From positions 124,001 to 188,000 of the forward strand of contig PYIU01000008.1 in NCBI GenBank assembly GCA_003415625.1: 64,000 nt of DNA, given 5' to 3'. Made by a program: the position numbers and the translations under genes. The stretch's first letter is position 1, and the number at the start of each line of letters is the position of its first letter. This stretch comes from Aquanectria penicillioides (lineage: Eukaryota; Ascomycota; Sordariomycetes; Hypocreales; Nectriaceae). This document shows positions 1-64,000 of this stretch, one piece after another. A model generated the notes under the pieces. That model saw only the letters and a list, made by a program, of their open reading frames with translations. It searched no databases and was not told the origin of the DNA.

Positions 1-356
1 GCGAGAGTGAGGTTGGTGACACCGCCAATGACACTGCTCAGGATGCCGACAGTTGGTGTAAGCGAGTGCCGGGCAAATGAAGAGGTGACGTAGGGGGTCA
101 AGATGCCCATAGTGCCCGACAACATGCCTTCAACAAAATAGATAAGCCAAACCATGATGTAGGCGCAGGCAAGGGCCTGCGTAGTCCATGCCAATGTCAC
201 TGCTTCAATATTCTGCACGCCGGGTTGGACCTCAGTGGCTGGGAGAGTATCGCCATCGCCCTCAGTGCTGGAAATGTCGTCTAAAATTTCCTCATTTGCT
301 AGAGCAGTGTATGAGCCGGATTGGACACCCAAGGGGGGATCATGTAGCGTCTTCAT
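1..356 (-). CDS. SIT-family (siderophore-iron type) MFS transporter, N-terminal fragment at window edge
   Basis: The reverse strand reads from an ATG at 356-354 without a stop to the left edge, giving about 118 residues. A hydrophilic head carries the motif GVQNIEAVT that precedes TM1 in fungal siderophore-iron transporters. TM1 follows (LACAYIMVWLIYFVEGM), then LTPYVTSSFARHSLTPTVGI and SSVIGGVTNLTLA, the family's conserved loop leading into TM2. The rest of the protein lies outside the window. It is related to the second SIT-type gene at 11122-12866, so two members of the family bracket the crmA-like gene. Family members are plasma-membrane proton symporters for ferric siderophores or export related chelators. 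The cargo here is unknown; a metal-isocyanide complex is an inference from context. The upstream region holds two copies of AACTTGCTCA. Confidence 0.8.
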   Translation of the reverse strand, partial: MKTLHDPPLGVQSGSYTALANEEILDDISSTEGDGDTLPATEVQPGVQNIEAVTLAWTTQALACAYIMVWLIYFVEGMLSGTMGILTPYVTSSFARHSLTPTVGILSSVIGGVTNLTL

Positions 357-871
357 GGGTTACTGCAACCCGTGTATAACGACAAACACTAAGGATAAGG
401 CAAAACACAGACGGTCAAGAGAAGAGGCGGAGAGAATTAGGTGAATGGCGCAAACCACAACATACCACATGCAAGGTGTTCTTTCATTTTGACTTTTGTA
501 GGCAGACAGAAGACGGGGAGATTAAATGCTCAAGAACTTGCTCACCCCACAGCCCCTGGTTCGCATATCCTATCAGCGCACGAAAAACTTGCTCATCCTC
601 ATTCTATGAGGCTTAGCGTTCATCGAAAAAAGCATTTTCTGACAAGAGAACACGAGTCTGGGACTACGAAATATTTGGATTGGGAAACTGTCAGAGCCTG
701 GTATGATCTAAATTGATGCTCCCCTGTCCTCGACTGCAATGCATAACAGGCACCAAAAAATTGTCAAAACAGTATAAATTTTAGTTTAATAGGCTTCACA
801 TTGAGGTGCTCACCAGCCGTGGAAACTATGCAAAACGTCGAAATCCAACATATGGCCTGCTATGGAAATGC
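357..871. promoter_or_regulatory. Intergenic: SIT-type transporter promoter and crmA-like 3' flank
   Basis: No gene is supported here. Both neighbours lie on the minus strand, so this stretch is the 3' flank of the crmA-like gene and the promoter of the edge transporter. It contains two copies of AACTTGCTCA (535-544 and 586-595). Each matches the yeast Mac1 copper element TTTGCTCA at seven of eight positions. Short ORFs across the region show no recognisable protein. Confidence 0.4.
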
Positions 872-3800
872 CTAGCAACTAGTATCTACAAGATCTGCAT
901 ATTTTGTAAACTCCTCGTCAGTCTGGAACATCTGCAACTCCTCAGGGTGCGTGCCCAAGACGAGTTCCACACCTCCATCGCTCTTCATGGGGAAGATGAC
1001 GAGGAACCGGAAACGGCCATTGCCACGCTCGAGCTGCGGCCGCATCGATTCGGGCGCCCCTCCGTTGGCAAAGAATTTGTCCCCAAAACAAATATCACCG
1101 GTCGGAAAAAGCATCATATTCGAGATCATGGCGTGCATATGTTCGAGGCCCATGTTGGCAGTGGAGAATCTGCTATGATCTGAAAGGGACTGCAATATTG
1201 TAAAGGCGTCGTGAACAAGGGGCGGAGTGATGCGTGCGGCCGACTGGCGGAGCACGTACGCAACATGCCCGATGCTAGTATCAGGGGAGCATAGTGTCTC
1301 TACAGGAATGCTTGACCGGTTCAAGATGAGAAGACTGCCCATATACGTTGATGGTAGTAAAGAGGAGAAATATGGCCGGCCGTCGGTAGGCAGCTCGAGA
1401 ATAGACTGATCATCCGGTCCGAAAGTCTCCTTGCGGACCTCCTTGGCCACACGATACCGTGCCCTGATAGCGGCGCGCCAGAAAAAAGCTTGCACAATGT
1501 CGCTGATCGAGGTAATGACACCCTTGGCTTCCGGATCGGCCATGACATCCTGTTTCATTTTCTGTAGCTTGTCGGGTGTGATCAGAAACAAAGTTGTCTT
1601 GAGACACCTCTCTGCACGAGGTAGTGGCCAGACAGAGTGCAAGGGGAAAATTGGTCGAGGAGGTAGAGCCGCTCCCCTTGCCGTCTTGTTGGGAAGTGGA
1701 GCATTGTGATCTGTCATTGTAGTCTGAATGCTCTGACTTTCGTCGTTTGAAGGAAAAAATGGCAAGAAGCCCCATGTACCAGGATCAATCTCGTGAAGGG
1801 GCCTCGCTTTGCCTTCTTGCTGGTGGATTATCTCGGGTAAGCTGTGGTTGAAGCTCTCGGGATCGTACCACTCGCAAGTTGCCGACTCTTCGCCCTGGAG
1901 ATATCTACAGTTCTCGGCCCAGGCCCTAAGAGCAACCATGACACCGAGACCATCGAGGCAGCAGTGATTCAGGTCAACGGCTAAAATGCAGCCACCTTTG
2001 ACAAAGTTGGCTTGCCCTACGAGGATGTCGGCAGGCATCGTAGGGAATGGGTCATCCCGTAGAACGAGGCTGTCCTTAAACGCCGACGGTGCGAAACCTG
2101 CATTTCGCAGTTCGTCAAACGGTGGTAGAACGCCGGTGAGGTCCTTGTAAACAAGGCGATTATAAACAGACTTCGCTTGAGAAAGAGGAGGAATAGTCAC
2201 ACATAGATCTCCCTTGGTATAGTTGATTTCCTGCTCCGAGCAGTTCATCATCTTGCCACCAAGAGCTGGGATCAGATCAAAGGTGCGATTGAGGCCCTCT
2301 TGTAGGTTGGCAAATACTTGCACAAATTCAATCCCTTCACGCAGGGGGAAGTAAAAGACCAAACCCATCCCGTGGTTTGGATTGACATAATCGAATGCGT
2401 TCAACCTAAATGACTGCCGAGCCTGGTGCTGAGCAATCATCTTCTTCAGCTTGAGCTCATCATTGTCGAGACACTTGTGATTTGAGTCACCTATCACAGA
2501 GCGTTTTTTCTCAGCCCCAAGATGTGAGATAACAGCAGAGAGATCGGCAATGGTAGGGTTAGCGTAGACGTGGCGAGGTGCAAAACGTTCGCCTAGCCCA
2601 GCAGCTACTCTGATCGTTTTAACGGCCGCAAAGACGCCAAGTGAGTCCAAACCGATATCGAATAGGTTTCTCTCCACAGTGGCTTCTTGTATTTCTGGCA
2701 GTGAAGAAGCAAATACTTCACGAATACCGGTATGAATTGACTCAATCGACGTTGTGTCAATTTTAAAAGAGCCAATAATATCGTCGCTTCGTGAACTGTA
2801 GAAACGTTCAATGTAATCAGCGTAGAGCGCCAGAGTCGCAGCTCTCTTGACAGTAGCTTTGTCAGTGCGTATAAAAGGCTTTTCAGGCTCTGAAAAGGTG
2901 ACAAAATCTCTGAGCAGTTGGTTCTTATGTCGAGACATGGAGTTGGCTTGCTTCACCGTTTCCCAAATGCTGTCGAGAAGCTCATCGGGCTTGCTCAACG
3001 GATCTTTCAGCTCGACAAGTAGGCCTGCTTGGGGCTTTCCAGTTCCAAATATCAAGCATCCATTGATTGCCGGGTGAGTAGTTACAAAGGCCTCTGTCTC
3101 GAGGGGTGAGATCTTATACCCGTTCGAGAGTACAACAAGATCATCACTTCGTCCCTTGAAGGCCCATAGGTTTGGCTTGGTGGGATGTCTCATATACAGG
3201 TCTTTGAAATTGACGGATTCCTTTTCTGGGAACGTGTGAAAAATGCCCTGGAATAAGGGCCAGTCTTTGTTTCGATGGACCCAGTGCTCGTAGGTATCCT
3301 CCTCGAGCTTCCGGAACTCGAAGCCGGAATATGAGTGGAAGCAGAACCAGAACCAATCCTCTCGACTTGTCACAAGGTTTCCAATGAATAGTCCTTCCGT
3401 TGTACCCGTCAGGTTTAGTACTCGTATCACTTCATTTACCTTGCCAGCGCTGACTGGGCTGACGGGACCGCCAGATGCACAGATGAATTTCGACGGCTTG
3501 AGCTTTGCCAACACTTCAGGCGTTTCGCCTAACTCGTCGACGAGGGACGGTACCATGCTCCAAATATCAATCTGGGCATGTTCCGCGAGACCTTCCACCA
3601 GATTGACATTTGGCAAAACACCCACTGGGCCTAAGACACAATGCAAGTTAAAGAGAGCCGGCATCAGAATATCCATGATGATACCAGCGCCCTGCGTCAT
3701 ATGGTTAGCCAACTTTTGTTTCATTCTTTCGTCGCCTCATGAATGAAATTATAAACATACGTGACTCATTGGGAATGATGAGTAGATTTTATCCCCGGCT

Positions 3801-6076
3801 TTCCAGTCAGATGTCCATGGTAATAGGCCACCGTCACCTTCGACAGATGGCAATAGTCGCACTGCGTCCATGGTGCCTATCAGTCCGTTGGACCAGGGAA
3901 TAGGCTTGGGTACTCCAGTAGTTCCAGATGTATGAAGGAAACAGAAAGGGTCATCCTTAGCTTCCTCGAACGTTTTGGAATACGGGAAAGGTTTCGTAGA
4001 TCCGGCATCTAGAAGCTCGTCGAGTAGAGGGAGTTGTAGAACATCCATGGACCGTTTTTGCAACATCTGGTTGACTAAAGGAACTGGAGATGCATCGCTG
4101 GCATTGACCCAGATATCACACTTGGTTGCTTCTAGCACTGCCAATGCGCCTTCAGTGTTATTCCTTGGCGAGAGAAACAAAGCCTATAGACATGAGGTTG
4201 GGGTGGTTAGTAGTGAATAAAATGTGGTTCAAGTACAGTTGCATAGGGCTTACCGCATAACCATTCTTTACACACGCATAAGTTAAAAGAATATGACGCA
4301 GGTCATCTTAAGAAGTCAGAGTCTAGGCATCGAGATGGGACGACAATCATTATATGTAAACTTACGAGGTCCAATGTAGCCCACGGCTTTGATCGAGTCG
4401 GGACTCCCAACCTGGTCGTGGAGCCACCAAGCCGTCTTGTCAACTGCCTTTGCGAATTCACTAGCAGAAATGCGTCTGAATCCCAGTGAAGGACCTGAAA
4501 AAGTGGCTAGAGAGAACACAATGCGGTCTGGCTCTGCGACAGCGAGGTTGTCCATGATCTGAGGAATAAGCCTGTTGCCATATGGTACCGGTCCAGACAC
4601 AGGAATTTCCATCGGTGGTGAATTTCTGACCAACTTATCTTCTACGATTGAATCCCGGATGCTCCAGTCCGATCTGGTCGGAGAGCCTGGCTGTGGCGTA
4701 GTAGCAGCGCTACCTTCCTCTATCACGCGGGGCGAGAAGATGAAGTCACTGGGCGAAACCATGGATGGTGAGGATATTTGAGGTGTAGAGGCCTCTCGTG
4801 GATATCCATCGGTGCTCATGGGTCCGTTCGTCTGGAAACATGGTGCCGATGTTTCGGTGATGCCTAGCACATCCATCTTGCCCAATATCTCCTTGAAGTA
4901 GCTTGGTCTGTCATCCGTGTACACAAGCTCCAGTCCATCTTGCTTAGCAAAATCGCCCATGGGGGCACTAATCCACTCTCCATCCGCCAGTTGGGCAACA
5001 CTGCAGTGCCATGGAGTCGTGAATCCGGTTGTGGTGTTGAGTAGACACAGCGATATTTTGTGCTGTCCAGTAGATTTGTGAATGGATAGCCGCAAGTGGT
5101 TGGGAAATGCGTGGTTAATCGCGCGAGCAAAAGCCTAGTTGAAGAGCATTAGTTGACAATAATTCTAGTACGCAAGTAGCTGGCAATTTGCTTACATCTC
5201 CTCGTATCAACATCTGTTTAGCGAGATATCTGCAATCTGCTGAATACTTGTCGGCAGTTCGATCCACCCCGAGAGGGAAAATATGCCGCAAATCCGACTC
5301 CAAGAACTTCACATATCCAAGGTAGGTCAGTTTAGTATCGGGCATGGTAGAAATCTCGTGCTCGATATCAAGATCGGCTCTGCCGTGCTTGTTGAGTAAC
5401 AGCCGACGGAAATTAGTACAGTTGGCGACGTATTCTATTTCACTCATCTTTTCAGACAAAGGGAAATCCAGAACGTCTCTTATTCTGCAGAAGCTAAGAT
5501 GATGACATTTCTCTTGAATAGCCACCTTGCGTAAGGCTTCACCGTAAGCCCAAGTGACTTGATCCGGTATAGATAACAAGTCTAACAGTGGAAATTGAGG
5601 CTATTGCGTCAGAAATGATCTTTTCTTGATCAGCCTAAAGTAGGCCGAAATTTCTTGCAAAACATACCGTTATACACGACGCCATCCGAGATTATGGTGA
5701 GACGAGCCCCTGGTGGATATACCTCCTGTATGCGTGCGCACATGGCATTGAGTCGATTGAGAGCCAACTCTTCGCCTTTGTCAGGGACACTGCCAAGCAC
5801 CTTGTAGACCTTGTTTGCCGACTTGAAGGGGAATCCAGGAAGACACGCCTCTACTGGGACCCCTGCGGCGACATACTGGGCAACGATGGAGAGGAAGTTA
5901 TCTCCTCCTTGGTCCGATCTGCCCTTTGGGTCATCAAACTTGTTCAGTGCATAGTCGAAAATGACATCCAGAACTTGTCGAGAGATATGCTTGACCTCCT
6001 CGCTGACTTCCACTTCATTGGACGAGGAGTGCTGCTCACCGTCAGTGCAGTCGCCAAGTGTTGGCTTCACCATCAT
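872..6076 (-). CDS. crmA: crmA-like hybrid: isocyanide synthase - adenylation - thiolation - acyltransferase
   Basis: Six exons (6076-5668, 5581-5196, 5134-4366, 4306-4254, 4183-3761, 3691-872) join in frame to 1619 residues with no frameshift. Residues about 30-345 are a DIT1/PvcA isocyanide synthase domain, with FPFKSANKVYKV, SDGVVYN and NTTTGFTTPWHCSVA. This family turns an amino-acid amine into an isonitrile. A Ser/Pro-rich linker follows. The adenylation domain (about 445-930) has LHTSGTTGVPKP near 625, NLTGTTEG near 773 and RSDDLVVLSNGYK near 862. The carrier domain has GLDSLG, with Ser near 1029 as the pantetheine site. The C-terminal 550 residues are a BAHD/trichothecene-acetyltransferase-like domain with HCCLD (HxxxD) near 1254. 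This order matches Aspergillus fumigatus CrmA, the copper-responsive isocyanide synthase-NRPS. The substrate is not readable here. The gene is divergent from the acetyltransferase at 7121. Confidence 0.9.
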
Positions 6077-7120
6077 GGAGACAATTTTTTATGTTGGATG
6101 GGATGGAGCTTCCAGGCAGTATTGAGGGCTTCTTGACGTGAATCCTAGCGAAGAGTTATATATTGCCCCAACACAGTGCTTGAGTTTTGGCATCCCGGCA
6201 ATCAGTCCAGCCAGCAAAATTACACACGCGTCAGCACGAGGACAGATGACAGTCCAAATTAATTTGGGAATCAACTAACAAAGGCAGCTAGGTAATAGCT
6301 AACACACCATACGACAAGGAACGAAAACAAACCAAGAGCACATCTCAGTTTCGTACCAAATACTTCATGCAGTGTCCAATCCACAGACTCCACTCCACTC
6401 CGGGGGACTCACCTGCAGGGAACTCCCACCGTAGTTGGCTGGTGGGTCGTGTTGGGATGGCAGCAGGAAAACCTCTCAAGTTCGTGGCTGCAGGGGGGGC
6501 GATAAAAATGCAGACTATGAGTCTACAGGAAAGTCTAAATCTTGGCAGCTGATACATCACGCTGACCATCCGACGCGGCTTTCGAGCAAATTTGAGGCAA
6601 ATATAAGCAGTTGGAATACGGCGTGCAGACCCCAGCCCATGTAAAGTGGAGGCCGATGCAGGTCGCGCCCATCCAGGCATTTTCAGATGAGACTCCAAGG
6701 CTAGCTTTATCGTATTGACCATGGCAACGGTCACCGTCTATGGGGCCAATTCCGAGACTAATCCCCGAGATGCCCTATCCACGCTACCCTGGAGTTCGCG
6801 CCAATATATCGATATTGCCTATGTGCCGTTTCGATGGACTAACGGCTGCAGGAATGAACCGGCTAGCCTAGTGAGCTGGCTCTCCTGGTGGCAAGTTATT
6901 ATTTCTTTAAATTGATACCGTCTCGATATTGTCTTTCCTAGTTTATACTTGGGGTGTCGATTTTGGTGTCTGCTTACGACTTCCACTCAATCATCTTGCC
7001 GCTCTTCCTGTTTTTGGGCACATTTCGCTTGCCCTAGCTTATGTTGCACGGCTCTTCATAGCCAACATGCTTCGCGTAAACAAAGTTTTGACCGCACAGC
7101 TAGAAAGTCGCGCCGGTGGA
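6077..7120. promoter_or_regulatory. Bidirectional promoter between crmA-like gene and acetyltransferase
   Basis: This 1.04 kb gap separates two divergently transcribed biosynthetic genes (starts at 6076 minus and 7121 plus). No coding exon is supported in it. It holds a 7/8 copper-element-like site, CGAGCAAA at 6583-6590 (TTTGCTCG on the minus strand), and AGAGCACA at 6335-6342 (TGTGCTCT on the minus strand). The second is one base from TGTGCTCA, the element reported for Aspergillus Mac1. A G7 run lies at about 6493. These matches are weak on their own. Confidence 0.45.
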
Positions 7121-8599
7121 ATGTCAGACATTTACAAACTCCAACAACTGAGGCCCCTAGGTACTTGAACACCTTCAAACCACGACCATCGACCTTTTCT
7201 AATTCAACATAGGAAATTTGGAGAAAGTTTCGGCTGCTTGCCACCACCTAGGGTTCTTCAACAATGTCGGACTCTCGGCTCAATACAAACTATCTTCTTC
7301 TCACACCCCAAGGACTAAGGATCTGCGTCGACTCATCTTCGCTGCTGTAGGAGATGTGGTCTGTAAGCATCGTACACTGTTCGCCATCCCTATCAATGAA
7401 GAGACACCAGATACGTATTTTGCCTCTCTTCCTTCAATTGATCTCAACACAAGTGTCATATTTGTCAAGCGGTCCCAGTCCTTGACCGGCGTCAGAGAAG
7501 GAGATGACACAGAACTTGACGCAATCCTCGAGGATCAGCACAATACCAGCTTCAAAACTTCATATGGTACCTTGCCATTCTGGCGCCTGATTATTCTACA
7601 AGACTCCGAGGAGAAAATGAGTTCACAGCCTGCTTTATCTACCATCACGCGATTGGTGACGGAGTATCTGGACTTGTTTTCCACAAAGAATTCCATCATG
7701 CCCTGGAGACTGCTTCTTCCGCTTCTTCTCCGACGTTCAATAATCTGGAGACCGTCCAACCAGATGAGAATTCTTCAGTTCTCCCACCCGTTGAGGAATT
7801 GCACACTCTACCAATCAATCCACATTCCTCTGGCCCTGCTCCCACAAGCCTCAAAGAATGGACGGGCAGCTCCATCTTTGCCCCCTGCAAGTCACGCTGG
7901 TCGTCTCTTTGCTTTGCACCCAAGCTCTCGCAAGCCTTCTTTCGGGAGTGCCGAGATAGGGACCTATCAGTAACGTCTGCGCTGTCGTCTATAATCGCCA
8001 CAGTCTTGTTTAGTAAACTCCCACCGACCGAAGAGGCTCTGACATGCATTATTCCTGTCAGCCTACGTCCATGGCTCAATCTTCCTCGCGAGGTGGCCGA
8101 GGGCGCAATTGGAACCTACTTTGATGCCACAAAGGTGTGCTTCACGCGGCCGAACGAGGACCCCGATAATGCCAAGACGATAGATGAATGGACAGGAGCT
8201 CGGAAAGTCTCAGGTGTGATCAATGACTATATCGGCAATGTTTCGCCAACTGGGGAGCCCTATACGGCAATTGCTGTCTTTAAAAGTATTCCAGATGTCT
8301 CTACAATCTTCAACTCTATGCTTGGGAAGCCTCGCGATGCAGCGTTCGAAGTGACAAATGTTGGAAGATTCTCAACATATGAAAATTCCGAGGCCATTGA
8401 ACCCTGTCTGTGGGATGTGGGAAAAGTGCAACTTAGCCGGAGCTCTGTTGTGACTGGGGCCGCCGTTACCGTTAGTGTTGCGACTGGCGGCGATAGATCA
8501 ATGACGGTTGGTCTTAGCTGGCAGCAGGGTGTTGTGGAGGATGGAATTATACAAGGCATCAAAGAAGAGCTTCGAAACTATTTTAGGAAGTATGAGTGA
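7121..8599 (+). CDS. Alcohol acetyltransferase-type (AATase) enzyme, one-base frameshift
   Basis: The start is a short first exon, 7121-7160, ending LRPLG. A GT-AG intron (7161-7212) follows, then LEKVSAACHHLGFFNN, the usual N-terminus of the fungal alcohol O-acetyltransferase (AATase) family. The catalytic HxxxD motif is HHAIGD, encoded near 7640-7660. It lies one frame away from the upstream coding frame. The shift maps to the A4 run at 7614-7617: one extra A would give an uninterrupted 475-residue protein. Downstream, CIIPVSLRPWL and the C-terminal half are intact. It probably acyl- or acetylates an alcohol or amine on the isocyanide product, cytosolically (an inference from the divergent crmA-like neighbour). 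Sequencing error is the likeliest cause of the shift; real inactivation cannot be excluded. Confidence 0.8.
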
Positions 8600-9122
8600 T
8601 AAGTAATTCCTGGTATGATGATATCAAGCGGGGAATACATGCAAACGAGCATGACCGATATTCCATCAGATAGATACAAAGACTGGGAGGTGAAAATTAT
8701 TTGGCAATCCACTTGGAATATATGATAACTCACTTAAAGAAATAGTTTTCTGCTTACCCACTCTGCGAGTGGAATGTGCTCCATAGTCTACAGTCTAGAA
8801 TGGAGAACGGAGAGAATTTAAATGGGTGGGTCGGCATTTCTAAATCAATTCCACCAAAGTTAAGGTCGTACTAATCTCCTACGCTCGCATGTGCTAACAA
8901 AATGATCCGTATCCAAAGACATGTGACCTACGACTCGATGGGCCCGACTCTACCCGAGTCCAATTCCTAAGACACACGCAATATAATTTCCCGTAACCCA
9001 CATGATCCCTCACGCTGTTCCTGTTGGCGGAGAATTGCTCAAAATCCATTCGTTGGGAAGAAAAGCTAAATAAGAATACCAGAAAGTCAATTTCATTCCA
9101 CCTCGTTACTCTCGGTTTCAAA
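8600..9122. other. Intergenic: acetyltransferase 3' flank and hydrolase promoter
   Basis: No gene is seen. The hydrolase promoter carries ATTGCTCA at 9034-9041, 82 bp upstream of its ATG, which is a 7/8 match to the Mac1 copper element. No other structure was noticed. Confidence 0.35.
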
Positions 9123-10181
9123 ATGGCCAAAGAGCCGTCTGCCTATCCTTTTCCGTACTCGCAGGCCACAATGCTCGACGCCAGGATCAAGATACCACGC
9201 CCCGCCATTGATCCTACGCTGGCACCAATTCTCGATTCATATTTGCTGCCCGAAGAGCTGGATCTCAACTTTATGCGCGGTCTTTCGGCTGGTGGCGACA
9301 CAGCAGCGTTTGTTTACACTGCTGCTAACATTATCCAGAGTGCGCCGCACCTAAAGCACACGGAATATACCATCACTGGGCTGGAAGGTAACAGCATCGT
9401 CCTGTCTGTCTTTGCGCCAGAGAATCCAAAGGCCTCTACTTTGCCAGCCTTATACTACATGCATGGTGGCGGCATGGTTGCTGGTGATCGATTCTCTGCC
9501 CTCACTGAATTGTTGGACCTCGTCAAAGGCGTTCAGTGTGTTATTGTGTCTGTCGAATATCGACTTTCACCGGAGACTCGCGCCCCTGGACCAGCAGAGG
9601 ATTGCTATACCGGGCTTTTGTGGGTGTCGAAGAACGCGAGCACCTTAGGAATCGACCCGGCTGGCATTGTTGTGTGTGGCGTGTCTGGAGGTGCCGCTCT
9701 AGCAGCAGTAATTTGCCTCATGGCCCGAGACAGGACATCCCCCATAGTTCCTATCAAGGCGCAGATGTTGATGTCCCCCATGCTCGACGATCGATGCGGA
9801 AGGATCTCAGATCAGCAGTTTGAATATGGTAGCCCATGGTGCGGTATCTCGAATCGCACAGCATGGGCTCATGTCATTGGGGAGAACCGGGGATCCGACA
9901 AGGTTACACCATATCAGTCACCCTCTCGATCGGAAGATCTGTCAAATCTCCCCCAGACATACATTGATGCCGCAGAATGCGAGGTATTTCGAGATGCTGC
10001 AGTTTTTTACGCTATGGACATGTGGCGTTGCGGGTCGACATGCGAGTTGCATGTCTGGCCGGGTGCCTTTCACATGTTTGATGGAATGGATAACCCGTGT
10101 GTGCCTCTTATCCATGCTGCGATTGAAGCAAAGCAGACTTGGCTTGAGAGAATCATGCAGTCTCCGAATGGAGAAAGCTAG
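9123..10181 (+). CDS. Alpha/beta hydrolase fold-3 (HSL-type) esterase/lipase-like
   Basis: An intronless ORF of 352 residues runs from ATG 9123. The frame is open further upstream only to a TTG, so this ATG is preferred. Motifs of the hormone-sensitive-lipase family are present in order: the oxyanion motif HGGGM, the nucleophile elbow GVSGG (GxSxG with Gly for the usual Ala), an acid region DAAECEVFRDAA, and the C-terminal catalytic His in HMFDG. Family members hydrolyse small esters or amides in the cytosol. It sits co-directional between the acetyltransferase and the second SIT transporter, so it may deacylate the isocyanide product or a metal complex, as some esterases release iron from siderophores. 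That role is inferred. Codon use and base composition look like the neighbours. Confidence 0.8.
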   Translation: MAKEPSAYPFPYSQATMLDARIKIPRPAIDPTLAPILDSYLLPEELDLNFMRGLSAGGDTAAFVYTAANIIQSAPHLKHTEYTITGLEGNSIVLSVFAPENPKASTLPALYYMHGGGMVAGDRFSALTELLDLVKGVQCVIVSVEYRLSPETRAPGPAEDCYTGLLWVSKNASTLGIDPAGIVVCGVSGGAALAAVICLMARDRTSPIVPIKAQMLMSPMLDDRCGRISDQQFEYGSPWCGISNRTAWAHVIGENRGSDKVTPYQSPSRSEDLSNLPQTYIDAAECEVFRDAAVFYAMDMWRCGSTCELHVWPGAFHMFDGMDNPCVPLIHAAIEAKQTWLERIMQSPNGES

Positions 10182-11121
10182 TTGTTGTGCCGTCATAATG
10201 TTGGGTTCTGACTTTAGAATTAGAAGCAATTGTGCTAGCTAGCTAGGATTTGGATATCTCGTCACCTCCATCATACTCATGAGCCTATGGGTTGCATCGC
10301 CAGCACCGCAGGATGAACCAGTCCCTCGGGCTCCGTTTGCATAGAGTACTCATTGTACTGCGTGATGACATTGACTAGGAACTTGATATTTGCGCCATTG
10401 TTCCGTTCCACCCTTCTCGCTCAGCGGTCAAATGGAGCCGACGGTGTCGTCTGTGGTCCAAGAAAATAAGAGACATGGGAGACGGAGCTTGTCGTCCTGA
10501 ACTGGACTAACGTGATTCAGCCTGAGACGGCCCGTTGCGCGAGTTAAATCGAGCTAATTATCATTGGTAGGTTGGTGCAGGACATGTTCGAGCGCAAGGA
10601 ACGTGGGAGCAGGGGTTCGATCATAGTTATGTGCTATGCGCAGATGGCCGGGCCTCAAGGGGAAAAAAAGCACTTGTCCGAAAATTGATATCGAGAGCAT
10701 CTTGCGCGAAGTTGGTCTTTGCGATGATTCTGCGCCAGATATTCTCATTATGAGTGCCCAACCTTGGGCATAACTTGTCATGAGTGGTCTGTTTTACACC
10801 CCACGAGGTGACGCGACATCATGGATGGAAACCGCAGAGACAAAACATTATCCGCAAACCAACACATTACCAGGATCGTTGCACCACCGCCACCATTCTC
10901 CTATTATTGCTTCTGTCCCAGGTCAGGTTTGCATGCCCCACCACCAACAATCTTTGTCACAGGGCTAAACGCCGATTTTATTTGCTCAATCTGCAGTTCA
11001 AGCGTTCCCAGCGGCAATATATAATAAATCACCAACCATGGCATTGGAATCACCTATTTGTTGTCCGTAGACCTTGACCATCATTCCTTTACTTCCCCCT
11101 TGAACTTTCAACTCCTACGAC
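10182..11121. promoter_or_regulatory. Intergenic: promoter of second SIT-type transporter
   Basis: This 0.94 kb stretch has no supported gene; overlapping short ORFs at 10780-11077 lack any recognisable domain. It contains the exact copper element TTTGCTCA (10981-10988) 134 bp before the transporter ATG. Pyrimidine-rich sequence around 11085-11105 is typical of a fungal 5' UTR. Confidence 0.45.
10981..10988 (+). promoter_or_regulatory. Exact match to copper-starvation element TTTGC(T/G)CA
   Basis: TTTGCTCA lies 134 bp upstream of the SIT-type transporter start. It equals the binding element known for the yeast copper-deficiency activator Mac1. A single octamer is expected by chance roughly once per 16 kb on either strand, so functional support must come from expression data. 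Confidence 0.35.
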
Positions 11122-12866
11122 ATGGGCGACGTCCAAAGGTCAGTCGTGTCGCCCCAGGCCGGGCGAGACTTTGAAAAGGACCGGGACGCAGCAATTGACG
11201 AAGTGGGCCGTGACACGGAATCGGAGCTCATCGATAACGAGGCACAGGCCGGTGTTCAGCAAGTCGAGGCCATCGCCACTGTCTGGTCTAGGACCGACCT
11301 CATTGTCGCCTATGTCTTGATTTGGATCGTCTACTTTGTCATGTTGATGCAGCAGGGCGCTACATCGGCGCTGACCCCCTACGTTACCTCGGACTTCCAA
11401 GCTCATTCCCTCACGCCCACCGTCAGCGTTCTTAGTAGCGTCATCGGGGAGCTTGCAATCTCACAGTCGCCAAAATCCTTGACGTCTGGGGACGACCACA
11501 AGGATATGCCGTATCGCTCCTCATCACGACCATCGGCCTCATCATGATGGCAGCCACCACGAATGTGAAAATGTACGCCGCAGCTCAGGTTTTCTGGACC
11601 GTCGGTACCAACGCCATGCTCTACACTGTCAACATCTTTGTCGCCGATACATCGGGCCTTCGCAACCGAGGTCTCATGACAGCATTGACCTCATCGCCCA
11701 ACATCATTACTACGTGGCTAGGTGGTCCCATCTCCGAAGGCTTTCTTAAGGGTCCTGGTTGGCAATGGTGCTTTGGAGCCTTCTCCATCATAGTGCCCGT
11801 CATGTGCTCGCCACTGTTTGGCCTGTTGATGCTCAATTACCACAAGGCCAAGAAGCAGAACATCATCACAGTAAAGGAGAGAACACGAACACTCGCGCAG
11901 TCGTTTCTGTATTACGGTCGCGAGTTTGACGCCGTTGGCCTCATTCTGCTGTCAGCTGGCCTGGCTTTGTTCCTTTTGCCATTCAATCTCTACGCACTTC
12001 AGCCCCTGGGATGGCGGTCACCGCTCATCATCTGCCTCTTGGTTTTCGGTGTAGTCCTCATCATTTTGTTTGCCTTGTGGGAGAGGTTCTTTGCTCCAGT
12101 CACCTTTATCCCCTATTCACTGCTGCTTGATCGCAACATGGTCGGCGCGTGTGTACTCGGCGCTGTCCTCTTTATCAGCTACTACTGCTGGATAAGTTTC
12201 TTCAGCTCTTTTCTTCAGGTTGTTAATGGCCTTAGCATTACCGATGCCAGCTATGTTGTACAAACTTACAGTCTTGGCGCCAGCCTATTTTCGATTGTCG
12301 CTGGTGTACTCATCCGATATACTGGTCGATTTAAAGCCATCACGCTATACATTGCCATTCCTATCTACACCTTATTTATGGGTCTCATGATATACTTCCG
12401 GGAGCCAGATATGAGCATTGGCTATATCGTCATGTGTCAAATATTCATCTCCTTCGCTTCAGGAATTATCATGATCACTCCCCAGATTGCCGCCATGTCC
12501 GTCGCATCTCACCAACATGTTGCCGTAGTTATGGCTATCGTATCTATGTTCTCGTCTATTGGTGGTGCTATCGGCCTCACAGTTGCGAGTGCAATCTGGC
12601 AATCTGTATTCCCGGATAAGCTAGCCGAATACCTCCCGGTGGATGAGTTGCCAAATCTCCTCTACATTTATGCCTCTCTCGACATTCAGCTCAGTTATCC
12701 GACTGGGACGCCAGCCCGAACCGCCATTCAACACGCCTATGCTGACGCACAATCAATGATGTTAGCTGCTGGCACAGCTATCTGGGCCGTCGGGTTTGTT
12801 GCCGTCGCGTTCTGGCGGAACACTGACGTCAAGAACATAAAACAAGTCAAAGGGCAGGTGTTTTAA
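11122..12866 (+). CDS. SIT-family MFS transporter, one-base frameshift near the N-terminus
   Basis: The first frame starts at ATG 11122 and carries GVQQVEAIATVW, TM1 and LTPYVTSDF. The remaining protein continues in another frame from NLTVAKILDVWGR through about 12 further TM segments to the stop at 12866. The family motif GGACNLT-AKILD is interrupted exactly at the G4 run 11446-11449. One additional G restores V-I-G-G-A-C-N-L-T and a 581-residue protein, normal for siderophore-iron transporters. It is a paralog of the fragment at 1-356. SIT proteins move ferric siderophores across the plasma membrane or export endogenous chelators. In this locus the cargo may be an isocyanide or its metal complex (inferred). 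An exact Mac1-type copper element lies 134 bp upstream. Confidence 0.85.
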
Positions 12867-13165
12867 ATGAAGCTTAAACTTATTTTGCAACACTGAGATA
12901 AACAAGGCATTTTACGTTCGTTGCATCTTTCTGCTTGATCCGCTAGCTTCGATGGAGATGATGTGTATATTCATCTCATAGATAGCTTTAATCTTGATTC
13001 CTATTCAAACACCATTTCTATAGTATTGTGTAGCACAATATTCATCACTCGGATTTAACCCTAGGACGATATGACTGTTGAATGACAAGGTTTACGGTGC
13101 AGTAAGCGTTCTTGAATGAGCAAGATCAAGGAGAACCCACTTCCCACCCCAACCACATGAAAACT

Positions 13166-13173
13166 TGCGCAAA
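13166..13173 (-). promoter_or_regulatory. TTTGCGCA copper-element match (minus strand)
   Basis: TGCGCAAA on the plus strand reads TTTGCGCA, the G variant of the Mac1 consensus TTTGC(T/G)CA. It lies 300 bp after the SIT gene and 2.3 kb before the isocyanide synthase, so its target is unclear. Confidence 0.2.
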
Positions 13174-14783
13174 GGCGAGCAATGCTCAAATCGAACCACC
13201 AACACAAACGTAGGCTCAACAAGGCTAGTGTCTGATGCTTACCTACCCGCCTAATTAGTGGAGCACGGAGCATGAACCAAAACTAGACCCAGTTTGTGAC
13301 TAGCTGAAAGAGACGAGAGGCAACTTGCATCCCGGTACTCAATTCTTAACTGTGATAGATAGCAATATTATAAGATAATGGTCTGCGTAGCGCGTCAAGG
13401 GGCCCGTCCGGAAGAGTGGCAATCGACCTATGCACAATCCCAATTGCGGGGTTTTGGACACCCCGTGCTCATCATTTCCGAAGCGAAATTGTCCAAAGTG
13501 CAGCTCCATCAGCCCAAGATTGAAGGCCATGGACAAACCATCTATGGAGAGAATTACACGAAGACAATCAATGCATGTATTTCATTTGGACGCGCATAGC
13601 AGAGGCTGCTGAAATCATCAGCGAGTCCACTCGAGTAGTCAGTTAGAGAACTTCTAAGGAATTGGGCGAGGTGTGATGATCATTGAAAGCATGCTGGTAT
13701 TGAAGAATGGCAGATATCTAGTATGCCTGCGAATGGTCTTGCTGTAATCGCCACAGCCAAGGACACCGGCGGATTCTACTTGCAGGGTAGAACGGGAGCT
13801 ACGAGAGACTACTTTGTGTTCTAGTGACAACCAAGCAAGGTAACGAGTACTTCGCGAAGCCAACAACCTGGCGGCCGATTGGGATTTCGGCGAACCATGC
13901 ATGCAAGACCAGGCAACGAAACGCTCAGCCCACGAAGATGTTGCGGAAGACGACAGGAAGTCACGCGCTAGTTTGTGTGTCTGTCTTGGTTGCGCTAGAT
14001 AGACTTGCTCAAGGAACGGCCCGCATACGCAACGTGATCATGTAGAGGACACCCGTACCGCTGGTAAGCTGTGCTTCCTCTGCGACCACGTGTCTACTGT
14101 GGGAATATCCATTTAAACGCACATATGCATCCATGAAGAGAAAATCTGATGGTGGTGATAGACTCAGTGGGGGTTAAGTGCCAAAATATGAATCCTACGG
14201 CTTCAGCGGCGACCTGAATGGACCTTGTGATGACATACCCTGTCCCGTGTACTTCGAATTCATCATGAAGCCACGGTCTAATGAGTGCGCCATTATCCAA
14301 CATAATCAGGTCTTCCGTCTGTCCTGCAGGCATCTATTCAGCTCGGCTGATAGTGTGCGGGCGCTTACGCACTGTTGGGTATAATCACCAGATGACACTA
14401 TTCATGGAGGTTGCCATTGGCCCTACCTTGGTGTATTGGTTCTAGAAACGAGCATGGCACCGGGTACTTTGGCGAGAATACGAATCTCTATCCTCAACGG
14501 CACATGCGTCATTGGACGAAGCTGCCTTGGCGACTACGGTGGCGATGGGTTGAAGATGCATCGAGTGCGAGTAGTGGAGCTGCATCAGGACAAAACCATG
14601 GGGTTGGTAAGATGCCCCACGGAACTGATGGGTGAGCAATTTCTCGGGACAGCTCGTGACGCAAGGACAATGGATGACCGGACCAGGATCATACAGATAT
14701 ACATACATGTTCGGGCTAGGAACATGGTGATGACGCTGTCATAGGAAACTAGCAACCCATCTCTCGGCGGAAGCAAAGAAACC

Positions 14784-14791
14784 TGCGCAAA
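14784..14791 (-). promoter_or_regulatory. TTTGCGCA copper-element match upstream of isocyanide synthase
   Basis: TGCGCAAA on the plus strand, about 680 bp before the isocyanide synthase ATG, matches the Mac1 consensus TTTGC(T/G)CA on the minus strand. The distance is plausible for a fungal promoter; the match alone is weak. Confidence 0.25.
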
Positions 14792-15470
14792 ATGCCGCTA
14801 TTGGAGCTGGAGCAAGGATCCTCTCCTCTGCTTCACCGGGCTGAGCCCCTGGTCTATTCCGTGGGGCACTCGTACGGACGGCGTATTTTCAACCCCGAAG
14901 CAACGCCAAGGGACTCTCTGTCATGATGCGGTTCCACTTGGACTACTTTTCGCACTATTCGGCACACCACCCTTTTTTCATCACTACCTTGGCTATGCGA
15001 GGCTCGGCTGTATCCCACGTACCAGGCTATTTCACGCAACCATCGCGTCCTAACTCCCAAGGACTGCTCATGCATTCAGTTGCTTTAGTGAGCACTGCCG
15101 GGCAGGCAGAGCAGAGGAGAGCAGAGCAGGTAGGGCAGTGCTAGCGCTGCGCACGCAGCCTCAGAGGGCTTGTCCCAGAGGCAATTGGCTTCGTGATAGT
15201 GTCTCTGTCTTACGTTATGCGTCATCATTCTCCCTCTTTCAGGCCATAATAAAGAGCAGCTAAAAAAGAAACAAGAGGCAAAAAAAAAACAAAAAAAACC
15301 CGCGCATCTCATCAGTCTCTCGCGGACAGAAGGCGTCAGTACATCAGCCGTGTAGTGGGTTCCAGCAATTCTTGACTCTTCAACCCTGCCCTCTCATTAG
15401 TCTTTTTCCTCCAATCACTCACTCACCCAGACAACCCTTTGTTTTTACCATCTCCTCCCTTCTTCCCATC

Positions 15471-16755
15471 ATGCAGGTTCTCCCTCAAGCCCACCGCGAA
15501 GTCCCGCATGCGACCATGAGGATTGCCTCTAGCGAGAGGGAGGCTTTCCTCGTGTCCCGCGAGATGGAAGGGTTGGCCGAGACATGTTCCAAAATCTTGA
15601 ATATTATTTTCGAGTATGCTCTCAACAAATTTGATGACACTGCTGAGCGTCTCGCGGCTGGCGTCCCCAAGTTCCTCTCAGTCATCGAAAAGTTTGTCGC
15701 CGACGGCAAGCAGATTGACATGTGTCTCCCAGCTTTCCCCTTCAAGTCCGCAAACAAGGTCTACAAGGTCTTTGGTACTCTACCAGATAAAGCTGAAGAG
15801 TTGGCATTGGACCGGTTAAATACCATGTGCGCACGAATCACCGACGTCTACACTCCAGGCGCCAAATTGATCATCATCTCCGATGGTCTCGTTTACAATG
15901 GTTTGTGCAGTTTTTGAATTTTCCTTTAAAGTATATTCACTAATTTAGCTTCATTTCAGACCTGCTGAGCATTCCAGATCGTCATACCTGGGCATATGGA
16001 GAGGCCTTGCGGGTTATGGCTGTTGAGAAGGGTTTTGCCAATATTGGCTTTTCCAGACTCAGTGATCTTATCAAATTCCCCCTCCCAAAAACCATTGGAG
16101 AGATCACTTATGTTGCAAATGCTACAAACTTTCGTCGGTATCTCCTCAATAAACACGGTACAGAGGACATCGATATCAACCATGAAATTGCCACCAACCC
16201 TGATACCCTCATGACCTACCGTGGATATTGCAGGTTCCTGGAATCCGACTTGCAGCACATCTTCCCAACTGGACCTACTAGAACAAGCAATAGCTATAAG
16301 AGAGATGTTAAGTATCTTGCGAAGGAGATGTTGATCAGAGGATACGTGAGTTCATCACAACACCTATTCCTTGCTGCTATAGCTAAATAGCTGTATGATA
16401 GGCATTTGCCGGAGCAGTAAAAGCCGCTTTCCCTGATCACCTACGACTTTCTATCCACCAATCAACAGGAGAACATAAAGTTTCAATGAGCTTGCTCAAT
16501 ACTAAGACGGGATTCACGACTCCGTGGCATTGCAGCGTTGCACTAATGGCTGATGGTGAATGGCTGAGCGCCCCTATGGGCGAGTTTAAGAACAATCCGA
16601 AACTAGAAATCATCTATGAAGAAGGTCGGCCTAGCTATTTCAAAGAAAAGGGGGCCAATGAAGACGAGGAGGCTGCCAGCGATGAGGGAGGAAAAGTAGA
16701 GCTTAGCAGCGAGCCACCTAGGACAATTTTTTCGTGGCTTTCCTCTTGGAAATGA
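15471..16755 (+). CDS. Free-standing isocyanide synthase (DIT1/PvcA family)
   Basis: Three exons (15471-15900, 15960-16345, 16402-16755) give 389 residues. The whole length is one DIT1/PvcA domain: FPFKSANKVYKVFG, PDKAEELALDRLN, SDGLVYN, YVANATNFRRYLLNKHG, HIFPTGP, NTKTGFTTPWHCSVA and PSYFKE, ending in a short acidic tail. These enzymes make an isonitrile from an amino acid with ribulose-5-phosphate as the carbon donor (family knowledge). It is clearly related to the synthase domain of the crmA-like gene, and both introns fall at the same positions and phases (after VYN and after LIRG+1). Exon 2 is 386 nt in both. There are no NRPS domains and no P450 beside it, unlike xanthocillin clusters. 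A PDR exporter follows 0.7 kb downstream. ATG 15471 is preferred to an in-frame ATG 99 nt upstream because the domain starts after it. Confidence 0.92.
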
Positions 16756-17476
16756 AGATGTAATGATACGTCACTAACATTTCAAGGAAATAATACGGTC
16801 TCTTAAAGAACGTGCCTGTAGCATTGAGGGGTTCGTAGTCGATCACCCTTTCTGTCCAATCGGAATTTCATTTCATTTCTCTCTGTGAAACAAATCTTTC
16901 GACCAATTTTAGTCAGAATTGTCCAGCATCATTAGCCTAGATGGATGGAACCTTATTCTACTTCCGTTGCCTTACTTTGCAATCTCATCAATTCTACCTG
17001 GCCTTCGACAACAAACCGGAGCGTTGGGTGTACTTTGAGACCCATTTTACTGCATTAGACCTACACCTCAGAAACTAGCAAGTTCTCTAAAAGCTCTAGC
17101 CTGATGTAAGGCTAGTCCCGGGGGTGAAATAACTTGCGGACGGGGTGAAGGAGGGGCCTGATGCCAATACTTGCGCACCTTTTCAGCCCGCGCCTTTCTC
17201 GGATCGGACTTTTTTTTCAGTCTCTCGTACAACTCATCCTTGTATCTCTCACTTTACGCTCTTCAAAAACGTGTCTACTCCCATTCTGTTATTTTTGCTC
17301 ACCGCCATCACTTGAAGCTTATTTCCATTACAGCAGTTGCACAATCGTCACTCTGAAGTGACCTGATCTCAACTACATAACGTCGTTGCTGTCTCTTGTC
17401 TAGGCTATTCCCAAAGCCACACCGGGGGACGACAAAGTACGCCGACAAAAGCGCCTTGAAGGGAAAAAGTTGTACA
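16756..17476. promoter_or_regulatory. Intergenic: promoter of PDR ABC transporter
   Basis: No gene is seen. The 3' part (17160-17476) is pyrimidine-rich and contains the exact octamer TTTGCTCA at 17294-17301, 176 bp before the ABC transporter ATG. The 5' part is the 3' UTR and flank of the isocyanide synthase. Confidence 0.4.
17294..17301 (+). promoter_or_regulatory. Exact copper-starvation element TTTGCTCA before ABC transporter
   Basis: TTTGCTCA lies inside a T-rich stretch 176 bp upstream of the PDR transporter start. It has the same sequence as the site 134 bp before the SIT-type transporter. The T-rich context raises the chance of an accidental match. Confidence 0.3.
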
Positions 17477-20400
17477 ATGTCAGCCACTGGTCAGCGGAAG
17501 GTTGACACCGACAATGCTCGTGATACCAACTGCAATCCCAAGATGACACTCACGGAGATGTGTAAAGCGGTCGAGACAGTGTCGATTACCCAAGAATTGA
17601 ACAACACCCACGCATTCAATGCCCAAAACACATCTACGGCTGAAGTTAGTGCTAAGTCACCTGTCAAAGCTTCAGGTGACGACGATGAACACGATTCCGA
17701 GGCGCAACGGCGTAACTCCATAGTGCAGGCCCTCGCGGCATCCCAAGCACGCCGTCCCGGATCTTGGCCTGAAGAAAATTTAATCGCTACGGAGACAGAC
17801 TCTGCCCTTAATCCTCATTCCACCAAATTCAGTGCCACTGAGTGGGCGAAGTCCATGTTCGAGATGGTATCTCGAGATAGCACTTCACTCCGGTCCACTG
17901 GAGTTTGCTTCCAGAATCTCTGTGTCCGCGGCTTTGGTACCGGCACCGACTATCAAAAGGATGTTGGAAACTTCTGGCTATCACTCTTTGACATAGCACG
18001 TAGCTTCCTGAGCAGAAATCGCCAGTACGTTGATATTCTGCACCAATGTGATGGTTTGATACGGCAGGGCGAAATGCTCGCCGTATTAGGACCACCAGGT
18101 TCTGGTTGCTCTACGTTTCTCAAAACCATCGCCGGCGAGACGAGGGGTATTCATGTCGGAGATGGCTCCTACTTCAACTATCAAGGTGAGTAAGATTTGA
18201 AGTATTTCTCGAGATGTGGCTATGCGCAGCTGAAGGGGAATAATAGTTCCAACTACATGGGAACCAAACTGAACTTGAAACATAGGCCAAACGGACAAAG
18301 AAATGCACTCTCAGCACCGCGGGGAAGTCATTTACACAGCAGAACTTGATGTGCATTTTCCAATGCTAACTGTTGGCGACACTCTCACATTTGCTGCTCG
18401 TGCTCGCCTACCACAAATACTACCGATGGGTCTGAGTCGGACTGATTTCGCCAACCACCTTCGAGATGTTGTGATGGGTATATTCGGAATCTCTCATACT
18501 GTTGATACATTTGTTGGAAACGAATTCGTACGTGGCATTTCCGGGGGCGAGCGCAAACGTGTTTCTATTTGTGAGGCCGCTCTTTCCGGTGCCCCGTTAC
18601 AGTGCTGGGATAACTCAACTCGCGGCCTCGACTCCGCCAACGCAATTGACTTTTGCAAAGCCTTGCGCCTTCAGACGAAGATATTCAATAGCACAACTTG
18701 TGTCTCTCTCTATCAGTCTCCCCAAAGCGCCTATGATCTTTTTGATAAGGTTCTTATTTTATATGAAGGTCGCCAGATCTTCTTTGGCTCTACTGCTATC
18801 GCCAAGCAATACTTTATCAATCTAGGGTTTGCATGTCCAATTCGCCAAACTACACCCGACTTCATTACATCTATGACTGCGCCAGGAGAGCGTATTATCC
18901 GCCCTGGGTTCGAAGCCAAGGCTCCTCGAACCCCCGATGAGTTCGTTGAAGCATGGAAGAAAAGTTCTTACTACAAGTCCCTGGCAGACGAGATTACTCA
19001 GTATAAAATCGACCATCCTATAGATGGCCCTGATGCTGAGATATTTCGTGCGTCGAAGCAAGCTCAACAGTCCAGTGGACAACGAAAGAAGTCTCCTTAT
19101 ATCCTGACATATTTGGAACAAATTCAGCTATGTCTATGGCGCGGATGGAAACGATTGACAGGTGACCCCAGCATAACGATTGGTGCTCTAGTTGGAAATT
19201 TCATCATGGCTCTTATCGTTGGCAGTGTTTTCTACAACATGAAACCAACAACATCAAGCTTTTTCCAACGTGGAGCATTGCTTTTTTTTGCATGTCTGTT
19301 AAATGCATATGCAAGTGCTCTTGAGGTATGGTTTTTTCATGCCTCATTTCTATTGACACTATGGACTAACATGGTTAGATTTTAACACTCTATGCGCAGC
19401 GGCCCATTGTCGAAAAGCATAGCCGTTATGCTTTGTACCATCCTTCAGCCGAGGCAGTGGCTTCTATGATTTGCGATATGCCGTATAAAATTCTAAACTC
19501 GATTGTTTTCAACCTTACGCTCTATTTTATGACCAACCTACGGCGAGAGCCAGGGGCATTCTTTTTCTTTCTGCTTATTTCCTTCTCAACTGTTATGGTC
19601 ATGTCTATGATTTTCCGCACGATTGCTTCGGCATCCCGCACTTTAGTTCAAGCTTTGGTGCCTGCTGGTCTTCTGATGCTTGACTTGATCATTTTTTCTG
19701 GCTTTGTGGTTCCAAAACGTTATATTCTCAGTTGGTGCCAATGGCTCCATTACCTCGATCCATTGTCATATGCCTTTGAATCACTTGTGGCTAACGAGTT
19801 CCATGGCCGCAAGTTCGACTGCGATGAGTACGTTCCGAGCCATGATCTCTCCCAGTATGACGACGTGGATGGGGAAAATCATGTGTGCAGAGCTATTGGT
19901 TCCAAGCCGGGGCAGAACTATGTACTTGGCGAAGATTATATTCAGTCCAATTTCGAATACTCTTGGGACCATCGGTGGCGGAATTTCGGCATCATTGTCA
20001 TGTTTACCGTTATTCTCCTGGGCTTCTATATGATTACTGCTGAGATGGTCTCGGCGAAGAAGTCTAGAGGTGAGGTTCTCCTTTATCGACGAGGTTATAA
20101 GCCTGTTGCGGCTAAGCTTGCCGAAAACCGGCGGGGGATCCCGAAGCTGCTGTAACCAGCATCAGCCCAATCGTTACGTCGAGGCTGAGCAGCGACGATA
20201 GCAAAGCAGGGAAGCTTCAGCGACAAAGATCTATATTTCATTGGCGTGATGTTTGCTATGACATCAAAATAAAAAAGGAATCAAGACGAATTTTGGATCG
20301 TGTCGATGGTTGGGTCAAACCAGGCACTCTAACAGCCTTAATGGGAGTATCCGGGGCCGGAAAGACAAGTCTTCTGGATTGCTTAGCCAATCGCACTGCG

Positions 20401-22170
20401 ATAGGTGTGATTACTGGCAAGATGCTTGTTGACGGTAAGCCTCGAGATTTATCGTTCCAAAGAAAAACAGGCTATGTACAGCAACAAGACCTGCACTTAC
20501 ATACGTCAACCGTTAGAGAGGCTTTGAACTTCAGCGCTGTCCTTCGCCAATCTATATATACGTCCCGAAGAGAAAAGCTTGAATATGTTGAAGAAGTTAT
20601 CAAGCTGCTAGAAATGGAAGAATACGCCGACGCCGTTGTCGGTGTACCAGGGGAGGGGCTTAACCTTGAGCAACGCAAGCGTTTAACAATTGCTATTGAG
20701 CTTGTTGCGAAGCCACCTCTTTTACTTTTCGTAGATGAGCCGACTTCGGGACTTGACTCACAAACATCTTGGGCCATTCTAGACCTGCTGGAGAAACTAG
20801 CAAAGGCCGGCCAAGCTGTTCTTTGTACTATTCACCAGCCTTCTGCCATGCTCTTCCGGCGCTTCGACCGCCTGCTTTTACTGGCTGATGGAGGGAAGAC
20901 TGTTTACTTCGGCGACATTGGTGAGGAGTCTAAGATTATGATGAGTTATTTCGAACGCAATGGTGGGAAGCCATGTCCGTCTGATGCAAACCCGGCCGAA
21001 TGGATGTTGGACATAATTGGGGCTGCCCCAGGGTCAGCAACTGAAATGGACTGGTTCCGTGTATGGCGTGAAAGTCCTGAATACAGTACAGTTCAAAGTG
21101 AACTGGATAGAATGGAAGCCAAAGCGAACGATTCTTCACAGACCATAAACGATAGCCTTGGCGGCTATCAAGAATTTGCAGCTCCATTCAGGGTCCAGCT
21201 TTACGAAAATCTCTACCGTGTCTTTCAGCAATATTGGCGCACTCCAAGGTATATTTATGCAAAAGCTGCTCTTTGCACACTTATATCCCTCTTTATTGGT
21301 TTCGTCTTCTTCCAAGCCCCCAATAGCATTCAAGGCCTTCAGAGCCAAATGTTCTCGCTTTTTAGCCTCTTCACAATCTTTGGCCAAATTATCCAACAGT
21401 CTATACCGCAGTTTGTCATCCAACGGTCACTATACGAAGCAAGAGAGAGGCCTTCTAAAGTGTACTCATGGAAAGTTTTCATGCTTTCGCAAATTCTTGT
21501 TGAACTCCCCTGGAACGGGCTTATGGCTTGTTTAATGTACTTTTGCTGGTATTATCCCACTGGCCTCTACCACAATGCTGAACCAACCGGACAGGTCGCC
21601 GAGCGGGGAGCATTAGTCTTTCTATTTCTGCTCATGTTTATGATTTTTGCTGGAACTTACTCAGTGTTTATGGTAGCCGGTTTCGAAACAGCGGAAGCCG
21701 GGAGCAACCTTGCCGACTTGCTATCGACCCTCTGCTTAATATTTTGTGGCATTCTTGCTACACCTCACAACCTCCCCGGCTTCTGGATTTTCATGTATCG
21801 CATATCGCCGTTTACTTATCTAGTAAGTGGGATTTTATCAGCCGCTGTGGCGAATACGAACGTTTCTTGTGCCGAAAACGAATTCCTATCTCTCAAGCCC
21901 ATCAATGGGTCTACTTGCGGCGAATACCTAGCTACACACATAAAGGAAGTCGGGGGGTACCTTTTGGATGCTAATACGAATTTTGAATGCATTTTCTGTC
22001 CTATTTCTGAGACTAACAAGTATCTCGAGTCCGTTAGCACAAACTACGCGGATCGCTGGAGAAATTTTGGCATCATGTGGCTCTATGTCTTGTTCAACAT
22101 CGGGGCGTCATTGATGGTTTATTGGCTGGCACGTGTGCCAAAGTCAACTGAGAAGCAGAAGAAAGAGTAG
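17477..22170 (+). CDS. Full-size PDR-type (ABC-G) multidrug ABC transporter, one-base frameshift
   Basis: Exons 17477-18185, 18286-19325 and 19379-22170 encode about 1513 residues, the usual PDR length, in the order NBD1-TMD1-NBD2-TMD2. NBD1 has the degenerate fungal Walker [10 protein letters not shown], signature [11 protein letters not shown] and Walker B-like [16 protein letters not shown]2 has [23 protein letters not shown] and [14 protein letters not shown]. Both introns have GT-AG ends and keep the frame. The frame breaks once, in the linker before NBD2, at the G5 run 20133-20137. One more G reads R-R-G-D-P-E-A-A and continues through [12 protein letters not shown]. The protein should sit in the plasma membrane and export hydrophobic compounds, plausibly the isocyanide product as self-protection (inferred from position 0.7 kb behind the isocyanide synthase). 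ATG 17477 is the first in frame. Confidence 0.92.
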
Positions 22171-23187
22171 AAACGCATCAAGTAAATTTAGTTTAAGTTC
22201 AATCATGATTTCTCATCTTTCATTCACGCTATATTGTATTGCCACATAATAAGCGGCCGCTTTACTTCGGCTTCAGTTTTTGTTGCCCTGCACACGTCAT
22301 AATTTCATTTGACCCACACTCGATTCCGATTCAAATGGTATTCGATGCAATTTTTATTATCAAGTGAGCGCATATAAATCGATAAAAGTCCCCTTCTCCC
22401 ATTACATTTAATTTCGTTTGGCTGGTTGATAATATTTAATAATGCCATCAACTTCTAGTGGCAAGGACAGACGGTCTGCGTCTGCATTAAAAGGTATAGG
22501 GTACGTGTATCATTGAATGTGCAAGTCAACAGCTACGCACAACAAATATATGTTTCAAGCATCTATAAAGATCAGTGCTGATTAACCTAATGAGATCCAA
22601 TTCGTCCTTTGATTTGTAAGCAATTATGAGTGGAATTTAAGATTATGAGTACTTCGTTCTTTTGACTCAAAGTTTTGACCGTTTATTTCCGTGTCTCGTC
22701 CAAATAATCAGTCCTCCGCCGCATTTTATCTTAGAGTGCCCTTACCAGATTAAGTAAGTGGCACAGATCTCGGACAGTAAATCCGTCGGCATTGAACGGA
22801 CTGTGGATTAGTTTTAGAATGGAATCAAATGTTCGGCTTCCGCATCCAGCGGCCGTTTCTGCCGTAGGCCCCAACTCCGGCTCAGTTGAAATTCCTTTCA
22901 AAAGGGGCACCTGGAAGGCTTGACATCTCTCTATTAACTAATCCCGACATATACATTCTAAACGCGTCTCAGTACTGGTATCTCAATCCCATCTCCGAAT
23001 TCACAAGCCTCAAAAACGGACCAATTACAGTTGCTTCCTCGTCGCTGTTATAGCCTATCTTCTAAGTTTTGCCGTGTGTAAGATCGATCACCTCTGCAAG
23101 TATCGCTACTGTTCTGAAGTGCTACTGGAGGATAACACACCCGCCGTAACGCAATTTACATCTTCTCTTTGGCGAGTTTGCTTCAAT
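22171..23187. other. Intergenic, AT-rich
   Basis: This 1 kb stretch lies between the ABC and DHA2 transporter genes. No ORF with a recognisable product, no tRNA and no repeat was seen. The final 200 bases form the DHA2 gene promoter and leader. Confidence 0.4.
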
Positions 23188-24987
23188 ATGGCTGTCCAGA
23201 ACGAGGCAATGACTGCTGCCGACACAGATTCTCCCGAGGCGTCAACCTTGAACGTCCCGTATGTGAAGAATACTGGCGAAAACGATGCAGAAAAAGCGGA
23301 GGCGACCGCTCAGACTATGACTGATGATCATTACCCGCATGGCTTGAAACTGGTAATCCTGGCGGGAGCTTCCATGTCTGCCGTTTTCCTGATTGCATTG
23401 GATCAGGTGAGTAAGTATCGGCACTAGGTTCATAAATATGACTTCTCACAGAAATCCAGACAATCGTCGGAACGGCAATTCCCAAAATCACTGACCAATT
23501 TCACGGCCTCGACGACGTTTCATGGTACGCTGCTGCCTACTTCATGACTTTTGGCGCTGCCCAGACTGCGGCTGGCAAGATATACAAATTCTTCAATCTC
23601 AAGTGGAGCTTTCTCTTGTCCATGTTCATCTTCGAAGTCGGCAGCTTGATCTGTGGAGTCGCACCCAATTCGAAGACGTTGATAGTCGGACGGGCTATTG
23701 CTGGAGTCGGTGCTGCTGGCTTGTCAGTAGGAGGCACTAGCATTGTCTCCTTTACTGTCCCGCCAGCAAAGCGACCGATGATGATGGGCATCATCGGAAT
23801 GACATATGCTGTTGCTGCTGTCCTAGGCCCACTCCTCGGTGGTGCATTTACGGATCATGTATCCTGGAGATGGTGCTTTTATATTAATCTGCCCATTGGT
23901 GGTGTCGCCGCTCTCGCCGTCTTCTTCTTTTTCCATCTTCCAGCCGCCGCCACACCTCCTCAGGTGACCTTGGCAAAGAAGTTGCTACATATTGATCCAG
24001 TGGGCATTACTTTGGTCATGGGAGGCATAACCTGTTTCATTCTCGCCCTGCAGTATGGAGGAAGTACCCACCCCTGGAATAGTAGCATAGTCATCGGGCT
24101 TTTAGTCGGGTTTGGACTCCTTGTGGCTGCCCTAGTGGCCTGGGAAGTCTGGCTAGGCGACTATTCCATGATGATGCCCAGGCTGTACAAGCAACGCTCA
24201 CTCGCTGCCACCGCGCCTTACCAATTCTTCTTTATGGGCAGCTATGTGGCGTTGCTGTATTACCTTCCCATCTACTTCCAGAGCATTCTCGGCGCGAGCC
24301 CTATCAAATCTGGTGTCAACAACCTGCCTCTGGTGCTTGCGGCTGCTCCCTTTGCCATTGCTGGCGGAGCTGTCGTTACCAAAACTGGTCGCGCGCAACA
24401 GGTCATGTTTGTGGGCTCAATGCTTACGACCGTTGCAATTGGTCTCATCTACACGCTTGACATTGGCACCCCGACTGCTAAGTGGGTAGGATATCAATTC
24501 TTTGTCGGAGCCGTCATGTCCTTTGCTATCATGCACGGATTGACTGTTGCACAAGCTAGCGTGGGTTCCGAAGATCTTGCCGCTGTCACGGCTAATCTAC
24601 TGTGTATGTGCCCTTCTTCTGCTTCTTCCTCTTTTCCGAGTTGTCCAGAACTCTAATCAAGTGTATTTTCTAGTCTTTCAAACTATTGGCGGTGCATTCA
24701 GCACTTCGGCAGGCCAGTCAGCATTCGTCAACAGACTGCTCGCCACTCTTCCCAAAACAGCTCCAGAGGTTGACCCAGGTTTAGTGCTCGTGACAGGCGC
24801 ATCCGAACTGCACAAGGTGTTCCCGCCAAACTTACTACCCGGGGTGCTGGAGGCGTACATGGCGGGCATCAAAGCGGCGTTCGCGGTTGCGGTTGCATTC
24901 TCCGGCGCAGCATTCGTATGCACCTTGGCCATCCCCAAGAGAAAACTTCCCAGTCATGAAAGTAAGGAATCCATGGTGATGGCTTGA
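23188..24987 (+). CDS. DHA2-type (14-TM) MFS drug exporter
   Basis: Exons 23188-23406, 23460-24603 and 24674-24987 join in frame to 558 residues. After a hydrophilic, acidic N-terminus the sequence has ALDQ/TIVGTAIP (the first intron splits this DHA2 signature), then WYAAAYFMTFGA, GRAIAGVGAAGL (motif A/B region), GPLLGGAFTDHVSWRW (motif C) and FYINLPIGGVA. The second intron lies before FFQTIGGAFS, a standard DHA2 position. Members export small molecules across the plasma membrane by proton antiport and are common self-resistance genes in secondary-metabolite clusters. It is co-directional with the ABC transporter and the Zn2Cys6 regulator. Which compound it carries cannot be read from sequence. 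ATG 23188 is preferred over an in-frame ATG 114 nt upstream because the upstream part has no conserved look. Confidence 0.9.
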
Positions 24988-25386
24988 TTCACATTCATGG
25001 TGTGGACGTGGAGTTCGGTAGATGATGTGGGCCGCGTCCGTGCGTGGCCTTGACCTGTCGTACGAGTTATCCCTGGTGCCAATCTTCTTCTAAGATTACC
25101 AAAATAGAAGACAAAAGAATTACCATGCACCCAGTCTCTACCTATTCTACTCCGATTTTCCTCGAGGCTTGTCTTGTTGCCTTTTAAATTAGGCAGCAAC
25201 CGGACTCTCCGAGAGATTCCAATTGTGCCCCACATTAATCTGCTCCGCACATTCCACTCCGCCGGAATCTCCTCCGTTCCATCTCCGTTCCACCTCCGTT
25301 CTTAAAAGAAAAGCACACACGCCGACCAAGTCCTGAGGATATCCGGACTTTCCACCGTAACTTGCATTACAAATCCTCTCAGTACT
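24988..25386. promoter_or_regulatory. Intergenic: promoter of Zn2Cys6 regulator
   Basis: A 399-base gap. It contains a repetitive CTCCGTTC-rich stretch (about 25268-25302: CTCCGTTCCATCTCCGTTC and the like) but no gene. CGG/CCG elements, the usual half-sites of Zn2Cys6 proteins, occur near 25260-25350, so autoregulation is possible. Confidence 0.35.
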
Positions 25387-27433
25387 ATGGAGAGGTCCAG
25401 GCCGGGCCTCGGCCACTCCAGCACATATGGCCAAGCTTGCATGCAATGCTACAAGGCAAAGTGCCGGTGCGTGCCCAATCCTAGCGGCAATGGTTGTGAA
25501 AGGTCAGTTTGTCTCGCCAAAGCCTTGAGCTGATAGATTGACTGGAAAATCTCAGATGTGTGCGGCTCAGGAAGGAATGCAGGCCATCGGAGGCGGCTCG
25601 CCGACGCAATGCTCAAAAAGCTGACGACTCGGATACACGGATTGTCCAATTGGAGGGTAAAATAGAAACCCTGCTCTCTGCAATGCAATCCATCGCAAGC
25701 GCCTCCGGATCTTCGGTAGACCTGGCACAGCTCCTCAATAAGGACAATGCTCCATCATACTCATCTAGCTCTGCACGCATCGCAACATATTCCACCAACA
25801 GCTCAGGGTTTGGAGATGTGCTGACGCCGTCCACGAATCCATCGCCGAAGGCGCCGGGGGGCACGGATCCGTTCCCTCTAGCTCTCTCTGATCTATCGCC
25901 AAGTGATGCGGAAGAGCGCTTTGGTTTTTTTCGCTCCCGAATGCTTCCATGCTTTCCATTTATGCATATCCCTCCGGACATGGCGATCGTACAGTTGCGC
26001 CAAGATAAGCCGTTCTTATCCCAGGCTATCCTCACTGTTACCGTATTCTCGACCCAGGAACGACTGGTGCTCATCGAGGATCTAAAGAGCACCTTGTTCA
26101 CTGCCACTCTGACCAATCTCGAGTCAAACATTGACCTGTTACTCGGACTGCTAACATATCTCTCATGGAGTATCGACGCCTTTCTTGGCAGGGCCGACCT
26201 CGTGTCTCGTCTCATGATGCTCGCCATGTCTTTAGTGTATGACTTGAAGCTATTTAAGCCACCGCGACTAGATGTAGAGGTTATGATGTCAATGACTCAA
26301 GGTCGGCTTTTGAGCAATGATCAAAGTTCCAACGATGAAACCATCCATCATTTCTTGGAAAAACAGCGAGCGCTCCTCGCGTGTTTCGTGTTGAGCTCCA
26401 AGTACGACTTGAAATCTACCTGTTCGTCGCTTCGATCTATAGAACCTGACTGACGTGTATGTGCGTAGTCTTTCATCTCACTTTGGTCGCCAAGATGCGC
26501 TACGGTGGACGCCACAAATGGAGGAGGGACTCCGCGTTATTGAAATGAACAAATCCTGTCCAACAGATGAATCTTTCGCATATCAAGTCCGCCTGCATCT
26601 TCTAAAACAAAGAGCGGCGTGCATCCGAGAACAACACGAGGTGGACCGTGCTCGCACAGGTTCAGCAACTGTCTCACTTCCGGGCTTGATGTATCTCAAA
26701 ACACTGCGAGGGCAGCTGCATGATCTTAGATCTGCAATGCCTCAAAATCTCCACCAGCGAGGTGAGTTCTTCAAGTATTGTGAGGGATGCTAGAATAGGC
26801 TTGCTAAATATTGTAGACATCCTGATGACGTATACACAATACGTCGAACTATACATAAACCATCTGGCTTACTCGGTAAGCTGGGACGGCCCGCTTCTTG
26901 ACTTATCATCACAAAGCAGTTCCGGTGGTACCTTACCTGGATTCGACCGACTCGATTGTTTATGGCGGTCCGTCGAAAGTATCAAGTTGTGGCTGGATAA
27001 TTTCTACAGGATTCAACCTTCAGAACTTGTCGGCCTACCCTTTCACTTTTGGTCACAGATGATTCTATGCATCACAATCTTAAAATATCTGTCGACACTT
27101 GATGATCCAGGTTGGGATTCTCAAGCAGTTCGGAACACAGTCAACTTGATTACGACACTGGGCTACATGAATGATAAACTAGACCTGAGCTGTAAAGAAC
27201 TGGGTCTCCAGTGTGAAAACAACCTTTTCAAGCTCTTATCGAAGCTTTTATCTAAATGCCTAGCGTGGGCCAATGCTTGGTTCAACGTGACCTCACAGGT
27301 GCATTCGGCAGAAGCTACTACAGCCAGTCACAGCAACTACATTCCAGATCTAGACCAGATGGCTTGGATGCAGTCGATGGACTTGGAGAGCGACCAGTGG
27401 TTAGATAACTTACTCGGTGAACCGAAATTTTGA
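25387..27433 (+). CDS. Zn2Cys6 transcription factor, putative pathway regulator
   Basis: Four exons (25387-25502, 25556-26401, 26469-26761, 26817-27433) join in frame to 623 residues. The DNA-binding domain at residues about 18-45 reads ACMQCYKAKCRC then CERCVRLRKECRPS. It is a compact variant of the binuclear cluster with six or more cysteines and an intron inside it at the usual place. A basic stretch and a short coiled coil (IVQLEGKIETLLSAM) follow as the dimerisation element. The remaining 500 residues are the poorly conserved middle region of this subfamily, with FPFMHIPPD, WSIDAFLGR and LRWTPQMEE. It is the last co-directional gene of the locus, next to the DHA2 exporter, so it is the best candidate for pathway-specific control. 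This is inferred; it could serve only the DHA2 gene. Confidence 0.88.
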
Positions 27434-29726
27434 GGAACAAATACGCAGTGGGCTCCTTGAGAAATAGGGAGAATATACAAAAGCTACGGCAATGCCCCAA
27501 GTCTTATTTTCAAGCCCTCCTAGATGCGAGAAATTAGAGACGAGGGCATCGAAACACAGAGAGGGAAGTTTCACCTGCGATGTACGCTACCAGTCCCAAT
27601 CTGATCCCTCTTCTCTGCGGTAGACCACTCCCCCAATATGTTCTGATTTTTCGGCGTAATACCTAGAGTCAGACCCTATCAAGGTTAAAGAGCCGTCAAC
27701 GACCAAACGCTTGTAGTTTCTGTACAAGAGCTAGCTTATCTAGCCCAGGGTCGAATTCGCCAGAGGCGGTACAAGTATCCTTTCACCACAAGGTCGCTAT
27801 GTATATATCCTCAACTTGACCCCCTCCAGCGGTCCATCGACTTTGAATTTGCTGAAGCACTTGATATTATCACTACAACTTGATCAATCCAGAATTCTAC
27901 TGCACTAGTCAGCGAAGTTGAAGGAGACTTGCCTGGTAATTAGGTGACCTCTCGCGACTATATTCTGATATGATTTGATTACTCCACTAATTTCTTGTTA
28001 TGATAACGCGCTAGCGAATGGGTGCTAGGGTATACGAACTCGCAGAGAATACCGCCGTCCATGACAGTATCCTCATCAGTGCGAACTTCTCCTCGAAGGT
28101 TTATATCATTAAATATAGTGATCATCCTGTCAGAACTGAGAGACCCAATAACCTCAATGAGGCCGGATAACACAATTCCATCATCGCCTAGCCTACTTAT
28201 CAAGTTGAAGAACGTTTCGAGTTTCTTTGGAAGATAAAGATTCTTCAATAAAGTAGGTCGCTTAGAACGGATACTCGAACATGCACCTGCAAGTTCTGAC
28301 TTGTTTTGTTCCACTCGTTCCAGTAAGGATGCAAGATATCTCCTCCAAATGCGTAGGAAGATGGTCTATGATGGTGCTTTTGCCATATACTACCGCTTTT
28401 AAACAAAAAGAACGCTCAAAAAAGTCTCATTTAGTGTCAAATCTTTGCTGAAGCGCCAGATGGTCTACCCAGTCATCAATGTAGATAAACATATTGCTTC
28501 CAAATCTACAAAGGTTGTCATGACACTTCCAGGCATGATGTCCGGCTTCTACATCAATCCATCCTTTTGAGCCCTAGTTTTCAACATTTCGGGTCACCGC
28601 TCATCTTGCATTTCAGGACCTTGAAAGATGGGCCCTAACGAGCAAGATGATGAGGAATGATCGGAGAAGTGATATAAATGCGACGTCCATCAAATTTCCG
28701 CCCATGAGTGATACCTTTCCTATCCACCTCTTCGTACGATAATAAAAATCAAGGCTCTTACTATTTTTGCCCTGGCTACATCTTCTAGTGCTTACATCTG
28801 CAACTATGGATGGGGTAAACCACCAGCCTCCACTTATCCTATCATCCATGTGAGCTATATCATTACGTCTAAATTTGCAACACTTTCAATTGCTAACAAC
28901 TCAACAGGTATTGTGTCGGCTTAGTTAGTATCATTAGGGTTCTTGATATCAACAAGCGTAGCGCTTAGATCGCGAGTAGACATTGACACACTTTCCTATC
29001 GTCCGTACTTGTTCGTGGCCCTCCAAGTCTGGGCGGCCAGTACTTCAATCAAGCAGTAAAAACGATGTGAGTCGCAACTGATGAGTCTCACTGCGATAAT
29101 TAGCTAAATCCTTACCTACAACCAGTTTGTCGCCTACGTAAGTCTCTACCAGAATGCTTGAAAGTCACCAGGGCTAAGATTTTGCTGTTCTTGAATTTCT
29201 TTCGGGACGACGCCCCTCGTGCCACTTCTAGGCCCTGGGATAATCGATTGCCTGAAACGCTGGCCATTATTGCAAGTTTTGTTATTAGAAAGTGCTATCC
29301 TCGTATTCATTCTTAATAATATTTATCCAAATTTGATCACAGCAGCAATAAGCAGTATAATGCGCCCACTGGTTATCACAAGAGCCTCTGATTGTCTTTT
29401 CTTCATTAGCTTTCAATCCCATTCATCCCATACCATCTTCAACTCTGGTACTTCTTTACTATCCTCACAGACCTAATGTGGACAGAAATCATCATCTCTA
29501 ATTAAATTCGGACTAGTTCAAAGAATGATGACTTCATCGTCTAAACACGGCAGAATACACATCTAATTGAAGTGGGATTGAAGCTATTGTCACGAGGTTT
29601 TTGATTTCCCGGACATACGCAAGGTTTAAGTCCCTGTAACATTATTTTCGATTATAAGTGCAACCAAGAGCTCTCATCATTCCAGAGACGCATTTTAGTA
29701 TTTGCTGGACAGGCATGTAACTTAGC
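27434..29726. other. 2.3 kb gene-poor, AT-rich region
   Basis: The longest open frame here, 27979-28314 on the minus strand (111 codons), has no recognisable domain and no convincing start or splice partners, so it is not called. Other frames are short and mutually overlapping. The region is AT-rich and may mark the boundary of the isocyanide locus. No transposon ends, target duplication or tandem repeat was found by eye. Confidence 0.4.
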
Positions 29727-30668
29727 TCATCGGACATTGATCTTTTGTATTTTGCAGTTTGGACACCGAGGGATACCGCAATAAGGACAAGGATCCACAC
29801 GAATTCCCATACCTCCGTGTCCACAGCAGCACTAGAAAATAGTCAGCACAATGAACATAGTTTTTGAAAAACAACATACACATATCCAGAGTATCACTAT
29901 CTTGCGCCTTGGACCCCGCCTCGAAGCGAAGCCCCCAGCGATAATAGTACAAGCTGTTGTGGCTTGAAGTATGATCGGGGGGCTTTGAGTCTTTTCGTTC
30001 GATCTACCTTCTTCATGCTGAGCCTTTTCGCTTTCCTTCTCATTCGGGACCTGAGGTAAATCCTGACTACCGTTCATACTGTCACTTGACTGACAGCTCT
30101 CTCTATTCACAATATCATGTGACGGCTCGTTAGATTGGTTGTCAGTTTGTAGAAACCATAGGGTGTTGTTTGTATTCTCCGAATGTTCGGGAGAGCTGGC
30201 TATATCTGACTGGTCCGGGCCGGGCTGAACCAGTATTGCAGTCGTTCCTGTCATGTCCACATCCGCAAGGGCATCAGTGACGCGGTTTTCGTTTCCTTGC
30301 CTTCTTTCGAGAAATGACCACTGGATATCAGAATCTTGGGCATCACCATTATTTGAGCCGCAAGTGGAATTGGAAGCGTCATTAAAAGAATCGGACAAGT
30401 ACAGCGTGTCTTCTTGAGCATCGCGTATATCCCGGGGGCCAGAGGCCAGAAGAAAATCTCGGTCAGGCACCAAGATATCTTCACCAGACTGAAGACTGCA
30501 ATCGAAATCCTCCGCAAACCTAACACACACATGAGAAAGATCTTGATAAGGTGTGGCAAGGGAATAGTACTCAACGGGCTCATTGACACTGGGAGTTTCC
30601 CGATGCTCTTGAAGGCTCCAAACACAAACAATAAGTCCGATATAGAGCAGTAGTCGATATGTATGCAT
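29727..30668 (-). CDS. Hypothetical protein with N-terminal hydrophobic segment and C-terminal Cys cluster
   Basis: Exon 1 (30668-29880, 263 codons) and exon 2 (29831-29727) are joined by a 48-nt GT-AG intron in phase 0, giving 297 residues. The N-terminus MHTYRLLLYIGLIVCVWS is a signal peptide or signal anchor. The middle is acidic and rich in Ser/Asn/Asp with no known fold. The C-terminus, mostly exon 2, is WICCCCGHGGMG followed by PCPYCGIPRCPNC, with three CxxC-type pairs, so it is probably a zinc-binding ribbon. Similar cysteine tails occur in unnamed fungal proteins. Start ATG 30668 is used because the longer frame begins only with GTG. Function is unknown. Confidence 0.55.
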
Positions 30669-31472
30669 GGCTATGGCACAAACCACCGTGGTTCAGTGGC
30701 AAAGGATCCAACCCACTGGGAAGAGGCAATTATGAGAAGTGAGATTATGGCCTTTGGATACAGGATACTTGTGGAAATGACAAGTACCTCGGTAGGAACC
30801 TTGTTATTCACTCCGTTACTAGTGAGTGGCTTGTTTTTTGTCTTTGAGGATGAACCGTTCTATCGGAAGTTGGAGTACGGCCACGAGACTCCCACGTACG
30901 TTTGAAGCGCGTTAAATATTGAACCCCCGCTTCGGATATTGCATCGCTGCATTTTATTGGCCTCAATAATAAGCTCAAAACCAATGATTGTCAGGCAAAA
31001 TGAATGCATGACGCACCAATCAGTGTCCTCGGCCAGCAGTTTGCTATGCTGCTCTCTATGCCCTCGAGGCGGCGGGTGGTGCTCGGTCTAGTGTGGAGCA
31101 AATAAGTCGCAATCCATTTCTAAGTATTCTCTAGCGATGTAATATTCCATCATATAGTATTGAATACTCCAAAGCGATGAAGTCCAACTTACCGGGAGCC
31201 CACCTGGAAACATTGGTCACAGGGGTCGCAAGCCGTTAGGAATCAAGCGATGTTGGTGGGTAAAATCACACTCAAGCTATGCATTCTAATGTCTACCGAT
31301 CTAATCGAATGACGTACAACATGCCAACCTCGGCCCGTTTAATTTGCGATAAGGTAGCGGTATTGTTTCCATCTTGAAATATTACATCTCCTAGCTCTAT
31401 TCCCCGCGCAGATTATAGATAATTTTCGTCTCCGTTCAATCATTAGGAGTGACTCCAATTGATCTGGAAATC
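30669..31472. other. Intergenic, no gene seen
   Basis: This is the promoter side of the Cys-tailed hypothetical protein and the downstream side of the ankyrin-type remnant. Short frames only; nothing recognisable. Confidence 0.35.
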
Positions 31473-32170
31473 TCACCTTAATAGCATCCTTTGCCACAAT
31501 TCTTGCATGGTCACCAGATTTGAGGTTTGCTCTCTGATTATTTCTAGCATTAGCTTGCATCCATCGACCGCGAGACACTAACCTGCTCAATAAGTCTTTC
31601 CTCCCTTCTAAATCCACAATTCTCCACTGGAGTGTTCAAATTCGCGCCATGATAAATCATCCCCGCACGACCTAAAGCGTCTCCTCATCAGTCAACGCAA
31701 TCATGTCTAGGAGAACTCTAGCGAGAAAGTGACCCCATGTGGAGATGCCTTTGTATAGCTCATTTGGATCAGGGGCCCTCTCGACGAGGAGTTCCACCAC
31801 CCTGGGGGAAACTCTGCCTCGGGCCGACAGGCGGTTAAGAGCAAAATCAAGAAGTAGCCTTCCGAAGGGTGGCGAAAATAGTAGCTTTGAAGGGGCTCGA
31901 TTGGCCCATTTTTGTTCGAAAACTTCCAATAAATCATGTTGAGCAGCTAGACTGAGGAATATTGGGTCTCTGGAGGCGGAAATGTGACTCTCTGCTTGCA
32001 AAAGCGTTCTGTGAATGGATCCTGCATCTTGGGTCTCGTCCAGAGCCCTCCGAGCACACGAAAACAGCTGGTGAAGGAATATTGCCGTTCAACCCTCTCC
32101 ATGATAGCGCCTAATGGAGCAGTTTTTAGCACTGTTCTGTGCAGAAAAGCTGTGATAACACATTGAGGGC
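31473..32170 (-). pseudogene. C-terminal remnant of an ankyrin-type (possibly NLR) gene
   Basis: Three consecutive reading frames on the minus strand can be read as one protein tail: VLKTAPLGAIMERVERQYSF ... LLVERAPDPNEL ... STWGHFLARVLL, then MIYHGANLNTPVE, and after a 5' GTTAGT intron a short C-terminal exon ending at 31473. The VVELLVERAPDPNE segment and the following W-x-x-F block resemble the end of fungal NACHT-ankyrin proteins. The frame must shift by one missing base at the A4 run 32000-32003 and again near 31680. No NACHT domain or start codon is found upstream, so this looks like a truncated fossil. If the shifts are assembly errors it could be a short gene. The ankyrin call is moderate. 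Confidence 0.4.
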
Positions 32171-32903
32171 TCGTGCGACCGTCTCTCTAGACCTAGGTCG
32201 TATCAATTAAAACCTTAACCGATATTTTTTTTTCTTATTAAATAGCCCATTTGAATACCTATCAGCAGGTAAGATACTTTGGGCAATGCAGCGGGTACCT
32301 AACCTGTGGGTTGTCGATTTAGAAGTCTGGTATCGAGCTCTGCGATGCCGCTGCCAGCGCCCGTGGCAGATTTGCATATCTCGCGGGTTCCCAAGAAGAG
32401 TTTCCATCTCCACGAACACGAGGCCGCGAGTCATTGAGTCACCGCGCCTCTGAGCCTCTGAGTCTCTTATTTAGTCAGTATGCGTGCTCCAACGATCTAT
32501 TGGCCCATGCCCTCTGTCCTGGGCGAGGCCTCGCATAACGACACGACAGCCGTCCCTCAGCTGACTCGACCTACTGAGCTGAAGGGCATTGTCCGCCGCT
32601 TACCATAAATCTCCCTAGAATATTCTCTTGAATACAGCTTACCGCCGCCAGCAACGCCCGATTACAACAGGGTGCTGTTTCAGCGTGCACAACCACTCGT
32701 GCTCATTGTTGCGTTGTTCTTCATTTTCATGAAACAATCAGATTGTATTCTGCCCTTCCAGACCGCCCAGTATGTGTTGGCCAGAGGCTGAAACAAGGCA
32801 ATCATGCATATGGATGGATCTGCTAAGCCTCTGTGCAAACTTTTGGGACTCACCTTCGTCCTTCAATTTTCAGGCTCATGCGAAGCAGTCTGCTCACATC
32901 AAG
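32171..32903. other. Intergenic: promoter of Rho-like GTPase
   Basis: No gene is supported. The region contains an A/T-rich 5' part and ordinary promoter sequence before the GTPase. A minus-strand frame at 32207-32434 has no domain. Confidence 0.35.
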
Positions 32904-33781
32904 ATGACGAAGGGAATCCGCAAACTTCTTATCGTTGGCGATGACGGGTGTGGGAAAACCTCCTTACTAAGGTCAGTCGCCCGCGGGCCGTCTTCATCTC
33001 GCTCTAGCTGCTGAGGCATTCCAGTATTCTTGCCAAGAAAGGCTTCCCTGAGGTAAGGCTCAACCCATGTCATTTCTTACCGTACTACCTACCAGTCGGA
33101 ATTTTACAAGGACTGGTATCCCGCCCCAGTTTGTCATATCTGACAGTATGAAGCCTACAACTCCACTTTCCACCGACCTCATCGTCAATGTTCAAAGTGA
33201 CGGCCACAAATTCGGACTAGCACTTTACGATTCAGCCGAGGGCAGCGATTTTGAGGAGATTCGTCTCAGATCATACGAGGCCTGTGATGTTGTCTTGATT
33301 TGTTTCGATATCAATTCTCCAGAGTCTTTGAAGAACGTTGAAGAAAAGGCAAGTCAAAAGTGCTCCCCTCCTCCCCTCCCCCCTAACTCTCCAGTGATGA
33401 AACTGACGGCCCTTATTCAAGTGGGCTTGTGAAGCCGCGCATTACTGTCGACATACACCAGTAATTCTAGTGGGTTGCAAGATAGACCTTCGACATGCTC
33501 CGATGACATTTGAGAAATCAAATACTGAGCATGAACTTGCTTCATCTGAAGTTGTAAGCCTCCGCCATCATCAGAGTGCCCTCAAATGTGAATTGACGGG
33601 CTGCTAATTTTGCGTCTAGGGTGACTCTGTTCGTCATCGAATTGGGGCTTGGAAATACATAGAATGCTCAGCAAAAAGCAAGGAAGGTATTGAAGAGCTC
33701 TTGCACCATGCGTCTCGCGCCGCCGTGAGTGAGGAAAAGTCCAAGGCTAGGAAATGCAAACATCCCTGCGAAATCATGTAA
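32904..33781 (+). CDS. Rho-family small GTPase, divergent, with CAAX box
   Basis: Five exons (32904-32971, 33025-33052, 33154-33348, 33422-33553, 33620-33781) give 194 residues, the normal Rho length. Motifs seen are the P-loop GDDGCGKTS, then ILAKKGFPE, LALYDSAEG at the G3 position (canonical DTAGQ), ILVGCKIDLR (G4, with Cys-Lys-x-Asp as in Rho proteins), ECSAK (G5), and the C-terminus KCKHPCEIM, a CEIM prenylation box with an upstream cysteine and a modest basic stretch. The third intron appears to use a GC donor (GCAAGT at 33349). The acceptor of the second intron is uncertain; AAG before 33154 keeps the frame, while two nearer AGs do not. It should act as a prenylated membrane switch. The changed G3 motif suggests altered GTP hydrolysis. 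It is not one of the standard Rho1/Cdc42/Rac orthologues. Confidence 0.75.
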
Positions 33782-34412
33782 CACATATTCTGCTTGATTC
33801 GGATGCTTTCGGCTTCCTCGCAACTTTCACCCAAAGACACAGCCGTCTGCCTCCTCGCTGCAAATGCTATGATTCAAAAGCACATTTCGATATCAAAGGG
33901 CGATGGGATTTCATGACTGAGTAAAAGAGGTTACTTTTTGTATATTCTAGTTTAGATCAAATGCCACAAGCCGGAGGCTCTAAGAGCTTATCAACCACCA
34001 AATGTTCCCTGAAAAATAGGTCCGGTTCACAAAAGAAAAACGACCTCATATAGAAGACGTCAACTACCTACGGAAATGACTCCATTTGCAGGGTTGTGGG
34101 GAGGAATGGCAGGACCACAATGTCCGGAGAGGATTGCTAGCGCACTCGCTATTGCTTCAGCTCCCCCAGGCGGCGTTTAGCACGAAAAGCTGCCCCGATC
34201 CGGCGGCACTAAGACTTGCTACCAGAAACTATTGGCATCTAGCTGCACTGCATCTGGCATAGCCAAACGGTGAGGCTCCAGAAGGTCAGGGACATGCAGG
34301 ATGGAGATGTGGCGACAGCATCACGCGTACTGTCTGTCTCATTTCCGCCACTTTTCTTTACGCGTAATCCCCCTTTTCCCTCTATCTTTTCGTGTCTGTG
34401 TGTGATGTCTCT

Positions 34413-34451
<39 letters not shown>

Positions 34452-34813
34452 GGAGTGGGCTTCCTGTCTTGCTTGTATTTTACTTTTCAAGGTATCTTCC
34501 GTTTGCCCACTGATTCCGCGTTTGTGTAGCGTACGTAGCCTTCACCCTCACCAAGAGGTCATCATATTCTAGATAAATTCGATGCATCCGCATACGCGGT
34601 TGGATCTCGAAATCCACTTGAATGCCATTCTAGCCACCAAGCACTAAAAAGCTAGGCAAGCCACATCTTCCACCGGCGTGGCCGAGCAAATTTGAGACTG
34701 TCAGGATCCAAACGTCCAACACCACAGAACAATTTCCACCATCAACTCACAACGATCAGCTGCCAGATCAGAAAAAGAATCGGAAGCAGCCCCTCACAGC
34801 GATATTTCCCAAG
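33782..34813. other. Intergenic with a long poly-T tract
   Basis: A 1 kb gap between the GTPase and the epimerase. Apart from the T34 tract listed separately no structure was recognised. A GGCGTGGCCGAGC string at about 34675 resembles a tRNA 5' end, but the rest of a tRNA is absent. Confidence 0.4.
34415..34448 (+). repeat. Poly-T homopolymer, 34 bases
   Basis: An uninterrupted run of 34 T, preceded by CT-rich sequence. Read on the other strand it is a poly-A run, so it could be the tail of an old retroposed copy. No element body or target-site duplication was recognised beside it, and simple slippage is equally likely. Confidence 0.9.
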
Positions 34814-35830
34814 ATGACCGTCATCACTCAGAGCACAGCGATGCAAGTCAAAACAAGAAGGCAAATACTCGTCACGGGCGGCGCCGGCTTCATTGGATCT
34901 AACCTCGTCGAGGCCCTTCTGGCAGAAGGCTGCTGGAAGGTTGTCGTTCTTGATAACTTCGATGACTTTTACTCTCCCGAGATTAAGCACGCCAACATTG
35001 CCCCCTTTCTGTCCAACCCAAACTTCAAGCTTTATGAGGCCGACATTCGAGATACCAGCGCATTGTGCACGATTTTTACAGAACACAATTTTACCGCCAT
35101 TGTCCACCTGGCTTCTCGTGCTGGCGTGCGCCCGTCGCTTCAGTATCCAAATCAGTACATTGATACCAATGTCGTTGGTACCTTGAATCTCCTGGAATGC
35201 GCAAAGGACTTTAGTGTCGGCCAGTTTGTATTTGGGTCTTCGTCAAGTGTCTATGGTCTCAACGCAGAGGTCCCGTTTTCTGAAGATTTCAAGACATCCC
35301 AGCCCATCTCGCCATACGCCGCATCAAAAACAGCCGCCGAATTGCTATGTCATACTCATTCTCACCTTTACGGAATCCGCTGTATTTGCCTCAGATTCTT
35401 CACAGTCTACGGCCCCCGCCAGCGTCCTGATCTCGCTATTCACAAATTTGCGAAGCTCATTTATAATGGAAAGCCCATTCCCGTTTTTGGCGACGGCACC
35501 ACACGCCGCGATTATACTTACGTCGATGACATTGTATCTGGAATCCGCGCCTCGATTGAGTATAAGGCATCTAACTATGAAGTGGTCAATCTCGGCGAAT
35601 CGCAGACAATTGAGCTTGGGGGATTGATAGCCTTGCTCGAGGAGAGCTTAGGTCGAACAGCTATACTCGATTGGCGTGAAGCGCAAGCGGGGGATATGTC
35701 AGTCACATATGCTAATGTTTCCAAAGCCAAGCGACTATTGGGCTATAACCCCAAAGTAAAAATTCATCATGGGATTCCAAAGTTTATTCAATGGTTTTTG
35801 AGCCAGAATGTACAGAGTAAAGAAAGTTAA
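34814..35830 (+). CDS. NAD-dependent nucleotide-sugar epimerase (UDP-glucuronate 4-epimerase-like)
   Basis: An intronless ORF of 338 residues, an extended-SDR fold. It has the Rossmann motif TGGAGFIGSN at residues about 20-29, DNFDDFYSP, the DIRD segment, HLASRAGVRPS, the Ser-containing FGSSSSVYG, the catalytic YAASK, and RFFTVYGPRQRPDLA, which is typical of the UDP-glucuronate 4-epimerase / dTDP-sugar group. GDGTTRRDYTYVDDI and a C-terminal QAGDM segment also match. It interconverts UDP-sugars in the cytosol (family knowledge). The single exon, the compact N-terminus and the close match to bacterial motif wording suggest a bacterial origin. The convergent type II glycosyltransferase-like gene ends only 130 bp away, so the two may work on the same glycan; that is inferred. 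The exact substrate is not determined. Confidence 0.85.
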   Translation: MTVITQSTAMQVKTRRQILVTGGAGFIGSNLVEALLAEGCWKVVVLDNFDDFYSPEIKHANIAPFLSNPNFKLYEADIRDTSALCTIFTEHNFTAIVHLASRAGVRPSLQYPNQYIDTNVVGTLNLLECAKDFSVGQFVFGSSSSVYGLNAEVPFSEDFKTSQPISPYAASKTAAELLCHTHSHLYGIRCICLRFFTVYGPRQRPDLAIHKFAKLIYNGKPIPVFGDGTTRRDYTYVDDIVSGIRASIEYKASNYEVVNLGESQTIELGGLIALLEESLGRTAILDWREAQAGDMSVTYANVSKAKRLLGYNPKVKIHHGIPKFIQWFLSQNVQSKES

Positions 35831-35960
35831 AAAAAAAACAGGTTTTATTTGTAACATGTAATTTTATGAGAAGCCCAGATTAAATATTTGTTAGCTATGT
35901 ATTGGTCATAAAATTTTATAAATTTACAATATGTATCACATGTATTACAAGAGTCAAATC

Positions 35961-37817
35961 TCAGATAAAGATTCCCTCTGTGTCACGGAAAACCTCCTCC
36001 CACCAATGCCTGCCTGGGCTATTGACCTCTTCTCCCGGTGATCGGCACACTGCGTGAAACTCCATTGAAGCAAGCCGAGTTCGGGCAGATTCGCCCATTA
36101 GTCGTGGCCTTCGATCCAGAACTTCTGCCAACAAAGCCCAGTATGATATGCTACCGCTCTCGGTCTCCACCTTGGCCAACGGAACAGGTTCGACAGGCGT
36201 CATACGGAGCCTGAGGAGCCTCCTCAGGCGTTGATGGAACCAGGGCTTGTCCCACCACGAGGCGCGTCTTTCCTTGAAGCCGTTATGGTGCACAATGACG
36301 GGAACGGATTCGGTGAAGAAATCAGCATGTAGTGACATCTCCCCCCAGTCAGGTGCTCCCTCCAAGTCCGCAAGCGGGTTTCGGGCTGCACGAATATCAT
36401 CGGGGACGCCCTGAAGTCTTACTGGCGATATTCCCAGGGCCCTAGATTGCTCATCGATATGGCTTTGGTTGTTCAGTAAAAGAAACCCTCCATCAAATAA
36501 CCCATTGTCCGGATTATCTGTCCAATAGGTTTGTATAGACAACTCTTGCGAGTAGTCGAGGCCGAAGTGGTACTCGAAGTCCTGATTCATGAGAGCCATT
36601 GCCTCGTGGCTGCTTACGTCGCTTTCTCTTCGCCATTGCCTCCAAACCTCCTGCTCGCCTAGCACCTCGCCGGGAATGCCCTGCTCGCTGTACAGGTGAA
36701 CGCCTTGGCCGAGCCCTGCCTCCATCTTCTCCATGGCACGCCGAAAGAGACGCCTCATGTCACCTGCAGGACCGATGTAGACACCTCCATTGATGTACTT
36801 GGGTCGCCAGTCGTGGCGCTTTGTCTCGTTCTTCTCCGTTTCCGGCCCATAAAGGTCTGCTCGCAGCGGGCTGTCAGGCAACGATTCGCAGTGCATATTC
36901 GAGCCGGCAATGGGCTTCGGATGACAGTTCTTGCCAGATGCCGCAATAATGGTTTGGTTCATAGGCATAGGCTCTTTTCTTTTCCACTGCTGCAGCAGCC
37001 TAGCATTCGCCCTCTCATTGATATCGTGATATCTTTTCAGAAGGACCTCGGCAGGGAGCTGGAACCAAACGTCATAGGCGTCTACCATGAGAACGATGTC
37101 ATCTTCATGTAGCTTCTCAGTAGGGTGGGCATCGGGATGCATCGCGGCATCAAGATATTGCACAAACCCAGGGATCTTCGGAAGGTTTGGCCCACCATCC
37201 CATTTCGTGACAGTATGGAAGTCAACACCCCAGTTGATGATGATGGGAGTTGGATAGCCAAGAGCAAGAGCAGTTACTATCGTCTTGCAAAGATCGGGGC
37301 TTGGCGCTGTAGCAGGTATTATCACGACGAAGCGGCGATCCTTGGGCACCTTTGCCGTCTCGATCTTGTCAAGTCGAGCGGGTGTCTCAACCGCAGGTGG
37401 TTCAACCACGGGAGTCACCACAGGTGTCTCAAAGGCAGGTGTCTCAATCACGGGTGCCTCAATCACAGACGTTTCAACCGTGACTGTTTCAATCAAAGCC
37501 GTGTCGACCGTGTCCAGCTCAGAATCCTGCCCGTCGGCGTGCTCCTCGGTGTGCTGCATATCAGGAACAACAGAAGGAGCGTAATTGCTCTAATAACACG
37601 TTAGATCGTGGTCACTAATTTGAACATGGGGGCAAACCTTGGGAAATGAGATCAAGAGAATGAGCGTGAAAGACATGACCCCAAGGAGAATAAGGGTCCT
37701 AGACATTTTCCGAATGCCCGCCAAGATGGGATATACAAGCCCTTCCCAATCCAGCTGCCGGTACCCCATCCTCCAACACTCTGACGTTGCCGCCACAACG
37801 CGGGTGAAGTCGTCCAT
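35961..37817 (-). CDS. Type II membrane glycosyltransferase-like protein (PLOD/GT25-like domain)
   Basis: Exon 1 (37817-37638, exactly 60 codons) and exon 2 (37589-35961) are joined by a 48-nt intron, giving 602 residues. Exon 1 encodes a short cytosolic head and one transmembrane segment (TLILLGVMSFTLILLISF, residues about 43-60), the layout of a Golgi type II enzyme. A stalk follows made of degenerate repeats of the pattern V-I/F-E-T/A-P (residues about 75-115). The luminal domain has VVIIPATAPSP, EDDIVLMVDAYDVWFQLP (a DxxD metal site as in the glycosyltransferase domain of lysyl hydroxylases), PKYINGGVYIGPAGDMR and VHHNGFKE. It probably transfers a sugar in the secretory pathway. The donor is unknown, though the adjacent epimerase could supply one. 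ATG 37817 is used because the longer frame starts only at GTG. Confidence 0.75.
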
Positions 37818-39436
37818 CTCGTTCACGGCATGAGGCGGATGCTGCGTGGGAAAGGAGCAGAGTGCAATTTTCAGTGGCGACTACGTCCCGTAGGTATATA
37901 GGGGCACACGGCTCGAGCCTGGAAGCGCCCAGATACGCTAATAACGCCACAGGGGTCCCCAAATCGTGCCCGTCAGCCATGTCGGTGGGTCGTACAGGGG
38001 CCGCGTTACATCTCCGTCGGCCTAAAATATCCGAGTTCAGCCCCGCCCAGCGTTCAGGTTTTGGGTTATTTGACGATTTAATTGACTGCTGAATGCAGAT
38101 GGGTGACGTTAGGCAGTATAATATGGGGCAAATAGCACGCTAATAAACTTGAGTCGAGCAAGACGACACACGAGGTTGTATTCAGTGTAGAAACTGTGGC
38201 ATATCTTCTCGACCTGATGGAAGCGCCATTCGACGTTTGCAAGGGAGTGCCGCCCAGGTGAGGCCACGTGATGTGCCACATGTCGAAAGACGACAAGAAA
38301 AAAAAGTGTCAGATTGTGCATTGCCGCACAGCTTGTTGGTGTGTTGTCTTCTCAGCAGCAGATGGCCAGTAGCTCACAGCTAATTATCCCTCAGCTACCC
38401 GCTGGGTTGAGTGACTAGTCAGAGCCCAAAATAAATCCAAAAATACAGAGCACATGCTATCATCGCGATGACGAAACAGCGACACTTAGTGGCTACCCTA
38501 CACTAAATTCTACAAACCCGTGGTTAATAAACAGTTGAGTGTCGGGCCTCATCTTGCATTTGAGTGACAGCCATTGGTTGAATTTCGCCCCCAAAACAAT
38601 ACCCCTTAAGCCACAGGCGATGATGGTTGAGAAAATGGTAATATGCAAGAGCTAAACGAGTTGCTGAGCCTCCCCAACTACAGCTGATGAGCCGCAGGCG
38701 GTTGCTAAACTGGCCCGAGATTAGCGGAGAGTAAGTTCACTCATTAGAGAACAAGTTTAGTGGAATTCCTGTCGAAATAGAGCCTACGTTGGAAGACGCA
38801 GACAGCCTTCGGTGATGATGGAGGTTTCGCTAGTCCAGTGTCACCCGAACTCCGAACAAAGTCAGGCTAGCGTTGCGCTCTATTCATTTCAGTGGAGTTA
38901 GGGGCCATGATGCGCGCAGCCGCAACTGGTTGAAGTTGACAGCTCCACTGAAGATTTGATGCGGATAGCAGGCCAGAGGCTCGGTCCTGTCACTCGACTG
39001 TAAGCTCGCAGTTTTCTCGGGACAAATTCAAGGCCGAAGACGGGAAACTCATGTCGGAGATGTGGCAGAAAGAGAATGCCGAGTGTTCTCTGAATGAGCA
39101 TCTCTTGAGACATGCCCTTGTTCAAAAGGTCCTGCCAAGATGCACCAAGAGAAGCCAGCAATTGCTCGAATTACTGATCTGAGTGATTGGTCGCCAACAG
39201 CGCGGCATCAAATCTGAAAGTAAGACTCGGGTTGCGAGAAGAGCGAAGTCCGAGGGGTTACAAAGCGCAGAGCATCTGTAGGTGTAGGTGTACGTGGCGG
39301 CAGCATTGCAATGAGCCAGCAGTGTGTCACTGGCCATAAAAAGTTGTCATCATCACCTCTGACTGTCTCTAAACGACTGAATCATCAAGCTCACCACTAT
39401 TCACCACTGTTTACAAATTTTGCTGCAACCTCTACC
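37818..39436. promoter_or_regulatory. 1.6 kb divergent intergenic region
   Basis: It lies between the divergent glycosyltransferase-like gene (minus) and the SDR gene (plus). No coding exon is supported. Minus-strand frames at 38078-38321 and 38898-39161 have no domains. No repeats were recognised. Confidence 0.35.
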
Positions 39437-40273
39437 ATGGAGACTGTTCTTGTCGTTGGCTCCTCCGGAAACATTGGTGTGTCGGCCATCCTTGGCGCCT
39501 TGGGAAGTCACCGCCAGGTCCTTGCGATTGTAAGAGACGATGCTGCAAAGGACAAGATCCTCAAGCACGTTGGAACAGGCAAAAACATCATCTTTGTCGA
39601 AGCCGACGTAACGCAGGAAGATGGGGTCAAGAAGGTAGTGCAGCAAGTCAATGACGGAAAACTACCTGCGTTCCAGCACGTATATGCAGCTGGTAAGTGC
39701 TCAATCCATCACTTTGATCTGAACTCTTGCAAATCTGGTGTCAAGTCGGGCTGTTGCATCAGCCAAATGCGCTGCACGAGGTCGAGCTCGACGAATTCCA
39801 TCGCATTTTTAATGTCAATTTTATGGCGGACTACTGTGAGATGATTTGGCAGCCGATGGAAAAAATTTGGTTTCTAATGGAGAGCAGACGCCTATCGGGC
39901 AACAGCGCCCTACTTGCTCGAACAAGGCAACCCGAGCTCAACGTGGACTCTCTGCACCGGTGGCGGTGGAGACATGGGCTATGCCGGGGTCACGTCGATC
40001 AGTCAAGGCGCCTTGTTTACAATGGCTGCTGTCATCTGTTTTGAGAAGTTGCCCATGCGCTTTAACGAAGTTTACCTTTGCTACAGAGTTGAATACGATG
40101 CAGCATGTGAAGAAAGGGGAACCGAGAATAGGATGAAGGCTTCGACCTTTGCTCGGGTATATGAAGGAATCCTCGCCAACCCGAGTATTCGAGACTGTCG
40201 AGTCAGTGTTATGGGTCCTCGAGATGTGGACGACCTGAAATTCCAGAGGAAACTTGCCGCCTTTGAAAAATAA
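39437..40273 (+). CDS. Short-chain dehydrogenase/reductase-like protein
   Basis: Exons 39437-39692, 39746-39835 and 39888-40273 join in frame to 243 residues. The N-terminus has the Rossmann fingerprint VVGSSGNIG and an EADVTQ segment after strand 3. Exon 2 covers HRIFNVNFMADY, the helix that normally carries the conserved Asn. Exon 3 has TWTLCTGGGGDMG at the position of the catalytic Ser, and SQGALF where a canonical SDR would have YxxxK. The active-site Tyr is therefore shifted or missing, as in the atypical SDR group common in fungi. Catalysis is uncertain; it may bind NAD(P) without classical SDR chemistry. It stands alone, with no operon-like neighbours. Confidence 0.75.
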
Positions 40274-41087
40274 AGCATGAGGATAACACCACTACTACTT
40301 GTGTAGAACCGCTCCGTACACTTTTACTTTAGTTCTAGAGAGCTTCATAGAAGATTTTCCGCAGTGCATTTTGGGAAGAGCGTGAGTATCTGAAGCATGA
40401 TCTCGCGTATCTTGTCTGATTATTGCACATTCTCCAACTTTGATTCAAATGCTACAATTCAAAACTCTAAAATGGCAGCTTGGAGCTTTCTAGAGGCTCA
40501 CTTGCCTCTAATGCTAGCCTCTTGGGATTCTGCAAAGGGCTCTTCAAATTCAACTTTGGAATTCAAGTAAAAGTAGCTAATATAAAGCTCGTTAAATTGG
40601 CTGACATATACCTCAGATATGTTGTGACGAAATACATTTGCTCTGCTGTGATGACGAGCGAGACAAAGGGATCTGCTTTCTTAAAATGCAACAACATGCT
40701 CGTCAACTAAACTCTCCCATCAACTAGGACATAACCAAGGCTGAGATTGAGTTATCCGTGGCGGAATTTAAGGTTTGGTAGCATCGTACATGATTGGTTT
40801 CTAAATCAGGCGCCCATCAGCTGGAATGTTAGTGTCAAAATAGCACGTTGACTGAGTGGCTGGTTGAGTTCCAATTGGAATCCCGCTTTCTATTCATTGT
40901 CCTGCCTTTAGTCAAGCACTTTGTAAATCATTTCAGTCACAGGCTTGTGTGCTTTTGGTTGCTCGCTGATATCTTCAACATTGGCTTCCTATAAACCGCA
41001 CTTCATGCTCCGTTATTGAGCACTGAGTTCCTACAACATAGGAGAGGTCCGCTCATATCGATACCGAAGCTCTAAGCCACTATCCGC
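40274..41087. other. Intergenic, no gene seen
   Basis: An 0.8 kb gap between the SDR gene and the Hsp70-like gene. A 76-codon frame at 40480-40710 shows no domain. No repeats were recognised. Confidence 0.35.
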
Positions 41088-43025
41088 ATGGCTCATATAG
41101 GCGACGGCACTCGTGCCGGCGCTGACCAAGAAGGTCCAAGTGTCGACAATGGAAACAATAAACTGATTGTTGGCGTCGATTTTGTAAGTGTTAAATACCT
41201 TCCCACTTTGGCAGCTAGTAACATCAAAATTTCAGGGCACTGCATTCTCGGGTGTCTCTTACGCTTATGTTAGTGGGGAGACTGTCAAAGAAGCCGTCAT
41301 TACCCAGTGGCCTGGTAGTGGTCCAGCCGGAAGCGAGAAGGTGCGTTAGGGCAATTTATACATGTTATGAACGTAATAAGAACCAGGGTTTTATTCGTAT
41401 AGATTCGCACTGTCATGTACTATGACCACTTTCAGAGGGTAGCAGGATGGGGTTCTGATGTGAACGAGGCCTTTGCCCCTACTGACCGTCTCAAACCCTA
41501 CTTTCAACGAGTTGAGTGGTTTAAATTACGGCTCGCATCCAACGGCGATGGCCGTACCGAAATATCCAATGCATTTCCTCTACCTCCTGGAAAGTCCGAC
41601 ATTGATGTTGCTGCCGATTACCTCTTCAAACTTCGTCAAGCTATGCGGACCGCTCTCGAAAGGACACCGGGTGAGGTGTTCAACCGTGAAGAGCAGAACA
41701 TCCAATACTACCTCACAGTGCCCGCTGCTTGGAGCGAGGCTGGCAAGGCCGCTTTCCGCCAAGCTGCTGTTCAGGCTGGGTTTGTCGGAGATGCGAATGA
41801 CGACCGCCTGACCATGATTCCTGAACCCGAGGCCGCTGCTTTATTTTGTTTCAAGACTGGTCTTCTTAACCTCAAACTCGATAAAGCTGTTCTTATCGTC
41901 GATTGCGGTGGGGGTATTGTCGACTTGAGTGCCTACTATGCTGAAAAAGAATCTCCCCTTTCCATTGCTGAGTGTACCGCTAGCTCAAGCGACTCTTGTG
42001 GCTCACTGGCAGTGAACTGCAACTTTCGTAATATGCTGCGTGACAGGATCAAAAAGATGGGGCAGCCGAATGGCTCAAAAAGGCTGGCAGGGCCTATGCC
42101 AAGTGTATGGAGGAGTTTGATTCCCGAATAAAACCTGACTTCCGAAATGACGGTCAGAAGTGGGCCGTTGATGTAGGCGCTGGTTTAGATTTTCCGGATG
42201 CAGGCATTGATGAAGGTTATATGTCGTTTACTGACGAGGATATTCGGCAGTGCTTTGAGCCTGTTGTTAATCGCATCCTGGAGCTGATTTGCAGCCAGAT
42301 CAAGGCCATTCAGGACCAGAACTACCAGCTGCAGACTATCATTCTTATCGGTGGTTTTGGTAGCTCCGAGTACCTCTTTCAACAAGTCAAGCTCCATATT
42401 CCTTCTTCGCTACAGGCCAAGGTTGTTCGGGCGACGAAATCCACGGGCGATATTGTCAGAGGTGTCGCCACGGCTGGTATTACAGAGCGGATCATAACCC
42501 ACCGAATTGCTCGTTGTTATTATCTTCTGGGTACTCCACAGCGGTTTAAGCAAGGTCACCACCTCGAGGCCTATCGTCTCCGCTTACCAGACGGTTAGGA
42601 CCAATGCGAGTACACGAGGCAAATCCTGGTTCATAAAGGCCAAAAGGTAAAATGTGGAGAGTCCGTCAAAGCGTCTGTCGTCCGACAAGTTGCCGCTGGC
42701 ACTGGGCTGGTATTTGAAGATGTACTATTTTCATGTGATGAGGACCTTTGTCCAGAGTATACCAACGACTCATGTATGCATACACATATTATCCTTTTGA
42801 CTCCACTTTCTGCTAATATACTTAACAGTTATCATGAAGGTTGTTACACTCACTCCAGATCTGTCTCGCAAAGATCTGGAGAAGGACTTTGAGCGGGTGG
42901 ATAGCGATCAAGGCACATTCTACCGTGTCTGTTACGACATTTCACTAAAATTAGATGGCTCAGGACTAACGACTGAGCTTGGTTGTCAAGGCCAGGTTCT
43001 AGGTCAGTGCGGCACTAAGTTCTGA
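41088..43025 (+). pseudogene. Hsp70-like ATPase, broken by one frameshift and one in-frame stop
   Basis: Exons 41088-41183, 41236-41340, 41403-42773 and 42829-43025 would give about 589 residues. This is an actin/Hsp70-fold ATPase of the fungal Hsp70-like group that lacks the classical substrate-binding domain. Motifs are LIVGVDFGTAFSG (phosphate 1, split by intron 1), YYLTVPAAWSEAGK, MIPEPEAAALF, VLIVDCGGGIVDLSAY (phosphate 2) and IILIGGFGSSEYL (adenosine). Two lesions are visible. At the A5 run 42051-42055 one extra A is needed to pass from MLRDRIKK to DGAAEWLKK. A TAG at 42596-42598 interrupts RLRLPDG/DQCEYTRQ, and the rest of the domain stays in the same frame after it. Such proteins often lie next to NLR genes in fungi, and here the gene is convergent with one 160 bp away. 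The TAG makes true inactivation more likely than in the other frameshifted genes. Confidence 0.75.
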
Positions 43026-43185
43026 TAGGAGTTAAGGGAGAAGGGCAGTGGATAACTACAATGAAAGCATCTCTTAAGTTTGACATTTTACAGACTGGCT
43101 ATCTGGTTACTCTACATGAGTCGAGAAAGCTTGTCAGTGAGTGAACTCATAAGAGGGAAATGGCTTAGCTTTTTTTTATATCTAG

Positions 43186-46100
43186 TTATTCTAGGCCTAG
43201 TGATTCTGGCTCGAGGCCGAAAAACGTTATTCTCCCTGGATCGCCGGTAAGGATAATAAACGACCCAGAAATACACGAATTACACCAAACGCCGCGGAAG
43301 GACGGTGGTATCCAGAATATATTTTTTCCACGCCAGGTAACCCACTGGCTATCACAGCTAATCGCGAGAGCAGAGTGGGTTGTGATAGATAAGATCGCTG
43401 CGGATTCGGTGGGCGAGGCGTCCACGCGATATGCGAAGGAACCTTGATCGGTTAACAAAAGCGAATCGGATGGATGGAATCGAATCGAATTACAACTCTG
43501 TGAGCTGGAAACATGAAGCACGCGCTGGCCGGTATCGAGTCGCCAAAGTCGTATAGTTCTCCAACCCCCGGTTGTGGCTAGTAGCTGTGAATCGGGCGAA
43601 AAGGCCATCGATAGAGCACAGTCAGACTCATAGCCCTCCCATGCAACCTTAGAATCGTAGTCGCCAGAATCGTGGTGGTCCCAGTGAAGCTGCTGTATAA
43701 AATTGCCATTCCCCATCAGTTCGAAGATGCAGACATTTCCATCCCCGACCAAAGCTAGATGCTGTAAGTCGGGTGACACGGCCATAGCACTGACGCTCAA
43801 TATGGAGGACATAAAGCGATGTAAGCACTCCCCATTGTCGATACGCCAAAGTTTTACCAATCCAGTGTGCTCGCAGGACGATACCAGAAATTGCGAATCA
43901 TGCGAAAAAACCACTCCGACACACTTAAATACGTCACCCCTGGCACAGTTGTCGCCCTTCAACGTCTGCACGAGCCTCCCATCGCGAACACGCCAGAGCC
44001 TGACGTATCCATCGGTACAGGATGAGGCAATGAGCCGCGAATTGGGTGAAAAGACAATCGATCGACTTTCCATTGTATGCTCAATCTCTCGTACGCACTT
44101 GCCATCATGAATATTCCAAAGCCTTAAATAGTCATCTGTAGACTTGGTCGCCATTTGGTGTGAATTCGGCGCTAGAATTAGTTTCAGGACTGGCGGTCGC
44201 TCAGCTTGACCGTCACGCCGGCCATCTGTACGCCATAACCGGACTGTCCCATCCGCGGAAGCTGACGCTGCAGTTTGGGAGTCTGGTGATAAGGCCACCG
44301 AATGGACTATGTCGGTGTGGCCCAGAAGCTCCTGGAAAGGCTCTTCTTCATCAATGTGGAGGCTCATGAAAACGACCGCATTGTCATTGGCAAAGGCCAC
44401 CATCTCTGATTTAGACGCCGGGACCATTGAAGCCACATGGTTGTATCTATCGCTCTCCAACTTGCGTATGACCACGGCGTCATCAATTCGATTCTTGCGA
44501 ACCTTCATTCCTATACAAAGCCGGGGTGTGCGCACCATTGGGTGTACTGATAAAATGCATTGCGAATCGGGTGAGAAGGCAAAGGTTTGGAGCTTGCGAA
44601 AGCGGCCAAGCTTTTGCACGCACTCCCAATTGTCGACCCTCCAGATCCAGATCCTCCCACGCCGAGACCTCGCGGCTACCAGAAGGGAGTTGGTCGAGAA
44701 TACTACAGACAAGAAACCGTCTCCATCTCCATTTAGGACCTGCACGCGCTTGCGTTTCTCAACGCACCAAAGTTCGACTTCGTTATCTTTGGAGCACAAT
44801 GCGAACAGCGTCGAAGTTGGTGAGAAGGCTATCGAGGGTGGCCAGCCAGTACTGCCTGCAAGCTCTAGCACGCACTCACCATCCTCGACACGCCAAATCC
44901 GGATCACCTCTTCATAATCGAAACATGACGCTATTAGATGTGAGCATGCTGAAAAGGCTACTGTTGCGGAGTAGCTGTTTGCTATGGTATGGTCGTTTTT
45001 CGGGCTCTCTATCACAGAGACGCAGTCGCCATTATCAACCCGCCAAATCCGCATAATCCCATCAATAGAGGTGGATGCCAGAAGCTGCGAGTCAGGCGAG
45101 AAGGCCACTGAGTTGACCATCTTATTATGGCCTTCTAAGACCTGCAGGCACTGATCCCAATCGTCCTCAGGCTCCGGAGCCAGGGAAATCCAATTGGGAA
45201 TTCGGTCGCCTCGGAAGAACGTTTTTCGAACAATACTGTTCCTTGGAGTGAATGCGAGTACCGCCGAGTACATCTGAAGAGGGTGCGAGTCGATTATAGC
45301 GAGGTTAGAACGAGACCATCGTATTGAGTCTTGAAGGAATGCCGCAAGCCGTGTGCCGCGACCACACGGGCACTGGTAAGGCGTTAGCTCGGCTTTCGTA
45401 TTTGCCCATCAACTCACCTCAATGGCAGATTGGAGTGTTTGGAGAATTTTAAGAGTTTCCGAAGCTCTTCCTAGAAGGCTTAGGGCCTCTATCCAGTGAA
45501 TGAACCTTTTTCGCAGAAATGCATGTATCCATTTGTCATCGCATAGATGTCCTCCCGCCTGTTGTAAGTGATAGCCCCAGTACATACAAGCATATTGCAG
45601 TTCCGGGGAGATTGACGTGTCAATGCACTGGGAGCTGATGCTCTTGCGATGTGTACCTGGGTGTACGGCATGGCAGATATCAGCCGTCAATTGTGTTTTC
45701 ATCACACGGACGCAGCCCTCGGCAAGGCGATTGTGGGCCTGTTTATTATCTACCCAGAAAGGATGCTTTCCTTGTATTTCGGAATCCAATAGGAAGTCGC
45801 GGAACGACAGGTGAAAAAACTTCACTGGATGCTGGTCTGACGAGGGGATACTCAAGACTGAATGAAGCAAATCTAGTTGCTCATTGATCTTCATCACCGG
45901 CACATCCAGAAGCCTTGCCAAAGCTGAAGTGGAAAGAGGACTCGAAAGGTTGATGATCGAGCCAACAATTTCACGAAACCGCTGTAGCGCATCGCATTTC
46001 TCCTTGCCATCTAATCCTTCAATTAGATTCTGGAGGACTGGAAGATATGTCTTCGCCAGCTGTGACTGTTGACTTGTTCTCGGGAATCGCAGGACATTCT

Positions 46101-48170
46101 GGAGCTTTGAATCCGGACTACCCACTACTCTTCGATCTGCAAGAAATCGGCATAGTGTGGCCGCATAAATGAAGAGAGGAATTGATATTTCTGTAAGCTT
46201 CTGAACGGTTTTGTTTCCAGGCCAGTCGAGTGGTAATTTTCGGGATTCTGGTACCGATTTATTGTACTCGACTTTGAGTTTCGTGAGACTGTAATTTAGA
46301 AAGGTAGAAATATCATGCTGGATGACGTCAGACGGCATCTCATGCAAGACGAAATCTTGAAACGAGTTCTGAATATTGCTAAACCCAAGGCGAATTGGGA
46401 GCTCCGGTCTGCTAGTGAAGAAAATTCCCAATCTCGGAGATTTGAGGTTCTTCATTCGCGAGAAGAGGCGGATGATAAGTTTCGCATCTTCATCCCGGTC
46501 ACATTCATCAAGAGCATCTATGACAAATACCAAGATGCTCGGTTCAGAGCTCTTTTCATCGCCAAGTTCTTTTAGGGGCTCCATAATGAGCCTGTCGAAC
46601 TGCTCGTGGATCGTCTTATTGGCGATGTCGGGCTCGACCTCGAGAACATTCTTGATGCTAGCCTGGAGGAGCGGATTCTTCTGTGCCAGCTGTGCTGCGA
46701 TTGTCGTGAAAAACTTGGACAGGTGGCCCCGATCAGCCTCGCCTCTTTTGAAAAAGAAGCTGGCGCCAAGCTGGCCTGATGCTGCCCAATGCTGCGCAAT
46801 AGTACGGGAAATGGTGGACTTTCCCGTGCCAGCCATTCCATTCAACCAAAAGATACATTTAGCGTCTTCATCGCCCCCCACTGATATATGTACCGGAGGA
46901 GGTCTACCCGAGTATCCTTCAGGCAAGTTGCCTCGTCTCCTTCGACACTGGAGTCGAATGATGCCCCAATAGCAATTGGTAGACTATTGAAAACCATCTT
47001 TGTGCTATTGCAGGTTCGTTAGTTCTTAAAGGCGTATTTACATGTTGGTCCTTACTTCAGGTTAGTCACTTCTCGTTTTGTTTCAGATGATATGTTGCAT
47101 GCAGTTCTTAAAGTATCGCCAACTTGCCACATTGTAAGTAGGCAGATTTCAAAGATTTATTCATCAAACTTACGGTCCTGAATTGCATCGGCAACTCGCC
47201 TGGTTGCTTCAAGCTCTCGCTTTGGGATATAACCAACAAGTTCCACCGCAAATGCCGCTGCAGTCGCAGCAGCATAACGCTGCCAGCGGTCGTTCTTGTG
47301 CGAATCCGCGTAATCAGAAATGCCTCGAATCACGAGGCATGGGAAGTGGTCCATCAACCCCGCGGCTTCCATCTCGATACACAAACACTCATCCCCCACG
47401 ATCTCAAGAATTCTATCTCGAGTAGCAGCATTCTTAACCAGTGTATTTCCAGAGGCGATAATACCGTAGTGAACTTCCGGATCTGCAGTCTCTCGTGGGT
47501 CTCGCTGAGCTACCTTGGATTGCTCGCACATGGCACAAGTGGAACCTCCAATGTGATTATAGTCAGATACAAACAGGCGGTCATTCTCTACTCCTGGATG
47601 AGCATAGTTGCTCCGAGGACTCTTCATGCGTGGATAAGCTTCCCACATCGACTCAAGTAAGTCCAAGAACTTTGGTGCTTCAAACTCATGCTGGGCTTGC
47701 AACTTGGCTAATGCGCCGAGAAGGACTTGGGGCGGCTTTTGAAGTGACCCCTTTCGTTCCCAGACTTGATTCGACCGTGCTTTACCCAGATCATATTGGA
47801 CCACGCCCCCTGTCATCCCTGGCTGGCTGACCACAACATCGCCCAGCCGAATGTCTTGCTCAGGTCGAGGGACTCCACCTCCGATGCCCACGAGCAAGCC
47901 GATTCGGATATGGGGTAGAGAGGAGATCAGATTCGATGCCGTAGTAGCGGCAGCAGCAATACCATATATGCCTGCCGGAAGAGAAGCGATGACAATGTTA
48001 TGATCTGCTATGCGGCCCCATGTGTACGAGTTTGTGTCGGTCGGATGGTGGTCAAAGCCTTCGGGTATGTCGTGACGTTCATCTAGCAGTGCAGTTGCTG
48101 CTGCGCGTTCAATAGGTAGCGCCGCGATCCAGCCTATAGTGTAAAACTCAGGGCTAGAAAGCTGCAACAT
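43186..48170 (-). CDS. NLR-like STAND protein: PNP_UDP - NACHT - WD40, one-base frameshift
   Basis: Exons 48170-47174, 47122-47056, 47004-45418 and 45372-43186 encode about 1612 residues. The N-terminal effector (about 1-330) is a purine-nucleoside-phosphorylase-like domain with YTIGWIAALPIE, GLLVGIGGGVP, IRLGDVVVSQP and CIEMEAAGL. The NACHT domain follows, with P-loop WLNGMAGTGKST, VFVIDALDECDRD (Walker B) and IFFTSRPELP. The C-terminal 700 residues are about 12-14 diverged WD40 repeats ending in variations of RLWR and RIWR. The frame breaks once, just before the P-loop, at the C6 run 46874-46879 (G6 on the coding strand): with one more G, RVDLLRYIYQWG continues into GDEDAKC. Such proteins act in fungal non-self recognition and programmed cell death. 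Related bacterial PNP effectors cleave ATP. ATG 48170 is used because the longer frame begins at GTG. Confidence 0.9.
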
Positions 48171-49851
48171 GGTTGCGCCCAGGCTTGCCGCTGCGGTGCG
48201 AATGGATGCCCAAAGAGCAGGTCTCAACAGAAGCAGCTTTTGACCAAGTGTGGGGGGTGAAACTTGTCTTCCCTCGGCTGCGCCACTCACTACCTGTGTT
48301 GGCAGAAATTACGAATGCTTTATACCGCCGATTGGTTGGTTGAGGAGTAGGCTGAGAGAATATCGACGCCGTCCTGTGGGTGTTAGGCTCCAGGTATTCT
48401 GGCTTGCCCAGCCTTGCCAAACCCGATAGCTAAGCTAAGGATGCGCGAATTAATAATAAAGGGTGGCGCGCAACCTGGATCAAAAACTATTAGCACACGA
48501 GAAAATGCATGCAGAGTCTAGCGACAACACTGACAAGGCGCGAAACACTGGCTAGACTACGAATGTGCCAGTTGTGAGGCCGCATGGGTTGGGTCGTGTT
48601 GTCCATCCCTGGCACTCGAAAAGGCAGTCAGGATACGAAATTAGCCTTTTCCTCCTAATGGCTTGTTGAAAGCTAGTCTAACAGTTGATAATTGCTGCGC
48701 TTGTACTGATTCAACAAAGCATCGCGAGCCGCATTCTATTTTCTATACGTCGTGTCGCAGCTCAGATGGTATCCCAAGGCGTGCACTTGAAAAAATGGCA
48801 CATGCGCTGTCTCGATTAAAGTTGATGGCTCCCTTCCTGGTTATCCTTTTTAGGTTGTGCGCATAGGACCTAGTCTAAAACTGAGCGTGACCTGTTATCT
48901 TTCTGATTTTTTGTCTATGCTCTCCAGGAACCGTCTTCATTTGTCGCTAGGTTGGTGATATCTATCGAACTAAAAACACAACAGGAGATAGGAAAAACGT
49001 CAAATCATGCGAAATACGGACACTTGCTGAAAATAACCGCCCAGGCCCATGACAGTAGACAGCTCTTGGTATCCGTTTGGGGGTCCAAGTTCTCTTCCTT
49101 TGCAACCCACTCGTACCATGCTCCCTTCAGTTTGGAATCGGTGGTATTATCCACCATGGCGATGGGACCGAGATGAAGAGGAAGAGAGAACATTAACTGG
49201 TCATACAACTGTGTTGAAGCTGTGGGTGCGTACATGGTCGTGTATATTTGCGTCTCCCTCAGCTTAGGATGGCTATGGCTGTCACAAAAGCAGCTGATAA
49301 TTAAAGTGAAGCTTAGAGCTTCGTGTCCGTCCGCCTGAGAGCCCAACGGAAGTAAAACGAGATTGCAAGTCCAGCCCTTTCCCGAGGCGGAATATGCGAC
49401 AGGTGAAATAGTGTCAATCCAGAGAGCTGCCCTGGCAAATCAGAAGGGCTTGGGAAACACCCAGTTCATCGAAATGGCTAATCGGCGAGAGCAAATGCGC
49501 GTCAGCCCAGGAATGTCGGTATTGATCATTGGACAGCCCACAAGCAACGCGCGCAGCGTGCTGCAATGTGCTTTGCGGCTGAAAAAATGGATTGTTGGGG
49601 GCATGAAAACGACCCTGTAGGATAGATAGCCATCATAAAAATAAAAATCTAAGCTATCGACAATAAAGTGCGCTTGACATGAATGAAATAGATCATTGCT
49701 CAGGGAGGTGTTCGAGCGAAAGTAAAGCTATTCGAATTATTTTCACACAGTGTGATACAAAGCATAATTATCAATATGCCTTATCCCATCAACTAAGTTC
49801 CTCTAAGTCCCAACCCGATATTGTACATGAAGATCAATGACAAAGTCCAAA
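48171..49851. other. 1.7 kb intergenic: NLR promoter and downstream flank
   Basis: This region lies upstream of the NLR (minus strand) and downstream of the DUF7136-like gene (minus strand). An 85-codon frame at 49363-49620 has no recognisable domain and is not called. No transposon or repeat was recognised. Confidence 0.35.
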
Positions 49852-51037
49852 TTATATTAGCAAAACGCCTAGTAGAACAGCCCCAAAGCTAGCCCAGATA
49901 ACCGTTGAACGCACCCGAACGCCAACGCTACTCTCTTCATTCCACTTGGGATATAGATAACGACATGAATTGTTGCCGTGCACTTTGGTGACATCGGGCC
50001 ACACTGCCGTAGTTGGACATGAAGCAGTCTCAAGCATTTTCGATGTCACCGCAGCCTCCAATGTCGGCCCAGTACTTACGTTCAGAGCCCCCTCCGACGT
50101 ATCCTCGCTAACCACCAAGCAATGATCGGACGTCGGCTTTCCTTGTATTTCTTTGGGAGTTTTCATATAATCCGAGAATCGAATCCTTGCCAGTTCAATT
50201 GAATCTACAGTCATATTTGGTAGACTGCCATTCGATGCGGTGGAAAACTTGATTGAACCGCTTTTCCAATAGTTCCCGTAGTCGCCCTTGGGATAGCATT
50301 CCTGAGGTATCGATACTCTCCACTCAAGGGACCATTCGGTAGCTGAAGAATTAACAACCTCTTTGCTACCATAGATGTAGTAACATGGTTCCACAGCAGG
50401 ATCCATGTGTCCTGAGGTGTAACCGCCAGGATTCAAGCCTGAAAAGTCTCTGCTTTGAAAATCACCGGAACTAGTAGTGCCCTCCATGAGCCAGCCCATG
50501 TTGAATCCATATGGCCACAGTGCAACTGCGCCACTTAGGGCGAGGACGATTGGAAAGGGATAAATAGGGCGATATGTTTCATTTGGGCGTGGGAATACAA
50601 GTGCAAGCTCTAGATCAATCGGAAATGGTGATTCGGCTCTCTTCTCCTGGTGCGGCAGGCCATCTGCAGCAGATAATCCAGAAATGATATTACTAGAGTT
50701 CCAATCAGTATGCAGACTCGGAGGGATTGGGGCAAGCCTGAGAATAAAGAGAGTTCATGGTTTCAACATACACAAAGATTAGAAGCAGTCTCATTGCGGT
50801 TGTGCGAATCCGTTGGAAGCCAAGATACCGGGCTCAAATTCCATATAGGGAAAACTGGAGACACGATGATGGTAGCAGATTGGTAAATCCCTCTGTAGTT
50901 ATGCTGTCAATGTGCGTGTGTGAATAGTTTGTGAGTTGCTACTTGGACTGAATATATATCATGGAAGCGGAGGCACCAACCGTACCAAGGTACCAGAGCA
51001 GGCTAGCGGTGGCAAGGGGCGGCCGAAGCCAAGACAT
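49852..51037 (-). CDS. Secreted, C-terminally anchored protein of the DUF7136-like family
   Basis: The main exon 50737-49852 (295 codons including stop) carries the family's opening PFPIDLELALVFPRPNETY followed by PIYPFPIVLALSG, then WSLEWRV and several N-glycosylation sites (NSSA, NGSL, NMTV, NVST, NNSC). It ends in a hydrophobic tail (STVIWASFGAVLLGVLL) of the type replaced by a GPI anchor or used as a membrane anchor. A separate signal-peptide exon is likely around 51037-50950, starting MSWLRPPLATASLLWYLGT, with an intron ending at the AG before 50737. The exact donor could not be fixed. It is expected at the cell surface or in the wall. Biochemical function of the family is unknown. Confidence 0.65.
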
Positions 51038-52622
51038 GACTTGGCCTTCATACGAGCGAAATAAAAATAGTTCAACCTGCCTAACTCGTATAGAACCAGT
51101 TGCACTACGGCGAACTAACGTATTTCGCAGCACATGGACCGTTTTTATGATAATGGCATGCTTAAAAACAACGCAAATCTGCAAATATTAGGGTAAATTG
51201 AGATATTGAGTCGAACAATCAAGTTGCCCAATGTGCTAATACGTTCATACAGCCTGGTTTGCTTGGTACCGAAAGCCGAACTCTCTAGAGAGTCTGCGGC
51301 GCAATATTCGATCATTGCTAATGTTTAGTCAGGCAGTCAAAGAACTCTCTAGCGCCCACTGCTCAATCACCAGCTAACAGGCTAGAAATGATGCTAGCGC
51401 AATGACGAGATTAGCCGAGGAGCACTATTGAAGCGCAGTCGCCAATATGCACTAGATCAAATGGGAGATTCAACATTGACCCTGAGGTGTGGAACAACCA
51501 TTATTCAGTCTATGTCAATGAGTCACCGGCTGATAAAAGTGCGAAGAAAGAAGCAAGGGGTTAGAGGACAGCTTGGGATGAAGATTGCTAAGGAAATTCA
51601 GCGCTCAACTTGAATGGGGTGAATTCACAGTCGCTAGCAATCCTCGAGGGCCACTACTAAGCTTAAGATATCAGTGATACATCGGGTTGCTACTTGTGAA
51701 TTGTAAACTTTCGCATAATAAATCGTGTTCCATTTTGGAAGCTGCCAAATGGATGTTCTGGCGTGTTCTGGAAACGGTTGAGAAGAGAACAATCACACTT
51801 CAGAACACCCAGTTACGCATGACAAATCCGGGACTAGAAGCTCGGCTTCCGGTAAGACCGAGCCCGGCATTAAATCTAGGTCGAAGGGAATGCTTACCTG
51901 TTACATTGACGTTAATGTAAGGAAAATTATGATCTTTACTGTAGTTTTGATGATTATTGAGACGGAAGAAGCTTCAACTTAGGGTTCAATCCCCGCTGCA
52001 AAATGCCACTAGCCTATTGTAAGTGCATGATATGTATGTAACCTTGGCGAGATAAAGTTGAGAGAATAAATATGGGCCAAAGACAGAGCTGAGATCGAAA
52101 AGCAGGGTCAAAGTCTTGCATGTTTCAGAACCGGTTACGTTGCCTCGGATGTAGCACGACGTCGCTCCTGATAAATAGCTTGTCCCAGGCTCCGTCAGCT
52201 TAGCTGCTGTCAGAGTCAGGCGGTGATAAGAAGCTACTGCATACCGAGGGCCAGGGCAATGTCCATAATCACACACGATAAAGTGCATTGAATTGTTGTT
52301 CACAGAGGGACAAATATATTGAAGTATCGTTTTCGCGTGAATATTTCCAAACTCCAGAGGTAAGAGTGAATGAATTCTTGATGAACACCAAATCAAGGGC
52401 GGGTGGCTTGGTGCTGTACTCCCCGAATCCCTGCACAATGCATGTGCTGGACGCCACTAATAACTGACGCGGGTTGGGCCAAAACCTGAGTTTGCAGAAC
52501 AAAGAGTCACTTGACCAGGCTGAAAAGTAGAAATATCTTAGCTCACTGCGATGCGTTCCCAGTTGGCAACCCATCCTCTCACAATTCATCAACACTTTCC
52601 CTTTTTCCCTCCCTTCAAAAAT
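51038..52622. other. 1.6 kb intergenic, no gene seen
   Basis: Several short frames (51428-51613, 51687-51920, minus 51986-52652) have no domains. ACTCTCTAG occurs twice near 51280 and 51345, once as part of the palindrome CTCTCTAGAGAG, and may be a small decayed repeat. The last 60 bases are pyrimidine-rich and form the leader of the PARG-like gene. Confidence 0.35.
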
Positions 52623-53627
52623 ATGTCTTTGTACTTTGGCCCTTGGGGACAATCTCAGTCCTCGTCACAAAGAACCACAAACCAACGTGCTTTTTCATCG
52701 CAAAACCGACAAGGCCCCAGAATGTCCGAAGCAGAGCGCCGCAGGGAAGTGCTCAAGGCGACAGCCGAAGAGACGCTGAACGTCCTGCCAGATGTGCTGG
52801 GCCAACTCCAGACCGCTGGAGCCGCGAGCAGTTCGAGAAAATACTCGACTGACTCGCTGCACCGACTCGACCCCAACTACTGCCCTTCATATCCGAAGCC
52901 CGCCACCATCAGAGTTGTCAATAGTGACACGCTGAACGCGGCCATCGAGTTGTCAAACATGACGAGGACCGATAGCCCGGGCCCGCGATCCATCAACCCG
53001 CAGCCGCTCATTGTCAACTTCGCCAACGCCCAGAAGCCCGGCGGAGGTTGGCTCAACGGACAGGTTGCCCAGGAGGAGGCGCTGTGCTACCGCAGCTCGC
53101 TGGCGCAAAGCCTTCACCGTCGGCTCTACCCTCTGGCCTGGGACGAAATCATCTACAGCCCCTACGTGCTTGTCGTGCGAGAGGACATGGCCAAGGGCCA
53201 CCGGCTGTACCAGGCGCCCCCAGAAGACTTGCCCGTTGTCAGCTGCGTGACCGTCGCAGCGCTTCGGCAGCCAAAAGTGCACACTTTTGTTTTGAACCGC
53301 ACGTCCTCGTCCCATGGGTCTGGCTCTGAGCCCCGCGAGAAGCACGTCTTTGAAAGTGACAAGGATCGCAGCATCACCAAAGCGAAAATGAGACTGACGC
53401 TGCGCGCTGCTGCCTACAGACGCCATTCCTCGCTCGTGCTTGGGGCTCTTGGATGTGGCGTCTATGCAAACCCACCTGAAGACGTTGCTCATTGTTGGCT
53501 CGAGGTCCTAAAGGAGGATGAGTTTGCCGGGAACTGGTGGAAGGAGGTTTGGTTTGCCGTTTACGATCCCAGAAACGAGGGCAACTATGAGGTTTTTGAC
53601 CAAGTGCTATCTGGGTGCAAGGTCTAG
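52623..53627 (+). CDS. Microbial-type PARG-like ADP-ribose glycohydrolase (DUF2263/TIGR02452)
   Basis: An intronless ORF of 334 residues from ATG 52623; an in-frame ATG 72 nt upstream is less likely because the conserved part starts later. The PARG/macrodomain signature is complete: NFANAQKPGGG at residues about 131-141, then GQVAQEEAL with the catalytic Glu pair near 149-150, and YRSSL. ADP-ribose-pocket segments YSPYVLVVRED and VLGALGCGVYANPPEDVA follow. The enzyme would cleave poly- or mono-ADP-ribose in cytosol or nucleus. The GC-rich coding sequence contrasts with the AT-rich flanks, and the single exon fits a bacterial-type protein. About 1 kb downstream lies a PARP-like transferase, so the two could form a writer/eraser pair (inferred). 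Confidence 0.85.
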   Translation: MSLYFGPWGQSQSSSQRTTNQRAFSSQNRQGPRMSEAERRREVLKATAEETLNVLPDVLGQLQTAGAASSSRKYSTDSLHRLDPNYCPSYPKPATIRVVNSDTLNAAIELSNMTRTDSPGPRSINPQPLIVNFANAQKPGGGWLNGQVAQEEALCYRSSLAQSLHRRLYPLAWDEIIYSPYVLVVREDMAKGHRLYQAPPEDLPVVSCVTVAALRQPKVHTFVLNRTSSSHGSGSEPREKHVFESDKDRSITKAKMRLTLRAAAYRRHSSLVLGALGCGVYANPPEDVAHCWLEVLKEDEFAGNWWKEVWFAVYDPRNEGNYEVFDQVLSGCKV

Positions 53628-54685
53628 GACTCTGGGATTGGTAAAGTAGTTCGACCGGTTACGATTTGAGGAACTAGGGCTATTCGGAAGTTTCCATGGT
53701 ATGGGGTGCTATCTTGGCGTAAGGTCTAGCTCGGTCCAGGTTTAGTAAAGTCCATTTGCAGTTTTAAACATGATTGACATGAAATGAAATCCTTTGCATT
53801 TTGAACCAATTATTGCAAACATTATTTTTGAGTGATTCTGAGCCCCGTCAAGAGTCTATCCAGTAACCACAGACCAGAACGGTTCTTGCACCCCCCAACC
53901 GGAGCATGATCAATGGCATTGCTTCTCCTAACCTATCATTGACATGCGGTTCTAACACAGATATGCAAGCTTCAAGATAGCCCAAATACGTGGCATTCAG
54001 AAAGTCGTTTACTGAGGCGAAAGTGCAAGTCGGCTTTTTCAACTGCCCTCGCTTCGCAGAAATGGGCACGCACGCCCATTCATTCACTCAGCAAGACGTC
54101 CCAGTTGCAACCTGATTCACAACGCATTAAGCGACTCTCGCATTTAAGTCGCCCTGAATGTGATTCATAGGCTATCGGATGCCGCCATTTGCCCGTGGCG
54201 AGTTGCAGTGTTGACGTCGCGGTAGTGATTTGGTGATTTGGAGATGCAAACTGTAGCCTCATATAACGGGAAGTCCTATCGCGATGAAGGATGTTGAGAA
54301 ATTTTTAATCCAATAACCATCAACACCATTCACAACATGGTCGTTTACCCTGTTCCCTAAAAAGCATCTTTCATCATCCCTCATTAAGACTATGACACTT
54401 CTTGCAAGCCTTGGTAGTCATTCGTTACCCTGAGCTCCGTCGTCCCCACCAACACTAACACAAATTGACGTTTGTCATCGTGAGCCCTAGTTACCAGATT
54501 ATCTTTTTTTTTTTTCCTTTTTCACAATCGCCATGCCTGTGGTATTTTATCCATCTATAATGCTTGGAGATACATATCCTTATCCGTCTGCCAGAAATAC
54601 AATCGGTTGAAAAAAGGCGACTCCGAGTACCTCTTTTGTAAGTCTGCTTAAACTGCTCACCGCCACCCTGAACTAACGCAGCTAG
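53628..54685. other. Intergenic and unresolved 5' end of the PARP-like gene
   Basis: No complete gene is seen. An ATG at about 54533 (MPVVFYPSIML) and a frame ending at a GTAAGT donor near 54638 may be the first exon of the PARP-like gene. A TGA interrupts that frame and the exon could not be joined with confidence. A T-rich run lies at about 54502-54520. Confidence 0.3.
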
Positions 54686-55507
54686 GTAGATAAAAGAAAG
54701 TTTGATGACGGTTGGAAACATCCTGGGAAAAGCGCCGAGGTGAAGGAGATTTATTTCGCTGATACTAAAGATTTGCTGACCTCACACCGTGGGGTTCGTT
54801 TTGGTCGCTACATGTAAGGTCCAGATGAGATGTGGCAATGGATGTGAAGCTAATCGGACAAGGGCATCCAACGGTGGAAAGTTTCGAACCCTTTTCCACG
54901 GCGCTCAACGAGCGTGTTTTGTTGGCGACTCTGGCGATACTCTGAAGCCATGCTCGAACGACGAATGCTGCATTTGTGGTATCCTCAACAATTCATTCAA
55001 AATCAAATACGCCGGTTAGTATCAAGATTTCATTTCTTTGCCGCAGTTCTGACACTATGGGGGTGATCACTCAGAGAGTGATGGTATGTTTGGTTCGGGA
55101 ATCTACACGAGTTCCGCGTCCTCAAGTAAGCCAGCGCCGCCCACTTTCAGTTATCGAAGGATTCCCTGACTGTGCGATTTTTTAGAGGCCGATATATATG
55201 CCAAGAACCACCACATTCGTTCTGAGTTGCATGCCATGATAATTTGCCGGGTAATCAGTAACCGGCCACAGTGTTTATTTGAAGCAGGCAATGGCAGGAT
55301 TGGCCCAGATCGCGGGTATGACAGCGTAGGTCACTCTTATCGATCTTTGAGGGCAGAGTTTAACTAATGCACCTTTTCTAGGTTGAAGCAGTGACATCGG
55401 ATTATGGCGGAGCCGTTAAGTACCCGGAAACCATTGTGTACCGTGAAGATGCCATCGTCCCCGTGGGCGTAATTATTTACACACGACAAGGGTGGGATGC
55501 TTATTAG
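54686..55507 (+). CDS. PARP-like ADP-ribosyltransferase domain protein, 5' end unresolved
   Basis: Four or five exons can be joined: 54686-54813, 54863-55018, 55047 to about 55114, the exon starting with AGGCCGAT near 55185, and the last exon to 55507. Readable motifs are FDDGWKHPGKS, TLFHGAQRACFVG (the H-G of the PARP H-Y-E triad), CSNDECCICGI, FGSGIYTSSASS/KADIYAK (Tyr region) and YPETIVYREDAIVPVGVIIY (C-terminal strands). These are the marks of the small fungal PARP-like family. Joining exon 2 to exon 3 needs one extra G at the G5 run 55059-55063 if the donor after GGTTA is used, so this frame is less secure. The start codon was not found. It would add ADP-ribose to proteins. It lies 1.06 kb behind a PARG-like hydrolase. 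Confidence 0.65.
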
Positions 55508-55770
55508 CTATCATCAAATACTCGCAAGTTGTGAAATAAGAACAAATATTTTGTTCATTTCTCATCAAACTAATGATTTTGCTCTCTTATGAAGCCATTC
55601 AGCGCACGGGAGAAGTGATTGTAAATTCTGAAGCTGAAGTCACCATGTGCTGCACAGGTCCATATTTGTCAGTCAATATAAGTAGTCTACCTCATGGGCG
55701 GTGTTACAAATGTACAATTATTCTCGTGCCCAGCAGCATCGACGATTTCAGTGATAAATATATGTCTAGT

Positions 55771-57369
55771 CTAAATATTTACCGGAAACTTCCCCCTCGA
55801 CTGCCCGCCATACTTGCAAAAGAGAATTGGCACCGGTGTAAATGCAAGAGTAACGAATCCCAGAACACTGTTTCCCCAACCCAAGCCATCGCTTTTATAC
55901 AGGGGATCTGCAGCCAGAGCCAAGAACGCACCGGAGGCATTTCGAACCAGCGTAGTGGCCGCCAGAGCCGAAGCTCAACCCTGGGGCCCAAACATGTCCA
56001 TCATGTAGTCTAGAGCTGCGCCGAAGATGTAACTATCATGACACCAAGGCCGATGATGGGCACGATCCAATGCACTGCATATTCAGCAGTCCAACCGTAC
56101 CAGAACATGCCGACAGGGACAGATGGGCCAAGCCAAATCATCAACAAGAGGCGGGGTTCTGGCCCGCCGTTTTCTCGCAGCAGCCTGTCGCTGAGTGCAG
56201 CAAACACCTGGAGGCCGATGCCACAGCCCAGCCCAATTCCCAAGTAAGCCAGCCCCGAAATGCCAACGCCCCAGCCGTAAGTGTCTGAGAAGACGGCTGA
56301 GTAGATAAGTGAGGCCAAAGACAAGGGCCATATAGATGCCCATGAGGAATACGACAGGCGACAAGAGTAACATGCGAATAGGCCGGATCAGCGCATGCGC
56401 AACAAGCTGCCGATATGGGACATGCTTGACACGGGCGGGAGGACGCAGTTCGGGATTGCCAGTCTCCTTTCGCAACCTGGCTGCTTTGCTGGAGAGAATC
56501 ATAGTGGCATTGGTCTCGCGCATCGTGGCTATTGCTATCGCCGTGATGACGCCCGACTGCACGGCAAGTTGACTGTTAGCATTTCCGTCCCCACAGAGGA
56601 GGAGATACTTACAAAAATAATCACTATGTAAGAAGTCCACCGCCAGCCCAATGCCTCCGTCACGAAGCCGCCGATTATGGGACCGAGGACAGGGCCAAGG
56701 AGCGGACCTGCAATAAACATTGTTGTCGCGGCACCACGCTCCTCTCTTGGTAACAGGTGAGCGATGGTGCCGCCGCCACATGCCATAAATGAAGCCGCGC
56801 AGGCACCACAGAGGAAGCGAAAGACGAGGAAGATGGCTGCGCCAGTGCTACGCGGGCATCCAACCGTGCAGGCTACATACAGCGTGCTGCTGACTCGGTA
56901 TATAGTCATTTCCGATAAGGGCGCGAAGAGCAAAGGGCCCATTGAAGCGCCCAAAGATGGGATCGTTACCGCCAATGTGGTGACTATATTGTTGGTCACG
57001 CCAAATTCTGCAGCTAGTGATGATGCGCCCGGCGCGAACATAGTTGTAGAGATGTTGCTATGCACCGAGTCAGTAAGCTGAAGAGGTTCGACAGAAATTA
57101 AATGGAGTTACTTGCGAGTAGAGGACCGAAATGCTGACAAGCCCAACGTTGAGCATCTTTCAAGTCCTAGGCCAGTTACGCGGGTTCACAGGGTCGGCAG
57201 GGCCGTCCCAGTCGACAACATTCGGGTCAGCGGTTGGATCATCACCAGGGTTCTTCTCACCAGTAAATGGACTGTTTATAGCTTCTCCAGTGTCTGCGCC
57301 AACGATTTTGGCCTCATCACTGTCAACTTGTATCTCGTTTCTTTCTTTAACGCTGTGGTCCCAAGGCAA
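55771..57369 (-). pseudogene. Decayed DHA1-type MFS drug transporter
   Basis: Fragments on the minus strand follow a standard fungal DHA1 transporter in order: VDWDGPADPVNPRNWPR, then MLNVGLVSISVLYS, TMFAPGASSLAAEFGV, FRFLCGACAASFMACGGG, GPLLGPVLGPIIGGF-WRW, MALVFGLTYLL, GISGLAYLGIGLG and a C-terminal ASALAATTLVRNASGAF. Several lesions are present. There is no ATG ahead of the first block. A TGA at 57162-57160 stands where relatives have Trp (NWPRT-stop-KML). The first intron cannot be spliced in frame. A frameshift falls after LTYLL, another after GLGVMI, and a further TGA lies before ASALAA. A normal intron (GTAAGT to GCAG, about 56615-56565) is still recognisable. It is divergent from a decayed Zn2Cys6 gene, so the pair looks like a dead transporter-regulator module. 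Confidence 0.8.
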
Positions 57370-57738
57370 CTTTCAGTATGCTCAATGTTCGCAACAGAGG
57401 CTGTCCTATGAGTCTGGATATTCTTATAGAGTGGACGACAATTAAATACGATACACCCTCAGTTTAATATGAAAATATATCTTGAAACAGATGTGGATAG
57501 TGGCCTGAGACGAAATCAAAGCCTGCCACCGTCCCGGATTTGCTCCGTCCAAATGGTCGGCCAACGGACCCACGCAGGCTATGATGGCCAATTATCTCTC
57601 CGTCGATTGCTCCGTCAATTCATCAGTTGCGGAGAGAACTTCGGAGCCGTATGAAGTCTGCACTTTACTCTTTTGCAACTAGAATTCCTTCTCGCCAAGT
57701 GCTTGTTGTGGATGGGATTTAATCCGTCCGCAAAGCGA
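57370..57738. other. Former divergent promoter between two pseudogenes
   Basis: A 369-base gap between the decayed MFS and Zn2Cys6 genes. No open frame of interest and no repeat was noticed. Confidence 0.35.
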
Positions 57739-59628
57739 ATGAGCCTCCCAAATGCCCCGGAGTCCGCTCAACGTGACCACCGCCGTGAAAAGCCGTAGCT
57801 GTCATGCAACTTTTGCGGGCGTCGCAAGTGCGTCCGTAATATTCCCCGTTATCGCCGTCAGCGGCTTCATGATTGATCGATTCTTCTGACTGGTCATCAG
57901 GGTTCGATGCGATCGTCAACTCCCGTGCCAGACTTGCGTAGGCAAGGGAATGTCCGCCTCTTACACCTACACCTTGGGTCCGCAACTCAAGCCAGTTGGC
58001 GTCGGCGAGCGTATTCAACAGCTCGAGGCTCTGGTGCGCTCCCTTGTCCAGCAGCAACCGAGTCCGCAAACGCCAGCCATATCCATACCGCCAGAAGGAC
58101 TATCCACAAACTCCCCCGCGCTTGTCTTTGGAGGCACTCAGCGTGAGTCACCACAGGACACATCTATACTCTGAAGAATCACGCCTTTACTTTCCATCGA
58201 TGCAGACTCCCAGACAACCGCATCATCTCTTACCAACAGCTCATTGCCCGACTTCGAGACATCGGCCCCACCCTCGGAATTTGGGAGCATCCACGTCCAC
58301 TCAAACGGCTCCAACTACGTCAGTAGCGTCCATTGGGCCGCAATCCGAGATAGAATCTCTGAGTTAAAGGATCACTACGAAAAGGAGGAGGAAGCAAGGA
58401 TGATGGCTACCGATGACTGGATGACAGACTACAGCCCTGTTCCTCGACTACTATACGAACCCGTTCGTGCTACCAAAGACGACATACTCGCCTCGATCCC
58501 TGCCCGTCCTGTAGTAGACCGCATAGTTAGACGATACTTTCACACACAAGGCCTTACACCCGGCATGTCACGTTGTACCATTGAAGTATGGCTAAGCAAA
58601 GATGCAGACATCGGCCTCTGGCTCATGCTTAGCATTCTCATACAACTTGCGATGAGTCAAGGATACCATCGCGATCCTCGCAACTTTTCCACCATTCACC
58701 GTTTGCCGGCGAGATGCGGTGACGCGTGTGGGTAGCCGTGGTGCAGACGGACCTGCGGCTCGCAAGCCAAATGGGACTGCCACGACTTCTCAAGCCGCGC
58801 AACCTGCTGGACTCAGACTTTGACGAATCAACCTTCCAGCTACCTCCTTCGCGGCCCGAAACCGAAATCACCGGAGTGCTATTTGTCTTGGCCAAGAACA
58901 GGATCGACTGCGTCAGTGGCCTGATTAGCGACCTCGTCGCCGATACTCGGGAGCCCACGTACTCAGAGATTATCGAGTTGGACCAAAGGCTGCTAGCAAC
59001 CGATGCCTCACTGCCCCCAATCTTCCGATAGCAGCACCTCGGCCAGTCGTTCATGGTACCACCGCATATCGTCCTCCACCGCGTATGGCTTCAGCTTGCC
59101 GTAGAACGATTCTCCATTTGGCTTCACCGCAAGTACCTCGCTCCGACGCACTTCCATGCATGCTACGAGTATTCCAGGAAAGCTTGCGTACAAGCCGCGA
59201 TTAAGATTATTGAATTCCAGCACATTCCCGACGAGGAGATGAAGCCAAAAGGGCTTTTGTATCCGGTGCGCTGGATACGGACCTCTTTAATACACTCAGC
59301 CTTCTTGCTAGGCATGGGCATCCTCTGCTACTACATGCAACTGTCAAAAACTACCCCCAAAGTAGCACTGGACCAGAAAGCCAACGTAAAAATACACACT
59401 CTACTGCGGAAATCGCATCCAATCTGGCTGCAATCCAGCATGGTATCCCGGGACGCTCGGAAAGGGGTTGAACATTTGAGTCGCTTCCTAGGACTGCAGG
59501 GCCAGCCAGGTTATGCATCACTTGTTCAATACACAAAAGACAACCATACACAAGAAACTGAGTACTCTTTCGATCATCTCACCTGGGACGTGTACCAAGG
59601 TGAATGTGCTTTAGGGTTCTTGTCGTAA
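57739..59628 (+). pseudogene. Decayed Zn2Cys6 transcription factor (fungal_trans type)
   Basis: ATG 57739 opens MSLPNAPESAQR, followed in the same frame by EKP-stop-LSCNFCGRRK; the stop TAG (57796-57798) sits where relatives have Gln. A GTGCGT...CATCAG intron then joins RRK to VRCDRQLPCQTC, completing a proper C-x2-C-x6-C zinc cluster, followed by a coiled coil VGERIQQLEALVRSL. The regulatory domain is recognisable as DIGLWLMLSILIQLAM-GYHRDP, GEMR-stop-RVWVAVVQTDL (TGA for CGA), GLPRLLKPRNLLDSDFDE, LPPIFR-stop-QHLGQSFMVPPH (TAG, probably for TGG) and ACYEYSRKACVQAA. A frameshift precedes GEMR. About 100 residues normally found between VVDRIVRRYF and DIGLW are missing. All three stops fit C-to-T or G-to-A transitions. 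The gene is not functional as it stands. Confidence 0.85.
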
Positions 59629-60525
59629 AAGTATATACAGCTGAAGTTGACATGCGACGTTTATAGAATGCATAGCCAATTTCCCCACAGCATCTGATGA
59701 CGACTTTATGACTCTGGACGTATCTGGATCGCTCTCAACAGTAAGTCTCTCTATCTCTAATACAGTATGCCCAATCACGGCCGAGGTAGAAAGAGGATAG
59801 AAGTAAGATTTGCATAAATATGAAGTCGGTGGTGTGCAAACTGACTGGATTCATGTAGGAGGAAGGCAACTCGCCTCAGAACTTTTGATGTAATCGAACG
59901 ACTCTCGGGGTCGTATTGAATGAATCATCCAAATTTGGTTTCGCAATCAGCTTATACGGAGTAGAGAAGTCGTTCTCCCAGCTGTTTAAGATCCATGGCA
60001 TGAAATGGTCTCCGGCAATCTACACTAAGTCGGATGTTCTGTCAAAGCATCAAGTCCTATGTTTTTCTATGTTCGGTTATGCTGTTTCCAATTTTCATTA
60101 TAAGATGAAGGCATTTTTGATGTTAAATTTCCCCAGTCTCTTTGGCATTAGTTGTCACGAACAGGAAAGTTGAGATACAACATCTTTGGCTTGTTGGTTT
60201 TGTCTCCCCTTAGGCCTCTTAATTTACTCGCTGGGTCAGAAAGGTTTGCTGCAAGTTATTATATTGTGACTGTAGCGTTGTTTATTGTGGTAAAGTAGTA
60301 GGAAAATAGTGAATGTGTGTAAATGAGCCAACCTCTTGGGACGGCTGTGGGTGAGGAATGAATGTTTTCGACCGGATAGAAATCGGCGCCTGGCTGATGA
60401 CAAAGGAAAAAAAAGAGTGTTGGGTATCGAGTTTGCTGAAAGTGAGACCAACAAACTCCAACCCCGAATACGATAAAACAACAACCTACTCCTCTCCCAA
60501 ATGAAAGATTGTAAAAGTGAAAGCC
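59629..60525. other. Intergenic, no gene seen
   Basis: This is downstream of the Zn2Cys6 pseudogene and downstream of the convergent hypothetical gene. An 85-codon frame at 59916-60173 shows no domain. No repeats were recognised. Confidence 0.35.
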
Positions 60526-60990
60526 TTATTCAGCTGTCTCTTTGTCCTTCTCTCCCTCGTCCTCTCCCTTGGCGAGTGCCTCCTCAAGCTTCTTCTTAAG
60601 CTCAAGGTTCTTCTCGCGCTTCTTGTTGTCCGCTATCCGTCTGCGGTTCTCTTGTTTCTCTCCAATCAAGTGGGGAATTCCCTTCAGGACTGAGAACAAC
60701 CCTTTGAAGCCTGCCTTGAAATGAGAAAAGGCCTCCTTGAAGTGGGCCTTGGTCTCATTGTAGCTGACGCGCGCGTGGCTCGCCTGCTTCTTGGTACGAT
60801 AGGCCTTCTCGGCCCTCTGGGCTTTGGCATATTGTTCAGACGCCTGTCTTGTGGTTGTCATCAACAGGTTCTCAGTGCCAGAGGTGCCCGGGCGATTCGT
60901 GGGTGCAGTGTCCGATAGCGGGGACACGGGCTCCGGGGCGAACTCTTTCGTCTTGGACTTTAACTTGCCCATGACGAAGAGGGAAGGCAT
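60526..60990 (-). CDS. Hypothetical charged, coiled-coil protein
   Basis: A single exon of 154 codons from ATG 60990; another in-frame ATG at 60972 gives MGKLKSKTKEF, and the longer frame starts only at TTG. The N-terminal third is Ser/Thr/Pro-rich and probably disordered. The rest is strongly charged and helical, with many Lys, Arg, Glu and Ala (for example REKNLELKKKLEEALAKG), consistent with a coiled coil. No signal peptide or membrane segment is seen apart from a weakly hydrophobic FKGLFSVLKGIPHLIG. No family was recognised. The unbiased start, sense-strand codon use and uninterrupted charged pattern support a real gene. Confidence 0.5.
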   Translation of the reverse strand: MPSLFVMGKLKSKTKEFAPEPVSPLSDTAPTNRPGTSGTENLLMTTTRQASEQYAKAQRAEKAYRTKKQASHARVSYNETKAHFKEAFSHFKAGFKGLFSVLKGIPHLIGEKQENRRRIADNKKREKNLELKKKLEEALAKGEDEGEKDKETAE

Positions 60991-63156
60991 ATATTCTGAA
61001 GGGTTTCGAGATTGGAGATGACTTTGTGCAACGGAGATATAGACTTGACCGGTGTGGTTCAAGTAATCAGCTCAGTGAATTCTGTGGTGTAACGAGTGTC
61101 TGATGGGCGAGAAGCAAAACCGCATGAAGAACAACAAAGCAGCCAGGGTGACTCATGTAAGGCGCGGCCTTCTTATAACATCAATAACGGAAGATGATTA
61201 TCAACCTTCTCGAGAAGACCCGCCAATTTAGGTCGCATCGGGTAACTTTGGCCATGCATTGGCTACCATATCGTTCGAAAATTCATGCAAGCACCGTAAT
61301 GCTCCTTGACTTGCCATCGCATGGAGGAGATGATTGGATATTTTGGGATGCATTCAGTGGTATTCAATGCGTATATTATTTGTGCATAAGAAACTAATCT
61401 AACGCGTCGCGTGGTCAAAGTCCAAGCACATGGATACTCTCCGGCGACGCATTGACCAGAATCCGAAAAGTATACACGAGGCCCTCAAACCGCTCACAGC
61501 TGCTCTGAACGACATAAGATACCACTACTTCTCGTATATGTATAAATGAATGCGTGGTTCCTCTCCATTCAATAGATTCTATAATAATTTGATGAGCTTG
61601 ACGGTGCATTCTTCCTCGACAAGACGCTGTGGAGATGGTAGACATACGTGCAGAAACCTTGCGGCTGGCAACCAACCCACCAACAGCAGCAATATGGAGT
61701 GTACAGCGCGGGAGCACCGTGCACTCAACTAAACTTATTCAAGAAAGCAGTTCGTTCCCAGGTTGCCTATTTTGGCTCCCAAGCAGGCAGCCTATGATGC
61801 CCTGCAGATGCTAATCGGTATTACAAGCTTTTCTAGCTACTCCTTGGAAGTGCTTTGACATTTCACGTTTAGTGGGCCGGTTCGAAAAATTCATCTAACC
61901 ATCCATTGGTTTTGTGCTTGTGGCATCAGTAGGCTCTGTTGGGATTCTAATTATAAATTTGCTTGTTCAAGACTCCATCCGGCTTCAACAGGGCGTGATG
62001 GCGCTTTGGTTAGCAATACTTGCTTTCATCAATGCTAATTTAACCCAATTTCTCTCTGTTAGCCTACTTATGAGGTTAATTTACATTGATTTGTAAATTA
62101 ATGTTTTAGGAGCAACTTGGAAAGTTCTGCGCCAAACATGTGTTTTAGCTCATGATCCGAAGACCAAGCAAGCATCACATGGACTCAGTTTCAGCTCCTA
62201 AGAAGCTCCCTTCCCTCCTGTAGGAAAGCTGGACTCAAGATCAAATTGCAATCGGGTCACGTACACACGGGTTCAGCTAATACTGACCAAGCATCAAAGA
62301 TTATATCCAAGCGCGAATGACAAAGATCTTCGTGGTTGCCTTGTCAGTAATGTTATGACCCATTTCATCTGTATGAAGGAATCCCCGAGTACCCCAAGTA
62401 CCCCATTCCTGCTCTAAAATGTCCATATTATGACTTAAAAACGATGAAAAGTCGAGTCGCAGTCACGCCGTTGACGCTCTGGGTCAACTTCATTTCAGTT
62501 TCTCCAAAGTCATACGCCATCGTCACGGTCTTGTCATCCCTGGCAAGTATTCGGGTCAGCTTGGGACCGTCCTGGGTCACCACGGATGAGAATTCTCCAA
62601 ATGATGTCGAGGACGAGACATGATTGAGTACTCGTTACAAACAAAGCCCCGTAAATGCAACGCATTATAGTAAGTGCGGAGACGATGGGAAAGAGAGACA
62701 GTGATATCGGGCAAAAATGGCGGTGAATCTTCGCCACTGTTCATCATCGCGTGTCCCACTGACCGACTTCGCTAGATTCCAAATTGTAAGACATCCCCAC
62801 TAGATCCCAGTATGCCATGATGATGGAATAGGATTCGCGGACAAACTGCATGGTACCGCCAGCTAGTCTTTGGTCTGACTTTGCGGCTGAGAACCACCAG
62901 GTTTGACTCGGTCGCCATTCCTGCCATTAGCCGCCAACCAAAGCGACAATAACCCACACGAGAACCATTGCGCCAGTGCAATTTTCGTTTTCCATGCCTG
63001 CAACGATAGGACGTACAGGTGTTGACTAGAATGCATCATCGCCAGTCTGCGTGTAAATAAAGCCCACACGATGCTCTATGTTATTGATTAAAGATCTTGA
63101 GACGTGTATTTTGATCTAAGTTCCTCTAATCCCTTTCAATCCGAGTATGACTTTCA
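60991..63156. other. 2.2 kb intergenic, no gene seen
   Basis: Only short overlapping frames occur (for example 61415-61717 minus, 62534-62737 minus), none with a domain. A mildly repetitive CGAGTACCCCAAGTACCCC lies near 62385-62404. No transposon feature was recognised. Confidence 0.35.
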
Positions 63157-64000
63157 TCAGTGAATGCCCTGTGCCTTCTCTGCCGCTATCCGCTCACGAT
63201 TCACATCAAACCACCGCTTGTGCGTTTGCTGTGTTCCTGTCCACTCTCCTTCCGCATCGATTTCGTCCCAGGGCTTGGGGCTCAGAATGAAATGAATGTT
63301 CTTGACGTGGCTGTCCCGCCAAATGGCATCGTGAACTCCGGGATTCCGAAGTGTCTTGAGGGCATTGTAAATGTACGGCAAAGCGACCCAGCGCTCACGG
63401 TAAAGCTCGGCTAGAAGATCTTGGTCGGGGAATTGGAATTCGGATCCGCGAGTCTCCATGCATTCGAGTATCTGCTCGTACAGCGTTGGCGAGGGGTTCA
63501 AGACAAGCAGGCCGCTGTTCAATTTGCCGAGGCCAATGCTTGGGTCAGCGCCAGCACTCTGCGCTGTGACTGGGTCATTATGCTGCGACGTAAAAGCGCA
63601 ATTCTCGGGTATCCAGTTGTCAGGGTAGTGAGGCCTTTTCAGTGGGTTGCACACGCAAGCGTGGCTTGCAGCAAAGACTCGTTTGCTCGTGGCGGCATCG
63701 CCTGTGTCGCTTACGGATGGATGGTCAAGCTCCATGTCCATCAGTTCATCCATGTTTTGCACAACAAGCATGTCCGAATCCAGCTGAACCACACGTTGGT
63801 AGCCTGTGAGAGAAAATACGACCAGCTTTGTCCAGCAATCATTGAAGCGCGGGTCGTCGGTGTACTCCTTTGTGGCGGATGGAGTGAGGAAAGGAACAGC
63901 CTGCGCTGGGATTCCCCGCGCCTTCAAAGCAGCTCGACCAGCATCAGGAAACGAGTCCGTGTAGAGAGCTACGAGGGGGTATTTTGAGTCGACACTCTGG
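63157..64000 (-). CDS. GT8 (glycogenin-like) glycosyltransferase, C-terminal part, runs off right edge
   Basis: The minus-strand frame is open from the window edge to a stop at 63157, giving about 280 residues. It begins with SKYPLVALYTDSFPD and continues with WTKLVVFSLTGYQRVVQLDSDMLVVQN. The DSD there is the metal-binding DxD motif, followed by the acidic NMDELM. Further GT8 marks are KLNSGLLVLNPSPTLYE, FPDQDLLAELYRERW, LPYIYNAL and the C-terminal NIHFILSPKPWDE with the conserved His and Lys-Pro-W. This is the usual end of fungal glycogenin-like enzymes, which transfer sugars from UDP- or GDP-sugars. The N-terminus lies outside the window. Substrate is unknown. The apparent start inside the window is only a TTG and is not real. 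Confidence 0.85.
   Translation of the reverse strand, partial: QSVDSKYPLVALYTDSFPDAGRAALKARGIPAQAVPFLTPSATKEYTDDPRFNDCWTKLVVFSLTGYQRVVQLDSDMLVVQNMDELMDMELDHPSVSDTGDAATSKRVFAASHACVCNPLKRPHYPDNWIPENCAFTSQHNDPVTAQSAGADPSIGLGKLNSGLLVLNPSPTLYEQILECMETRGSEFQFPDQDLLAELYRERWVALPYIYNALKTLRNPGVHDAIWRDSHVKNIHFILSPKPWDEIDAEGEWTGTQQTHKRWFDVNRERIAAEKAQGIH

Follow-up and report, generated by a model that had tools for sequence, protein, structure and literature searches.

Gene content of the locus

In Aquanectria penicillioides, we found a crmA-type gene combining an isocyanide synthase (ICS) with an NRPS and a free-standing ICS gene 9.4 kb apart. The locus stands at the start of the window, the 64,000-nucleotide stretch of DNA that was analysed, and its distance from a telomere is about 122-151 kb. 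For both ICS genes, the gene models returned the same coordinates as a preliminary description of this DNA, and together with Pfam (PF05141) they confirmed its claim that the two are located among transporters. The features of the locus are as follows.

1-356, minus strand: SIT-like MFS transporter (crmC-like by resemblance; the outside SIT), 5' end only; gene model, Pfam MFS_1 on the first 293 residues
122612-124000 of contig C12, beyond the window: remainder of the outside SIT gene, with one single-base frame break
527-595, plus strand: three Mac1-type TGCTCA sites in the outside SIT promoter; scan with DHNTGCTCANNN, the consensus given for Mac1 of F. oxysporum in PMC11563359
872-6076, minus strand: crmA-type ICS-NRPS, 1619 aa, with ICS, AMP-binding, carrier and transferase parts; gene model, Pfam, homologs
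4895-6004, minus strand: CrmA ICS domain, residues 25-345, introns included; rate and conservation tests
7067-8599, plus strand: AATase-type acyltransferase, crmB-like by domain; gene models, Pfam PF07247
9035-9041, plus strand: site of the Mac1 type, 88 bases ahead of the hydrolase; motif scan
9123-10181, plus strand: alpha/beta hydrolase, single ORF; Pfam Abhydrolase_3, E 3.2e-46
10981-10988, plus strand: Mac1 site with the exact sequence TTTGCTCA, about 140 bases ahead of SIT2; motif scan
11122-12866, plus strand: SIT2, second SIT-like MFS transporter; gene models, Pfam MFS
15065-15070, plus strand: weak TGCTCA site of the Mac1 type, about 400 bases ahead of the free ICS; motif scan
15471-16755, plus strand: free-standing ICS, 389 aa, three exons; gene models, Pfam, tree, conservation
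17294-17301, plus strand: Mac1 site with the exact sequence TTTGCTCA, 183 bases ahead of the PDR pump; motif scan
17477-22170, plus strand: PDR-type ABC exporter; gene model, Pfam, trees
23188-24987, plus strand: DHA2-like MFS exporter, 558 aa; gene model, Pfam MFS_1/TRI12
25387-27433, plus strand: probable Zn2Cys6 regulator, 600 aa; gene model, motif recognized by eye, sub-threshold Pfam Zn_clus match

The left half has the make-up of an ordinary crm cluster with Mac1 motifs, consisting of crmA, the AATase-type gene, the hydrolase gene and two SIT-like transporter genes. The right half contains the free ICS, the PDR pump, the DHA2-like exporter and the probable Zn2Cys6 factor, and 2.6 kb without a modelled gene lies between the two. 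Pfam found DIT1_PvcA, AMP-binding, PP-binding and TRI-like_N/Transferase on the crmA model, and the ICS, adenylation, carrier and transferase backbone of the crm family is thereby present. The acetyltransferase, hydrolase and PDR ABC pump named in the preliminary description also had Pfam matches, the first a weak one to an AATase-type acyltransferase (25 bits, just above the cut-off of 22). Three further assignments held in part. The two proposed SIT transporters are both MFS genes, one with only 356 bases in the window, and the proposed DHA2 exporter is an MFS gene, but Pfam assigned these transporters only to MFS_1/TRI12, and the names SIT and DHA2 rest on resemblance. The motif of the proposed Zn2Cys6 regulator is visible by eye, but its Zn_clus match reached 8.9 bits against a cut-off of 21.

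At 1-27.4 kb, Pfam detected no P450 on any modelled gene, and the dit-type pairing of dit1 with a dit2 P450 was not seen there. Likewise, neither a terpene synthase nor a copper transporter (crmD) was found among the genes modelled in the locus. A profile search of the same genome with PF05141 identified at least three loci and at least 8 exon matches (7/7 first-look candidates scored): two within the window, and one ICS-TauD gene on contig C6, whose TauD part was recognized by eye. A search of the genome for crm-type adenylation proteins gave CrmA and no second one (17/17 candidates scored, the others at most 35% identical), which leaves CrmA as the sole partner of this kind seen for the free ICS.

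Placement of the free-standing synthase

The free ICS matched DIT1_PvcA alone (E 2.5e-100), without the ICS-TauD backbone of the xan type, and its relatives in the PDB are 9dhm, 9dh4 and 3e59. We placed it in a tree of hand-picked rows (44 of 120 listed free-ICS matches, 24 of 120 listed crmA matches, and 3 fusions), from which P0223, with an absurd branch, was excluded in the later conservation and rate work. The free ICS lies among free-standing lineages close to the ICS domain of CrmA and is not a xan-type partner. It groups with the free ICSs of Dactylonectria and Ilyonectria (support 95) and is 64% identical to the CrmA ICS domain; on these grounds a recent duplication of that domain was rejected as its origin. 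No departures were found in the free ICS at 117 conserved positions.

Rate and conservation of the CrmA ICS domain

CrmA has homologs with up to 76% identity over the full length. Its ICS domain falls into a 15-row clade with A. fumigatus CrmA (support 99), with four crm-like rows of other species outside. Branch lengths were then compared on a fixed topology for 81 CrmA rows (rows P0121-P0208 of 1500-2300 aa only). The terminal branch of the ICS domain was the longest (rank 1/81), in a test that was run after this long branch had already been noticed in the ICS tree and in which terminal branches depend on the relatives sampled. Its ratio of ICS to C-terminal branch was 2.75, against a median of 0.97, a 95th percentile of 1.54 and a maximum of 1.95 for the other 71 scorable rows (9/81 C-terminal branches were too short for a ratio). 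The control ratio of transferase to adenylation was 0.66 (rank 54/69). Rates are ordinary in the adenylation (A) and transferase parts, except that the carrier region and the first 130 residues of the adenylation part are fast as well, each at 3.1 times the median. Across the three thirds of the ICS domain, the excess over the median share was 4.5-fold (rank 3/81), 5.5-fold (rank 2/81) and 5.3-fold (rank 1/81). This even excess, and the lack of any tract of high identity to the free ICS at third codon positions, argue against gene conversion between the two ICS units.

We also examined whether conserved residues are kept. The CrmA domain retains each of the 58 polar positions that are conserved throughout the ICS set, so it is probably still active; a dead domain is unsupported, though three polar CrmA-invariant positions (T134, N216, D330) are altered. 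The domain departs at 5/117 conserved positions (reference rows: median 2, maximum 12) and at 6/114 CrmA-invariant positions (20 other CrmA rows: median 2, maximum 5, with the outlying crm rows P0215, P0220 and P0222 excluded from the crm set). The latter is a modest excess over the other rows.

The longest branch among 81 CrmA rows, together with a fully conserved free ICS, suggests that the free ICS likely took over part of the synthase step. We therefore propose, with a probability of roughly 0.4, that the locus is a crm-type cluster in which the free ICS supplies isocyano acid to the loading and acyl-transfer part of CrmA, sharing the work of its fast-evolving synthase domain or replacing it. 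Beside the single mixed product and the two parallel isonitriles considered in the preliminary description, this would be a third possibility.

Crm-type clusters make isonitriles under copper starvation in other fungi. On the proposed reading, copper scarcity would act through a Mac1-like activator that switches on the SIT, hydrolase and PDR genes, and with them the pathway. Both ICS units would form the isocyanide of an amino acid, which is likely to be valine, as it is for other CrmAs. The adenylation, carrier and transferase parts of CrmA, with the AATase and the hydrolase, would esterify the isocyanide to a polyol, for example mannitol. Export of the product would fall to the PDR and MFS pumps, and the SIT-like proteins would move the metabolite or its metal complex. 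Redundancy of the two synthases would likely have relaxed constraint on the built-in ICS domain.

Comparison with known clusters

The composition of the locus is near that given for the F. oxysporum crm cluster (PMC11563359; PMC9381783). The ICS-NRPS CrmA, and apparently also the AATase, SIT-like transporter, hydrolase and Mac1-type sites, are shared with the crm clusters of A. fumigatus (crmA-D) and F. oxysporum (FOXG_09769-09773), and a hydrolase is also reported from the crm clusters of Fusarium oxysporum and Dothideomycetes (PMC11563359; PMC9381783). Compared with these clusters, the locus adds the free ICS, the PDR pump and a second SIT-like gene, its CrmA ICS domain is fast-evolving, and no crmD was seen.

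Two ICS genes per cluster are already known. The A. fumigatus 4G cluster has icsA and icsB (PMC5974471), and GCF 1 has two monodomain ICSs from one ancestral duplication (PMC10153163). In contrast to GCF 1, where both backbones are monodomain, here one backbone is an ICS-NRPS and the two ICS units group apart, which places the locus outside that family. GCF 8 of Fusarium, with a monodomain ICS beside an ICS-less NRPS-like gene, resembles the locus in combining a free ICS with a crm-type adenylation/transferase protein; however, the partner here has its own ICS domain, and the locus does not belong to GCF 8 either. The lack of a terpene synthase among its modelled genes is a further difference from GCF 8. 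We found no earlier description of an ICS-NRPS and free ICS pair with transporters in the open-licence literature, and the co-located pair is apparently undescribed.

Two other genomes provide a gene-order precedent for ICS supply in trans. Xylographa opegraphella has a free ICS and an ICS-less CrmA-like protein under consecutive tags (MMC26_002878/002879), and Fusarium culmorum has such a pair two tags apart (HYE67_000265/000263), each apparently on one contig. The F. culmorum free ICS belongs to a different free-standing lineage than that of the locus. It is conceivable, if rather doubtful, that CrmA is a fused megasynthase being un-fused by function, with the free ICS replacing its N-terminal ICS in trans, and that the locus is a living intermediate on the way from fused crmA to the split loci of Xylographa and Fusarium. 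Fusion and splitting are otherwise read mostly from distant comparisons, and here the fused and free states stand side by side in one genome. The domain-specific rate change would be a measurable sign of a free enzyme bearing on a fused one. Supply of CrmA by a free ICS would also bear on whether the split loci in lichens and Fusarium yield the same copper-linked isonitriles.

Copper motifs, PDR pump and independence of the two halves

We found 5 Mac1 sites within 300 bp of the five starts in the crm half, a number reached by 0/400 shuffles. Consensus sites are present for the outside SIT, the hydrolase and SIT2; the crmA and AATase promoters have none within 600 bp. The ICS half has 1 site in four promoters (139/400 shuffles reach as many), and 1/8 genes outside the locus has one. 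The copper motifs of the right half are weak.

The PDR pump belongs to a 7-row paralog clade (support 100) distinct from the widespread copy, in a tree of 32 hand-picked of 120 listed PDR matches; a separate tree of all 120 listed matches also placed it in a 7-row set (support 100). The Thozetella and Niveomyces members of this clade are apparently on the same contig as their free ICS. As here, a free-type ICS is linked to a PDR in the ICS-ABC fusions or pairs of Hyaloscypha, Phialophora and Aulographum, and apparently in Thozetella and Niveomyces. Unlike in the fusions, the two are separate genes 0.7 kb apart in the locus. The ABC parts of the fusions are 52-54% identical to the locus PDR and form their own clade, leaving a descent of this PDR from such a fusion unsupported. 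Phialophora P0239 is no closer to the locus PDR than to two others encoded in this genome, with 57-58% identity to all three.

These results bear on the closest alternative, in which a crm cluster and a unit of free ICS and PDR, the latter with an exporter and regulator of its own, simply lie side by side in the subtelomere and make two parallel isonitriles. Gene clusters often shuffle near telomeres, and the locus lies in such a zone. The interval without a modelled gene between the halves, the probable regulator of the right half and its weak copper motifs are consistent with this alternative. The preliminary description had named widespread occurrence of each half alone, with no co-location in relatives, as evidence against a joint locus, and this was found in part: a free ICS and crmA commonly occur apart, and Paramyrothecium foliicola, Clathrospora elynae and Nemania serpens, three species with both genes, have them on contigs of different length. 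However, two parallel units predict neither the domain-specific acceleration of the CrmA ICS nor the exact Mac1 site ahead of the PDR gene. We regard this alternative as plausible, though probably not the correct one.

Crm-diagnostic positions

We compared 13 crm-diagnostic positions, excluding the same outlying crm rows as above from the crm set, and P0076 and P0054, listed as free ICSs but within the CrmA clade, from the free set. Of the residues that the CrmA ICS domain carries there, 6 are crm-type, 3 are free-type and 4 are of another kind, against at least 8 of 11-13 crm-type in each of the 20 other CrmA rows. In addition, the T134V change of the domain sits in the conserved ISDG-x-x-YN stretch. 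On the active site of isonitrile synthases, the open-licence literature yielded a paper on the unrelated ScoE route only. Mannitol esters with several acyl kinds are known from crm clusters (PMC9381783). These observations would fit a shifted substrate of the CrmA ICS, with two different isocyano acids joined in one mixed polyol ester. However, the whole domain has changed evenly, a pattern closer to relaxation than to an altered pocket, and we consider a substrate shift unlikely.

Frame breaks

Single-base frame breaks were bridged in 4/9 locus genes: the outside SIT, the AATase (an apparent break between about 7567 and 7628, seen by eye from the reading frames), SIT2 (near 11448) and the PDR gene (near 20125-20146). 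They may be errors or decay. A decaying crm cluster, with the transporters and acyltransferase as recent pseudogenes and the ICS domain drifting along, is very improbable, since crmA and the free ICS have no such breaks when read against relatives and the CrmA A and transferase parts kept their ordinary rates. A widespread-type PDR gene on contig C8 contains two breaks of the same kind, which points to sequencing errors.

Gene content and copper motifs

The isocyanide locus of Aquanectria penicillioides covers approximately C12:122.6-151.4 kb in a 53.8 Mb genome assembled in 13 contigs; the window corresponds to C12:124001-188000. Telomere repeats were found at the start of contig C12, indicating that the locus is subtelomeric. 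Its genes are listed below in window coordinates, or in those of the extracted loci L009 and L016 of the same genome, together with the PDR gene on contig C8; genes with frame breaks are marked.

L009:5612-7356, SIT-like transporter, almost wholly outside the window (outside SIT); one break
872-6076, minus strand, crmA-type gene with ICS (isocyanide synthase), AMP-binding, carrier and transferase domains
7067-8599, AATase-type acyltransferase; one break
9123-10181, alpha/beta hydrolase
11122-12866, SIT-like transporter (SIT2); one break
15471-16755, free-standing ICS
17477-22170, same strand as the free ICS, PDR ABC pump; one break
23188-24987, same strand, DHA2-like MFS transporter
25387-27433, same strand, probable Zn2Cys6 regulator
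L016, PDR gene on C8; two breaks

The preliminary description had proposed a crmA-like NRPS hybrid with an ICS, and this is borne out by the domain content and by relatives that align over the full length, with identity up to 76%. The F. oxysporum crm cluster contains crmA, crmB (alcohol-O-acetyltransferase), crmC (siderophore iron transporter), a hydrolase and a transferase-family gene, as well as Mac1 sites (PMC11563359). Since the gene sets are alike, the left half resembles an ordinary crm cluster as far as domains go.

We scanned promoters with the published F. oxysporum Mac1 consensus DHNTGCTCANNN (PMC11563359). The crm half has five sites within 300 bp of its five gene starts, spread over three promoters (outside SIT 3, hydrolase 1, SIT2 1); no consensus site was found within 600 bp for crmA or AATase. 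With dinucleotide shuffling, 0, 3, 3 and 24 of 400 replicates had at least as many sites for windows of 300, 500, 600 and 1000 bp. Outside the locus, 1/8 genes had a consensus site. For the four genes of the ICS half, the corresponding shuffle counts were 139, 60, 62 and 22 per 400, and for the free ICS and PDR alone, with four sites within 1 kb, 2/400. The PDR promoter carries an exact TTTGCTCA at -183, a word that occurs 2136 times in the 53.8 Mb (about 1 per 25 kb), compared with 1181 times when read backwards. These shuffle results and the PDR promoter site tentatively suggest copper control of the ICS half.

Rapid change in the ICS domain of CrmA

To compare rates among domains, we used 81 CrmA proteins on a fixed topology built from alignment columns of three domains (ICS, adenylation and transferase). 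By terminal branch length, this CrmA ranked 1 of 81 for ICS, 11 for adenylation and 22 for transferase, in a test made only after the long branch was noticed and with terminal branches that depend on sampling. Its ICS/C-terminal branch ratio was 2.75, against a median of 0.97 and a maximum of 1.95 among 71 other proteins whose C-terminal branch could be scored; the control ratio (transferase/adenylation) was 0.66, rank 54/69. A distance measure agrees with this result: over the ten nearest rows, ICS identity is 0.096 below C-terminal identity, and in other rows it averages 0.022 above (SD 0.043). Divided into thirds, the ICS domain stands above the median branch share in each, by factors of 4.5 (rank 3 of 81), 5.5 (rank 2) and 5.3 (rank 1). 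Among nine non-ICS windows, seven were at 1.0-1.9 times the median; the two exceptions, the carrier and the initial 130 residues of the adenylation domain, were each at 3.1 times. The carrier region (2447-2734, minus strand; residues 1000-1095) ranked 4/81.

This CrmA keeps 6/13 crm-diagnostic positions, compared with at least 8 of 11-13 in each of 20 other CrmA rows. Its ICS domain departs at 5/117 conserved positions (median 2, maximum 12 in 70 reference rows) and at 6/114 CrmA-invariant positions, including T134, N216 and D330 (median 2, maximum 5 in 20 other rows). None of the 58 polar positions conserved throughout the ICS set has changed in it, and the free ICS has 0 departures at the 117 positions. 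The kept polar positions and the fast change together indicate that the CrmA ICS domain is probably active, and that its constraint is probably weaker or different.

The fast ICS domain is the main reason for thinking that the neighbouring free ICS affects CrmA. No second crm-type adenylation protein was seen in the genome search. When copper is limiting, A. fumigatus CrmA produces valine isocyanide, with N-formylvaline, fumivalines and acylated sugar alcohols as end products, and related mannitol esters are crmA-dependent in other fungi (PMC9381783). The Aquanectria locus would share this pathway frame: the free ICS may feed or replace the built-in ICS domain, and the PDR pump would export the product.

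Origin and precedents of the two synthases

Among the 120 listed of 729 free-ICS matches, nearly all are annotated as ICS-only and come from many ascomycetes. In a 74-row tree, the free ICS clusters with Dactylonectria estremocensis and Ilyonectria (support 95). The Aquanectria CrmA ICS domain is placed in a group with A. fumigatus CrmA (support 99), nested among free-standing lineages (branch support 89-91), and four crm-like rows from other species branch away from that group. The two Aquanectria units share 64% identity and no high-identity tract was found between them. Thus, they are old relatives, and we rejected the free ICS as a recent copy of the CrmA ICS.

CrmA has been proposed to originate from a free ICS fused with a neighbouring NRPS-like gene, and GCF 8 is a Fusarium type that pairs a free ICS with an ICS-less NRPS-like partner (PMC10153163). 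We found a free ICS beside a CrmA-like protein lacking an ICS domain, both members on contigs of one size, in Xylographa opegraphella (consecutive tags MMC26_002878 and MMC26_002879) and Fusarium culmorum (HYE67_000265 and HYE67_000263, two apart). The Xylographa free ICS lies near that of Aquanectria in the tree, and the F. culmorum enzyme belongs to another free lineage.

We compared co-location by eye, using the 120 listed free-ICS matches and 120 of 138 crmA matches, with truncated names. Among these, both genes are present, but on different-size contigs, in Paramyrothecium foliicola, Clathrospora elynae and Nemania serpens; Clonostachys rosea and Trichoderma viride, in both listings but as separate records, were left out of the count. 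Because the contigs differ in all three species, the crmA and free ICS pair is not a conserved unit among the species compared.

Clusters with two ICS genes are already known, namely A. fumigatus 4G (PMC5974471) and GCF 1 (PMC10153163). Therefore, what is new here is the fused and free synthase side by side, together with the ICS-specific rate signal. We found no report of the fused crmA and free ICS arrangement in our searches of open-licence papers.

The PDR pump

The PDR gene belongs to a 7-row clade (support 100), apart from the widespread-type copy, in a 40-row tree, and the tree of all 120 listed matches likewise holds it in a 7-row set with support 100. The widespread-type copy is kept on C8 and clusters with Neonectria, Ilyonectria and Dactylonectria, which probably places the fungus near that part of Nectriaceae. 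Of the six PDR-clade relatives, compared by eye, Thozetella and Niveomyces have PDR and free ICS on same-size contigs, D. estremocensis and F. decemcellulare have them on different-size contigs, and the 120 listed free-ICS matches include none from Cylindrodendrum or Clonostachys byssicola. Ilyonectria sp. 0026 has both on a same-size contig (2.6 Mb), with a PDR of the widespread type.

Separately, some ICS proteins were seen to be joined to PDR ABC sequence, either as fusions or by reading on into it. An ABC N-terminal domain is carried by 8 of the 120 listed free-ICS matches (protein rows P0017, P0025, P0026, P0033, P0035, P0036, P0060 and P0066), and a full PDR by three proteins among the listed crmA matches (P0238, P0239 and P0240), whose ABC parts form a separate clade from this PDR. 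The names include Hyaloscypha, Phialophora, Aulographum, several lichens and Fusarium oxysporum. The three-type ICS classification in PMC5974471 and PMC10153163 does not cover such a fusion, and "ABC transporter" and "ABC" are absent from their main texts. These fusions may be gene-model joining artefacts.

Frame breaks and genome setting

Compared with relatives or with each other, three genes (outside SIT, SIT2 and PDR) have one single-base frame break apiece, and one was seen by eye in AATase. Of ten further PDR loci in this genome, one has two breaks, one is ambiguous and eight have none. The breaks are likely sequencing errors or, less probably, early gene decay.

DIT1_PvcA was found at three loci in the genome: the crmA-type gene, the free ICS and an ICS-TauD gene on contig C6. 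The latter encodes a 660 aa protein (G000:C6:5439096-5441262; L010:4597-6763; TauD label by eye) and lies 1.4 kb from a FAD monooxygenase-like gene (label by eye). Also by eye, both flanks of the isocyanide locus are gene-poor (27.5-34 kb of the window and L009:3000-5600), the left with possible mobile-element relics. A long gene at 43186-48170 (minus strand) has, by eye, a nucleoside phosphorylase-like domain, a NACHT-like region and WD40 repeats, and looks like a fungal NLR-like candidate.
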